Source of the DNA: Tribonema minus
Taxonomy: Eukaryota > Sar > Xanthophyceae > Tribonematales > Tribonemataceae
DNA length: 64,000 nt
Assembly (NCBI GenBank): GCA_017506865.1
Contig: JAFCMP010000036.1
Location: forward strand, 310,001-374,000
Direction: 5' to 3'
Part shown: piece by piece, positions 1-64,000 of the stretch
Layout: each line of letters begins with the position of its first letter
Numbering within the stretch: position 1 is the first letter of the stretch
Position numbers and translations under genes: made by a program
The notes under the pieces: generated by a model
What the model saw: only the letters and a program-made list of their open reading frames with translations
Database searches by the model: none
Told to the model about the DNA's origin: nothing

Positions 1-92
1 TACGATGTGTGCGTGTACATATATAAACATGACTCTACGTGTCTGATGTGTGTAGACCTTGCTTCGGATGTAATTCCATATCTGACACAGAG

Positions 93-957
93 GATGCCGC
101 GCGCGCCGTGCTCATCGCCAACTCCACCAAGGTACGGATGCGCATACAATGTGTGCATGTGCATGTATACTTCACCGATCCATTCACTCAGCACGGCATG
201 CAGCACATGCCCAGGACCCCGGCATAAATGAGTGACGTAAGCTAGGGGCCGCAAGTTCACTTCACCGCCCCCTCCGTTTCCCGCTCAACCCCTCGCTCAA
301 GCGTACCACACTGAAGTACATGTAGCAGTATGTGATGTATAAGTAGACCATACTTCATATGTGTGTCTGGCGGGGCGGATGCCGTGTGTGCCATGCTCAC
401 CGTCAAGTCAACCCAGGAATATCTGCAGTCAACGCCGCCACTTCTAGCTCTCGAAGTACAAGCCATTTGTAATGAAGAGAGGGGGTGGGGAGGATGTACT
501 TGGTTGTTCTCTGCTGTAATCATGGTTCTCCAGCGCGCCGCCATAGCAGCGAGCGCGGTGAGCCCGAGCAGCTGGCGGCAGCGCTCAGCATTTGCATACA
601 CACCGCCGCCACTGAAGCACGGGCATGCCGCGGCGCCTGAAGCCAGTCGCAGGTAACTTTCCTGCATCTGCTCGTCCAACGCACGAGGTCAACACACAAA
701 TATGAATCATGCGTCTATGTGAAGCGCGTCTCAGTCGGCCCCTCTGCGCTGGGTTATTCCCATTCCCTGCCCCGCAGCGCAAGGCCGGCAAGCGCGAGGC
801 GCAGCTGGCGGCGGAGCGCGCGCGCCGCGACGCGCGCGCGGACGCCGCGCAGCTGCTGCACGGCGTGCGGCGCCTGCTCACCGCGGGCGTCCTCGACCTG
901 CCGCAGCAGGGCCTCGCGGCGCTGCCGCCGGACGTGTCCACCACGCTCGCCCTGCAG
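93..957 (+). CDS. LRR/WW gene exons 1-2: charged N-terminal helix
   Basis: Exon 1 (93-131, acceptor possibly at 91) ends in ...ANSTK and a GTACGG donor. Exon 2 (778-957) begins after CCCGCAG and ends CAG|GTGCGC. Phase 0 joins them into a strongly basic and acidic helical segment rich in Arg, Ala and Glu, followed by the first leucine-rich motif (LPQQGLAALPPDV). The gene may start upstream of the window, because no clear initiator Met with context is seen. Exon 1 has a decayed copy at 378-417; exon 2 has decayed 3' copies at 1140-1199 and 1380-1435. Confidence 0.65.
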
Positions 958-3900
958 GTGCGCGCCCCTGCCTCACACGTACTCGTGTTGTGAGTGCTTC
1001 GCGTGAGGACTTGGCACAACGATCACCGTGCTGAAAACCTGGTGTCGTGACGCGCTGAAACTAGTGTCGTGACACAAAGTTCAGCATACATGAAGTGCAT
1101 GTTGAAGTACAGACTTGAACTACATACTTGAAGTGCTCTGCTGCCGCGGCAGGGCCTTGCGGCGCTGCCGCCGGACGTGTCCACCACGTCGCCCTGCAGG
1201 TGGGCGCACCTGCCCCATATGTGCTCATGTTGTAAGTGCTTCGCATGAGGACTTGGCACAACGGGCCGTCGCGCTGAAATCAGTGCTGTGAAGCAAAGTT
1301 CAGCGTACATACTTGAAGTTCATGTTCAAAAGTACATGCTTTGAAGTGAATACTTGAAGTACATACTGCAAGTGCTCTGCTGCCATGGCGGGGCCTCGCG
1401 GCGCTGCTGCCGGAGGTGCCCACCATTCTCGCTCTGTAAGTGCTCCAATGCTGCCCTTGTAACAGTACTTCAAGCTTGCATCGTTTATTCCTTTGAGTCT
1501 TTGAAGGGTCCATGCCTGCCTTCGCTGTGCAGCGCATGTGTCGCGGAAGCGTGACCTGTAGGGCCTTCCTTGCGCACAGTAGGAAGCATCGGTGCCCTGG
1601 GGCTCTGTGATGCTCTAACCTTTCAGCTTATCCATCCCCCAACGCTGTTTGCCCTCAGCGCAGTGATCTCCAGCAGGTTCGCCTGCCTTCCAACATGTGC
1701 CGCCTGCGCTTGGTGGCTGTGTGGCCGGGCGACGCTTCATGCAGTGCCACAGCTGCCTGCTTGTGCGCGTCATGGCAACGTAACACTCGCGTCATAGAGC
1801 AAACATGGGGTCAATGGCTCACGTGCACTGAAGTTGGTGTCCCCACCACAGTTGCGGCGCAAGCTCGACGCACAGCCGCCACACACATGCCCTGCTGGCG
1901 GCGCTGAGTTTACCCCATGAGCGAGGTATTGAGGCTGCCTCCAATACGTGAGCACTGCTGCCACACCCCCATTTGTGCCCACCGCTTACCCTTCGGCAAG
2001 TACTCTCTCCCGCTTGCTGGGGCATGGCGCGGGGGAGAACGCAGCTCGCTCGAGATTTCACCCACTGGATCAACCGCTTCGCAAACGGCGGGCTGCACCA
2101 GCAAACTGTTGGTTGTGATGCCTTCAACTGCTAGCAGCGGTCGGCTTTTGCAGAAGTCTGATGGTTTCTGCGTTCCCGTGTGTCTCGTGCGCGCAGCTCG
2201 GTGGCCTACGGCGTGTCAACCTCCCGCGCAACGAGCTGAAGCAGCTGCTGACCGTCGACAATGCTGCTCTGAGCTGCGCGCACTTCAGGTGACGTCCCGA
2301 ACGGTATCGCCCTCCTGGCGTGTGTGGCGACGTGTTCTGGTGCATAGTTGCTGCGCTTTGCGCGCCGTTGCCTGTTCGGGCTGTGCGCGTTCAGTGACGG
2401 CAGTGGTGAAGCCTACATTGCCGCTTGACTTCCTCGTGGCTTTCGGTGTGTCACTGCACTGGCACAGCAACTGCCATGCATGTTGGCTCCTGTCGCCCGG
2501 CGATGCACGCCCAGGCGCAGATAGGCTAGCTCGTGCTGTGTAGACCAGCTCTGTTTGGTTCCTGAATGGCTCTTCTGGACTGGTCAGAGTGGTGGGAGGC
2601 TGATGATTGGTATGGCAGGATCACTGTGCGGCGTACCAGTGGTTGTGGAGTCCACTGTATGGCTCGTTTAAGGTGACGCTAGTGTCAACGCACGTGCTGC
2701 TACAAGGGGGGTCGGCTGCATGCCAGTACACAGATGAATCGCCTATGTACTCCCCTCATGTGCATGCAACTTCATGGCTTCACGGCGTACTGAGCTATAT
2801 ATATGATAATTCAAGCGCGTCCTGAACTTGCGACTGGTGCCGCTGGTCTTGCACGTCACAGGAGCGTCACAGATATGAACTTATCGGGCAACGGCCTGAC
2901 GGCGCTGCCTGCCGAGATGGGCCGCTGTGTTGCACTACAGGTCAGCGCTCAATGTTGAAACAAGCAACTGCAGGATGTGTTGGTGGAAGGTGCCACAATT
3001 CAAGTTCGCCAGAGTCATTTGCATCTGTCGTGTGTGTGGCGCCAGACTCTCGGAAGTACTTTATGCAGCGGCTGTGCGTCTCCCTCCACATGCACACGTA
3101 GATGGACCAAGCGGCTGTCGTAAACACATGTCGTACATGCGCCCAAGGGATCCCAACAACAGTCTCGACCATGGAGACTGGCCATACTTGCGTAAGCCTG
3201 CACGATTATGTGTGCATGACAGCATTGCTCCACAGATGATGAAGTGATTGCCCCACCCAGGGGTTCGCCATATGCCCCATGCAATGTCGTAATGACGCCA
3301 AGACCCCGATTTCTTGCGCTGCGCGTTGGCCGCAGACGATGCCTGGAGCAGAACCGCCTGTCATACATACATACATATAGGTGACGCTCTGGATGCCGGC
3401 TGTTGCGCCAACAGGGGCTCGTGAAATACTGCCTGTGACCCTATATTATGATATGGCGACATCATGAATAATTTGCTGCATTGTGCACTGGCCGCAGACG
3501 CTGCGCCTGGAGCAGAACCGCCTGTCGTCGCTGCCCGACTCGCTGCTGCGCCTGCCGTGCCTGCGCCGCCTCAACCTGCGCGAGAACAGCTTCGCGGCGC
3601 TGCCGTACGCGTTTGGCGAGCTCAAGTGAGGACGCCTGATCGCTGCTGCGCGCCCATTTGCCTGATGCCGAATTTGAAGTACCACCGTGCTTGTGCTGCA
3701 CAGAGCCTAGTGCACGACATTAAGCAATAACGTCAACATCGAGCGTCGAGGGCGCCGCTGCTGCGGCCGACAGCAACCTGTGCCCCACGCACTGCTGAGC
3801 CATGCACAAACATGAACATGAAAGTGTAATCTCTGCGCTGAACGCTAACGTTTGAATGCCAGCTACAGACACGTCTGCCTGAGCCGGTCAGTTTCGATCC

Positions 3901-6900
3901 TGCGACTGGCGCAGGCGCCTGACGTCGCTCGACGTCAGCAGGTCGCGCAGCACCGCTCAGCACATGACTGTCGCGTATAGCCATGAGACCTGGCGTCGCT
4001 GCGCTGATTGCGCGCACTGATCCGTTTGCCGCAAATGTGTTCACTCAAGTCGCCCTGATGGATTGTGTGGTCTTTGCAGGTGCCTGGAGTGGCTCGACGT
4101 GTCCTCCAACATGCTGTCGGCGCTGCCGCCCACGCTGCCGCTCATGCTGGCCCTCGCCCACCTGGTCAGTGTGTGCGACAGTTGCAACAGTTGCAATGGA
4201 GCTTTGACACGCTGGCTCTCTGTGTCGCACGCGAGCTTTCGTCACTCGCCAGCTGCTCTATGTTGGCGCACCTCTGAGGAACAACTTCCGAGAAGCATGG
4301 GGCGTACGGCTTCGGAGCGCTGTGGCCTAACCCTAACCCTAACCCTAACCCTAACCTTTGGCTTGACACCTGGTTGGCACCTGCAATGTACTTAGAAGCA
4401 TGAGTGTAACTGTGGCAGGCATACTGAGCGTTCTCGCAGATGACTACCTGAAGTGTCTCGTGTAGAGCGGACACGAAGTACCTTGGAGTACACCTTGTGA
4501 GGCTATGACCTTTTTGTTGCAGCTGCAATTGATGGCGCGCTTCTGTGCGCCTGCGCGTCGCTACACCTTTTGTCAGCATGAGTGTACTTTCTTGCGGCTT
4601 TGATCCGCTACCCTGAGGGCCTTCCACGGCTCTCGCGTCCGTGCAGCACGCGGGGCCTGCGCTCAGATCAGCCGCTGTCACCGCATAAACCGTAGCACCA
4701 TGCGGTGTGTGGTCGCGATGGTCTGAACGGCGCGCGACGTCCGCACCTCCTGAAGTAGTATTGTGCGCCACAAAAATACATGCTACGCTTTACGTTGCAG
4801 TGCTCAAACGGATGCCGCCGCCCGTTGCCTGCAGGATCTTGACAACAACAGCATGCCGCACCTGGCGATACCGCCGGCGCTGCGGACGACGGAGGCTGGC
4901 ACCGACGCCGCGGCGGCGGCAGCGCGGCGAGGACATGTGAGCACTGACGTCAGGACCGACACATTTGCATGCGCCGCTTGACGGTTACTGCTTCGGGCTG
5001 GCGTGCACTGGTTTCCGGCATTATTGATTGCGGGGGACTGTGCATGGGCACATGACAGGGTCGTGGTACTTGTGCCGTCGAGGATCTGTCCCCGAAAATT
5101 CTGGTTGAAGTTTGAACATGTGTGCGGGTCTGCATATGCAGATTGTTCATGCACCATTGTCAGTGGCTGTTCTCGCAATCACGCTGCACGCATGCGCACC
5201 AGCAAACGCGAAATGCAAACACTTGTTGGAGTTCCACTGCGCTGCTCTGATAGCGCTCGCTGGTGACATTGCCGCAATCCATTTTGCTTTTCCTCGAATT
5301 CTCACTGCTTGTTTCGCCGCCCGCTGTGGCAGGACGCAAACTGCGAGCCTGCTGAGCACTGCATCGCAGGCCTGCAGGAGGGGTCATCAGCGTACAACAA
5401 GCACCGCACGGAACTGGCGGACAGGTACAAGGACTGCTGAACTGCAAATGCGTCAGCGCACGCAGAGAGCACCTGCGCGTCCCAATTATACATTCTGAGG
5501 GGGCACTGCGCGCAGCAGGTCACTGCAGTAGTACGAAAACCGTAGTGAATGGATACACATGTTGCTTCATCCGTCATGTCAGGATGGTAGGCACATATGT
5601 GCGACAAGCGTGTACCGTACACTCCACAAAGAGTCTCTGATGCACATCATTCGCTTTCATGCACTGATTAAGGGGTGCTTGGTGCTCTGGCAGGGACACT
5701 GCCTGGTACTCCCGACAAGCTCGTTGTGAACTTTCCTTGTGGGGTCGCGGAGTGTATGCTATACTTGGAAGTACAGCAGGCTATGTATATACATCTATGG
5801 CTCCCTTGCACGTGTATGCTGCGCCGCTTCAGGCATGTCATGTCTTCGGAGTAGGTCTACGACTCATCAGGGTTAGAATCAGGGCAGTGGTATAATTAAA
5901 GGCCTGACATGTACGTGCTGCGCCGTTCCTAACGCATTTGCTGATGTCTTGAGGCCAGAGGTGAAATGGGGCTTAGAAGGCCAAAACTTCAAGCGGGGGC
6001 AGTGAGACCTGCAGTTGAGCATGAGTTGTTTCAATAACCTTCATCTGTTTGATCAGTTCATGCTCTTACGAGACTGCAACCTACACTGCCGACGTGAATT
6101 GTTATTTGCGGCTGTGCGCAGGGGCATCTTCGAGTGGTCCTCCGTACCAGACCCAGAGACAGGGCGTGTCACCTACCTCAACAACGTCAACGGCGACAGG
6201 AGGTGCGTTGTGTGTCGATCATGTGCTGCGTCTGGCTGCGCTTCTGCGGCTGCGGCGGACTTTCTGGAGCAACTCAATGGATGAGCTGCTGAACACTATG
6301 CGGACATAACTTCAACATGGCGTTGTGCGCTGGCACCTGTGTTGGCGCTGCTGCATCTGTGAGGGTTACTGCTGCCCGACCGTCCGATCTCAGAAGGAAT
6401 TTGGCTTTGGTAGCATTGAGGCCTCAAACACCGTGCCCTCGACCTTGACGTACGCGTTTGCTGCTGTGCGCGGTGTACTCGCACCCGCACCGACATGACA
6501 ATGCTATCTGCACTTAGAACAAATACACAGGTTCTGATCGATGCGCTGCTGCCAGCACCGCCACCTCTCTCAGTGCATCTGCGCTCCGCGCGTCACCAGT
6601 CCTGCAGTGTGCATCTGACTACCCAAAGCTGTAACATCATATTGGCATACACAAGTACTTCAAGACGAGACTCACTGGTGCTTGTGCTGTCACGCCCCGC
6701 TGCCGGCAGTGACGCGCTGCCTGCCTGCATGGACCGCCTTGGCAGCCTGGCCAGCCTCACCTGTCTGAAGGCCAACAGGAATAGGTTGCGCAGGTGAGCA
6801 CCGCCAGAAGTAGGCCTTGGTTGATGCTTGGGAAGTGCTGGGTTTGTTAGGAATAGGGTTGGGGTTATTGTTAGGCTTGGGTTAGGCCGTCTGTCGCACC

Positions 6901-9900
6901 ACGGTCGAGGCATACTGCTGCTGCATATCACAGCGGGTTACTTCAGAAGCAGTTGCCTTGCAACTTCTTTGGTGCTTTTGCACCTGTCTCAAGGCCAGCA
7001 GAATTAGGTCGCGCAGGTGAGCACCGCTCGTAGGCCTTGCTTCATACTTCACCTATGGTAGAGGGGGGGAGGTTACTGACGGGGAGCTACATTCAATTAG
7101 GATTGTGATCGGCTGCTGCTAAACACTCAAGGTGCAACACTTAGATGTAGCAGTATTTGCGTTGCACACTGCTTTTGCATTCAACTTCTAGCATGCACGG
7201 TGCACGTGTCTCAAGGCCAACAGCAACAGGCTGCGCAGGTAAACACCACCACCAAAAGGCCTTGCTCCATACTTCACGCATTGAAATTTGTAGAAGGGGA
7301 GCCTCCGAGTCGTTGCGTCGGGGTTGTGATTGGCTGCTGCCAGGTACACGAAGTTGAGTGCCCCGGAAGTGGCAACGTTTGATTGCACAATGGTTTCTGC
7401 GTTCCATTGTTACCATGCAGGATGCAAGGCAGCATTTCTGTGCCACTGGGTTTGAAGAGCATGCCACCTCGTGAGGGGGGAGGGGGGGGGTGGCGAGCAG
7501 ATCCGGGGGGGGGGGGGGGGGGGGGGGGAGCACATAATGAGTGTTACGCGGGGCCCTGTGCTACTTCAAATAAGTATTTTAGCTATTTGTTACCCTACAG
7601 TATGACAATGCTGAGCACTTGCGGCTGAGCTGACACGTCCTATATGCGCTGTGGGTCACTGACTTGATAGCTTTGTTATGTGCCCTACAGCGTCAGCGCC
7701 AGAGATATTTGGAACGCTTACAAGCAGTTCAAGAGACCTGCACATTTCATCGTGTACGCCTGATCTGCATTGTGCGCAACTCAGTGTTTCAGAAGCATCT
7801 CAGCATGGTGCCCACTTTGCACCACCCTGTGTTAAGCATTTCAACACATTGCCGAAACACACCACCAACAAGCTGTGCAGCTAGATTTCCACACTTCCTC
7901 TCTGGTCTTGGCGTGAGCGCAACTTCACCCTGCGACTTCAACTGTGACTCTCTCAATGCCCCCACGGCAGCCTGCCAGCGAGCGTATGCCACTGCGCGCA
8001 GCTCACGCGCCTGGAGGCTAGCAGGAACTTTCTCGAGGCGCTCCCCGCGGAGATGGGCCTGCTGCAGAAGCTGGAGACCCTTCTGCTGGACAAGAACTGC
8101 CTGTCGCAGCTGCCGGGCTCGTTTGCCAAGTGTCAGAGGCTCAAGGAGCTGAGCGTTGCTTCAAACTACTTTGTTGAGGTCAGTATACTTCTGAAGTACT
8201 TGAGGTTGCAGTATAGATCGCCCAAGTAGTGAACACAAAACCACCGCAGCAGTATGCCAGGTACGCTTAAGCGAATGGAAGCTGGAAAGTTTGCGGCAGT
8301 TGACTCCCTGCTGAAAATCGAGTTGGTGCTAGTCATCCATCGTGGCAGAGCAGCATGAGGCATTTCGTTTATGCTGTTCGCCAAAAAGCTCGCGCCCGAG
8401 CAGCTTGGCGCAGTATCGTCGCACTGCCACCTGTGCGCCATCCAGCGCGTGTCACAGCCGCACACACGCCTGCAGTGCCGTACGCTCTCGCAAGCGCCTC
8501 GTTGCACAGCTCAAGGCAGCAACCCCATCCTAAACGAGCTAGGGGCGAGTGACCCCTCACAAGTGCTTCACAAAGCAACGCACCGTCACACACGGGCACT
8601 TTGCACCAGCGCCCATGCTCCCAACATCAGCGCTGAAAGCCTTTGCACACATCGCCCTTCCGCCGCCCTGCGCAGCTGCCCGAGTTCTGCATGCACCTGC
8701 GCAGCCTGGAGCAGCTGCGCATCGGCTCCAACCAGCTGCAGCGCCTGCCGTACGCACTGGGCCTGGTGACGACGCTGCGCGAGCTGCACCTGCACGACAA
8801 CCCCCTCGTGGACCCCCCGGCGTCGCTGCTGCTGCAGGTGCGTCCCCCCCCCCTTTTGCCCCTTTGCAGGGGCAATGGTGCTGCTTCGCCCCCTTGTGCA
8901 GCAGAGCCCGTGAGCAGCGCCTCACTTGTAATTGCACCTGCACGACACCCCCCCTCGTGGACTCCCCGGCGTCGCTGCTGCTGCAGGTGCGGACCCCCCC
9001 CCCCGCCCCGTGTCCTCCCCCTTGCGAGGACATTGGTGATGGTTTGCCCGCCTGTGCAGAATAGCCTGTGAGCAGCGCTCGGGGATCTTCTCATACCAGT
9101 AGGTGGCTGCGCCAGGATAACACCGTACCCTACGGCGTTGCTGCTGCTGGTGCCCCCCCCCCCCCCGCCCGTGTCCTCCCCCTAGCAGGGGCATCAATGC
9201 TGGATTGCCCCCCTGTGCAGCAGAGCCTGCGAGCAGCGCTCGAGAAGTTTATCACAGGCAGTTGCGCCTGGACAAAACCGCCCTCGTGGAACCCTCCGCT
9301 GCAATACCGCTGCTGGTGCGCCTTCCCCCCTGTTCCCCTTCCCTCAGGGCATAGGTGCGCGCGCTGTGCACTGCCACACACAGCACGTGGGCAGCGCTCA
9401 GCATGCTTCTGGTCGGTGATGTGCAGGTGTGCCTGGTGCTGCGGGTGGCAATGCGCCACACGGTGCATGCCCTCTTTTGTCCGCCTACATAGTATCGCCA
9501 TTTCGCAGCCTAGCGGCCAGTGCGTCAGCGCGCGATCACCGCAGGCGCAATGAGACGTCGGGGCAGTTTCACTTGTGATGGTGGCCTGCACATTCCACAT
9601 TCGCAATTTAGGGCTTCAATGCGCTGTTGTGTGAGCAGGACATCTAAGCTTAACGGACACGGCACTCGCACGCTACTTAGATTGCTGTTTTAACAACGTG
9701 CAGATGAGCTGCTGTTCAACTGCAGGAGGCACTGCTATTCGCCAAAGAGCCACGCAGCAGATATTTCTTATGGTAGAAGCGGTTGCACACCGTACCCTGG
9801 TGCTGGCAGGGTACAGACGCGCTGCTATTCGAGACTACTCTGCTTCACAGAGGCACACAGCGCATTTGTTTGTTTTATTCGTCGTGGTAACACCGTCCGC

Positions 9901-12900
9901 ACACTTTTCTCTTGGGAGTTGCAGGGTACAGACGCGCTGCTGTTTGAGTGCAGGAAGCGCTACTACGCGCAGCAGAAGGGCCTCCCTCCGGCCGTTGGCG
10001 TGCACCAGTACGGGATACAGGTGCGCGCGCGCTCGGCGGTAATTCCATTACAGCAAGCCGTGTGGGATGCTGCAGGGTTGTGTGTTCAAAACGCTGCCCA
10101 ATGTGAGACAAACACGAACGTGTGACTGATAAAATACTGTTTGCAGAAGTGCAGAAGTGCTGTGCACGGTCAACGCTTCCAAACCTGTTCCGCAGTTACA
10201 TGGGAACCATGAAGGCTGATGATGGTTATGGCTTTTCGCAGTACTTGACCGTGCTGTGCCCGGAATTGTGCGCCTTCGTTCGCGCAGGGTGAGAAGCTGG
10301 CTCTCGTCCCTGAGTTCAACGCCAAGCTGCAGGCGGCCCTTGACAGGGCCGCAAAGTGCGGCGAGTTCCACTTCACGATGGAAGGCTTGAAGGTACGGCG
10401 CGTGCTGGTTTGTGTTCGCTGCAATGGAGCTCAGTCAACGAGATGCTTGATGTCATGTACTTGCTGCATTTCCAAGCGATTGCCTACATATCGATTGCCT
10501 ACACACCGAGAAAGTCACGATGCAATCGCCTGCACCAACGCGATCGCCTGCACACTGGCAAAGTCAGAATGCGACCATGTAGTGGGCTGTCATAAAGCCT
10601 CACCGCTGTCTGACTGCCTGGGACCTAGGCATCATGTACCTAACCTTCCATCTCGCAGGCTCGAGTCGCATCAGTGACAGTGCTCTGAATAGTGCCAACC
10701 CGAACTCTCTGATGTGAACTCTGCATCCCTTGCAGCCTGCCGCTGCAAACGCCGCTCACCCGATGTCTCTCTCACCCGAGCTTCGAACTGCCCGGTGCTG
10801 CACGGTGGCATGCGTCACCCAGTGCAGTCTACAATTGCAAGGCGTCAGTCACAGCATTCACATGTGCGAACAGCGTGCTGCAGACCTCTGCATACAAGCC
10901 ATCTTGTGCGCTCTCTACAGCACATTTGCTGTAGCAGAGTCGGCGGTGACTCCACTCACACCAGAAATGTGTCGCCAGTCCTGTACCTGACACAGCACCG
11001 CTGCAACGCGTGCCACGTCCACTGCAGGCGCTGCCCGCAGGCCTGTTCAAGCCAGCGGTGGCAGCGGCGCTCACGTCCCTGCGCCTGGACACAAATGCCA
11101 TCGGCCCTGGGCCCCTGGAGTGGTCGAAGGAGGTCCCCCCCGACCCCCTGGCGCCGCAGCAGGTAAACTGAGCGTTGAAACCGTGTGTGGAAGCTCAAAT
11201 CGTTCTCTCTCGCGCGCTGGTTAAGCACCTTGGGCTTTGATCGCCTTCGATGAAGCAGAGCTTTGCGTGCTGTGGGTATCGATCTGCTCTGAAGCTCGAA
11301 TCTGCCGCTGTCCTTACGAAGCATGCCGTCTTGATCTGCCACTGCAAGGTGAGTACCTATGACCTTTACCTACCCTGCTTGCGCTCCGCCACCCCCCTGT
11401 GGCAAGCACATCATCCGCCCCGTAGAGTTGGTGCTATAGTAGGTAGTCACTGCTGTGCTGGACTGGCTGCAGAGGCGCACACGCGCGCCGCGCCTCGCAA
11501 AGCACTTTCAGATGACCCACACACTACGTCCCTCGCGCGTGCATACATTCACAGCAATCGCACACAACACACAATGAGACCGCTTTGGCGGTAGCATAAT
11601 CTCACTGAAGCGAGGCCTCTCAGCAGACAAAGCTGAAGCTCAGATTTGGAATTTGGTTGAGTTCAGGGTGAGGGGTAGAACTAGAGTTGGCGCCAGGGGC
11701 TGGAGTCGGTTAGCGTCACAACTTGAGACCCGGAGTACTTTCACGTGCAGCAACATGCCATTGCTCAGCGAATGGCCCCCCTGCCTCTGCGCGCACCCTC
11801 ACAGAAGCGGCAGAGGGGCCAGCCACCCCCCGGCCCCGTCACCGTGACCTTTGCCCACCTCCGGGTGCTGTCGCTCAAGGGCTGCGGCCTACGCGACGTC
11901 GGCGACGGCGTGCGCACGCTGACGGCGCTCAGGGAGCTGCTGCTGGAGCGCAACCGCCTCACCGCGCTGCCGCCGGCGCTGCTGGCTCTGAAGCAGCTCG
12001 AGGTACTCTCAGTGATGATGAACACATCGTGCATGTTCGTTGTCGGTGCCGTACTTCAAGGCCGTGAGACAGCGCGAGATGCAGAGGCAACAAGGACTGT
12101 GCTCGGCTGCGTTCACACATGTGTGTGAGCACACGCTCGAAACGGGCACTAGGTCTGCATATCTTGCCTCTTTCATAGGGTTTCCGCCCCTCAAGCAGAA
12201 GTACACAAAGTAGAGTGCGCGTGCGTGTGGCATCACTGCTGCCAGCCCAAGACGCGATCTGTGGAGCGGGGTTCGGCCGGCTCGAGTGAGTGAGCCTGAG
12301 GCAGCTCGAGGTGCAGCGGCGACGATAAATCAAGAGCGCATGGTCATTGTATGTCCGTTGGTATCGCTGTACTTGAAGACCTCAAGACAGCGCGAGGTGC
12401 GGAAACAAGATGTACAGGGCGTGCGTGTGTGACGTCCCTGCTGCCATGTAGCTCAATATGGGATTTACTGAGTGGGGCTCTGCTGACTCGAGTAAATGAG
12501 CCTGATGGTGGGTGCGTCCTCGCTGTTCCTCGCTGTGGGCATAGCCCACTTCGCCGCGGCCGCCGGCGCTGCTGGCGCTGAACCAGCTGGAGGTCCACCG
12601 GCAGTGGCCGAATGAGCATGCTCCTGTTCAGTGTTGTACTTCAGGAGGGCATGCGCTGCATCACCGGTCACCTGACAGGCTCCTTTGAGCATGGTGGTTG
12701 GTGTGTGCACATTGAGCCATGACTGGCACTCCAGGAGGGCACGGCTCGAGACAGGAACATTTACTGAGCTGCCGCCTCTGCGGCAGGGCCTGAGACAACT
12801 AGAAAACGTTTTTTGAGCAACTGATTTACTGACAGTGCCATATTCGAGTGGATTAGGTAAAGTTCACGTCGGCCTGTCACTAGAGCAGCCACTTTCTGCC

Positions 12901-15900
12901 CACCTTATGACTTGGATGTACAGTGTGTATGGACCTTGATGGACGAATCGCATATTCTATCCTGTAATGTGAGGCTTTGGCAGGGGGGGGGCTGCCCCTG
13001 CACCCTCACAAAGCCCTATTCCCGCCACGCTGCAATGTCATCACACGAGCTCGCCACACACACACCCGTCCAAGCCCGTCCTGGCCCACGAGAATTACTG
13101 TGGAGCGATGCTGCATGGCCGTCTGTCCCTGATCCTACCCCTAACCCTAGGCTGCGCGTCTCATCACACTGAGCGCTGCCCTCGCGCGCAGGTCCTGGAT
13201 CTGTGCGAAAACCGCATCATGGACCTGCCCGCAGACGTCGGCGCGCTCGCGCGCCTGCGGCAACTTGAACTGTCCGGCAACCGTCTCGAGCTGCTGCCGG
13301 AGTCTATCTGCAGCTTACGGCAGGTACACATGTTGCCGCCATGCCGCTGCTTGGGATCCGCTCATTTCTGATCCATAGAACGTTATCAGAAGCAGTGGCG
13401 ATGTCCTGCCGGACTGTATCTGCAGCTGGCGGCGGGTGTGATGCCGCCGCGCCGCTGCCTGTGGTCCGCTCATTTAGAAACCGTTCTGGCGACTCGCGTC
13501 AATGTGAGCGTTGCTTGCCTGATGTACTCCAGGGAAAGGTGTCCAGCAACAGGGTATGCTAAGAGCTGCTGTCAGACTTGATCCGCAGCTTGCAGCTGAT
13601 GTGGTGCCACATTGCCGTTGCTGGCGGGATTTTTTATCCTCTCTGTTGCAATGGGCAAGTGCAGATGTGACGGACTGCACCGCAGCTGCTTGATGCGCGC
13701 CATCAGAAGCACATGCTGATAACTCTGGAACCTCCAACACTTTTTAGGAAAGTCTTTTATGTGCCCCGCTGAGAGAGATGGGGGATGGGGGGATAGGGGA
13801 GGGGTCGCCTTTTGTGAACACCATCGTAGGCAACAACTTAGCAAGGTCCATCTTGCGATGGTATACCTATCTGCCATCCCGCACCAGACGACGAGGAGAG
13901 AGTCTGGTGTTTGGCGAGTTGGTGGCTATCGAATATAGTCGCGCAGGCACAGGTTGCGCGACACGCTAAACACTGACGATGCTGTGCCATGCCATGAACT
14001 TGCATGAGATTGACATCTGCTGCTGTGCTGCATCGTGCCTGTCGATGATGCCCCGACAGCTGCACACGCTGACGCTGGCCAACAACCTCCTCGCGGCGCT
14101 GCCGACGTCCATCACCGCGCTCTCGAGCCTCAAGGTACGGCGCATGGACCAAATACTGACCCTTACTCTGGTCCGGAGTCCTGATGTTAACCCACCCCAT
14201 TTGGCCCATGCGCCACAATTTGGGTATGCCGCATGGGCCACATGCTAACCCTCACTCTAACCCTACCGCTAACCTAACCCCTATCCAATCCCTGAACCCG
14301 GACTACCTCGCCAGTACTGGTGTCCGCAAAAGCGGGTTTGGACTAGGACAAGCGGTAGGCATGGGGTAGATTTAACAAAGACCCGAGCCCTAGTTCTGAC
14401 TTTCCGGTCACACACTTTAAAGTACCATGTTGAAGTCACGGATTGTGGAGGGACGGGCATCTTCACAGCGCTGTCTGAGGGTTAGCGGCAGCACCTGCAA
14501 CATTGGCATGCCAGTGCCAGTGCACTCAGCTGGACACAGGAGATCATATGACGATTCACCTGCACTCTGGCGGTCTGCCAAAACTATTTGCCACATGAGA
14601 AGCGCACTCTCTTGTCTGCAGGAGTTGGGTTTAAGGCTGGGGTATCGATCTGGTTTGGTCAAGCACTCAACTTTTATATGACTTGAACACGGGCCGGCGT
14701 GTCAACCAGCGCCCGTCGGTGGCGGCGGCAGCAGGTGTGAAACAGAGCGCCCGCGAGCCAACTTCAAAGCGCGTTGGACATTGTGTGCCCCGTCACTCTG
14801 CCCGCCTCCGTGTTCCCCAAGGATATTTCCGTCACTTGGTGGCAGCGTTTGAATGCCGAGAGCACAAGCTGCACGCGGTTTCATTGTGTCGCCGCCGGCG
14901 CGCACACGCCATGCGTGCACTGCCGCGGCCCTGGTCGCCGATGTGTGCAAGGCAGCTCGTTCTTATCACAGTTTCTGGCACCGCACTTGACTCCGACACA
15001 CTACGCGGCGTCTCTCATGCATGACACCGCACCACTTTGCAGCACCTCGTCGACAGCTGTCAGGCGCTTGCCCTCCCGAGCACTGCCGTGCAACACTTAT
15101 TGTCTTAAAGGAACACGTTACTACTTCTCTAATTGTTTCTTGGAATAGTCTTGAGATCAGGCTTTCATACATCAAAGTATTGGCTTGTTACCATTATCAC
15201 ACTATCTTAGTTCTGACATCAGCCTTTCGAACTTTGAAGTACTGCCTATAATCCTTCTCACACTATATTAACTTTGAGATCAGCCTTTCATACATCAAAG
15301 TACTGGTTTGTTGCCTTTCTCACACCATGTCGGCAAGTGCTGGACATCGGTGGCAACAGGCTCGCGCGCTTGCCGCCGTCCACAATCATTTTCACGCTAT
15401 GTTGGCTTTCAGATCAACCTTCCATACTTGCAAGTAATCTTAATTACCACTTTGACGCAATGTCTGCAGGTGCTGGACGTCGACGGCAATAGGCTCGCGC
15501 GCCTGCCGCCGGGCTTTGGCGCGCTGCGCCTTGAGGCTCTCAGGGCGGCGTACAACAGGCTGGAGGCGGTGAGCGATGATGCGCTCACGCCCAACCTGCA
15601 CGCGTCGCTCAAGCGCCTGTGGCTGTCGAGGTGAGCAGTGTGATGTACTCTCACGAAGCCGACACAATATGTTCTTCAAAAGCGGATGCAGCCGATTGAG
15701 GTACTTGGCAACACGCATGACTGACACGCTGGCGGCGCTGAGCGATGATGCGCGCGTGCCCAACCTGCGCGCGTCACTCAAGCGCCTGTGGCTGTCGAGG
15801 TGAGCTGTGCAACGCATTTGTTGTACGAGTGCATTATGTCTGTTCAAAGCTGATGCAGCCTGTTGAGGTGCGTGGCGACACGCATGACTGGCAGGCTGGA

Positions 15901-18900
15901 GGCGCTGAGTGACGACGCGCTCACGCCCAACCTGCACGCGTCGCTGAAGCACCCATGGCTGTCGCGGTGATTGATGGCCTTCATTTAACTGAGAGTGCCT
16001 GAAACAGTGATGTGGTCTGGAAGGCTTCCTGCACAGCGTGCGCTTGGTGAAGGCTGCCCAGTCTGCCCATGCAGACAATGATAGCGGGCTGTTAAGAACT
16101 TGCAACTTCATGCTCAGCCTGCACACGCCGCTGACGCGCCTGAGGTCGTCGAGGTCATCGCCCAGGCCTTGAGCAGTGTACATCGCCGCACTCTGTCCAT
16201 GGCACTGCAGCAACGGACAACGACAACACACGGCGGTCAACTTTCGGAGCCATTCATTTGCTGTGATATCGTTTGCCCGTCACGCGCAAAAGCCGCGGGG
16301 GCACTCAACGCCGTTGCCTGCTCACGACGGCGTGTGCGGCTTTCCTCTATGGACCATCATGACCGTGACGCTGCATCAACAGCACATCATTCGACCGTGA
16401 AGCATGAGTTGCGCATCATGCACCCCGCACACACCTGGTCCCGCACCACTGTAATAAGACCGTTCAAAACGCATTGCTGCACAGCTGATGAGCAGTGCGT
16501 CTCTTCTTGCCGCACCAGCAACAACCTCCTGGAGCTGCCCGAGGCGTTCTCACTGCTGGAGGGTCTCGGCAGCAATGACCTTCGGCTGGAGCTCAACCCC
16601 CTGCTCAACCCCCCTGTCGAAATCGTGGCAGAGGGCACCGCGGCAGTTGCGCAGGTGAGCGCCGGATGCTCGTCACTAGCGTATTGAATTCTTGAAGTAC
16701 TGTATGCACCAGAACTCGACCCCCTGCTCAACCCGCCCGTAGAAATCGTGGCGGAGGGGACTGCTGCAGTTGCGAAGGTTAGTACGCGGTGAACGTGCAC
16801 GTCACCAGCCTACTTCATTCTTGAAGTACCGTGTTTACTGGAGCTCAGCCCCCTCCTCAACCCGCCCGTCGAAATTGTGGCGGAGGGGACCGCGGCAGTT
16901 GCGCAGGTGCGTCTGCGCAGTGCGAACGCCGGACATGATCATCACCCGCGTATTGGATTATCAAGTACTGTGGTAAGTGGAACTCAACTTCCTCCTCGAC
17001 CCGCTTGTCAACATCGTGGCGGAGGGAACCGCGGCAGTGGCGCAGGTGGGTGCGCTGTGAATGGTTGCCGCATGCACGTAACCGGCCTGCTTCAGTCTTG
17101 ATGTGTTAGCCCCACCCCCTTCGCATGCCGCCAGTCAGATCTGCGTCAGAGGGGCTCAGGCAGATCAGCGCACTGTAAAGCGCGGGTCTTTGCTGACTTC
17201 TGACGACCTGTCAGCCGCGGGACCTGCTTGAGCGCTGCAACAGGCACAGCCCATACTGGCTGCCATGGTGTGGTTGAAGGCTCGAATACCGATCGCCCGG
17301 CGCACTGTCCTCGCCTGCGGCAGCGACGAGCTCCATATCAATGGACTGCGCATTGACAGCGCGTCGCTGTCCTTGCAGGGATTGGGCAACACCCCCGCCG
17401 CCGCTGCTCCCCGTTGCTGGTGGCTGCCGTGGCAGGGGTGGACAGTCGAGCGCACGCGCGTGCGCGCCGTGCTCGCCACCAGTGCTCATGTTCGTATTCC
17501 CATGGCGTGCATCTCGGCAGCGACGTTGCCCTTGCAAGCACTTTAAGTGACACATGCATTGCCGCCGCTGCTTCCTCCCGCAGTACTGCCGCATGCGCTG
17601 CGCGCGCCTGCGCGAGATGGCGGCGCTGCTGCTGCAAGCGGGCTTCGAGGCCGACGCTGCGCGCCTGGCGCCGGAAGCCGAGGATGTCCTCACGGGGGGC
17701 ACCGGCTACCTGACTGCTGATGACCTGAAGCAGGTGCGTGCGTTCACGATTCAATACTTCAACTTTGGAAGTCACAACGTATATAAAGCTTTTGCGTCGT
17801 TTTTATATTGAAGGTCACCTATGCGGGCTTTGAGGCTGACGCTGCACGCCTGGCACTGGAGGCCGAGGACGTGCTCACGGGGGGCAAGCGGGCACCGACC
17901 ACATCACCGCCGATGACCTCAAGCAGGTAAATACGCGTGTGCGTATTTCCACATCTCAACTAGAAGTGTAAAAGTCATCTACTTCAACTTCTGCTCCCTG
18001 AGTTTTGCTTGCGTGTGCGGGGTGCATCCATCATGCATCCATTGCGACATGTGTGCATGCCCCCCCCCCCCCCCCTCCCCTTCCAGGCGGATGCGGCGAT
18101 CGACCGGTGCGTCAACAAGGCGTTCTACAGGAATCCCCTGTCGGCCGTGGACGTCGCAGACCGCATCACCGCCCTTCGCCGAGACAGGTTGGCTACGGAC
18201 AAAGCTCTTATTTTGCTGAAGATGACGCATGATTGCTAGGATGCGGGCTTTGACACGTAGTAGCATCCTTGCTGTTGTAGCTCACAGCCAACACCTGCGC
18301 AATGCCTGCGCTTTGTGGGAGAGCGCCCCCTTTGTTACCATGCACATGCGGAGCGACCATACATACGGAGGCGACACAGCACAAGGACGACAGCAGCAGG
18401 TTAACGCAGCAGTTGAGGTCGAGTCGCCCGTGGGCGCACGTGAGGTGGTGCACCATGTCATGTACTTCAGCCAAGTGCAATTTATAGCGCGGCGTCGCAC
18501 AAGTGCAAAGCGCGTGCTCACTTCTTGCTCTCGCCGCCTTGATGAGCTCGTTGACACCGCCTGTGTCGGCTTCATGCCGATAGGAATGCTCCATGCGCTC
18601 TGGCCGTATATCGTGTCACGCATCTAGGCCGCACAGCCCGAGGCAATGTTTCACAGTCGCAGCACGTCACGTCCTGACTGTACTGCGCTGCAGAGGGCGC
18701 GAGTTCCATGAGGCCATCCTGACGGGGCTTAGGAACAGGCTCGAGGTCCACGAGCGCACGCAGGCGTTCCCTTCCAAGTGAGCCACCTTCGAGCATGCTC
18801 GCACGAACGCTTGCTATTTGTACTGCCTGTGCGCATGACGACGCTGTGTGCACGCACACCAGTACGTGGCGCGCGCATAGTTATGCGCCGCAGCTGTACA

Positions 18901-21900
18901 AAGCAGGCACGCATGTCGTCAACGCACGCTGAATGCGTCCGTGCCTTCGGCGGACGAGCGCTGTCATACGGCGCTGAGCGCTGCTCGACTTGCGAAACCC
19001 CCGCCGTGCCCCCACGCATGCACGCCGTGCTGCTGGCGCCGAGGCGCATCGCTTCATACAAACGCGCACTGGCGCAGTCGCTGACCACCCCCTCTGCACG
19101 TCTGTACATACAACGTAACATACCCATGCGCGCATCAGCGCTCACCTGACAAACGTCTGCGTCGGAGAGCACGTAGACTGCGTCAAACTTGACTCCGCTA
19201 CTGTATCGCTACTGTAGCATGCAGCGCCTGCACAAATGGCTGAATCGAAGAGCGTGTCGAGTGCCTCAAGCTTGACACCGCTACTGCATCGCTACATACT
19301 GTAACGCGCGCCGCCTGCATATCTGCGTCTTGCGCTCAGCGCATTCCGCCGCGATCCGATACATACCCATGTGCGCCCTAGCGCTAGCATGGGCGAATGT
19401 CCGAGTCGGAGAGCGCGTCCGTTGTCTCAAATTTGACATTGCTAGCGCGCGCGCCGCCTTGGGCTAACTCCAAACCCTAACCCTAAAGTGATTGCCTCCC
19501 GCGCGCAGCGCGTTCCGCCGCGACCTGACGCGCCCGTGGGGGCGGCGCGGCGAGGGCGTGCCGTGCTTCGCCATCACGCTGGATGCGCTGCTGTACGAGA
19601 AGCCCGCCGCGCCGCCGCCGCCGTCGGACGGCGCGTCTGCCTCCGGAGACACAGACGACAGGCAAGAGGCTGTCACGGACCGCCACTGAGGGGGTCATCG
19701 GTGGCACCTCGTTTCTGTGGCAGTTTCGCTGACGCGGTTGCTGCAGGCGTGCCGTGGGCTGCCGTCATGCCGCATGTGTATGTGTGCGTGTGCTGTATGT
19801 GTGCATGCGCGCGTGTGTGTGTGTGTGCATGTGCCAGTATGCGTGGCAACGTCTGCTGCAACCAGAAGTCCGCCGACTCAGCTAGTCCGGACGGTTCTCT
19901 CTGGTGATGAGCACACCGGTGAAAGGCGAGGGACCGAGCACCCTCGAGTCGCTCTACCTTTTGTTCAGAAATGCTGACCGAGAAAGTACCATCTCTTAGG
20001 GTTAGGGTGGGGGTAAGGGTCAGGAGTTAAGATTAGGTCCTGGGAGGTACAGGTGTTCTGCAGCAGCAATCGCTGTGGATGTGTCGCGCCTCAGGGTTAG
20101 ATGAGGGTTATCCCCGCCGGACGCACGAGTGCACAGCAGATGTGCCAGCATGCACGTGAGGTCAGCATTGCGTTTATTTTAAGGCGAGGGCGAGGGTTAG
20201 GGTTAGGGCTAGGGTTATGACACAAGCGCACAAGCCGTTGACCGCCATGCTAACTCGTGTGTCAGCCACGGCGATTTTCTGCCAAAGCAGGCACGGCTGC
20301 AAAATTTGCTACCGCAGAGGTTCTTAGATTGAAACCGCCTGCACCGAAGGTACTCTTGACAGCGCTTGTGCTACAGCTACGCAGTGCCACGCTGATGGTG
20401 CACTGCCCTTATTGTGCATCGCCACTGCAGCCCAGCCAGGCCGAGCCTCTGGAGCGAGACGCTGCCGACGCTGCCACCCAGCATGCACTCATACACAGCG
20501 GCAGCCATGAAGGTGCGGTTTAGGGTGAGGGCAAGGGTTAAGGGTAGGGTTAGGGTTAGGCGTGCGTAAGCTGATGATTTGTTGCGGAGCGTGTGCCGCC
20601 ATGTGTCCTGAAGGGGACACGCAGGAGGTAGTTCCCACACATATTAGCTGGCACAGAGGTGGCTAAGCTCACGTTAACATCCACAGCGCAGTGGTACAGT
20701 GTTTCATGACACCAAGCGCAACGCGGTGGTAGAAGCAAGTAGGGAATTGTAACTCGGCCACAACCGCCGCAACTCACCCCTGTTGCCAACACTTTCAAGT
20801 ATGACGCAATTTGAAACGGCGCTTGGGAGCATCGTCAGACGTGGCTGTTAAGTCAGGCCCCTACCTGCTGCATTACCACCACCTGCTTAAGGTGCCAAAT
20901 CATCCGTCGGCCACACAGAAGCACACCACATTCAATGTTCCATGTTACGGCTTGCAGTGCCGCCACTTGCTGCCGCAACCCCATCCCTCGATCCACCCTT
21001 TGCGACATCGACTGCACCCACCCATATCATCGGCTCTGCGACGCTGCCCCCCCCCCCCCCCCCCTCCCCTCCCAAGAATCACCGTCTTTGAAACGCTGCC
21101 CCCCCCCCCTCCCCTCAATATTGCTCAATTGCTGGCATCATCGCTACAGAAAGCCGTGGCCAAGGTGCGCTCCGCGTACGGGCGTGCGGCGTGCTTCGAC
21201 GCCAAGGTCGCCTACGAGCCGTGCGAGTGCGTCAACTGGGACACCGGCCAGCTCATCCACCACCCGCCCGGGACGTGCTACAGCAGGAGTCTGGTGGGTG
21301 TGCCTCTCGCGGCGCAACTCAAAGTACGCTGATGCGCTTTGCAGGCATGCGCAGTCGGCGCTGTTGGCGCATGCATGCGTGCGGTGCGCAAAGACTGGAC
21401 TGAGGGCCAGGCGCGGCTTTCCCATGGCTGGCGCAGCTGTGTTGTGCTCGTGCAATGGTGGCGGAGTGGGGGTCAGGACCAGCGGAGTAGGGTTAGGGTG
21501 ACGCTTTGAGTAATCGAACCCTGACCCTAAGTGGGATATGCACAACGGACATGCGTGAACGGCACGGGTCAGGGTTAGCATTGCGCTTTGGCTGCTCGCT
21601 CAGCGACGCAATTAGTTGATCGCCACATGACCGTCAGGTGCGACCGCGCAAGCGATGCCGTGGAGCACTGCGCTCCATGTGTCATAAACAAGGCAGACAG
21701 CGGGGAGGTTGATCGGGCCATGTATGCACCCACAACGAGCCCCGTGTTGATCCCATAGAAAGTATGCTCTCATGATCTGTGTTCCGAAAGCGGCTGCAAA
21801 CCGTGATGACACTGTCGTGTGGCATGCGGCTGAACACAGTGAATCAAAGGCGCTCGTGCTGTTCGCCCGGCAAACGCACGCAGGTCATTGCCAAGATCTG

Positions 21901-24900
21901 TTACACGGCGGAGGAGCGCGCGCGGCGGCGCGCCGAAGAGAGGGAGGTGAGCATTCCACAAGCAAGGCATTGTTTCTGACTCTTCCCCTAGTGCTAGCAT
22001 GTGCAAAGGGCAAATTGGGCGTTTCCATGCTGAATGGGTGCAGCAAAACTGGGCGGCGCCTTTCATGGAGCCGATTTTGCTGATTTCTGCCCCCTTGCAG
22101 TCACCCGTACCCTGACCTGAACACTGAATGCAATTGACGCTACGTCAAAGTGCAGCGGCACCTGTTGCACTGTCTGAGCTTCATATTGTACTCACGCGTT
22201 AAGCTGGGCTCTTGTCCTCAAGGAGTTCCAGGCCAACACGAACCCGTTGTAATGAAGGTCAGTATGGGCTCGCCGCTTCCTCACCCTTGCTCTACCGTCA
22301 TTCCAGTGGACGAGGGTACTACCATGCATGTACAGAGCTTGTTGCACTGAAGCCACGTTCTTGCTGACTCAGGTACCACAACCAATGAAACCTCACCCCT
22401 ATGATTGCCACCGTGCCTTAATGTACACAACGTTCAGCCATGACACCCAAGCTTCACGTACACAATACTTCAAAGCATCATGTATGCCCAAGTATATGTA
22501 CATACATGTACTACGGTGGGGAACGGCAGGCACAGTGGCACAAAAGCTCAGGTATAACCATAGCAATGATGTACTGTCGATGCGCTGGTATGGGGGGGGA
22601 GAGGAGACAGTGTTACTACCTGGGGGAGCCCCGGCATCTCTCTACATGTACGAAAACAAATCAAAAGATCGTACAGCTCTAAGTGACAAGGAGCGATCAG
22701 CCGTCAAATCGAATGGCTTCCACATACATAGTACGTATGCCTTGTGGCACGTGCAGATGGACGCGGAGTTTGCGCGCGTCTGGACCGAGGTCGGCACGCA
22801 CATTGCGTCCAAGGAGGGCACGCGCCAGATCAAGGCGGAGCTGCGCAAGCGCAAGGTCAGTGACCCTGTGCTCTCTATCAGCTCTCGCTCGAAAAAGCGC
22901 ACATGATGGATGTTCAGCTCGCTGCCAGAATCTACATGCATGAAAATGAATCAAAGGATCGTAGAGCTCGCATATTGTGGTAAATGGCATCTGAGGGCAC
23001 ACGCCAGATCAAGGCGGAGCTGCGCAAGCGCAAGGTCAGCGCCGGTTGTACTCTTTATCGACATAGGCCGGTGGCTTCACAACGACCATTCCCTTCCATG
23101 TGGCGGCTGTTGCAGCAGCACTTGATGCTCATAGCTAGACTCCCAACCCTTGTAGACTGGATCGCGCATTTCATTGGCGCAGTATGGTCGCAATGAATTC
23201 AAGTGGCGCACGCTGTAGCTGTTGATGAATGCTCGCCACCGTCAGTTGGAGCTGCGCAAGCGCAAGGTCAGCGCATCTTGTACTTTTCATCAAGGCTCGC
23301 TGTGGGCACTAAGTTACCGAGATGACTGATGTCAAGTTTGCTACCAGAATCTGCGTGCCTCTTGCGGCGAATTGACAGTGTCTCGAAGCGCATCGACGGT
23401 CACTTCAGACAGCATTGCTCTTCGGGCCTTGGTGACTTGCCTTTAGGAGTATCGTGCATGTGGCCTCAAATGCCTCCGGTCGCACTCTGAGAATTGATCC
23501 CCCCCGCCCCTGCCCCGCCCCCAACCCCCCATGCCCCCCTACCCCCCTTCGCACCGCGCATGGCTCAGGCGCTGTACACCGTGCGCATGGGCGAGTGCAC
23601 CGCGGAGATCACGACGCTAAAGCTGCAGGCAAAGGCCAAGCGGGAGGTCCTCACATACCAGGAGCTGCGCAAGACGCAGCTCATGCAGGGCATGCCCATC
23701 AGTTTCCACAACCTGCGCTCGCTGCCGGAGGTGAGCGCTAATGCGTGTGCGTTACCGCTTGAAGTGCGCACTATTTTCAAGCAGGTGCCTCTAAGCAGAT
23801 GCCTGAAGTCTCGGTGATCGCAATCGCGAAATATGGCCACAATATACATGATATGTTATACTTCAGAAGTATGTCAGATCTCAATAGTTTGGACATCATC
23901 AGTGAGGGCGAACATTCAAATCCTAACACCTTTCTACAAAAGCGATTACATTTCCAGCATTCAAGAATGTAACCTGCGCTGCAGTGCAGTGTTCAGCACA
24001 CGCTTTGAGCACTGACTCGTGCCTCGCGCGCAACCCATCGCGTCACCTGCGCAGGCCAACGACTGCATCGAGGCAGCGACCGCGGAGGCGGAGGCGGCGG
24101 GTGCGGCGCTAAAGGCGGCGACCAAGCACTACGCGGAGCTGCAGAGGAGGTGAGGCTCGCGCTCGCATCGTTCACTGACCTCTGAAGCAGTTTCTTCTCT
24201 CAACACTACTTGACGTGCGTTGACAGCTGGCTGCCGGCTGCGCCATGCGCGCAGCGAGCAGGCTGAGGGGGAATGGGGTGGGGGGATGGGGGTTAGGGTT
24301 TGTACCAAGAAGCTGTAGAGTGGTGAGTGGGGGGTGACTTCCCTCAGCCACGCGAGGTCGGATGTAGCCCTGACCTGACGCTACTGGTACCCCCGACCCT
24401 AGCAGAGCGTCGGCAGACGACTGACAAGAAAGCATTGGCACCGTTGCGGGCCGCATAATGATATCATCATGTCTTGCCTTCTGGCCCTGCGGTCACACGC
24501 TCACGTACATGTATACGTGATGCATTCGCCAGACACGTGGAGAATGCCGACGCGCGACTAGATCCGAGCACTGTGCACTGAGCAGCGTTCACGCTGCCTG
24601 TGAGGGGGCAAGGGGCGCAGCGCACTTGCCGCAGCCGAGCGCTGCGAGCGCTGCTTTCTGCAGAGCTCAAATCTTGTCGAAGAAGGCGCGGAAACGCCCA
24701 ATGATTCAATCAATACACCGCACTAGGCGCGTGCATTTGTCTTGCTGTAACATCACACACTGCTCGAGCATGCACAATGACATCGCCACACGTATATACC
24801 CCAACACCCTGAAGCTGTGTGCATTGAGCATCGTACAAGTCTCAGCACTGCACACGGCACCACATACGCCGTGTCCGCAAGGGCCGCGGGGGCAGCATGC

Positions 24901-27900
24901 CTGCCGCACCCAAGCGTCGCGCGCTACCCACTGGACACTTGCTAGTGTTGCAGATGCGCAAACAAGCGCGATGAAAGTTAGTAGAAGCACCTCGTGCATG
25001 ATGCCTGACAAAACCTGGCCGCACAGTCGCAGTCTGTCCGAGCATGCTCATGCGTACGTGCCTTGGCCGAGCAGGGTCGCGGGCATGAGCTTTGCGGAGC
25101 TGGTGGACGAGGCGCGCGCGCAGCTCGTGCGCAAGTACGCGTGCATGCGCTGCAGAGAGGTGAGCGAAGCGCGCTGATGCCGCATGGCCTCAAGAGCAAA
25201 CTTGAAGTGCTTCCTGCTCACATGAAAAGTTGAAGTGCCGACTGCCCGCAATCAAGCGCGCGCAGCTCGTCCGCAAGCACGCGCGCATGCGCTGCAGAGA
25301 GGTGAGCGACGAGGTGATGGTGCACGGCCTCAACTTCAAACTTGAAGTGCTTCTGTGCTCAACTGCAAAGTTGCAGTGCTGCCTGCATCAGGCACGCGCA
25401 GCTCGTCCGCAAGTATGCGTGCATGCGCTGCAGAGCGGCGGGCGGCGCGCTGAGGGTCGCGTGCCGCCACATCAACTTCAAAGTTGAAGGTTTACACATC
25501 GCTGGCCAATTGACAGTCTCAGTGTCGCACAGAGCTGGTCATGCATCCTCCGAAGGTGTGGCCTGTGGTCCATTTGACAATGACCTTTTGCAACTATTTA
25601 AATACCGGGGCAGTTGTGCAAAGGGACGGCAGAGCACAGCTCAGTGCATGTTGACGTTGCAGCTTGCCAAGCACCTGAGGTGTCACCCTAACGCTGAGGC
25701 GTCACCCCAGCGCAGTTCTTCAGGTTCCCAATGATCACCTCATGGGCGCGCAACGCAGCGTTGTTCCGAAAGCGCGCTTTGCCTAGCACGACAGTACAGG
25801 CCTGTGTAAATAGCGCTGCAGCTCACGAACGCGCACGCAATGCCCGCCAACAGCCTGCTGGCGCCTGAACTGAGCGCTGCCGCCGCCACATCGTGCAGGT
25901 GGAAGATCGGCACCAGCACTATATTGAAGTTTCACCTGTGGCACCACCACCAGCCTGCTAGTACGTATGTATGGTGCCTGAATTGAGCGCTGCTGCCGCC
26001 TCATCTTGCAGGTGGAAGATCGGCACCGGCGCTGCGCGGCCAAGCGCGGCCTGCGGCGGCCCTGGGACGGCACCGACGGCGACGCCAATCACTTCTTAGA
26101 ATGGGGCCTGGTGCGTGTGCCCGAGGTTCAACACAGAAGCGAATGTGTAGAGTACCAGAAAGTTCGTAAGCACTCAATGCAAAAGCAAAGATCCGACAAC
26201 CAGGAATGTCGCAAGCACGCGCTACAGTGGTGGAACCTGGTAACATGTAAGCAGATGGGAGATCTGTATCGTTGTTCTGGGCAAGAGGCAAGCAGTACGA
26301 ATGCATGTATGACGCCGCTGCTCATCGCCATGAAGTCGCCGCATGCATGGGCTGCTCCTGTCATCAGCGCCACAGCACGCGCCATTGTGTGCTGCATCAC
26401 TGCCGCTGATTCTGCTCTGATGATGCTGTCATGTCGTTGCTTCGACGCTCCACGAGTGCAGTCGTGCAGCCGTTGACGTGCGCGCGAGCGGCAGGCTCGG
26501 ACAAACTCGAAGTGGCACTGCAAGCAGCTCGCACATGAAGTTCCTGATGTACGCCCCTCAGCCGGGTATGCTACTTGAAGTACTGCTTCAATATGCAGGC
26601 CAAAGGGGCGCGTTGCGTCGCCTCCTTGACAGCATATTGAAGCACACGCAAGGGGCTCACACTTCAAGTTCTGCAACTTGTGCAGCAGCCAGAGTGCTGC
26701 TACACAAAGGGTGGCTTCCAGCACAGAGCGTGGCTGCACATTGACTGGAAACACAACGGTCTAGGGCCATGATAGAGGATCGCACTTGAGGCTTTGGTAC
26801 AGGACGTGCTGAAATCGCATATACGCTGCGCTGCGCATGTGCTGAGCACTGCCTCCATGTGTATTGGTGCCGCAGCGCAGCGACGTCATTGTGCCGCACT
26901 GCTAGCGCGCAGGGCGTGCTGACGCCGCATGCATATCCCGTGGCCTGCCCCGTTTATTTGTCTCTTCGCATGTGCTGAGCGTTGTGCCCGTATGTGTTGC
27001 TGTCGCAGCGCAACGACGTCACCGTGCCGCACCGCCACGAGCTGCCCGCCAACGTCCAGCGCTACGCCCAGCTGCCGGTGCGTCCTCTTGACTGACGCTG
27101 GCAGCGCATTGCTGCCGAAACGCGCACACACATGTGATGGTCTCGACTTGTAGCCCCGTCTTGTCGACAGTTCGGCGCTAGGGGGGTTGCGTCCACGTCA
27201 TGCATCGCTGACTTACTTGCTGTACAATGCGCGCGTGCTTGCCGAGATTTCCAGTCCTACGCCATCCTGTATCAAGTCGAGCATCCTATGCAATGAGCGC
27301 AGTAATGACATCACTCCAGACCTTATCCAGTATGCAGTCAAGAACGCGGCATATCACCGTGTAGTCGCGTATTGCAGCATGCTCGCAAACGTGTGCGACG
27401 ATCCTCTGCCCGCTCGCACCAGGCACGTGGTGCTTCAAGTTACGGAGCTGATGTGTCGTAGGAAGCCCAAGTGTCATGGAACTGCAATCATAACTGACAT
27501 GGCGCATATGTGGCTGCGTGCACTGGCTATTTACCCTCAAAACTGAACACAAGGGCAATGTGAGACTGTTGTGATGCATACGTACTCACTGCTTGCACCT
27601 ACCGCAGGACACCATGGAGAGCGGAGAGAACATCGACGGCGTGCCGCTGTGGCAGCGGTACTCATGGGACGACACGGAAAGGTGGGCATGGCTCTTGGTC
27701 GCTTAGTTTTGCACCAACTGTAACAGTGAAATTCAACAAATTTACTGGCATGTCAGGCGCCTGCCTTGTACTCGTGGACCTTGACAACCTTAAGTGGTTT
27801 TTGACATGATATTTGTCACCGTAGACACCTTAGTATTGCGCTTGGTGTACCAACTGCAATTGTGAGATTCAAGTGTACTTGAGAGGCTTCAGTAACCGTA

Positions 27901-30528
27901 CAATCCTTGCAAGACTGCCCGTTGGTCTCTGGGGTCTTGACCCAGAGCGGCATCGGAACGCCCTCTGTCACACGTCAAAAGTCCGCTTCTGCACATGAAG
28001 CTTTATCAAACTACAAGTGTCAAAGTACTTCATGGATTTAAATGGTCGCAGCACACATGCGCGGACAGACACTCCATTGCATGCAGCTTTGCTGAACTCA
28101 AGTGTTTGTACGCTCAGGGCAATACATCCTTGTACTTGCTCAGAAAATGCAAAGTGCGCATGCCGCCCGCCCTGCTTTGCCCTCGGCTCATCCTCCTTTA
28201 CACCATGTACTGAGCACTGCTCAGAGCTGTGCTTGTTGACAACGCTTGCCTCGCTCCTGCTCTGACTGCCGCCGTGCCAACAGCGTGGAGCTCTGGCAAG
28301 AACCGCTGTACGACGCGTGGCTGCAACACCGCCGGTGAGTGTCAGTGCCGCGTTGAAGTTAGATTAACTGCCCTGTATGACACGCGGGAAGTGCCGACCG
28401 CCAGAGCAGCGCGCAGGCGTCGCCAATGCCGCCGCAGCAGCACTGGTCGCCACTGTCATTAGTGTCCGTACTGTGTTGAGGATAGAATTACTGAACGGCG
28501 GTGTAGTGCCAGCCAGCCGCACGCAAGCTGCATTCGTCGGCTCTTGGTGCAGCGCCACTTGTGATGAGGGCGACCACTATGCGTCGTTCATGGTGAAAAC
28601 GTGTAAGGTTTAGGGTTCACGTTTGGCTTAAGGCTAGCGTTAGAGTTACAGCGACCACGTGTCGCGAGCCTGGCAGCATGCACGCAACGTCCAGGTCTCC
28701 ATCAATGGGTGCGCCACTCAGCCTAGCACCACGGCTCACAGCAGGTGTGCCGCCAGGTGTGACTGCGTGCACGTTCCACATGAACTCATGATGACTGTGC
28801 TTGAGCAACGCGCCGTACTGCTGGGCATCAGCGCTCAGCAAACGCCCGCAAGCCTGCTTCACTGACACCGGCCGCGGATGCGCGTTTTGCGCCGCGCCGA
28901 GCCGCTATGCGTGCACACACATGCAGTGAGCAGATGTACCGTGTGGTCACTACACAGGGACCTCAAACAAATCTCCATGAAACTGCGTTCAGCATTGTGC
29001 GCGCATAGGCGGAGTCGCCGAACTGCCGCATCGCAAGGAGCCTTCATGCATACTTGCAAATATTTGCACAGGGTGTGCTAAGTTGCTCGACAGCCTTTTC
29101 ACAGGGCTAGGGCCAGGGTGAGAGTTGGAGCCTGAGCGTAATCCTTCAAATACTTCTGAGTCTGCATGTGGTGCGCACAGGGCCGAGCAGCTGAAGTGTG
29201 CATACATCAGCGCAGACATGTGCAGCACTGCTCTGCATTGCCGCCGCTGCGCCGATCTCTTAGCTGCGCTGATGTCGCTCCCGTGCGTGTGCAGGCTACG
29301 CGGGTCAGCCGCCGCTGCTCTCGAGGTAAGCTGAGCCAAAGTCACTATTTCATTATACAGAAGGCGGACATGATCGCGAATTATTTATGACCGTTGGCAT
29401 AGTATGTCGCCCTGCGCACTGCCAGGCTTTATGGGCTGGCACATTGAGTTGGAGTTGACCACAAACACCGCACGAAGAGAAGACTTGGTGCTGCCATATG
29501 CTGCAGCAACAGGTATCGGCTTCTCGAATCTTCGGCCAGTGGCCACATCATCGTGAAATAGTGAACTCTCAGAGGAGTGTCCTCTGTGCGCTCAGAATGA
29601 CAACGCTTGACGAAATCTCGTAGTTGATCTCGTTCGGCCAGGTGCCCGCGCTCTCATGAGTGTTCACGTAGCAGTTTCTTCAAGTCAGCATTGCTCAGCA
29701 TTACAGCTCAGGCCAGGGCCACGCCATCATGATGATGTCGCGCTTTACACAAGCGTCGATGACGCAGCGGACGTTGGACTTGTCTGCCAGGAACGTTGTC
29801 AACATTGCGGGGATCTGTGTGCACGCGCGTAGTGCAACAAGGTGCCAGCGGTGGTTTGCACCGTCCCCTGCTCCTCGACAGCATGCTCTGACTTTGTCTT
29901 AGGGCTAGGGCTGACACAACGTCATTGACCACGGGTGCAGCGCGCGGCGATGCCTTAGCGATAAGGATGCTACACAGCATTGATTGCATCTGTTCCTTTA
30001 AGGTGGGTTTACCAGCAATGTCTGATCACAAACTTACTCCGTTGCAGCAGTGTACTACGAAATTCTTTTTCAACCCAAGCCCTATGGTACAGCGCGGCTG
30101 CATACATGCAGGTGCCCTAGCTCGCTTGAGTGTTTGCACCTGCACGTGCACTCTACTGTGCTGCCACCGTGACCGCAAATGACGCTGCCGCCCGCACCCC
30201 ACGCTGCAAAAATGTAGCGTGCAGTAGGAACCCCGACTGCAACAGCGCGTGCGCGCACATCACCCTTCATGCGCGCTGACCCGAACTTCAACCGCCCCTC
30301 TGCGCCCCGCGCACCAACCGCGCCCTGCAGGACGACAGTGGCTGCGACTCCGGCGGCAGCAGCGACGACGACGGCAGCGGCTTTGACGATGTGCCGCCGC
30401 CGCCGTCTGCAGAAGAGGCGGCGACGCTCCACTCATCGCTGCACTCGCACGCCAGCACTGCTAGCACCAGGAACACTGCCGCCGCGGCTGCGCCGCCGCC
30501 GCCGCTTGGCGCGCTCACGGAGACGTGA
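93..30528 (+). CDS. LRR and WW-domain protein, 36 exons, 5'-partial
   Basis: A very large mosaic gene of about 1,340 codons, entering from the left edge and ending at a TGA (30526-30528). Exons: 93-131, 778-957, 2197-2288, 2862-2940, 3498-3625, 4080-4164, 4835-4936, 5333-5424, 6122-6202, 6710-6793, 7971-8178, 8676-8837, 9925-10020, 10288-10392, 11028-11162, 11805-12002, 13192-13323, 14060-14134, 15470-15630, 16519-16654, 17584-17733, 18087-18187, 18694-18777, 19509-19661, 21150-21293, 21884-21946, 22757-22855, 23569-23730, 24055-24149, 25075-25159, 26012-26110, 27009-27077, 27608-27681, 28284-28334, 29295-29325, 30331-30528. Each has AG before and GT (or GC) after, and phases match at every junction except exon 24 to 25. 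Order: charged N-terminus, LRRs interrupted by a WW-like exon, more LRRs, coiled-coil region, Trp-rich segment, acidic tail. LRRs and WW domains bind proteins; the specific role is unknown. Confidence 0.82.
335..417 (+). repeat. decayed copy of LRR gene exon 1 with upstream intron
   Basis: Bases 378-417 align with exon 1 (93-131) with scattered substitutions, and the preceding intron (TAGACC then TTC) also matches that before exon 1. The offset is about 285 bp. The donor is lost. Confidence 0.65.
1140..1435 (+). repeat. two decayed copies of exon 2 3' end
   Basis: 1140-1199 and 1380-1435 repeat the 3' end of exon 2 (LPQQGLAALPPDV...). The first keeps CAG|GTGGGC and has a one-base loss. The second ends TCT|GTAAGT. 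Period is about 240 bp, and the intron between (TTGAAGTAC-rich) is duplicated too. Confidence 0.85.
2197..5424 (+). CDS. LRR/WW gene exons 3-8: first LRR block
   Basis: Six exons with matching phases encode tandem leucine-rich repeats of the xxLxxLxLxxNxLxxLP type: exon 3 (LGGLRRVNLPRNELKQL), exon 4 (MNLSGNGLTALPAEMG), exon 5 (LRLEQNRLSSLPDSLLRLP then LRRLNLRENSFAALP), exon 6 (LEWLDVSSNMLSALP) and exon 7 (LDLDNNSMPHLAIPPAL, ending in an Ala/Arg run). Exon 8 (5333-5424) is a non-LRR spacer with three Cys. Exon 3 is the weakest call, as its LRR signature is imperfect, but its phase-2 end fits exon 4 exactly. Exon 7 uses the acceptor ending at 4834, the one that keeps phase 0; an earlier AG after TTGC at 4800 does not. 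Confidence 0.8.
3324..3364 (+). repeat. decayed 5' copy of exon 5 with acceptor
   Basis: TTGGCCGCAG acceptor plus the first ~34 bases of exon 5 recur about 165 bp upstream of the real acceptor at 3497, with small deletions; the copy encodes LEQNRLS before stopping. Confidence 0.8.
4326..4359 (+). repeat. interstitial CCCTAA tract
   Basis: Five near-perfect CCCTAA units within the LRR gene intron after exon 6. Confidence 0.95.
6122..6202 (+). CDS. LRR/WW gene exon 9: WW-domain-like exon
   Basis: The exon encodes a WW-like core: the first Trp in FEWSSVPDP, then GRVTYLNNVNGDRR, matching the G-x-x-Y-x-N-x-x-x-x-x pattern of WW domains that bind proline-rich ligands. It starts after GCGCAG with one base completing Arg and ends at AG|GTGCGT (phase 2). 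The exon it joins by phase (6710-6793) does not supply the usual second Trp, so this WW domain is either degenerate or an extra exon has been missed in 6203-6709. Confidence 0.7.
6710..8837 (+). CDS. LRR/WW gene exons 10-12: second LRR block
   Basis: Exon 10 (6710-6793), exon 11 (7971-8178) and exon 12 (8676-8837) encode four to five clean leucine-rich repeats. Motifs include LTCLKANRNRLR joined to SLPASVCHC, LTRLEASRNFLEALPAEMG, LETLLLDKNCLSQLPGSF, LKELSVASNYFVELPEF, LEQLRIGSNQLQRLPYAL and LRELHLHDNPLVDPP. The repeat runs unbroken across both junctions, which supports the splice choice strongly. The start of exon 11 at 7971 (after CCACGGCAG) is needed to complete the repeat; the later AG at 7999-8000 would break it. 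Confidence 0.88.
6981..7238 (+). repeat. two decayed copies of exon 10 3' end with donor
   Basis: 6981-7016 and 7203-7238 repeat the exon 10 end (CLKANRNRLR) with intact donors CAG|GTGAGC and CAG|GTAAAC. Intron bases after the donor (TAGGCCTTG...) are copied as well. Spacing is about 222 bp. Confidence 0.9.
7476..7530 (+). repeat. poly-G tract
   Basis: An uninterrupted run of more than 20 G after a G-rich lead, in the intron between LRR exons 10 and 11. Comparable G runs occur at 31271-31302 and 35038-35056. Confidence 0.9.
8934..9315 (+). repeat. three decayed copies of exon 12 3' end
   Basis: 8934-8984, 9128-9149 and 9264-9315 repeat the LHDNPLVDPPASLLLQ end of exon 12, each followed by GGTGC and a C-rich tract like that after the true donor at 8838. 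Copies lose frame progressively. Confidence 0.88.
9704..9838 (+). repeat. two decayed 5' copies of exon 13 with acceptors
   Basis: 9704-9742 and 9810-9838 repeat the 5' part of exon 13 (GTDALLFECR...), each directly after a CAG. They lie 221 and 115 bp upstream of the true exon start at 9925. Confidence 0.85.
9925..11162 (+). CDS. LRR/WW gene exons 13-15: inter-LRR region
   Basis: Exon 13 (9925-10020) encodes a helical basic segment containing LLFECRKRYYAQQKGLPP. Exon 14 (10288-10392) encodes a mixed-charge helix (LVPEFNAKLQAALDRAAKC). Exon 15 (11028-11162) returns to a leucine-rich pattern (LTSLRLDTNAIGPGPLEW) and ends with a Pro-rich piece. All three are phase 0 at both ends. No named domain is recognised in exons 13 and 14; helical content and position suggest a cap or insertion between LRR solenoids (inference). 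Confidence 0.8.
11805..16654 (+). CDS. LRR/WW gene exons 16-20: third LRR block
   Basis: Exons 16-20 carry the longest LRR run: LRVLSLKGCGLRDVGDGV and LRELLLERNRLTALPPAL (exon 16), LDLCENRIMDLPADVG and LRQLELSGNRLELLPESI (17), LHTLTLANNLLAALPTSI (18), LDVDGNRLARLPPGFG and further repeats (19), then NNLLELPEAF and the C-terminal cap LELNPLLNPPVEIVAEG (20). Phases match at all four junctions. Exons 16, 17, 19 and 20 are each followed by tandem decayed copies of their 3' ends, and exon 19 also has a 5' copy; the complete exon is taken as the real one. Confidence 0.88.
12003..12720 (+). repeat. tandem ~300-bp intron units with exon 16 end copy
   Basis: The intron after exon 16 repeats itself: the segment around 12030-12110 recurs at 12345-12430 and again, weaker, at 12610-12680. 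A copy of the exon 16 end (ALLALNQLE) lies at 12546-12592 and ends GAG|GTCCAC; a shorter trace is at 12290-12315. Confidence 0.75.
13340..13600 (+). repeat. decayed copies of exon 17 3' end
   Basis: 13399-13435 and 13563-13597 match the exon 17 end (LLPESICSLRQ). The intron piece containing TCCGCTCATTT also appears twice (around 13358 and 13465). Period is roughly 100-160 bp. Confidence 0.75.
15146..15460 (+). repeat. tandem intron units with exon 19 5' copy
   Basis: A 60-130 bp unit (TTGAGATCAGSCTTTCATAC, then a CAAAGTAYTG core and CTCACACTAT) occurs about four times before exon 19. The third unit is followed at 15332-15390 by a copy of the exon 19 start (VLDIGGNRLARLPPS). The fourth leads into the true acceptor at 15469. 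Confidence 0.85.
15728..16153 (+). repeat. three decayed copies of exon 19 3' end with donors
   Basis: 15728-15799, 15892-15966 and about 16093-16153 repeat the exon 19 end (LTPNLHASLKRLWLSR). Donors are GAG|GTGAGC, GCG|GTGATT and GAG|GTCATC. Spacing from the true donor is 169, 167 and 187 bp in turn. Decay increases with distance. Confidence 0.92.
16714..17045 (+). repeat. three decayed copies of exon 20 3' end with donors
   Basis: 16714-16777, 16841-16906 and 16981-17045 repeat the exon 20 end (LNPLLNPPVEIVAEGTAAVA). Donors are AAG|GTTAGT, CAG|GTGCGT and CAG|GTGGGT. Spacing is 123, 129 and 139 bp. A TTGAAGTAC motif lies between units. Confidence 0.93.
17584..19671 (+). CDS. LRR/WW gene exons 21-24: helical region and Pro-rich linker
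   Basis: Exon 21 (17584-17733) and 22 (18087-18187) encode alpha-helical, Ala/Asp-rich sequence (YLTADDLKQ, then NPLSAVDVADRITALRR). Exon 23 (18694-18777) encodes FHEAILTGLRNRLEVHERTQ, and exon 24 starts at 19509 and ends in a Pro-rich linker. The 3' end of exon 24 is uncertain. CAG|GCAAGA at 19661/19662 is an excellent GC donor but leaves phase 2, while the next found exon is phase 0. A GT after 19671 (GCT|GTCACG) restores the phase but is a poor donor. A small missed exon in 19672-21149 is the other option. Confidence 0.72.
17821..17926 (+). repeat. decayed copy of exon 21 3' half
   Basis: The copy matches AGFEADAARLAPEAEDVLTG with a frame break after the GGGGGG run, then resumes and ends CAG|GTAAAT, about 193 bp after the true donor. 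Confidence 0.92.
19996..20560 (+). repeat. cluster of degenerate TTAGGG tracts
   Basis: Three TTAGGG-like runs (19996-20037, 20184-20218, 20521-20560) in one intron, mixed with variants such as TTAGGC and TAAGGG. A single CCCTAACCCTAA is at 19474-19485, just before exon 24. Confidence 0.9.
21150..25159 (+). CDS. LRR/WW gene exons 25-30: coiled-coil region
   Basis: Exon 25 (21150-21293) encodes a compact Cys-rich segment (YEPCECVNWDTGQLIHHPPG). Exons 26-30 (21884-21946, 22757-22855, 23569-23730, 24055-24149, 25075-25159) encode long charged helices typical of coiled coils: EERARRRAEERE, IKAELRKRK, LQAKAKREVLTYQELRK and an Ala/Glu-rich heptad stretch, ending RKYACMRCRE. All junctions are phase-compatible. 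Exon 28 has a C-rich tract upstream of its acceptor. Coiled coils suggest oligomerisation or a structural role; no enzyme motif is visible. Confidence 0.8.
22645..22975 (-). repeat. dispersed repeat family R1, partial copies 4 and 5
   Basis: 22645-22735 and 22928-22975, in LRR gene introns flanking exon 27, match the right part of R1 in inverted orientation (AATCAAAAGATCGTACAGC etc.). The second is probably a by-product of tandem duplication of the exon 27 region. Confidence 0.75.
22986..23265 (+). repeat. two decayed copies of exon 27 3' end
   Basis: 22986-23034 and 23244-23265 repeat GTRQIKAELRKRK of exon 27. Both keep AAG|GTCAGC, the same donor as the true exon at 22855. Confidence 0.93.
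25253..25436 (+). repeat. two decayed copies of exon 30 3' end
   Basis: 25253-25301 (GAG|GTGAGC kept) and 25391-25436 (donor lost) repeat ARAQLVRKYACMRCRE of exon 30. The intron segment CTTCAAACTTGAAGTGCTTC is also repeated between them. Confidence 0.92.
25845..25925 (+). repeat. decayed 5' copy of exon 31 with acceptor
   Basis: The sequence CTGAACTGAGCGCTGC through GTGCAG and the first exon 31 bases (VEDRHQH) recurs here, about 114 bp upstream of the true acceptor at 26011. Both intron and exon parts match. Confidence 0.9.
26012..30528 (+). CDS. LRR/WW gene exons 31-36: Trp-rich segment and acidic C-terminus
   Basis: Exons 31-35 (26012-26110, 27009-27077, 27608-27681, 28284-28334, 29295-29325) encode a hydrophilic segment with spaced Trp residues (RPWDGTDGDANHFLEWGL, VPLWQRYSWDD, VELWQEPLYDAWLQHRR). 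The last exon (30331-30528) encodes a low-complexity acidic Asp/Ser/Gly stretch, a Pro run and a Ser/Ala/Thr tail ending LGALTET before TGA. Exon 35 is only 31 nt and depends on phase agreement with both neighbours. The acidic tail resembles a disordered C-terminus. Confidence 0.75.
26836..26905 (+). repeat. decayed 5' copy of exon 32 with acceptor
   Basis: CGCAG followed by CGCAGCGACGTCATTGTGCC matches the exon 32 start (RNDVTVPH) about 127 bp upstream of the true exon; the flanking GCATGTGCTGAGC also matches. Confidence 0.85.
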
Positions 30529-32191
30529 CGTGCGGGGCGCAGCAACGTTCACCGAACTGTAGTGCTGGGCAACTGCTGCGTGCCTCTGCTACTGACTGCG
30601 CAGTGCTCATTATGACCACACAACGTGTCACTTAATGGCAGCCTGTGCTCTGCCGTGAACTGCCTGTGCTCTGCCAAACTTGCTTTGCTGCAGCTGGTCG
30701 CTTACGGAGCTCTTACTTACTGTTGTCCATTGAATTTAAACGCCAACACTCTTGTCACTCTATGTGTGAAGATGCGTAGCTTGTTGTACAGACAATAATT
30801 CAACTACGCAGCAACATTGCATCTCTACATCCTACCTCTTTCCCCATGTACGTGCTGCATTGATCGTCGGGTGTATTATGAGCTCTTGCCAACTTGAAAG
30901 GGCGATGCCCGCTCTGGAACTTGTCACTGTGCAGCACATCCGCTTACTCATGCTGTGCAGGCGCTGTTGCTGCTGTGCATGTCATTGCACCTGCCCGCCT
31001 CAACCCCTAGCTCCAGCCCTAACGGCAGCCCTTATAGTAGCTTCACAATTGCGATAAAAATTGCTGTGTCCAACGTTCAAAGGCGCCAGTGACACCCCTA
31101 TGCTTATTGCACAACCAACCGAGTGAACAGCTGCGGCAGTTGCAAAAGGTACTGCATCAAATGCGGCAAACTTTACTGGTATTCCGAATTGATTGGAGTC
31201 AAGAGGCATCAGCTACTGTCAGAACCTTGAGGCAGACTGCGCTAGGCGGTTGCTACAGGGTCAAGCGGGCTGGGGGGGGGGGGGGGGGGGGGGGCGGGGG
31301 CGGGGCAGGGAATGCGTCTGCGCATGTGGGGAGATCTGCATGGAGGGGAGCCATGATGATGCCAATTTGCACACTTACCAGAAGCGCTTTAATGTACGCA
31401 CCAAAAGCCTGTGCTTGGGCCGTTGCGTCAGCTATGTCAATCGCTGCAATCAAAAAACTTTGAGAAGCCCTAGGCACTAATGCGCTAATGCATCAGCTCT
31501 CACATCTTGTTGCTTAGCAGTTGCATCCTCTGGTCTGCTGCCACCGTTGTGCTGGATCAAAGTGTTTGCAAACACAACGCAGTTTCACGCCGGTACGTCA
31601 CCTTCTGAACTTTGACGTGCTTCAACTCCTACAGCGAGAGAGAGAGCGAAGAGAGAGAAGAAAAGCAGAGGCGCGAGGTTGGCGATGGATAAGCGAGGCA
31701 GCCGTCGCCATCTGACGCTTAGGAATTCGGCGCAGGTATGTCATCGCTAATGTCATCGATAGGAATGAAGTAAGATCCGCGCCCTTGCGTTGCGCCCTAA
31801 GATCGGGCCCGATGCAGCCTGAGTGTTCACCAGTAGCTAGCTGTTGTTGTAGCGCAAGTGACACGCTGCGTTGAGCTGTCGGCCACTGCTTACACTTGTA
31901 AGTCAAGCTTGAGAAGGCGATTTGTTGGCAACTAGACTCTGCTTGCGCGCTAGACCAGCAACATCTTTGGTGTAATCTACCCATTGTAGCCTGCCAACTA
32001 CGGCTGTTTCTGGCAGCATGCATTTTTCTTGTCTTTAATCAGTCCAGGTGGTGCTGATTAAATGTGAATAGATGTATGTAGCTGTGGTCAGAGTGTGCTA
32101 CTCCTTAGTCTGCGAAAGTCGCAGCACAAGTGCAGTTGCTCAATGCTGTCTGCTCCCACCTTTTCTGTTGAATTCATCCTTGGCTCAGGCC
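30529..32191. other. intergenic, no supported gene
   Basis: The stretch between the LRR/WW gene stop and the ankyrin ORF holds a G homopolymer run (about 31271-31302), a GA-rich purine tract at 31634-31666, and no ORF with recognisable homology or exon chain. Confidence 0.6.
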
Positions 32192-33415
32192 ATGAGTCTG
32201 CCAAACCTGAGTCAGCGGGCATCGCCGCTAGCGGCAGCTGTGTTCGACCTGCACGCCCTCTGCAACCGGATACTTCAGGGCCTCAGACCCAGCGTCATGC
32301 TTCGGACCACCTGCAAGCAGTTCAGAGACACGGTAGACGCCAGCAGCGATGGACCCCCCCGCACGTTCGCCGAAGACGGCGTCGCCAACATCACAGTGCT
32401 CAGATGGGCGCTGCTGAGCGGTCTGGAGCCGGCAGCGGCTCTCACCGCCTGTGTGCGCAGCCGGAAAGTTGAAGTTCTCGGCGAGCTGCTTCGCCTCTAC
32501 CCCGCGTCAGCCCTCCGCAGAAGCCACTGCACAATGAAACTGGCAGCAGGCGCCGGCCGCCTCCCCATACTGGAGTGTCTGCAGGCCAACGGCTTCCGTT
32601 TCAACGTGAAGGTGAGCCACGCCGCGGCCTAGCGCGGCCACCTCGATGTGCTGCGGTGGCTTCGCCGCAACCGCTGCCCGTGGGACGAGGGCACATGCTC
32701 CGCAGCGGCGGGAGGCGGGCACCTCAAGACACTTCGGTGGCCGCGCAAACACGGCTGCCCCTGGCACGTGACGGCGTGCTCTAGGGCGGCGGAGAAAGGG
32801 CACCTCCCGGTGCTCCGGTGGCTGCTTCGCCGCGGCTGCCCCTGGGACGCGTACATCTGCACTTTCGCGGCGGAGGGCGGGCATCTCGAGGTGATCAAGT
32901 GGGCACACGCCAATGGCTCCCCCTGGGACGAGACGGTATGCTCTTCAGCTGCAAGGGGCGGGCACTTTGAGGTGCTTCAGTGGGCGCGCAGTCATGGCTG
33001 CCCCTGGGACGAGCGCGTGTGCACCTGTGCGGCGGCTCGTGGGCACATGGCGATGCTGCAGTGGGCGCGCGCCAACGGCTGCCCCTGGGACTACCGCGCG
33101 TGCGTCGAGGCGGCAGGGTTCGGGCACCTCGAGGTGCTCCAGTGGCTGCGCGTCAATGGCTGCCCCTGGCACGAGAGCGCATGCTCTGTGGCAGCACACG
33201 GGGGGCATTTCGAAGTGCTCCAGTGGCTACATAGCAACGGCTGCCCCTGGGATGAGTCAACATGTGCTTCAGCCGCACAAGGCGGGCAGCTGGAGGTGCT
33301 CCAGTGGTTGCGAGCCAATGGCTGCCCCTGGGACGAGTCCGCTCGTCGATTGGCGCTGATGACGAAGCAATTTCAGGTGCTCGAGTGGTTGCAAGCCAAT
33401 GGCTGGCCGCGATAA
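32192..33415 (+). pseudogene. GCPWD-type ankyrin-repeat protein with in-frame TAG
   Basis: An intronless reading frame of about 407 codons from ATG 32192 to TAA 33413-33415, interrupted only by TAG at 32630-32632. The N-terminal ~100 residues have a weak F-box-like look (CNRILQGLRP, then TTCKQFRDTV). From there on come about ten ankyrin repeats of ~27 residues with the signature GHLEVLQWARANGCPWDE; this type is expanded in several protist and algal genomes and mediates protein binding. The stop sits in the helix of the first clear repeat at a position where a later repeat has Gln, so CAG to TAG is the simplest origin. The frame is the same on both sides. It may be a recent pseudogene, a sequencing error, or two annotated ORFs (32192-32632 and 32648-33415). 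Confidence 0.85.
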
Positions 33416-34790
33416 ATGTATCGGTTCACACTGGGCCATTGAATGAATGTGTGCGATGATTCGGCGTCCCTGTGCACTGCGCTGTCTGCGGCAGCACCCC
33501 CGTTGCAGCCCGCTTTGTGTTGATGACAGCGTGCACTGCACTAAATGTTTGGTGATGAGCAGCTCTCAGGGTTTGCTGCTGCCGCAAATGGCATGTACTT
33601 GCTTTTACTTTGTTTCGGCAGGGCGTGACAATGCCCAGATGATCACTGGCGCTTGCTGAGGCTTGCTATCTACAAGGCATCCTTGTCACAAATTTCAAAC
33701 TGCAAACTGCTCAAGCAGTTGATGCATCCTGTGAAGTAGTATTTAGGACACAAGGCCAGCTTCGCACAGACCAGCTCGGCCGATGATCATCCCCTCCAAT
33801 CGCTGTTAGTTCGTCATCATCACGCCTAAGTAGAGCATAGTGCAATCTCAGCCCGCGCTACATGCCTGCTCACAGCGCGCCAGGGTTCCAGACATCGCGC
33901 GAGTGCTCCACAAGGGGTGTTTGATGTGCAGATACCTTGCAAGGTGCGAATCAGATCAGCGATACCAATGAGGCCCATTCACATATTTTGTGAGGTGTGC
34001 AGCAGAGACGCTTGCCAGCACGGTGCAAAGAAGGGCGCACACATCAAGGGTGTTTACAGCACTGCACTGGCAAGTCACCAAAACTTCAACTCCAGTGTGC
34101 GCATCCACGCAGGCACTCAAGCGTCGGCACAATGTGCAGCGCTTCATGCAGAGCAGTTCACAATCGAGTTCAAATCATTCGTTGTCATTCAGCAATAAGA
34201 ATTGGCGGAAGCATAGCAGTATATACACATGCGCGCTAAGGTTACATGTCAAGCGGTATAGTACCAATACGCGCTCGTGACGTAATTGCGCCATCGCCCA
34301 AACCGGGGCGTGCAGCCGCTGCCGCCATTGCAGATGCCACAGCGCTATGCATTACAGCAGCCCCGCTCGCCGCGAGCGCGGCACGGCGGCGGTGACCATG
34401 CCGTAGCAGAGGCGCCGCAGGTCCTTTCATGTGATTGATCTTTGCCAATCAATGCGCGCATTGCACGCGGCGGCGGTGGCCGCGACAGAAGCGTGGCTTC
34501 TCGTCCAAGGCTGCCGTGGTGATGGCCCCTCCCCAGTGCGCACCTGCCACCGCCGGCGCCGCACTGAGCGGCTGTTGTTGCACCGGCGCACTCAACAGAG
34601 ACGCCAGCAACACCGGCGGCAGCGGCGGCGACGCACGAGACCACCAGCGCAGCGCAGACATACGCCCCAAATCGGCAGAATGCCTCCCTCAGACGCGGCC
34701 TCCCCTCACAACGGCGGCGGCGGCGACAGCGTGACGCAGCGGCTGGACCAGCGCAAGCGCGCGCTACGACGACGACGATGCAGGTGACGA
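33416..34790. other. intergenic between convergent genes
   Basis: This lies between the ankyrin ORF (+) and the AIG2-like gene (-). Long GC-rich frames exist on both strands at 34345-34790 but encode only low-complexity Arg/Ala sequence. I see no gene. Confidence 0.55.
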
Positions 34791-36228
34791 TTACGGCGCG
34801 GGGGAGAAGCGCTTGGCGCCGCCGGCGTAGCCCTCGGCCGAGGGCTCCAGGTCCTGAGGGGACGCCCACGCCGCGGGGGGTTCCGCGGGCGGCGCGAGGC
34901 CGCGCAGCAGCACGTCGTCGATGAAGTCGCGGCACATGACGGCGTACGAGTCGACGTGCGGCGCGAAGTGCGCGTCGAAGTCCCACGCGCCGTACAGCTC
35001 CTCCGCGGCGCTGAGGTTCCTGTGGGGGATTGGGGGATGGGGGGGGGGGGGGGGGGCGTCAGAGGGTGATGCTTTCTGAGGGGCATAGTGCTGTAGCTCT
35101 TGGCTACGTCTGCAGCCTTGCAGGCGCGCTGACTGCCGCATGCGCGCATCTCATCAGTCCCCTTCTCGGTCAATCCAGACAAGAGTTCTTGATCACAAGC
35201 TTTGCTCTCGATCACAAGGCCAGAGTGCGCAAGGGACTCTCGCTGTTTACGCTCACGCCATCCGCCCTCATCATGGCCGCCCCTCACTGTCTCTTGAGCT
35301 GAAGGTCCGTGTCACATGCCGTGTGAACAAGCCATATGTCAGCAGCAAGAAAGTGCGCGGCGGCGGGGATCGCCAGCTCACCATGCCGTCGGTCCCACTC
35401 ACCACACATATGCACTGCACGTCACAGCGCTCCCATCCTCCAGCGTCACGGTGACCGTCTGCACGGGGCAAGAGGCGGGAACAGCAGCAGCAACGTCAGC
35501 AGCAGCAGCAGCAGCAGCAATCAGGCTCCGCGCGAGTAGCGCGGCTGCACACACGCTCGTAGTGGTCATCGCGCTGAGGCGCTGATATGTAGCGCAGACT
35601 GCAGGTCGTAACAGTATGTCACGCGCAAAACTGCAGTCTTTGGTCTGAGAGCAAGTGTCCCACATGCTTCTTGTGTGGCCATCACCACACCTCTTTATCG
35701 TAGTCGCTGTCCTCGAAGAGATCAAAAATGCGCTCCTCCCGCTCCGTGACATCGAAGACTATGCCGCTGACGCTGCCGTCCTCCTTTGGCCTGTTGAGGG
35801 CACATCAAGAAGTCGACGCGTATTTATGGCATTTAGTGCATGTGAACAATAGAGGGCCTGCTGCAGAGGCGAGTCGCCGTGCGAATACGCTGCACATCTC
35901 CATGATGCTCATTCGCTAAAGCGAGCAACAGCCTTTTGCGGATCATTATGTGTCAACCTCCAGCAACAACGCACTTCTTGTGCTCACTAGCAAAGCAAAC
36001 ATGCACATGCAGTGCTCTTCATGCTACAAATTTCCGCTACTGAAGTGACGCTGCGCACCTGATAGCAGGGTAGACTCGGTCCTTGATGCGGTATCTATGA
36101 AATCCTGGCAGCACGGCCTTTTCGGATGAGGGCATGTGGCCCAGCAGCGTCGTTACCACCCGTGACTCCATCAGAGTGCCATACACAAACACCGTGGCCT
36201 TCGGCTTGGCATCTTGCGATGGTGCCAT
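34791..36228 (-). CDS. AIG2-like (gamma-glutamylcyclotransferase-fold) protein
   Basis: Four exons: 36228-36059, 35790-35691, 35458-35403, 35019-34791, giving 184 residues, with all phases matching (2, 0, 2). Exon 1 starts MAPSQDAKPKATVFVYGTLM; the VFVYGTL loop is the family's substrate-binding motif. Exon 1 ends VYPAI, and exon 2 continues RPKEDGSVSGIVFDVTE and FDLFEDSDYDKE, which holds the conserved Glu after DxF. Exon 3 gives TVTVTLEDGSAVTCSAYVW, and exon 4 LYGAWDFDAHFAPH plus MCRDF. This matches the complete AIG2/GGCT-like family, whose members act on gamma-glutamyl or related substrates; the exact substrate is unknown. No exon-edge copies were seen in its introns. It lies downstream of the PSMA4 gene on the same strand. 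Confidence 0.92.
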
Positions 36229-36794
36229 CGCAGACGGAGTTTGAGAATGGGATTTTGTGACAGTGTATCGGATGGCCAGAAGCGCGCAACTAGCTGTGCA
36301 CCACGTAATATCTCAGATGCCAGCAGTATTGGCCTATGAGGTAGCGAGCGGGGGCAGCACGTGCAAAAGTTCCTCTTCTCACGAGCGATCCCGGGATCTG
36401 GCAAGTTCTTCAGTTATCGGGACCTCCAGAAGCCCGCTAATAACAAGTGTATCTGAGTCAAGTCCCTTCAGCTCGTTGCAGTGTTTGAGTAAAGGCCGCT
36501 GCACGCACTGCGTAAATGCAGCAAGCAATGCAGGCTCATTGCAAAGACTTGCGATCAAAAGTGCAGAACTACTACTGCAAATTGAAGTTGTGTGGCAGGA
36601 GTACGTTGAGTCACACTTGCGCAGCAAGGTCAATCGAAGAGAAGCATGCATGTCAAATCATGCAAACATGGGAGTCTCTCTTCGATAGCTGTAGTATTGA
36701 CAGGTCTTATTGCCCCCCCCTGTGCCCCCCAAACGCCAAAGCGCTGTGCAGCACACTTGCTATTCTGCGCTGCCCCTGGAGCCCACGGGCACTC
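36229..36794. other. short intergenic spacer
   Basis: This lies between the PSMA4 stop and the AIG2-like start, both on the minus strand. It must hold the PSMA4 3' UTR and the AIG2-like promoter. I recognise no element in it. Confidence 0.5.
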
Positions 36795-39700
36795 TCAGAC
36801 GTCGCCTTCGGTGCTCTTCTGGCTCTCGACGAGCTTGAGCACGCGTGTAACTTCCGCATCGTCGAGCACCTTGTACACCACCTGACAGATCGAGAAGATG
36901 GACAAAAGAGCTTGCCTTGAGGAGCTTATTCATACAGACATTGGCATACAGACTCCAAGATACCGCTGGTCTGCTCGGCCATGGCATGGCGTGCCTTGAA
37001 CTACAACAGGTAGCACAGGGTTGCAATCGGGTGCGAATCCCGCTGGATGGACAAGGCAGGCATCGTGTTCTGCAGAGAGCATCGCATGCAGCCAGCAGAA
37101 AATGTTGCGGAAGTAAATGGTACACAGCTGCTGCTGAGGGACGGCTTGCAAATAGGGTTAGGGTTAGGGTTAGGGTTAGAAGCGCCCACGCTCAGAAATC
37201 GAATGCAGCAGTGAATGGCAGCTCTGCAACCGCTCAGTCTTGGGGTCTTGCTCATCGCAACATGCCGTTGCAAAGCGCGCTGCGCGAGCGGCGCACAATG
37301 CAAAGGGCACTTTGCCGCCCCTCGCTGCACCGCAGTCATCGCATTTTCTTCTCACCTTGTCGTTGACTCTCTGGATTGTGGTCAGCTCCATCTTGTCGGC
37401 CGACGGCGCCGTGCTGTCCATGGTCTTGGTGAGCACCTTGACTGCGAGCTGCAGCGCATCCTCCATGCTCATGTTCTCGGCGTAGTCATTCTGCGGCATG
37501 ACAAACAGAGCCGAGCATATTACTTAAGCAAAAACATTGCATGCTGCAAAAAGTGGCTTTCTATCCTGTGCTATTCTGTACGGTGCTGTACTGGCCATGT
37601 ACTGTACAGTTTGTACTTGGGGTGCTGTACTGTACTGCTCATCTCGGCGTAGTCATATCTGCGGCGCGTGGGACAGAGCCACGCCAAGCATGCTCGAAAA
37701 ACTAATGACGCTTGTGTGTATCAGTCCAGTCGCATGCTCCTGCACAGATGGCATTCTGTTCTGAACTGTGCTATACTGTACCGTACAGTCTGTACTGCCC
37801 GGAGTGCTGTGATCTCGATGTAGTCATTCTGGTTCGCTACAAGCAGATACAAAGCGAATTCACATATACCACTCCTGGAGCGTTTCAGAGAGAGTGTATG
37901 CACAATGTAGTAGTAAACAACATACTGAGAAGCAAGTCCTCCAGCCACTGTGCTTGCAGCAGCCTCATATTCTAGGCATATACATCTGGCAGGGAAAGGA
38001 GGCGGCGAATCCCCGTCTTTATCTCATGTTGAGGATTGTGCATCAGTGGGTGAATTGTGGATGTGTTGCGCAACGCAGCTGCGGCACGTCATCAGCGCTC
38101 ATGCTCTCGGACACTGATGTCACAGCGCGCCAGGCAGACCATGCACATGCACACATGCAAATCACTGCCATCATATCATGTGACAACAGTCAAGCGCACA
38201 GCGCGCAGCGGCCAACTTCACCTTGAGCAGGCTCTTGCCGGCCTGGTTGTTGGCGCCGATGGCCGTGGCCTTCCACCCCCCGTAGTTCCCCGAGGGGTCG
38301 CTCTGGTACAACTGGAAGCCGTGGTGCGCGTCCCACCCCGCAAACAGGAAGGCCTGCACGCAGCGACAGCAGATCACTTTCTTTAGTGCAGACAGTGACA
38401 ACGCTCAGCTCAGTGCGCGCGGCGACAGCGCTTTGTGCAGCGCACATGGCAGCGTGGTGTGCTCGTGCCACCCCGCAAACAGGAAGGCCTGCATGCGGCG
38501 GCAGCGGCAGCGCTCACTGTTTTCAGTACAGTGCCAGGCAGTGACAGCGCTCAGCGCTGGCAGCGTCCAGGGGAAGGCAGCCACAGCGCTCAAGTTCAAT
38601 TGCGGAGAGTGACAACGCTCAGCTCGGAGCGCGATGACAGCGCTCAGCTCATTGAACGTGGCAACGCTCGCCCCTGTGCAGGCGACGGCAGCGCTCAGCA
38701 CAGGCAGCGCTCAGAGGCAGCACCGCGGTAACAGCGCTCAGTCCAGTGCAGGCGGTGGTGATGCTCAGGCACGCAGCAGCAGTGCTCGACGCAGGGGCAC
38801 TCACCACTCCGAATGGCCGCAGTCCGCCGAACTGCGTGTACGCCTGCTTCATGTTGCACACGCGCTGCACGAGCTGCTCCACGGGCATTGCCTCCTGGTA
38901 CTGGTACAGGTAGCGCTGCGCCGCCAGCCGCGCCTGTCGAGGGGCGGGGGGGGGGGGAACGGGACCGGGGGGGGGGGGGCAAGGGCTCAGCGATGCACAG
39001 CGGTGCTACAGGGCGTTCTCTTCTGTTCTGAGCCATAAGCGGCTTTTCAGCAAGCGATGCCAGCCGCGTCTGTTTGAGGAGGGAGAGAGAGGGGAAGGGG
39101 GAAGGTCAGCGACGCGCAGCGGTGCCGCAGAAGCGATTTCTCGCTTTCTAAACGCAAGTGGTTTGTCAGCAAGCATCGGGCGCCGCCGTGCTGCTCGACC
39201 GTGCGCAATGAAGCACCAGCCTCATGTCCTCTATCTGTGGTCATCTGCAGTGGTTTGGCGCCTGCATGCAGGGTGAGCGCGGCGGCGCCGGCGGTTACGC
39301 TCCGCCGTTGCGCATGATGAGCATCACCATCATCCATGAGGCCAAGCGGCGCCGCGTCACTGCGATGCACCGCAACTGCTCTAACTTAGGATCAGGGCTA
39401 AACCCTAACCCTACTGCTAACCCTAACCGTAACCCTCCATCCTACCCTGACCCTGACCAAACCCCAAGTATCACACTTTGTAACCCTGACCCTATACTAC
39501 CCTCACCCTAGCCCCAAGTATCGTTCTCCAACAAGTACTTCATAGAAGTAAACACAGTTCACCTGGGTGATGAGGATGTTGGCGTCTGCGGCGAGGCCCA
39601 TGACGACGCATGACGCCACATCGTGGAGCTTGCTCGTCTTAACGTCACAAAAGCGCTCCTCTCTCACTGCGGCCACAACTCTCTTTGCCCCAACTGTAAA

Positions 39701-39973
39701 CCCCTACCCTACCTCACCATAGCCATAAGCATCATAGTTCAAAGAAAAGAAACAAAGAGATACCTGGTTGATAAGGATGTTGGCGTCCGCGGTGAGGCCC
39801 GCCACCACGCACGACGTCGCGTCATCAAGCTTGTACGTCTTCTCGCTCGTCTTGGACGGCGCGAGCAGCTTGGAGACGGTCTTGCGCTCCGCGGCGAGCA
39901 CGATGCCGTTGTCGCCCGCGAGTATGCCCACGCACGTGCCGGCGTTGTTGATGGCCTCTATCGCGTACTCCAC
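36795..39973 (-). CDS. PSMA4: 20S proteasome alpha subunit, PSMA4 (alpha type 4) family; first exon not found
   Basis: Five exons on the minus strand: 39973-39764, 38933-38805, 38353-38222, 37490-37356, 36881-36795, all phase 0, 230 codons in all. The product starts at [18 protein letters not shown], the point in the family just after the N-terminal alpha signature, so about 20 N-terminal residues are on an unfound upstream exon. Family landmarks: [64 protein letters not shown] and a charged C-terminus ending STEGDV. Alpha subunits form the outer ring of the 20S core and gate substrate entry. Three exons have decayed edge copies in adjacent introns. High conservation makes this gene the best proof of which copy is real. 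Confidence 0.95.
37152..37180 (+). repeat. interstitial TTAGGG tract
   Basis: Four perfect units in the last PSMA4 intron. Confidence 0.95.
37500..37835 (-). repeat. two ~165-bp units with 5' copies of PSMA4 exon D
   Basis: On the minus strand, upstream of the exon at 37490, copies of its start (NDYAEN) with an AG occur at 37663-37642 and 37832-37811. Each is followed by a similar CTGTACTG-rich segment, giving three units including the real one. Confidence 0.88.
38446..38500 (-). repeat. 5' copy of PSMA4 exon C with acceptor
   Basis: On the minus strand the sequence GCATGCAG followed by the exon start encoding AFLFAGW recurs about 135 bp upstream of the true exon (38353) and then diverges. 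Confidence 0.92.
38500..38780 (+). repeat. interspersed GRCAGCGCTCAG array
   Basis: A 12-base motif close to GGCAGCGCTCAG occurs about ten times in 280 bp, irregularly spaced, inside the PSMA4 intron between exons B and C. Its palindromic core AGCGCT recurs in many introns of the window. Confidence 0.8.
39405..39515 (+). repeat. degenerate CCCTAA-rich tract
   Basis: A run of CCCTAA, CCCTGA and CCCTAC units, about 110 bp, in the PSMA4 intron after exon A. Confidence 0.9.
39563..39640 (-). repeat. decayed copy of PSMA4 exon A 3' end
   Basis: The minus strand reads [17 protein letters not shown] followed by a GT donor, a near copy of the exon A end ([17 protein letters not shown]), 200 bp downstream of the true donor. 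It has an altered upstream frame. Confidence 0.93.
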
Positions 39974-40607
39974 CTGCATCGGATTAGGGTTTGCATTAGG
40001 GTTGAGGCCTGAAATCTTTGGTGTACTGTACTTGAACGAGACAGTAGGGGGGGAAACCATGCATGCATATGACAGGGTGTGATAGCCCCCAGCCAAGAGA
40101 AGTGCTTTGACGGACGGGCATGCGGCTACACCACCTTGGCATTGGCCAAACATTTATTGCGTGGAAAGCCGGTTCTGGATGGCATGTGACCCTAGGCGGC
40201 AGCCAAACGGTTTTTTAACCTACTTTCAGGAGTATGAGGAAGCAGACGTTAATGCACCAGTGCTGCGCAGCTTTATGTCACCACATCAGCCGTGGTGCAC
40301 TCGCCGGTCTAGTGTCAACAGATTTAACAAACTTGAAGTTAGTCCACTCGCAGTTGAGGTTGATGGAAGTTGAAACGTGCAGCGGAAATCCTGTGCCATT
40401 CTACTCAGGTGGCAGGCCCTACCTCTGACCACACTCACACTCCTCCAAATTGACAACGCACACATCAGAGCGGCAAGCCGCAAGCACCGAGCTCACGCTG
40501 CCTGCTCCTGGTGCGCCGACTACATGACACTTTTAGCACAAACGCGCAGCGCGCTAAGAGTGTTGTCACCGTTGCGGGGGGAAAGGCGATACTCCACTCG
40601 ACTTCAA
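39974..40607. other. upstream region shared by PSMA4 (-) and phosphatase (+)
   Basis: A head-to-head interval. The missing PSMA4 exon 1 should be here or farther upstream, but I could not find a sequence encoding the expected start. A TTAGGG-like tract borders the acceptor at 39980-40005. Confidence 0.5.
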
Positions 40608-41098
40608 ATGACGGCGACCGAGATCACTCGAGGTCTCTGGCTCGGATGTGCGGAGTCCGCTTTGGACGAGGGCTTCGTGCGGAGCATGGATGCAGTTTTC
40701 AACGTAACACGTTTGGAGGCCTTCTGCACATCGCTGTCGCCGACCACCTATACGGAGCGACTGGCCATTGACGACAGTCAGAACTGCAGCGATCAAGTGC
40801 TGGCGACGCTGCCCGCCACGGTGCGCAAGATCGACACATTTCTCCAGGACGGCAACGCGTCCTCGTGCACTGCAAGCTGGGGCGACAGAGGTCTGCCGCC
40901 GTAGTGGCAGCGTACTTGCTATGGAAAAACGTGGGTTTGACGGTAGAGGACGCAGTCGCAATGGTAAAACAGGCAAGACCCGAAGCGATGCGCATCAGCG
41001 TGACTTTCGACCTCGCACTGTGGCAGTTCTGCAGTCTCGAGCGAGGAGGGGATGCAGTGCGGTTGCGCAGCCGTTCGCTGCGACTCACGCGCTGTTGA
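40608..41098 (+). pseudogene. dual-specificity protein phosphatase with frame break
   Basis: Intronless. ATG at 40608 opens MTATEITRGLWLGCAESALD, a typical DSP start, and continues through LAIDDSQNCSDQ (candidate general-acid Asp) to VRKIDTFLQDGN. Around 40850-40865 the frame shifts back by one base. The -1 frame carries VLVHCKLGRQRSAAVVAAYL, the HCxxGxxRS catalytic loop with nucleophilic Cys, then TVEDAVAMVKQARPEA and a stop at 41096-41098. The protein would be about 160 residues if joined. No homopolymer or clear intron explains the shift. One missing base, either a real loss or a sequence error, is the simplest reading. Confidence 0.85.
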
Positions 41099-43790
41099 AG
41101 CTTTTGTCTAACGAATGTTGCATCATCTGCTGTAGACTTCGCATTCGCATCTCCAGACATTCGCAAAGAAGCGGACTTGCGGGGCCAAGCCGCCTATGAA
41201 TGTACTGGTCTACTAAAGCTCGACTTCCATGCTCTGCACTTGCATCTCTTTTTCATTAAATGCTACAAGAAAGCACCCCCCTCCTGAAGGGATGGAATGC
41301 TACAATCTCAAAGTCGCCATGAAGTGTATGTTGTGCCTGGCGCATTAGAGCTCCATGTAGGGCTCCTTGCACATTTTTGTAAAAGCATGTAGTGCTGAGG
41401 GCATGTATCTGAGGCACAGACCGTGCACCCGAGTTGTAGCTACAAGAGGTACTGGGGGCAGCATTGTACTATGACATCTAATAAGCGGAGAGCATGGTGC
41501 GCGGTCCATCGTGCAGCGCGGCAGTGCAGCTGGAACGCAGACTAATGCCGCCGTTCCGGAGCAGTCCGTGTGCATACCGCTGAGCAATGGCATGCCAGCG
41601 GCTTCACCACCTCAACAGTACCGCACAATGACCGTACGCATGCGTGGAGAGCAGTGCCTTTCATGTGCCACTATGGTCATGTCACTTGCGTGACGAACAG
41701 CAGCTGTGGAGGGGCTGGCGCACTGCTGCTGCCTGCATGTGGACGTCGTTTCCACGCGTTGGTGTTTGAATGTCGTGCGCACAAGGACGCATTGCTATGA
41801 CCGCAGTCTAGATAGCTGCAGGCACAAGCACTGCCGCATGCTTGAGCGCGCTGTTCAACGCAACGCCTTACAATAGTGTGAGGCACAAGGAGTACATGTT
41901 CGATCAGGTCCAGACTGCAGGATGTCAATATTTTGCTGACAAGTTTTTCCCAGCAAGGCCCCGTGATAAGTACCAACTTCATGTGTCCTATGTGGCATAC
42001 TTGTTCGATACTTGTAAAACTATACTTGGCTGGTGGCTAGCATTGGCGCTGCGCAGCAACGGCGTAAAGTTGAGTGGAGTGGAGTTGCCCTCTCTCAGGT
42101 GTGTGGTGGCACACAAGATTGTTGTCAAGGCAGACAGCATGTGAAATCACGTGCGGACACAGGCCAAGGACGGTGACGCTGCAGACGAAGCGTGACACCG
42201 CCCTTCTCTGCGCTTCGAACCCGTGGCAGTACCAACGCAACCTACCCACCTGGTTCGACACTACTGTAAAGGTTTAAATGATAAGGAACTCAGAAAAACT
42301 AGATATCGAAATGAGCGCAACTTGCTGACCTGATGAAGCCGACCCTCCGGGCTGAAAGTTGTGGTACTGCTATCATATCGCCGAGCCATAGTGCTGAATC
42401 CAAGCTGCTACGCTCTCAAGGATTTCGCGTCGCCACCAACGCTCCAGGCCAGCAGCTTCCAGCTCGTGTGCAGCAGCTAGACAGTGAGCCTGCATCCGAG
42501 GTGCACCAGACGACAGCAGACACGCGGTGAGCAGGGGTCAGAGCGGCAGTACAGGAAATCGTAATGTGGTATCGTATCCCAGAAGCTGCTGTTGGTGAGT
42601 GAAGTAAATAGCAATTCCGTGGCTGGGACGGATGTCGAAAAGCCGCTGCGTTAAACGGCAACGCCAATTCCTATGCTCACCTCTCGTAGGTTCCCGCTGT
42701 GGTACTCGCTGCGATCTAGCCTTCTGCAGAGGTCACTCCTAGGCTAACGAGGTCTTGATGTTGGAACCCTAATTTCAACAGTTGAGCTTTGCGTCGGAGT
42801 TGACGCCAACTTCACGAGGAGCTTTGCCGCAGACGTGACATTCTTACTAGCAAGCATCTCGCCTGAGGGGTCCGGCTCTGGCAAGGATTGCGCGTACCGT
42901 CGTCGTGAGCCCCTATGACTGGCAAGAAAGCTGCACACCGACAAGACAGTCGACAAATTTCCGTACAATAGCTCTATTGCAGGGATCTGGTATAGCACAC
43001 TTTCAGTTCACGCAATGAGAGGTAGAAGGTTAAGGTGAGCAGCACCTTCAGAGTTATGCAGCCAGAGCCTCGAGAGGAATAGGGCGCGCAGCACAGCACA
43101 GCTACCTACATACGTCGAGTGCACCCCCGCCGATCGGCAAGACGATTCCGTGAACTAATCCGACAGCAGCCGGGCATGCACATTTGCGCAATGGATGACC
43201 GCAACGGATGTATCGACGGCCTTAGGCTTGCAAAACAGCCTCACAATTCTCTGAATGGTGGCAAAGCATGCTGCATGCATCTCATTTTGAGGCAACATGA
43301 CACAGGACGTGTGCATCAGGCGATGGAGTGCCTGCAGGCAAGCGGGAGTCAAGCGGGAGTCGAAGAGCTGATCCCATAATTGCATAGCACGTCAAACACA
43401 CCAAAACTGTCGTGGCTCGTGTAGTGCCAGGCTCAGTTGTTTCTGCACCAGCTGTTGAAACATTAGACAAGCTGACTGATCAAGTTCAAGACACACATGG
43501 AAGCAAAGATAGGCAAGACACATTCCAATAGCCAAGATGCATTCCAATTTGAATTGGCTCAGGGTCCTTGTATTAAGCGCTGATGCAAACCAACAAGTTG
43601 CGTTAGCTCCGAATACGGCTGCTGACTCGGCCTAATGCCATGTCATGTACGCACCGGGGAACGCTGACCTCAACAACGGCAACACGGATAAAGATAAAGA
43701 ATATCTCACGATCTCAACAACGGCAAAACACATAAACAATAATTGTGAAGGCACGCCCAGCATGACGTCTCACTGGTGACAGTTGGATGG
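41099..43790. other. intergenic, lower GC, no supported gene
   Basis: A region between the convergent phosphatase and GT23 genes. It contains one copy of dispersed family R2 (42318-42480 and 42735-42795). ORFs such as 41842-42144 (100 codons) have no recognisable family and no exon context, so they are not called. Confidence 0.55.
42318..42795 (+). repeat. dispersed repeat family R2, copy 1
   Basis: The start (GCTGACCTGATGA...GGCT...TGGTAC) and end (GGTCTTGATGTTGGAACCC...) resemble 49706-49990 in the same order. The inner part differs in length. It may be a non-autonomous mobile element; no terminal repeats were identified. Confidence 0.55.
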
Positions 43791-46700
43791 TCAGCGTCTC
43801 CAGTTGGGGTAAAAGTGATCGCACGTGGCGTTCACGTCCAGCTGCGGCGGATCGCAGCCCAGCTCCACAAAGGCGAGCGCGCTGCCCTCCGGGCGGCCGT
43901 ACACCATGCGCAGCTCGTCGATGAGGCGGCTCCAGTTTGACCCGCGCGCGCCCACAAAGTGCGTGCCCTCCAGGGCCAGCAGGAGGCCTTGCAGCGAGAA
44001 CAGCACCATCTCGTCCTCGAACTGCAGTGAGGCAGGCGCGACCGTGTGCGCGCGGCAGCGGCGCAAAGTGGCGTGAGTTTGAGATGGCGCCGATCAACGC
44101 ACGCACACTGTAAAACAGCAGCGACGCATTTTACGTGCATCTGTGCAGTGCATGCCCCCGAGAGGTACGGTTTCTTATGCAAAGTTTCATGCATGGCAGC
44201 ATTTGCATGAGAGATCTGTCGTACGGAAGCAACGGCAATGGTGCCATGCCTCTGGTGTGTCTGAGCACTCCCCACCCATGCCTCAACTCCGCAAATCATA
44301 AAATGGAGTTACTACACGTACAGTTGGCGTGCGTAAACTGGCCGGCAGCTAGCTCTGCAAATGGTGCGCAGTTGTGGACAGGCAATAATGAACTAAAGCG
44401 TCTGGCAGTCACATGTGAGCTCAACAGTTGCAGGTTGTACTGTGCATAATACTGGACGCTGCCGCATACCACAACTGGACGCTGCCGCATACCATAACAC
44501 CAGCCTGAGGCCCTGCAGGACTCGACAGAACTTCAAGGTGCAGAGCTTCGAATGTCATACCTAGCTCAAGCGCAGGGGGACCAAGGCTGGTTGACATAGC
44601 TGCCCCTGGATTGCTCAGAGTGGAAGGTGCAGCAGAAACCACTGCAAATGCCCTCTACGGCATGAAATGGGAGATGGTTGTAATATCAGCAGTGTGCTGC
44701 AGTGAATGCGTAGCCACATTGCAACACATACCTGGTGGTCGTCTTGGAAGGCAGGATTTTCGGTTGCGCTTTCAGAGCGGCAGTTGAGGTCATGGCCACC
44801 GTTCAGCTTCGGACATGGAAGAACAAATGTTGTCCAATCTGGGTTTTCCTGCAATGCATTGCAGGCGTGGTCAAAAAATGGTTCATCAGAGATGAGATTG
44901 CCAGACCTGGAAGTGTTGCGCAGAGGCTTAGGTAAAAGAAGGTGAATCAGCTTGAGCTTGTCAACTGCACTGGCGTTCTTATTGCTGCTCATCAGTTCAT
45001 CGGCTCCATTCACCCAATTTGTTATATGGTTGCTGCTGACAACGTACAGCTTCAGCAATACCAAGTTGCAAGCTTCTGCATACATGCAGATGGCAACATA
45101 ACGATATAGTTGTCAGGTCTGCTGATTAACAGTCCCTAGTTAAGCCTGTTTAACTACAAGCGCACGTGCCATTGCAATGTCAGACGGCATATGTTACCTT
45201 CAACAATGGCGGTAAGGACTCCTGGGTGACATTTGGGAGAAGTAGGAGGACGCGCTGAACTTGTCAAAGACAACGTCAAGTCAACTGCTGATGAGCCTGC
45301 CCTCAATACGAAAGCGCTCAGCTGCACATCAACTCAGGCACTGCATGTCCTCCTACCTTACTACATCTACAATGCAGCAGCACATGAATGCAAAATCCCT
45401 ACAGTAGTACAGACGCGAGAAGATAGACAGCTCAAGCCGTGTCATGCCATCGCTAGTGAGAGATTCACATGAGATTATTGGCCTCAGGTTTCTTGTCAGT
45501 GCATCAGCCTGTTGGTGCTTGCAAAGCATGAGCAGGCAGCAGGCATGGCGGTGCTGCAAACCAGCGACGGTGGCCTCGCACGCGCGACACACACAGCTGC
45601 AACATTTGATACAGGCTACCGTGATGCACATGCAGCCAAGGCAGCACTATGAGTCAGCTACTCAGTCCGGTTAATACAGTGAGATTGACTGCAACGTGGT
45701 GCAACATTCAGGCAGAATATGTATAGTCATGCTGCCTAACCCAATCATTCTCTGTAGCCTTTACTACCATGTACTCTCACTGCGCCTGGTGCGGTGATGA
45801 ACCCAACTATATAAATCAATCACGAGGCTGCAAAACAACAATCTGCAGCAGAGTACTTGATAGCCGTCAACACTCGAGGGCAGACCCACCTCCGCTTGAA
45901 GTGCCACCGCGGAGTCGTCCGTCGTCACGTACATGTAGCGCTCCGCGAGGCGGCGCGCCTCGGCGACGTCTTGCGCGCGCGCCAGGTGCTCCTCCCACGA
46001 AAAGGTCGTCATTTCGACCACCTTGTCGCCGTGCCTCACGTGAACCGAAACAGTGTTGAGAGGGAGGGGCAGGGGCGCGACGCCCTGGCGCGCGATCTGT
46101 AACCGCCGCGCGCTCAGCGCCTCCGCGGTCTGCGGGTTGAAGCGGAAGAGATACGCGACCGCCTGCGCGCGCCACCAGTACACTATGTCGCCCGTCTGAT
46201 TCGTCGCCTCCCACCGGTCGCGCCACTTCTGCGGCACCTGCGTGCGGTAGTCCCAGGCCTTCTGCGGCACGGCGGGCGCGGCCGCGGCGTCCACGGTCGC
46301 GGAGCAGTTGGAGGCGGGCATGAAGAAGCACTGGCTGTTGTGCGCGCCGGCCGCGTCGCACAGGCGCCCGCTGCCGAAGTGCTTACCGTAGTCGTCGCCG
46401 TACAGGAGAATGCTCCCCTGGTTGAAGGCGTACCCGAGGCCCGCGGTTGCCACGTGCAGCATCGACCCTGGCTCAACACGAAAAGAAGCAGAACACACAT
46501 GCTTTAAATGAAAGTGGTGGTGACTTTATCTTGGCGGCGAAGTACAACAGTGTGTGTGCGGCAGTACATAAACACCAGACTTGCTTATGGAGAATGATTT
46601 CATATTGATCCTTCCTGATGATTATTATTACGTATCATACCATTCAAAAAAATTGTGCAGAATTAAACAGCTTCCAGCAGTGCTACCAGTGCTACAAGTA

Positions 46701-47534
46701 GCCATGCACTTACAATTAAAACTGATCAGCCCTTTCGTGCAGCTGCTAGTAGCCCTTATACTAATTAACAAAAACAGGTCAACCGGGGCGCCACCAGAGT
46801 TACAATAGGTGCAACAGATTGTCATCATATTTCTAATGCACGCTTTAATGCATATATATCATTCATTCAATACTGCTGGCAATCATTGACTGACAGCCTC
46901 AGCTGATCCTGATTACAAGTCAGTCGCGACTGCTGACAACAGGGCTCTGCCAGCCACTGGATCTTGCATCATTATGTCATATGACCATGTTGAGAAGCAG
47001 TGCGACATCAACGAGTCATTACGGCCTTACACTGTGCATACTGCTGAGGGAGACGGGGTGCCCAGTTGCAAGCCATACAGATTGTCACGGCCTGAGGATA
47101 TGTCACTGCCGCAGCCACTATCACGAAAGTCACAGTTCCACATTGAGCAGCCCCTCACCGAGGCCACTGGCATGGTTCGTCTGGCGTACGAAGGACTGGC
47201 CTTCGCACGAGGATGGATTTTGATGCTGCCAGATGTCAGCCTGGACCTCTTCGGTGAACGGCAACAGCGGGTTGTCGCTCAGCTGCCGTGGCCTGTAATT
47301 GGCTTGGTAAAACTCGGGTAGCGCCTTGAAGCTAGATTCTACAGAATGACTGGTCCCATCATCATGATAGAGAAGAGCGCTTTGGAGTCCGGCCTCGCCG
47401 TGCATGAATTCTTGGCAGGAGCAAACATGTGGTATGGATACTGCCACAAGGAAGCACAAGACCGGCGACCGCCGATGCGGTTGCTGAGCCAGGCGCTGTA
47501 CCATCAGAGACTCCGAGTGCCCTTTGTTGGTCAT
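43791..47534 (-). CDS. GT23 / FUT8-like fucosyltransferase family protein
   Basis: Exons on the minus strand: 47534-47159, 46467-45890 (end uncertain), [one not found], 44906-44732, 44021-43791. Exon 1 has a short hydrophobic segment (PVLCFLVAVSIPHVC) suited to a type II Golgi anchor or signal peptide, then IWQHQNPSSCEG and SGLG. Exon 2 continues SMLHVATAGLGYAFNQG, a CFF/Cys-rich part, WWRAQAVAYLFRF and the motif VSVHVRHGDKVVEM, then YMYVTTDDSAVALQAE. The last exon has LLLALEGTHFVGARGSNWSR and LIDELR. These are landmarks of GDP-fucose-using GT23 enzymes and relatives. The phase gap (0 to 2) shows that a middle exon lies between 45890 and 44906. The initiator may be Met at 47534 or 47504. Substrate is not inferable. 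Confidence 0.85.
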
Positions 47535-48544
47535 TCAAGTGTGCGCTACTAACTCATCAAGAATCAAACCCGTTTCACCTGTCAAAAGTAACGGAAAACG
47601 GCTGTTTGTCGCTCCTCTCCTCGTCCTCCGCCTTTCCGTCCTCTGAATCAACCCCGGGGCGCCTCTGCAGGCACATGCCGCACCCTCTGAAAGGTTGGCA
47701 TATGATGACAGATTGGCTAGGCTGTAGTTGTGCGCCCAGGTGTGTTTTGGGGATAATATCTTAACCCCCTTTAAGATAGGTACCGCGATGCGTTGCGTTT
47801 CATCGACAACACCTGTACGACAGGCACCTAGATGCGTTGCATCGACACCTGGGCGCACATATCAGCCTAGAGTAACTACCAGCCCCACCAGCCGAGCCAG
47901 GCTGATGACACAGCGTCGAGGGATCATCACGCATAAGCGTGGCAAAGGCTACACCTTGTCGGACTGTCTCAGCTGTCACACTGCAGAGCAACTTGTGAAG
48001 CGGCGAGAGCACCCTCGAAGAAGCGACAGTGGGTTTGTTGTCAGTGTGCAAGAGCAGGATTTCTGCGCAGCCCCGGTATTCATAGTCGTCCCGACATGTT
48101 TCGAAATATGCGTCGTGTACTACTCAGATATTGCACGGCACCGCAAACAACAATCAGTTCATGTACAGTACTTCTCTACATATAAATGTGCAGACCGCTG
48201 TGCCGTGGCCAGCAGCTGCGCAGATCACCAAACCTCATAAAGCTTGAGGGACTCATGCAGTTGTTGTGCCGCGCAGGTACATGTACAATACTAAACCTCT
48301 AGCGCGGCGAAGCTAGGGGGTCAGACAAGACTCCTGACCAGCGCTTCGCTTGCTATGCTACTGCTCGTAGGTGAGGAAAGGAGAACGCTACGGATAGCTC
48401 GTGCTAAACAACCTGGAGCCTCCATGTCGCCGCATGGATGGTTCAAAACCCGCTCATCACCTTCTGCACTACGCGCATTCAAGAGCGCTGTCACTAGCTG
48501 CTGAACCTCTGTGTTGGGCTGTCGGCTGGAGCTGGCCTACCGAA

Positions 48545-48765
48545 CACGTGAGACCTGTCCATACTGAACACCCATGCCTCGAACGCTAAAAACCTTGCAC
48601 ACAGAAGTCTTTTTGACTGGTGGATACGGTGGCACTGTTTGACTCGTGGCCAATGACTGCAGCAGCGGCGACCACGGTTATTGGTGGAAGGCACTCGCGG
48701 CTAACCATCCCTTGTCACCTAGAGCTCAACGATCTTCTTGACTCGTTTTTCACTAAACATGTGCG
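48545..48765 (+). repeat. dispersed repeat family R1, copy 1
   Basis: About 75-80% similar by eye to 51177-51410. It carries the frame MVALFDSWPMTAAAATTVIG, also present in the other fuller copies, and the end CACCTAGAGCTC followed by GATCTT. Confidence 0.85.
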
Positions 48766-49705
48766 TTGCACCTGGCAGTGAGTCGCGACATCAAGTCCAG
48801 CTGTGGAGTGACGCCCTCCCCCCCACAGTCACATACACACAACCGCCGTGTGCGTGCACTGCGCAAAAGCTACGCGGAGCGCTGCTGCTACAGCGGCGCC
48901 AGCGAGCACTGCACACGCAGCAGCAATGCACCAGAGTCCTGCGCCTGCAGCGGCGCTGCGCGGCAATCGACTGCTGTGCCCGCACTCGCCACTGCTGCTG
49001 CCGGGAGTGTAGCACTCCGTGGCACCGCTTCTGCATGCGCGCTTGACGGAGTTGAATGTGTGACTGACCAAATATGATCAAACAACTTAGTACATTATAA
49101 CAATCAAAGCTGACCAACGATGGGGGGCAGCAGCACTCTGTCAGGCACATACCAGGCAGGGTTTGGAGGCGATGGTCAGCATTCACAATCTTGGAATCTG
49201 TATTTCATCAGTAACACCAACCAGCTAAGGCAATATTCCGCGTATTTTACTGAAGAGGATTATGAACACCCCCAAGTGCTTGTTCAGAGTGACAGCCTAT
49301 CAGTGGGAGCTGGCCGCCACCATGTTCACTCCTCTGCGTTCAATCAGTGGAAAGGTGTTGTCAGCCCAAGTGAAATGCACTTGGCGCGACATTCGCACCG
49401 TTACAACCAGCGCTAACGCACATCCGGCCTGTCACATCTCTTCTCAGATGCTGTGCCATGCAGCCAACAGCAGCCTGCCGGATGAGCTTCGTGCCAAGAG
49501 AGCAACACGATTTACTGCGAGGTTGTGCTCTGTCTGGAAAATCGAGGTCGGCACTGAAGCCTCCAGCCGCGTCAATGTTGTGGTGAAGTCTTCAGTGTGG
49601 ACTGCATGTGTTCAGTCCGTGTCAGTGCAATCTCCCTGCTACATCATTCGTCTACAGATCGCAATCTGCTGATCAGGTTCGCGAAGTGGAAGTAGTAGAA
49701 CGTAG

Positions 49706-49990
49706 TCGTCACTGCTGACCTGATGAGGCGTAAACCGCCCTCAGGCTCGAGCGTTGCTGGTACACATGCCGCCATAGCAACTTTCCACGCCGCCACGGGG
49801 CCGCCGCCCCGTCTTTTCAGCACCGTTGTTCAGGCCAGCTTTCCAGCTCCAGTGTGAATCCGCATTCAATGAAAAAAGTAACCGTATGAGCTGCTCCAAG
49901 CTTCTGCTTCAGGCGGCCTGGAGGCGACCGCCACGCTGAGTGTTCAACAGGGTCTTGAGGTTAAACCCTAATTCCAACTGTCAACTGGCG
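49706..49990 (+). repeat. dispersed repeat family R2, copy 2
   Basis: Shorter relative of 42318-42795. The right end GGTCTTGAGGTTAAACCC is the best match. Confidence 0.55.
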
Positions 49991-50357
49991 AACTGAATCG
50001 ACAAGTGCAGCCATTGCATTGCGAACACTTGCCGGCATTCGTCACCATGGCTGGCGTTGTGCTGCTCCGCAGCGCTGCCGTCACTGCGATGTCTGCCTTC
50101 TGGTAGGGCGAACGCACACCCAGCTGCAGCAGCAATCATAGATTGACCGAGGTAAGGTGACATTGAACCTGCCTGTACTACATTGCTGTGCTCATGTGGT
50201 ATCCGACGTGTGAGCGTTATGGTCACGAGGAGTGTCACGGGCTCATGGGGCCAGTTTGCTGAAGTCTCGGTTGCTCAGTATTGCACTCAAGCTTCATAGG
50301 TTCCACCCACCGATGCTCTAGATCCTGTTCGTCTTGGTGTTGTGGCGCGCAGATCAG

Positions 50358-53300
50358 ATGGGTGGTACCATTAGCCATGGTTCGGAAGGCCGCAGCGCTG
50401 CTGCCGTAGCACGGGACGTGTTCCAGGACATCAGCGGCCTCATGAGGGAGACGCAGGCCTTCGCAGCATGTAAGGCCATGCAGCTTTTGCTGCTGGACTG
50501 GGCAAACTAACTGCAGTGTGTTCGCTAAATTGTGTGCCTGCCTACTGCTTCCAGAGGCTGTTCAATGTTGGCAGGCCGTTGCAACGCGGGGCCTGGCCTC
50601 ATGTCAGTTTTGACCCGGCTGGGGCCTTGTGCAAAAGCAGCTTCCACTGCCAGGCACACGGTGCCACCGTGCCAGTGTGTCACAGGATATTTTACGGTAG
50701 CGATGTACACATCAGAGCAGCATGTTGGTCGGGTTTTCTGAGGTCTGTTGATGCCACTGTCGCTAGCCCCTGTACCTGCACCAAGTCTTGCGACCCTGCA
50801 ACGCCGCTATGACGGCTTCTGTCATGAACTTGGCAGCCCACTGCACTGCTGATCAGGTGCGCTGATCAGAGCACAGCGCCCGCAGCGCGTGACTCCGACA
50901 GCGTCCAATGCCATCATACATTCTGATAATGCCCAGTGCATCAACACTTGATTGATCAACGCATAGCAGCTGGTGATGCGCTGAGCAACTGCACGACGAT
51001 GTCCTCAACCTCTCCAGGGACGATCGCGGACGTGAAGGAGCTGCACAGGCGGTTTCAGCGCATGGTGTTTGGCTACAGCCTCGTGGAGCCGCAGCTGGAG
51101 TGCGTGCTGGCTTTCAAGAAGGGGCTGGAGGCTGACGTAAGTTTCAATTCTGACTTCAGCACTGGCATCACAATAGTACACGTGAGAGCTTTCCATACTG
51201 AGCGTGCATGCCCCGAGCGCTAGAAAGCTTGCACACAGAAGTCTTCTGGCTACTGTGGATATGGTGGCACTGTTCGACTCGTGGCCAATTGCCGCAGCAG
51301 CGGCGACCACGGTCATTGGTGGAGGACATTCAATTTGACGGCTTAGCCCACCTTGTCACCTAAGTAGAGCTCTACGATCTTTTGATGCGTTTCCATTAGT
51401 GTTCAAGCCAGGCAGGGGTTACACGGGACTCACACCCACGTAGGGTCTTGCAGAATTCCCGTTTGCAATGCCAAGTGTGCTACAGCTGAGTGCTGTCCAT
51501 TGGCTAATGAAGCGGCCGTTGTAATTGGCAATCATCTGCAGTAGCCCCGCTGCGCTGTCATCTCATCACAATGCACCCAGCCAGTGGGAAGCTTGTCGGC
51601 GATTAGCTCGCGAACCGATGACTGCTGCGCTGCACGAGCGCAAAGTCACTGTGCACTTGCTCAACTCCTGCTCAACAGCGTCGTGGTGCTTCAGTGCAGC
51701 CATACGCAGAACCATGCCCGCATGCAACATTAAAGTTGAAAGTCACACACCGCGCAGCGACCAGCGCATCATCATCCTGCAGCCCTGAGTGCGCAACACC
51801 CACGCCCCAGCCCTAGCCCTACACCACCACCCCGCCTGATTGCTGCCATTCGCATTGGTGAACTGCCCTGCACGTCCGCCACAGGCTGGCGCGTCTCTGA
51901 GCGTTGCTGTTTCTCGCGCTGGACAACAACCTCAACGGGCGTGTTGTCGCGCAGCGTCCGCTGTGTGCATCGCGCTTGACCCATTCACGAGAGATCCCCT
52001 GCCGCTGCTGCTGCGTTGTTGAACGCCTCGGCACGCCCGCCGCCACAGCTGCGCGCGCCCCTGAGCGCTGCTGTTCCGCGCGCTGCACAACACCCTCGGC
52101 TGACACATTACTGCCCCGCATTGGCTGTGTGCCTTTCACGAGATGACCACTGCCGCTGCTGCGTTGCCATGAACCCACTTCGCGTGGCCCCCGCAGCTGC
52201 GCGTGCTCCTCTGCACTGCTGTGTCATGTGCTGGACAACACCCTCGGCTGACGCATTACTGCCCAGCATCGGTCATGTGCCACTCATGACATAACCCCTG
52301 CCGCTGCTGCGTTGCCATCAAATTGCTTTGCGTGACCCCGCCGCAGCTGGGCGTGCCCCTGAGCGCGCTGTTCCGCGCGCTGGACAATGACTGCGACGGC
52401 CGCATCGACGGCCTCGAGCTCATGGGCGGGCTCGCGCTGTGCTGCCACGGCACCTTCGAGGTGCGCGCGCGCGCGGTCCCGATCGCTGAGAACGAAGTTG
52501 CTGGGAGCGTACCCCAACAGTCAGCATGGGGCAATGGGCAGTTGCTGCTTTGAAGTGTATCATGTATGTGCGCGTGTTTCTGGAGTGGTCGCAGAGATTG
52601 TTGGTGTTGAGGTGCGCGCTGTGCGCTGAAGCGCAGTATACACTGTACACCGAGACACTGCAAGTGGTGACTCGCAGTGAAATGGGCGGGCTGGCACTCT
52701 GCTGCCGCGGCACATTTGAGGTGCGCGCACGCGCGCGATCGCGATCGCTGAGCGCTGGAGTGCAGTTGCTTGCTGGGAGCATACCCAAACAGTCAAAGCG
52801 GGGCAATGGGCAGTCTGAGTCGTATCTGTGCGTGGTTCTAGAGAGGATCGTAGAGATCGCTGGTGTTGAGGTGCGCGCTGCGTGTTTGCTGAGCACTGAA
52901 GTGCAGTATACACTGTATAAGTGTGGTGACTGTAGTCAATTGGTGCAATCTGAACGTGCATTCACATGACGTCAGCAAGCATCGGCGGACGGGGATAGAG
53001 GTGGGCGGCACTAAAGCGCCGGAAGGGATGGCTGTTGTGCCTGCACGCCAGATGGCAGCCACGGCTACTGCTACTGTTCATTGAAAAATTATTCAAGTGG
53101 TGACTCGCAGTGAATTTGCGCAAATATGGGAACGAACAACGCTGCACCAGAACGGCACCGATGAACATCACTGCACTCTCTGCCTGACTCATTACGTTCT
53201 GCAATCTCAGCCATGCGCAGCCCTTTCATGTCACGCACGGTCGTCACGGACTCATAGACATCAAGCCCCCACAACCGGCAACTGTTGGCGCCTGCCTACC

Positions 53301-54255
53301 TGAAGCTGAAACACGCGCAGCGCAGGGACTCACCCTGACGCTGTCTGCAAGCGAGCTGATCAGCTGCCCTGCCCCCCCCCCCCCCCCCCCCCCCCATCGC
53401 GCGTGCGCAGGATAAAGTGCGGTTCTGCTTCGAGCTCCACGACTTCAATCTCAACGCGTCCCTCAGCCGCGCCGAGGTGGCGCTGATGATGCAGAGCAGC
53501 GTGTGCGGCGCGCTGTGCCTCGCGGGCTCGCGCCGGGAGCCGCCGCTGGAGCACTTTGAGGTGCGCGCTGAGCGCTGACGCGCGCGTGTTGAAACCCTAG
53601 GTACACGCAGGGCACCCAGCTTCCTTGGGGCTTTTTGTTCAAGCATTAGCTATGTATACATAAAATACAGAGTTGTGAGTACTTTGAGGTGCGCGCTGGA
53701 TGCTGACGCGAGCTGACCTAAGCAGCCGGTTGGTATGGTTTCGATGATCCCATCGCGCAATGCTGCAAACAGAAGAGCTTGCATGACTGCGCATTGCTTC
53801 ACAAAGTATGGCGTGCACGCGGGATTGGTGGACTGCGTGGCAGTGCAAGAGTGTTCCAGCTGGGGTGCAGCACAGTTGAAGTTACCGCGTGTGACACGCT
53901 CATGTCCGCACGCCCTGCTGAGCTGCGAGGGACGCGATCACCCTGCCCCGCTGCGATGCGCGCATGCAGCGACGGCGCTCTACGCAGCGCGTAGCGACCG
54001 GCTGCACGGACGCTCCCGCTCTGCATAGTCGTTTGCAGCAACCCGTCACTTGGGCCGTGCCTCCGCAACAGCATGTACTTCTGCTTGAAGTACTTCGAGG
54101 TATATACATTTTGCGCTGCGTAGTCGGTCGCGCCAACCCGTCACTTGGGCTGTGCCTGTGCACCAGCATGTACTTCTACTTGAAGTATGAGCTGCAGCGC
54201 GAAAGCGGAACGCGCAGCGCGCTCACGCAGCTCCCTCATTTGCCATCCCGCATGA

Positions 54256-54295
<40 letters not shown>

Positions 54296-55385
54296 AGCGG
54301 TGGGTCGCGCAGGCGCTGGCGGGAGAGGCGTTCGCGCGCGCGGACCTCGACAGCAGTGGCTGCGTGTGCTTCTCGGAGTTCCTGCAGTGGGCGCGCAGGT
54401 GATGGAACGCAAAGCGAACAACAAAAAACAATGAAAGAAATGCATCCTCAAAAAAAGACGGCAGCGGCTGCGTGTGCTTCTCGGAGTTCCTGCAGCGGGT
54501 GCGGGCGTGATGAGAAAACACTGGAGGAAAAGATGAGCAAGAGAAAGTGCATGATGCATCCTTTGGAGAAAAGATCCCAAGCGGGGCGAACAGTGGCAGC
54601 CCTGCCTGGCGGTGTTGCGAGCGCGCTGCCTGGCGCAAACGCAAGCACGACGCGCGAACGACCTCCTTATTAAGCGCTGCTGCAGCTGAGTGCTCGGCAA
54701 TGCCAAGTGCGTGTAATGGGCTCTCATCTTGAGAAAAGGAGTGCTGACAGCAAGCGGGTTGCGCTGCCATTTGTGAGCGCAATTCACTGATGTGATTGGC
54801 GCTCATGAAGAGAGGGCGCTGGCAGCGCTGCTGTCAACAATGTGCTCTGTTTTAGACTACGCAAACTGAGACTGTGCACAGGGCCTTGTGTGCAGCGGCG
54901 CAGCTGGTGTGTATGCGTTGACATTGCACAAGCCGCACTTTGTGGTGGCCTCAGCTGACTGTGTACTGTGCTGGCAACGACGTGTGTGCTCAGCAGAGGC
55001 CTGAGCACTGCTGCAGCGCCAGCCGTTAATCCTCATGCCGCGGCACCATGAAGTGCATTGCCGCAGCGATGTCTCGACACTTGTTGAAGCTCTGTCTGAC
55101 GCCATCCTCGCAGCGACCGCAGCGTAACGCATGTGCTCATCTTGCTGCAGTGTGATGGCGTTCTTGCGTAATCAATCTGCAATCTGTTACTGTGCCAGCT
55201 GATGCCCATGCTGCGAGGTGACGACGCGTCTGCAGCTAATGTAATACGTTACTCACTGGACGCAATGCAATATGGTACTCATTGAACTGCGTTTGCAGCA
55301 ACCGCGACGTCATGGCCTGCATGGAGAGGCTGAGCGCAGTGGCTGCGGCGGCGGACCCCGACGCCGGCAACGAGTCTGAGGACAG
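50358..55385 (+). CDS. EMAP-like gene exons 1-6: EF-hand calcium-binding part
   Basis: Exon 1 (50358-50469) encodes MGGTISHGSEGRSAAAV and a helix; phase 1 fits exon 2 (51018-51136), which encodes VKELHRRFQRMVFGYSL. Exon 3 (52347-52460) holds a textbook EF loop, DNDCDGRIDGLE, in LFRALDNDCDGRIDGLELM. Exon 4 (53411-53560) holds a degenerate loop, DFNLNASLSRAE, lacking several ligands. Exon 5 (54313-54398) holds DLDSSGCVCFSE, a near-normal loop. Exon 6 (55299-55385) is an acidic linker. The arrangement resembles neuronal-calcium-sensor-like EF-hand domains. Exon 1 is the least certain, since no acceptor tests it. Confidence 0.85.
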
Positions 55386-58300
55386 GTACGGACGGCACGA
55401 TGCTGCATACATCGAAACGAATCAAGAGATCGTAGAGCTCTAGGTGACAAGGTATGGTTAGCCATCGAATTGAATGCCTTCCGCCAATGACCGCGGTCGT
55501 CGCCGCTGCGGCAATTGGCCACGAGTCAAACAGTGCCACCATGTCCACAGCAGTCGAACATGCCCTCTGGCCCCGAGGTTTGCCCACAGGCGCTGCGTGG
55601 GGTGCCTCATTGCTGCAGCAGTGCTCAACTGTTGGTCCATGGCTGATGCGTGAGACGCTGAAACACACCACGTCAGAGCACTTTTGAGCCACTGTGCGAT
55701 GCTTCGAGGAGCCCGGTCTATGACTTGTACCCTGTGTATGCTGGCCTTGCGGCTGTAACCCCATTGCGTTGCATCACATTGTAGATCGGGCACCAGCTTG
55801 AGCATAATGCTACCACACTGCTCAGCTATAGGTGCGTGAGATACTGCAATGAGTCCGCGGACCGGTAGCACACTCTGTTGAATAGAAGTACCAGCCGTAC
55901 TGCCCATGTGCAGCGATGCACTATGCAGTATCACTGCGGGTCATCTTGCTGTTACAGTCATCCTGCAGCAGAGCAGCTGCTGTGCAACTCCGTGATGCTT
56001 AGAGATGATTGATGACTCGATCCTACACGACTGTCTGTTATCTGGTGTCGTTGGGCTGATTGCATCGTGCCATCAGACGTGAAGTTGTACAGTTCTTGTC
56101 ATGGTAACCACCAAGTTGCTTGACGCAGTCAGGTGCGCGCATTCGTGCACATCCGCATAGGCGCGTGCGCCAGCGCTTGTTGCGGGCACCCGCAACGCGA
56201 ATGCGCTTGGCGTCACGGCGTGCACTCAGCGGAACCTCATTGCTTAATGCTTCTTGCAGGAGGCATACCTACCCCATACCTACCCACTGGCCCCGAGATT
56301 TGCGCACAGCGCCGCACTACGCAGCACCTTTGTGGGTTGTCGCGTTGCTGCAGCAGTGCTCAACTACTGGTTCATGACTGATGCGTGAGATGTAACCGTA
56401 ACCCTCAGCGACACTGCATGCACCAGCACACGCTCTCGGCGCCGTCTTCAAATTGTCAATGGCTGCTCGCGGCGCGCGCCGTGTTGTGCAAAGGCCGCCG
56501 GTACGCGCAAGCACGCGCGTGTGGACGCACGACATACCCCCGCTGGCAGCACATGGTTAGGATGAGCGTCCCCCCTGCGCAGGAGCGCTGACGCCTTTCT
56601 TCGCGCCGCTGCTCGCCTGCGCAGCGCGCCCGGGGGCTGCGACGAGGGCTGCAGCGACATCGAGGAGGAGCTGAGGAGCGAAGCGCCAGCGGCAGCACCG
56701 CGCTCAGGCATGTTCACAACGCGCTGCGCGTCAGACCGCCGTCGGCATGTCGTTCACGCTTCTGCAAACATACGTGGACATGTGCAACGAGCTCTGCTGA
56801 ATATTCCGCAACCGCGCACATTCACTCATGGCCTTCTGATGCGCGGAGCTGTAGCCGCCTCCGCAGCTGCCATGCAGGGACTGCATATGCCTGCACCTGC
56901 TGTCATGATACATACCGCGTCGTCGCTCGCCGCTGTTCTTGGATCGCATTCCTCGCAGGCACACCTGTACATACCACCGCTGCTCACTGCTGCAGCGGTC
57001 CGATGGGCCACGCCGCCACGCACGGACCACCGCACAAATACCATCGTCGCTCACCGTTGCCTCGCCTGCTGAACACATTGCCGCGCAGGCGACGCGTTGC
57101 AGCGCGTCGCACGAGCAGGCTGTGGCTGCTCTGCCGTCGCAGTTATTCTGTTCAGCACATGCCATCGTTGCTCGCTGCTGCCTCGTCTGCTGGACACGTC
57201 GTTGCGCAGGCGGCCCGTTGCAGCGGGCGTGTCGCGCGCCCAGGCTGCTGCTGATCCGCCGTCGCCATCATTCTATGAATTACATCTGGGCTTTTTCGCG
57301 CCCAGGGCGAGAATTAATAAAAAGTACATGACCTGTCGTCCAGAAGCGGTCGGCGATGCTCATCGAGACATTTTCAGAGTGTTCGCAAGGACACATGTAG
57401 ATTCTGGTTGCAAGGCCATGGACATGCCACCACGTAGGGTTTTCCGCGCCCTGAGCGAGCGTTCATGAAAAGTACAACATCCCCAGCAATCATGGTACTG
57501 ACTACTTGCGCTTCTTGATGTCCGCCAACAATTACGCGTGCAAAGTTCAAGCAAGCTGATGACCTGATACATGCCATCGTTGCTCGCTGCTGCCTCGTCT
57601 GCTGACCACTTTCGCCGCGCAGGCAGCTCAGGCCGCGACGGCGCTGCCGCCGCGGCGGCAGTCGTCGAGGCCTCCACGGAGCCGACGCACTGGGTGGCGC
57701 GCGCGGGCGCCGCGGACGCGCCCTCCACCAACCTGCACCTCGACTGGGTGCACGGCGTCAACTGCGCAGACTGCAGGTGCGTCACCTGTTGAAGATTGAC
57801 GTGCACGCTCCGACGCAGCGCAGCAGCGCTCTGGTTGATGACGTTGTTTTTGCGCCAACCTCCACCTCGACTGGGTGCACGGCTTCAGCTGCGCGGACTG
57901 CAGGCGCGTCACCTGTTGAAGCTCTCGTGCCTGCGTTCTGCACGACGACATTGCGTTTGCGCCAACCTGCACCTTGGGTGGGTCCGCGGCTTCAACTGCG
58001 CGGACTGCAGGTGCGCCACGCGTTCAAGCTCTCTCGCGCGCGCTCTTGCGGCGCAGCAGCGCTCTGCACCGCAACTTGGTCTTTCTGGGGGGGGGCTATG
58101 TGCTTTTGTTGGTCCGCGCCTCGATTGGATGTATGGCTTTAGCTGAGCACACTGCGGGTGCGGCGCAAGAGAAACCGCCGTGCGTCGACAGCGCAACGGT
58201 GCTCTGCATGATGGCGTCTCATTGTCTGAGATCTGCGGTACTGCTGTCGGTCAACACCCTGACTGGGTCCCGGCTTCAACCGTGCGGACTGCGGGTGCAT

Positions 58301-61300
58301 CACAAGAGAAGCGGCTATGCATTAATAGTGCAGCAGCGCTCGGCAAGATGGCACTGCATTTTGTGGGGGATGAGGTACTGTTGTCGGTCCGCACGTCGAC
58401 AGGGGTGCGCGGCTTCAAGAACGCAGACTGAAGAAGCGTCATGTGCACTAAGCGTCGCACGCGCGTGCGCCGGCGCAGCAACACTCTGCATGGCCGCGTT
58501 TGCGGCATGTGACGTCTGTGGCGCTGTAGCCATGGCACTGGTGGGCGCTGCAGGGCGCATGCAGCAGTGCTCTGAATCATGATGTTGTGCGTGTGAGTGT
58601 CTGCGATGCTGTTTTGGTGCATCACGGCAAAATTGGTGGGCGGCACCCGTGTTCTGTCCACCAGACATCATTGGTACCCATTCCATTGGCGACACGCCGC
58701 AATCTGCGCGCTGCCTGCGTGGCGTGCGTTCGCCCCATTGCACCTGCTTAGAGCTTACCCAAAACTTACTTAGTCCTGATGCGGGCTGGACAGGCTCCTG
58801 GTACTCAATGTCTGCATAGGGGGGGGGGGGTCCGCGCTGCGCGCATAGGAGGTGCGCAAGCCGGCTCTCGCCCTTGTGGCGGTACGCCACCTAGGGTTAG
58901 TTCTAACTGCGTCGCAGGATGTGGATTAGGCTCAGGGTTATATTTAGGGTTTGTGTTAGGGTTGGGGTCATGCGCTCAGCCATTCTGGGTTTAAGCAGAG
59001 CTGCACTGGTGTGCACCAACCATTCAATCTCGTGACGCTGGACATGTCGTGCGCCGCTGACTGCGCGTGTCGCGCTGCCGTGCGCAGAAACCAAGTGCGC
59101 TACGTGGCCGGCACAGGCGGCGGCGGTAGCGGCGGTACGAAGGAGAGCGTCGTGCTGTACCCAGCGGCTACCGTGGCAGTGCTCTACAGCCCGCGCAGCC
59201 ACACGCAGAGGTACTACCAGGGGCACGCAGGTATGGCGCGAATACGTGCATTGTTGACCAGCAGTTGATTATTGGAGCGTCTCGATGTGTGTTGTGGCGC
59301 TCAAGTGAGGTTTCACGATGTGCAGTTACTGAGTACATTTTGGCCAGGGCAAGCTGCGACATCAGCAGCATCTGACTGCTGCTGCCTCCACCACATCTGC
59401 AATACCTGTGCGGGTACCACTTTTTTTCTTCTGCGCTCATTCGGAGCCACTGATAGTAAGAAGTGGACTTCTCTGTATTCTTTGTGTGGTGACCAGACTT
59501 GATCACACAATCAGTTTTAAATCTGCGGCTAGCTGGGGCATCTGCTTTAGTTATTGATGCACCTGAGGTTGCGGCTACCTTCATTCCGCACCTCTGCGTA
59601 GCATGCCGCACGTCGCGTAGTCGGAAGCGTAACGTCAGCAGTGCTCCGCTGCAGTTGCCCCTCCGAAGCGCTTGGGCGCACATTGACAAACACACGCGCA
59701 CACATACAAGGCTTAGGTCTGGGAGCTGCAGCGCGCTGGCTGGCCACGATCGCTGTCGTACTCTCAGACGCTTGCCCCACGATGCACTGCGGAATGGCGC
59801 GATGCCACTCACACAGTGAAGTCATGACTGACTCCCCACGTTGCAAGCAGAAGTGGCAGTTGCTCAGCCGCACTGGCGCCTCCGCTGCGCCCACACACCG
59901 CTCATCATGTTAACAGTCACCCCGGCTGCTGCTGCGCAGGCACCGTGGTGTCGGTGGCGGTGCATCCCAGTGGCGGGCTAGTTGCGACGGGCGAGAGGGC
60001 ACCTCCCAGCAGCCACAACAGGTAGGCATGTATATAGAAATAGCGTGTCAGAGTGTAACTCTAGAGTTGGGGATAATCAGAGGCTGCCGCATTCACGCAG
60101 CTGAGCCTGCAAGCGCTGCTGGCCCGCGCCTTGATTTAAATCAGGAGTTTGAGTATTGTCAGAGGACACTGCGTGCGCGCAGTGTCGCGACCTGCATTCA
60201 CGCAGCGTTGCGAGGTGATCACGCACGCGCTGCCGGCCTGTGCTGCGGAGCTCATGCGCTGTCAGAAGTCATTGCATGCACACAGCGTCGCAGGGCGAAG
60301 ATGCAAACGCTCCTGGCCGCATTCGCCGACCAAGCGTAGCTTGAACCTGCGTCGCGGGACCAGCGACTGCATGCAATATCCAAAACGCTGCCACAATGCG
60401 CATACGTTGAAGTATGCTCACTATACTGCGCCTCGGAGCAACGGATTCTGAACCTGACTGCGCCATGTATGCATGTGTGTACGCGAGGCGGTGCGCTCAC
60501 ATGTGTAACGCACCGGTCGCCGGTGTTGCTTGCAGGAGGCCCGAGATTCACGTGTGGAGCACGGACACGCTGCAGTGCAAGGCGGTGCTGTCCGGCTTCC
60601 ACAGGGGCGCCGTGGCGCTGCTCGCCTTCAGCCCCGACGGTTCCCTGCTTGCAAGGTAATAGAGCTACTTTGTGAATAATTGTAAGCACATGTACTTGAT
60701 ATGTCGTGAGTAGTGCAGTAGTTGTCAAGCGCAGTCAAACCGAAGGAAGAGTGCAAAATTGTTGCCCATCGCCTACATGTACACGTGGCGCTGCTCGCCT
60801 TCAGCCCCGACGGTACCCTGCTGGCAAGGTAAAATCGACAAGTAGTGTACTTCAATTACAAAATAGAAGTACACATATACTTTATGGCTTAAGTCTTAGT
60901 TGGTGGGCGTAAGGATCTTCAAGGAGGAGTGCAAGCTTGTCGCCTACAATCTACAAGTACACGTGGTGCTGCTCGCCTTGACGGCGCGCTGTTGGCAAGG
61001 TGAACCGCATACGCCATACTAGGATGCCATGGCTGCAGCGGTGTCGTGGTTTCCAACGTGCAAGTACTTGAGACACGTATCAAAGGATGACAGGACATGG
61101 TGAGTGCGTCGCCTACCACCTCCTGCCGTGCCGCTGCCGCTCTTCAGCCTCCCGACGTCGCGTTTTTGGCAAGTTGACAGCGTACGTACACTCCCCTTGT
61201 GTACATGTGTAAAGAAGTACTTCCAAGGACCTGAAACTATTTTGAATGGCGTGACGGGAGAGCAGGGCTGCTCACAAGCGCTTCAATCCTGACGGAATCT

Positions 61301-63812
61301 TGTGATGATGGGCAAAGTAGCAGCGCTGCTCGCCATCTATGTTTACTTCAGCGTACCTACTTGGTGGTACTTTTACTCCTGATAAGCGTTTACGGACTTA
61401 TAGAATGAGGGTTTAATGCCAGGTTAACCCTAACTCCGGGCTCGTTGCGCGCGCTTCAACACCAACAGCGCGTCATTGCTGTGACAGCATAACCTGCCGT
61501 CTACTGACTTCATGCTATCAGTGATACTTTTGACGTCGTCAGCGGTAGTGCTGGGCTTTGAAGGGAGGGGCGCCTATGTATGAGCTCTGCATGCATGCAT
61601 ACATCACATGCCACTGCGCAGCTCTTTGACATGAGGACATCACATGCAGACCGCCGTCCTGCGCCACCGGACTTTTGACGACACGCATGGCGGGCTGGTG
61701 TAACGTCAACCACCGCTATCTGCGGCGCGCCTCTAGTCTGGATGCCGCGCACACACAAACCCCTCTCTCGAGGCCGTTTACCTCCCCGCAGCAATTATCA
61801 TAGGTAGAGCTATCGCAAAACTGCATGACAGCCTCTCCAGTACCGATGTGCTGCACGTGGACCTCGCTGCCGCCCTCAAAAGACAGCACGTGCCCTCTCG
61901 CGTGCATGACGCGGCAGCTCGGGTACCTCAATACCTCTGCGGCGCTGCAGATGCGCTGCATTTCAATTTCTCTACCGCCCACTAACAACAGTGCGCGCGC
62001 CCTCAACCCCTAGCCCTTACTCTAACCCTGATCCGGCAGCTCGGGCACAGATCCGGACCACTCGCTCGCGCTATACGACTGGGCGGCGGCCGCGGCAAGC
62101 GGTGACGTCAGCCGCGCCCTGGTGGCCACGGGCAAGGTATGTAGGGGTATGCCTGCCCCCAACCTAACACCTATCGTGGGTTTGCACGTACGTAGGGGGA
62201 GGCCCACTTCTTGTGGATTTGTAGGCAAAGAGGTTGCGTCATCAGGGGAGCAAGATAAATCGTAAATTCGGCGTGCTTGTGTGCGACCAATGCTCTCGTG
62301 GAGCGCACTCACGGTGCAGCTTCCCTCAGCGAGGTGTAAAGTGCAATGTTCGGCGACCGCGAGGCTCGTTGCATTGTTGCAACCCATGCGAGCGTGTGAG
62401 TAAGGGTTATAATACACGGCCGAGCTTGTTGCGCTTGTTCGTCAGCGCTTGTGCCTGCATGCCCCGGATGTTGCCACTGCACTGGCGTCACCCAAACGAA
62501 ACAATGTCATCGGCCCTGACTCACAGCTGTGGCTCACATGATCATGCGTGCCGTGGAGGAACGCCGGCACTCTCATGCTACCCACACACCCCCCTGCTTT
62601 ACATTGTCCTCACAGGGCCATAGACGTCGCACACTGGGCCTAGCATTTGCCGCGGACGGTCGCTCGCTGTGCGCGGTGGGCGTCGGCTTTGTGCGCTTCT
62701 TCGCGCGCGAGGGGCGCTGCCTCGAGGGGCGCTCCGCGCGCATCACGCGCGGGCCCGCGGGCACCCCCCGGGGGGGGCACCTTGGCAAATGTGAGCGCGG
62801 TGGTATGACGATGGTGATGACGTGTGCTTGTGGGGCTGCACCAGCGGGGGGCACCACGGCAAACGTGAGCCGCTGAGCGCGCGCTGGCATTGATGGTGGT
62901 GGTGATGCGTGATTATGGGGGTTGCACCAGCCGTGGCTGTACAGCAGGGCGCGGTCTTTCCTGCTTTACAAAGTAACGATGATGTGAGGTGATGGGGCTG
63001 CACCGGCGGTGGCGCCACGCAGCAGGCTGCGGTTGCGTCGCTGCTCCAGACAGTGGCAATTTTATTGTTGGGGTTATTCAGTAGCACCGCTTTAGAATGA
63101 GGATATGGTTATTGTTACTTTTGGGATTATTTGATAGTAGTACCACTTTAAGGTGAGGATATATGTCTGTACAACGTTCAGATGGCCGGTGAGCGCAGCT
63201 GCTCCCGCGCGGCGAGAAGCGCTTGCGTCGCTGCCACGAACAGCGGCCAATGGGTTCCCTGCACCCAGTCTGGACGCCACCTCGGCACGCTCATCACCTG
63301 CCCTTGTGTGGCTATGTAGGGCAAGAGCTATGAAAATGCAATGCTCGGGGTTGCCCAGTGCGCGCCATTGCTCAGCAGCGCGCCCATCCTGCAATACATA
63401 CCTACCCACCGTGACGCGTCACGCCGCCGCCGCGCGCCATCGCAGCCGCCGCGCCCGGGCTCGGCAGGCTGCAGACGTTCCTGAGCGTTGCGTACGTTCT
63501 TGCAATGCATACATATCTACCATCGTGACGCGTCGCAACGCCGCCCTGCGCCGCCGCAGCCGCCACGCCCGGGCTCGGCAGGCTGCAGACGTTCCTGAGC
63601 GTTGCTTACGTGGGCATGTATACTTCGAAGTACATACGTACCCATCGTGACGTGTCATAACGCTGCCCTGCGCCATCGCAGCCGCCGTGCCCGGGCTCGG
63701 CAAGCTGCAGACGTTCCTGAGCGTTGCGTACGTGGGCGCGGACGCCGTCGTGGGTTGCGCCAGCGGCGAGCTGTACCGGTTCAGGGGGCGGCAGCTGGTC
63801 CAGGTGGTGCAG
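50358..63812 (+). CDS. EF-hand and EMAP-like (HELP/WD40) protein, 14 exons, 3'-partial
   Basis: Exons: 50358-50469, 51018-51136, 52347-52460, 53411-53560, 54313-54398, 55299-55385, 56625-56707, 57623-57776, 59088-59230, 59940-60021, 60536-60655, 62040-62136, 62616-62790, 63682-63812; 551 codons so far, every phase matching. The N-terminus has EF-hands; the C-terminal part has the HELP motif and the start of a WD40 propeller as in echinoderm microtubule-associated protein (EMAP/EML) relatives. These bind tubulin and microtubules, often in cytoskeleton or cilia. EF-hands would add calcium control (inference). The gene runs past the right edge, so most of the propeller is missing. The chosen ATG (50358) gives a possible N-myristoylation start, MGGTIS. 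Confidence 0.88.
51177..51410 (+). repeat. dispersed repeat family R1, copy 2
   Basis: Lies in the intron after EMAP exon 2. It shares the frame MVALFDSWPIAAAATTVIGG with the copies at 48545 and 55405, and the same right end (GTAGAGCTCTACGATC). Confidence 0.85.
51886..52320 (+). repeat. three 5' copies of EMAP exon 3 in ~150-bp units
   Basis: 51886-51945, 52049-52110 and 52197-52255 match the exon 3 start (LGVPLSALFRALDN), each after a CAG acceptor. The intron following each copy (CCCCTGCCGCTGCTGCGTTG) also recurs. Spacing is about 150-163 bp. Similarity to the real exon falls unevenly. Confidence 0.92.
52461..52930 (+). repeat. 265-bp tandem duplication with exon 3 3' copy
   Basis: The exon end GGLALCCHGTFE plus about 200 bp of intron is repeated. 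The copy's exon part is 52681-52720 and keeps GAG|GTGCGC. Shared intron blocks include GGGGCAATGGGCAGT and GCAGTATACACTGTA. Confidence 0.93.
53372..53396 (+). repeat. poly-C tract before acceptor
   Basis: A run of over 20 C ending about 15 bp before the EMAP exon 4 acceptor (53410). A similar C run at 18060-18075 leads into the LRR exon 22 acceptor. Both can act as the pyrimidine tract. Confidence 0.85.
53676..54200 (+). repeat. weak copies near exon 4 end
   Basis: GAGTACTTTGAGGTGCGCGC at 53676-53695 matches the exon 4 end (HFE|GTGCGC). Segments 54043-54103 and 54128-54190 are near duplicates of each other (CCGTCACTTGGGC, then AGCATGTACTTCT). Confidence 0.65.
54256..54298 (+). repeat. CTG microsatellite
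   Basis: About thirteen CTG/TGC units directly upstream of EMAP exon 5, ending 14 bp before the acceptor at 54312. Confidence 0.95.
54457..54507 (+). repeat. decayed copy of EMAP exon 5 3' end
   Basis: Encodes DGSGCVCFSEFLQ, near-identical to the exon 5 end, then GGGCGTGATG in place of the donor. Confidence 0.93.
55405..55575 (-). repeat. dispersed repeat family R1, copy 3
   Basis: Inverted copy in the intron after EMAP exon 6. On the minus strand it reads MVALFDSWPIAAAATTAVIG, then LTIPCHLELYDLLIRF. Confidence 0.85.
55570..56395 (+). repeat. intron direct repeat, ~90 bp, two copies
   Basis: 55572-55660 and 56288-56390 share GGCCCCGAGRTTTGC, TTGCTGCAGCAGTGCTCAAC and CTGATGCGTGAGA in the same order. 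Confidence 0.8.
56625..56707 (+). CDS. EMAP-like gene exon 7: acidic linker with GC donor
   Basis: This encodes an acidic stretch (CDEGCSDIEEELRSEAP). It ends CTCAG|GCATGT, a GC-type 5' splice site. The resulting phase 1 fits the next exon, which starts with two bases after CGCGCAG at 57622. No GT donor nearby gives this phase, so a GC-AG intron is the best reading. Confidence 0.7.
57042..57230 (+). repeat. two 5' copies of EMAP exon 8 intron end and acceptor
   Basis: Two copies of the sequence that precedes exon 8 (CTCGTCTGCTG, then GCGCAG|GC) lie at 57042-57110 and 57161-57230. The true one is 57572-57640. A weaker trace may exist near 56925-56990. Confidence 0.8.
57623..63812 (+). CDS. 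EMAP-like gene exons 8-14: HELP motif and WD40 repeats
   Basis: Exon 8 ends LHLDWVHGVNCADC, and with exon 9 (RNQVRYV then ESVVLYPAATVAVLYSP and RYYQGHAG) forms the HELP module typical of EMAP/EML proteins. Exon 10 gives VSVAVHPSGGLVATGE, exon 11 PEIHVWSTDTLQCKAVL and VALLAFSPDGSLLA, exon 12 SSGTDPDHSLALYDW, exon 13 LGLAFAADGRSLCAVG and VRFFAREG, and exon 14 LQTFLSVAYVGADAVVG and GELYRFRG. These are successive WD blades in the EML order. The exon 12 acceptor at 62039 is chosen because it keeps phase and blade. Confidence 0.92.
57858..58436 (+). repeat. five decayed 3' copies of EMAP exon 8 HELP end
   Basis: 57858-57903, 57961-58010, 58118-58157, 58251-58294 and 58391-58436 repeat the exon end NLHLDWVHGVNCADCR. 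The first reads LHLDWVHGFSCADCR; the last is barely recognisable. Donors vary: CAG|GCGCGT, CAG|GTGCGC, CGG|GTGCGG, CGG|GTGCAT, none. Units are 105-145 bp. Confidence 0.93.
58888..58972 (+). repeat. degenerate TTAGGG tract
   Basis: Several TTAGGG-like units spaced by short sequence, ending about 115 bp before EMAP exon 9. Confidence 0.85.
60784..61173 (+). repeat. three decayed copies of EMAP exon 11 3' end
   Basis: 60784-60828, 60962-60999 and 61125-61173 repeat VALLAFSPDGSLLA. Donors are AAG|GTAAAA, AAG|GTGAAC and a lost one. Spacing is about 172 bp. Confidence 0.93.
62840..63025 (+). repeat. decayed copies of EMAP exon 13 end
   Basis: 62844-62870 repeats GGGGGGCACC..GGCAAA with donor C|GTGAGC. 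Weaker relatives (GTTGCACC/GCTGCACCRGCGG) are near 62920 and 62998. Confidence 0.7.
63400..63616 (+). repeat. two 5' copies of EMAP exon 14 with acceptor
   Basis: 63445-63496 and 63559-63616 repeat GCAG plus PGLGRLQTFLSVAY of exon 14. The intron ahead (ACATACCTACC...GTGACGCGTC) is repeated as well. Units are 114-122 bp, and the true exon starts at 63682. Confidence 0.95.
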
Positions 63813-64000
63813 GTGGGTGCTAAAAACGGATTTCAAACGATGCAGATGCTTAAGAAATGGGGAACAGGCGTATGGAATAGTGTTTGAAGCTTTGCGGATA
63901 AACTTGGGGAGGCAGCAGCGTAGTGCCATCACTCGTTGTTGGGCACAGGCCAAGAGCACGAGGCACATAGCTAAGGCAGAGCTCTAGCTGGTAGGCAACA

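Follow-up and report, generated by a model that had tools for sequence, protein, structure and literature searches.

Recurrent tandem duplication across exon-intron junctions as a probable source of silent intron growth in the yellow-green alga Tribonema minus

Introduction

In the potato RdRp gene, one tandem duplication that crossed an intron-exon boundary created an intron; the splicing signals were carried along and part of the former exon became intron, as in the case described here (PMC4974935). That was one event in one gene, giving a new intron and an added exon, whereas in Tribonema minus copies were present at 26 of 105 testable exon edges in five of six genes, often from several events per edge, and existing introns were lengthened without evident protein change. 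A reviewed model of intron gain starts from an exonic AGGT segment, the duplication of which yields a new intron (PMC3443670). The model shares with our case a tandem duplication in a gene and an extra copy hidden by splicing; here, however, it is the junction itself that is duplicated, and the copies stand apart from the opposite splice site. Introners share with our case the growth of intron content on a genome scale, but they are dispersed similar sequences, while the units tested here occurred at one locus only (PMC9860276). The word "Tribonema" is absent from the text of that paper as available. Direct repeats near splice sites have also been described, and lie at intron borders like those reported here. 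They are 4-30 bp long and pair both borders of one intron, whereas in T. minus units of ~150 bp repeat one border inside the intron (PMC11782384).

Our literature search brought up no paper that deals with the introns of Tribonema or describes junction duplication recurring so as to lengthen introns. An earlier note on this DNA, made from the sequence alone, had known of no description of dense junction duplication. This holds for recurrent cases, none of which was found, but one potato event is on record. Set against that single, already known event (PMC4974935), what is new here is the recurrence of junction-crossing duplication.

Materials and Methods

The sequences were from the xanthophyte (yellow-green alga) T. 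minus, whose assembly comprises 158 Mb in 554 contigs. The window is the whole stretch of 64,000 nucleotides to which the earlier note referred. Two of its genes were modelled exon by exon: an LRR gene (23 exons, window 778-19686, plus strand) and the gene for 20S proteasome alpha-4 (PSMA4; 3 exons, minus strand), whose identity was supported by a Proteasome Pfam match. Arrays in the genes at ~20.8-27 kb and 52-63.8 kb were judged by eye. The LRR exons were set from reading frames and splice consensus because no annotated record of the LRR protein itself was among the best 120 of 138 matches. An open frame at window 45767-46525 (minus strand) weakly matched a FUT8-like fucosyltransferase, with a score that did not reach the curated cut-off, and an Rfam search of the window gave 0 matches.

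Elsewhere, exon models were made with a purpose-written spliced protein-to-genome aligner. It matched the annotated CCT7 protein (contig C235) exactly over residues 2-581, and the CCT8 model (contig C135), which uses exon-proximal splice sites, equalled the annotated T. minus protein P0241 except at residues 2, 3 and 5. Reference proteins for the CCT3, CCT1 and PSMA4 models were taken from a PDB search. The loci L031, L032, L037 and L039 are those of CCT3, CCT7, CCT1 and CCT8, respectively, and CCT5, CCT4, CCT2, HSP60 and cpn60 are what we take the genes so named to be. In eight more genes the exon bodies were set by HMM matches only.

Results

Self-comparison of the window gave 63 direct repeat pairs and 1 inverted pair (within 3 kb, E<=1e-3). 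Eight of the direct pairs give the finding no support, because seven belong to an ankyrin-repeat coding array and one to a dispersed element (48544/51178). The ankyrin array (window 32633-33412, plus strand; Pfam Ank families) is a tandem repeat unrelated to the exon-edge copies. In 17 other stretches (163 kb) there were 193 direct and 13 inverted pairs, compared with 0 in shuffles; a coding-looking array at L043 contributed 9 of the direct and 7 of the inverted pairs, and the direct pairs per stretch ranged from 0 to 33. Short-range direct repetition is common outside the window, though uneven.

The 26 exons of LRR and PSMA4 had 20 same-strand matches in adjacent introns, all of them 0-7 bp from the facing exon edge, and 0 on the opposite strand. 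In non-adjacent introns or in the introns of the other gene, 0 matches were found at 12-fold exposure. As a control, 20 dinucleotide shuffles pooled gave 7 matches, of which 1 lay in an adjacent intron on the same strand and 1 in an adjacent intron on the opposite strand. At least one adjacent-intron copy was carried by 12 of the 26 exons (10 of 23 in LRR and 2 of 3 in PSMA4; 13 edges), which is in line with the 25 of about 55 exons counted in the earlier note. That note had asked for same-strand hits to adjacent exon edges only, and this is what the test gave.

The same held in other genes. CCT3, CCT8, CCT1, CCT7 and PSMA4 gave 37 adjacent same-strand matches (one PSMA4 match being common to this set and the set of 20) and 0 on the opposite strand. 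No match was found in non-adjacent introns of the same gene, and 3 same-strand matches were found in the introns of other genes at 17-fold exposure; 20 shuffles gave 9 matches, 1 of them adjacent. Furthermore, eight more genes gave 42 same-strand and 0 opposite-strand matches, at 19 of 61 flanks. The genes outside the window in these two sets included chaperonin and kinesin genes. A lack of enrichment beyond the window had been named beforehand as a reason to give up the idea, and enrichment was present in both sets. Exon-edge copying is real and well above chance in several unrelated genes.

The copy load differed strongly within one chaperonin family: by the same test, copies were present at 8 of 14 edges in CCT8 and 6 of 16 in CCT3, but at 1 of 16 in CCT7 and 0 of 16 in CCT1. 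The initial description of the copies as dense and gene-wide fits CCT8 and fails for CCT1 and CCT7. Genome-wide protein-family searches showed partial copies in CCT3, CCT5 and CCT8, in a few kinesin exons and in one myosin exon. Counted by eye, these were about 4 of 56 chaperonin rows, 3-4 of 137 kinesin rows and 1 of 99 myosin rows, a small share, so that at the sensitivity of these searches the copying is by no means universal.

The strictly anchored copies numbered 51, at the 26 edges of 21 exons (17 of 51 donor edges and 9 of 54 acceptor edges), and all the copies examined lie within existing introns. Their exon part had a median of 53 bp. Successive steps were 75-242 bp in 48 of the 51 (median 152), compared with units of about 100-290 bp in the earlier note; the other three were 341, 590 and 710 bp. 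The 48 steps fell 17/17/14 modulo 3. The flanking intron arm was also homologous in 37 of the 51 copies (p<0.05 each, splice consensus excluded), while 14 had no significant arm homology. Head-to-tail arrays of several units were found, for example in HSP60 (151 bp x 3.5 units, 97%) and cpn60b (166 bp x 4.9, 89%). As in the potato gene, the duplicated segment consists of exon edge, splice site and intron sequence arranged head to tail; the homologous arms and these arrays bear out the proposal of tandem duplication across the exon-intron junction. In the set of 37, 34 copies reached the facing edge within 6 bp and the other three stopped 7, 19 and 23 bp away. The statement that exon interiors are not copied without an edge is supported to that extent, but tandem geometry makes such a result inevitable.

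Introns with copies (20 of 53) were longer than the others, with medians of 1003 and 512 bp (p=1.4e-5), and short-range direct repeats covered 23% of 37.1 kb of intron. The exons with copied edges were longer as well (162 vs 128 bp, p=0.001), and the GC step at copy-bearing edges was slightly larger (0.12 vs 0.09, p=0.01). Arm folding energy (p=0.13) and arm GC (p=0.15) did not differ at copy-bearing edges, and a hairpin or arm-GC cause was rejected on these values.

The features of the window are collected in Table 1. Its last three arrays look junction-spanning by eye only; the open frame 24521-25174 at the first of them had no Pfam match.

Table 1. Exon edges, their copies and tandem arrays in the window (positions in the window; identities are to the exon edge)
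Feature	Exon edge or array	Copies	Strand	Remarks
LRR exon 1, 3' end	898-957	1141-1199, 1380-1436	+	95%, 82%; 0, 3 bp from donor edge; unit ~240 bp
LRR exon 4, 5' end	3505-3526	3341-3362 (upstream)	+	7 bp from acceptor edge; longer pair 3309-3362 / 3471-3526 has the acceptor inside
LRR exon 9, 3' end	6758-6793	6981-7016, 7203-7238	+	86% each; steps 223, 222 bp
LRR exon 11, 3' end	8785-8837	8933-8986	+	94%; within decayed array to about 9330
LRR exon 12, 5' end	9925-9965	9810-9833, 9698-9737 (upstream)	+	92%, 78%
LRR exon 15, 3' end	11965-12002	12555-12592	+	89%
LRR exon 16, 3' end	13294-13321	13406-13433	+	86%; step 112 bp
LRR exon 18, 5' end	15470-15511	15337-15378 (upstream)	+	88%; alignment runs on into intron arm
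LRR exon 18, 3' end	15555-15630	15724-15799, 15892-15964, 16108-16153	+	89%, 89%, 78%
LRR exon 19, 3' end	16586-16654	16712-16777, 16838-16906, 16978-17045	+	steps 123, 129, 139 bp
LRR exon 20, 3' end	17638-17733	17823-17926	+	78%
PSMA4 exon, 3' end	39841-39764	39640-39563 (downstream)	-	78%; step 201 bp
PSMA4 exon, 5' end	38357-38324	38492-38459 (upstream)	-	94%
Tandem array	25117-25435		+	period 142; coding-looking exon end with GT donor, by eye
Tandem array	52039-52387			period 148; AG-acceptor-like site and coding-looking piece, by eye
Tandem array	63393-63735			period 114-122; splice-site-like borders, by eye

Over 101 copy matches at 35 exons, mismatches between exon and copy at codon positions 1, 2 and 3 were 7.6%, 5.7% and 15.9%, and those between copy and copy 11.8%, 10.5% and 19.4%, close to the pattern expected of a free copy beside a silently changing exon. 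Position 3 mismatched slightly more than two times as often as positions 1 and 2 did on average, a small excess which we attribute, by conjecture, to faster change at GC-rich third positions. Of 41 copies, 16 were gapped, and 14 of these had a non-triplet net indel; in the first set of 37 copies all 7 with a net length change were non-triplet. At the copy junctions of this first set, 15 of 16 still had AG and 14 of 21 still had GT, which gives no indication that the copied sites are under selection. Non-coding decay in most arrays and the greater length of copy-bearing introns agree with the early suggestion that the extra exon piece becomes intron and that introns lengthen. The decay with distance noticed at the outset was also recovered: the nearer copy was more similar to the exon in 82 pairs, less similar in 30 and tied in 2 (n=114), as if new copies join next to the exon. 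That the process is ongoing, as then proposed, is a reading of the youngest arrays only.

Derived changes at positions 1 and 2, the only ones counted, were shared between copies in 36 cases and unshared in 465 (36/501, 7.2%; 25 arrays), so that the copies descend from the exon more than from one another. The intron arms were 70% identical, unrelated arms 60%, and a simulation with the same detection filter and rates that we assumed expects 84% when exon parts are 90% identical; the ungapped identity profile drops sharply at the junction. This gap between arm and exon part could reflect faster intron change, repeated conversion of the exon part or constraint on the pieces.

Some short motifs were over-represented in the sequences. 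In 54 introns of six genes, TTGAAG and CTTCAA occurred 40 and 43 times against 7.2 and 10.6 expected (4-5 fold), with no clear clustering beside donors; within 100 nt of acceptors, CTTCAA was found 9 times and TTGAAG 0 times. The telomere-like motif CTAACCCTA was found 62 times in the window and L031-L049 (236 kb) against 1.5 expected, and TTAGGG 16 times in introns against 4.6. The telomere-like motif may mark healed breaks.

Discussion

We consider it probable that tandem duplications of about 150 bp have frequently crossed splice junctions in T. minus, with the exon-proximal site kept in use and the introns growing silently. Small tandem duplications of this size would be frequent in the introns. 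Where the duplicated segment straddles a border, the order would become exon, splice site, intron piece, exon piece, splice site and intron, and the mirror image would arise at acceptors. The spliceosome would keep to the site next to the intact exon; with that site still in use, the protein would stay unchanged and the extra exon piece with its splice site would become intron. Through repeated events at one border, new copies would be placed beside the exon, older decayed ones pushed outward, and the intron made longer. We infer the use of the exon-proximal site, and the annotation agrees for CCT8. Several observations count against this explanation: the intron arms are less alike than simulated, 14 copies are without arm homology, the cpn60b array behaves differently (see below), the gene load is uneven, and 3 same-strand matches lie in the introns of other genes.

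Error-prone end joining and the fill-in of staggered breaks leave tandem duplications in plants, and one of these is our guess at the molecular cause. In plant break repair, insertions arise as short tandem duplications, which in unit size and tandem form are like the units here; we know of no tie between them and exon borders.

The copies might instead be parts of exons that are used alternatively or in mutual exclusion and that selection has preserved, which would explain why their exon parts are better preserved than their intron arms. The best case is the cpn60b array (L041:6412-7210, contig C516), in which a chaperonin exon end has four intact copies with GT..AG-like spacers of ~47 nt, and exon end and copies differ almost exclusively at third codon positions. 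Among its copies c2-c5, 37 of 40 pairwise differences are at third codon positions, 22 of these being C-G exchanges; a residue that is Arg in the others is Cys in the copy joined to the exon. This array may be in use, or recently have been so. For most arrays, however, the alternative-exon reading meets copies that are partial, steps that are random modulo 3, net indels that are mostly non-triplet and mismatches at positions 1 and 2 that are not suppressed overall, and none of the copies appears in the annotated CCT8 protein. Whole exon copies with an intact frame, as mutually exclusive exons would be, were not found among the arrays, cpn60b being the one exception. The earlier note had held real mutually exclusive exons to be fatal to its idea; they are rejected for most arrays, with cpn60b and its third-position differences set apart, and we regard selection for alternative exons as very unlikely to explain the copies in general.

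Origins by insertion or by classical intron gain fared worse. Dispersed short elements do exist in this genome: a ~205 bp element occurs in both orientations at window 48544-48748 and 51178-51392, at L031:3181-3276, L034:6991-7086 and L041:4428-4638 and in L045, with 2583 candidate places at first look, of which 40 were scored, at 92-100% identity. It is a short, mobile-looking family, and illustrates how a mobile family would appear here; a piece of a dispersed element also lies in CCT3 intron 4. If introner-like mobile elements with splice sites had inserted beside exons, similar sequences would be seen at many loci. Yet 334 bp from the array at LRR exon 19 matched a single locus in the whole genome, their own, and a stretch of the HSP60 array matched only its own locus in 158 Mb (searches which skip very common words), and this speaks against mobile elements. 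Among 26 arms compared with the other examined loci, 25 were without match, and only the CCT3 arm with that piece of a dispersed element matched. Moreover, the copies are made of local exon. We reject a mobile-element origin on these results, and find it highly improbable. The classical route of intron gain, in which an exonic AGGT segment is duplicated in tandem, has the tandem duplication of exon sequence in common with our case, but needs the exon copies to lie against the opposite splice site. None of the 51 copy junctions was within 10 nt of it, the closest being 160 nt away, and most copies carry intron sequence; this route was rejected too, as scarcely credible for these copies.

A sharper form of the preferred reading, recurrent duplication across junctions, is that the duplications are directed to live splice junctions and hardly occur elsewhere in introns, for instance owing to breaks linked to transcription or splicing, or to nucleosomes placed on exons. 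Tandem Repeats Finder, which ignores exons, found 24 arrays of period >=85 in 236 kb. A splice junction is included in 20 of them; the exon table shows this for 7 (one by only 2 bp), and our own reading of the unit or other analyses for 13. The remaining 4 comprise 3 coding-looking or ankyrin arrays and one without class (L046:7037-7213). All four arrays with >=89% match were junction arrays. The descent of the copies leans the same way: under a model that lets dead copies and the live junction duplicate equally often, 11.3% of derived changes should be shared (7.2-17.4%, P=0.03) with detection bias included, and 17.9% without it, when 0 of 300 runs were as low as the observed 7.2%. However, because the exon is conserved, half of each pair stays recognisable; a visibility bias is therefore real and accounts for part of the excess, and the arms at copy-bearing edges are alike in folding energy and GC. 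With exons and exon copies masked in five genes, junction families made up 8 of the 18 families, where uniform placement would give 30.7% (p=0.16). For this value, 6 families that have an exon or exon copy at just one of their sides were filed as non-junction, a filing that decides the result; the other 4 were wholly intronic. The claim of a process aimed at junctions, towards which the tandem arrays and the descent pattern lean, was not kept because this masked test was not significant, and directed duplication is at present doubtful. It is rather unlikely that live junctions are duplication hotspots at which a transcription- or splicing-coupled process repeatedly copies a nucleosome-sized segment, rarely across dead copies, and so drives a steady lengthening of introns.

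The length of introns is generally explained by transposons and small indels. In T. minus, a different source would be visible at base resolution, in which segments at splice junctions are duplicated repeatedly and the exon serves as a built-in reference that dates each duplication event. If this were true genome-wide, the copies would provide a natural record of splice-site choice between tandem, nearly equal sites and a clock for intron growth. It would also pose a testable question, namely whether working splice junctions are themselves fragile, and this possible aim at working junctions is the most interesting part of the finding.
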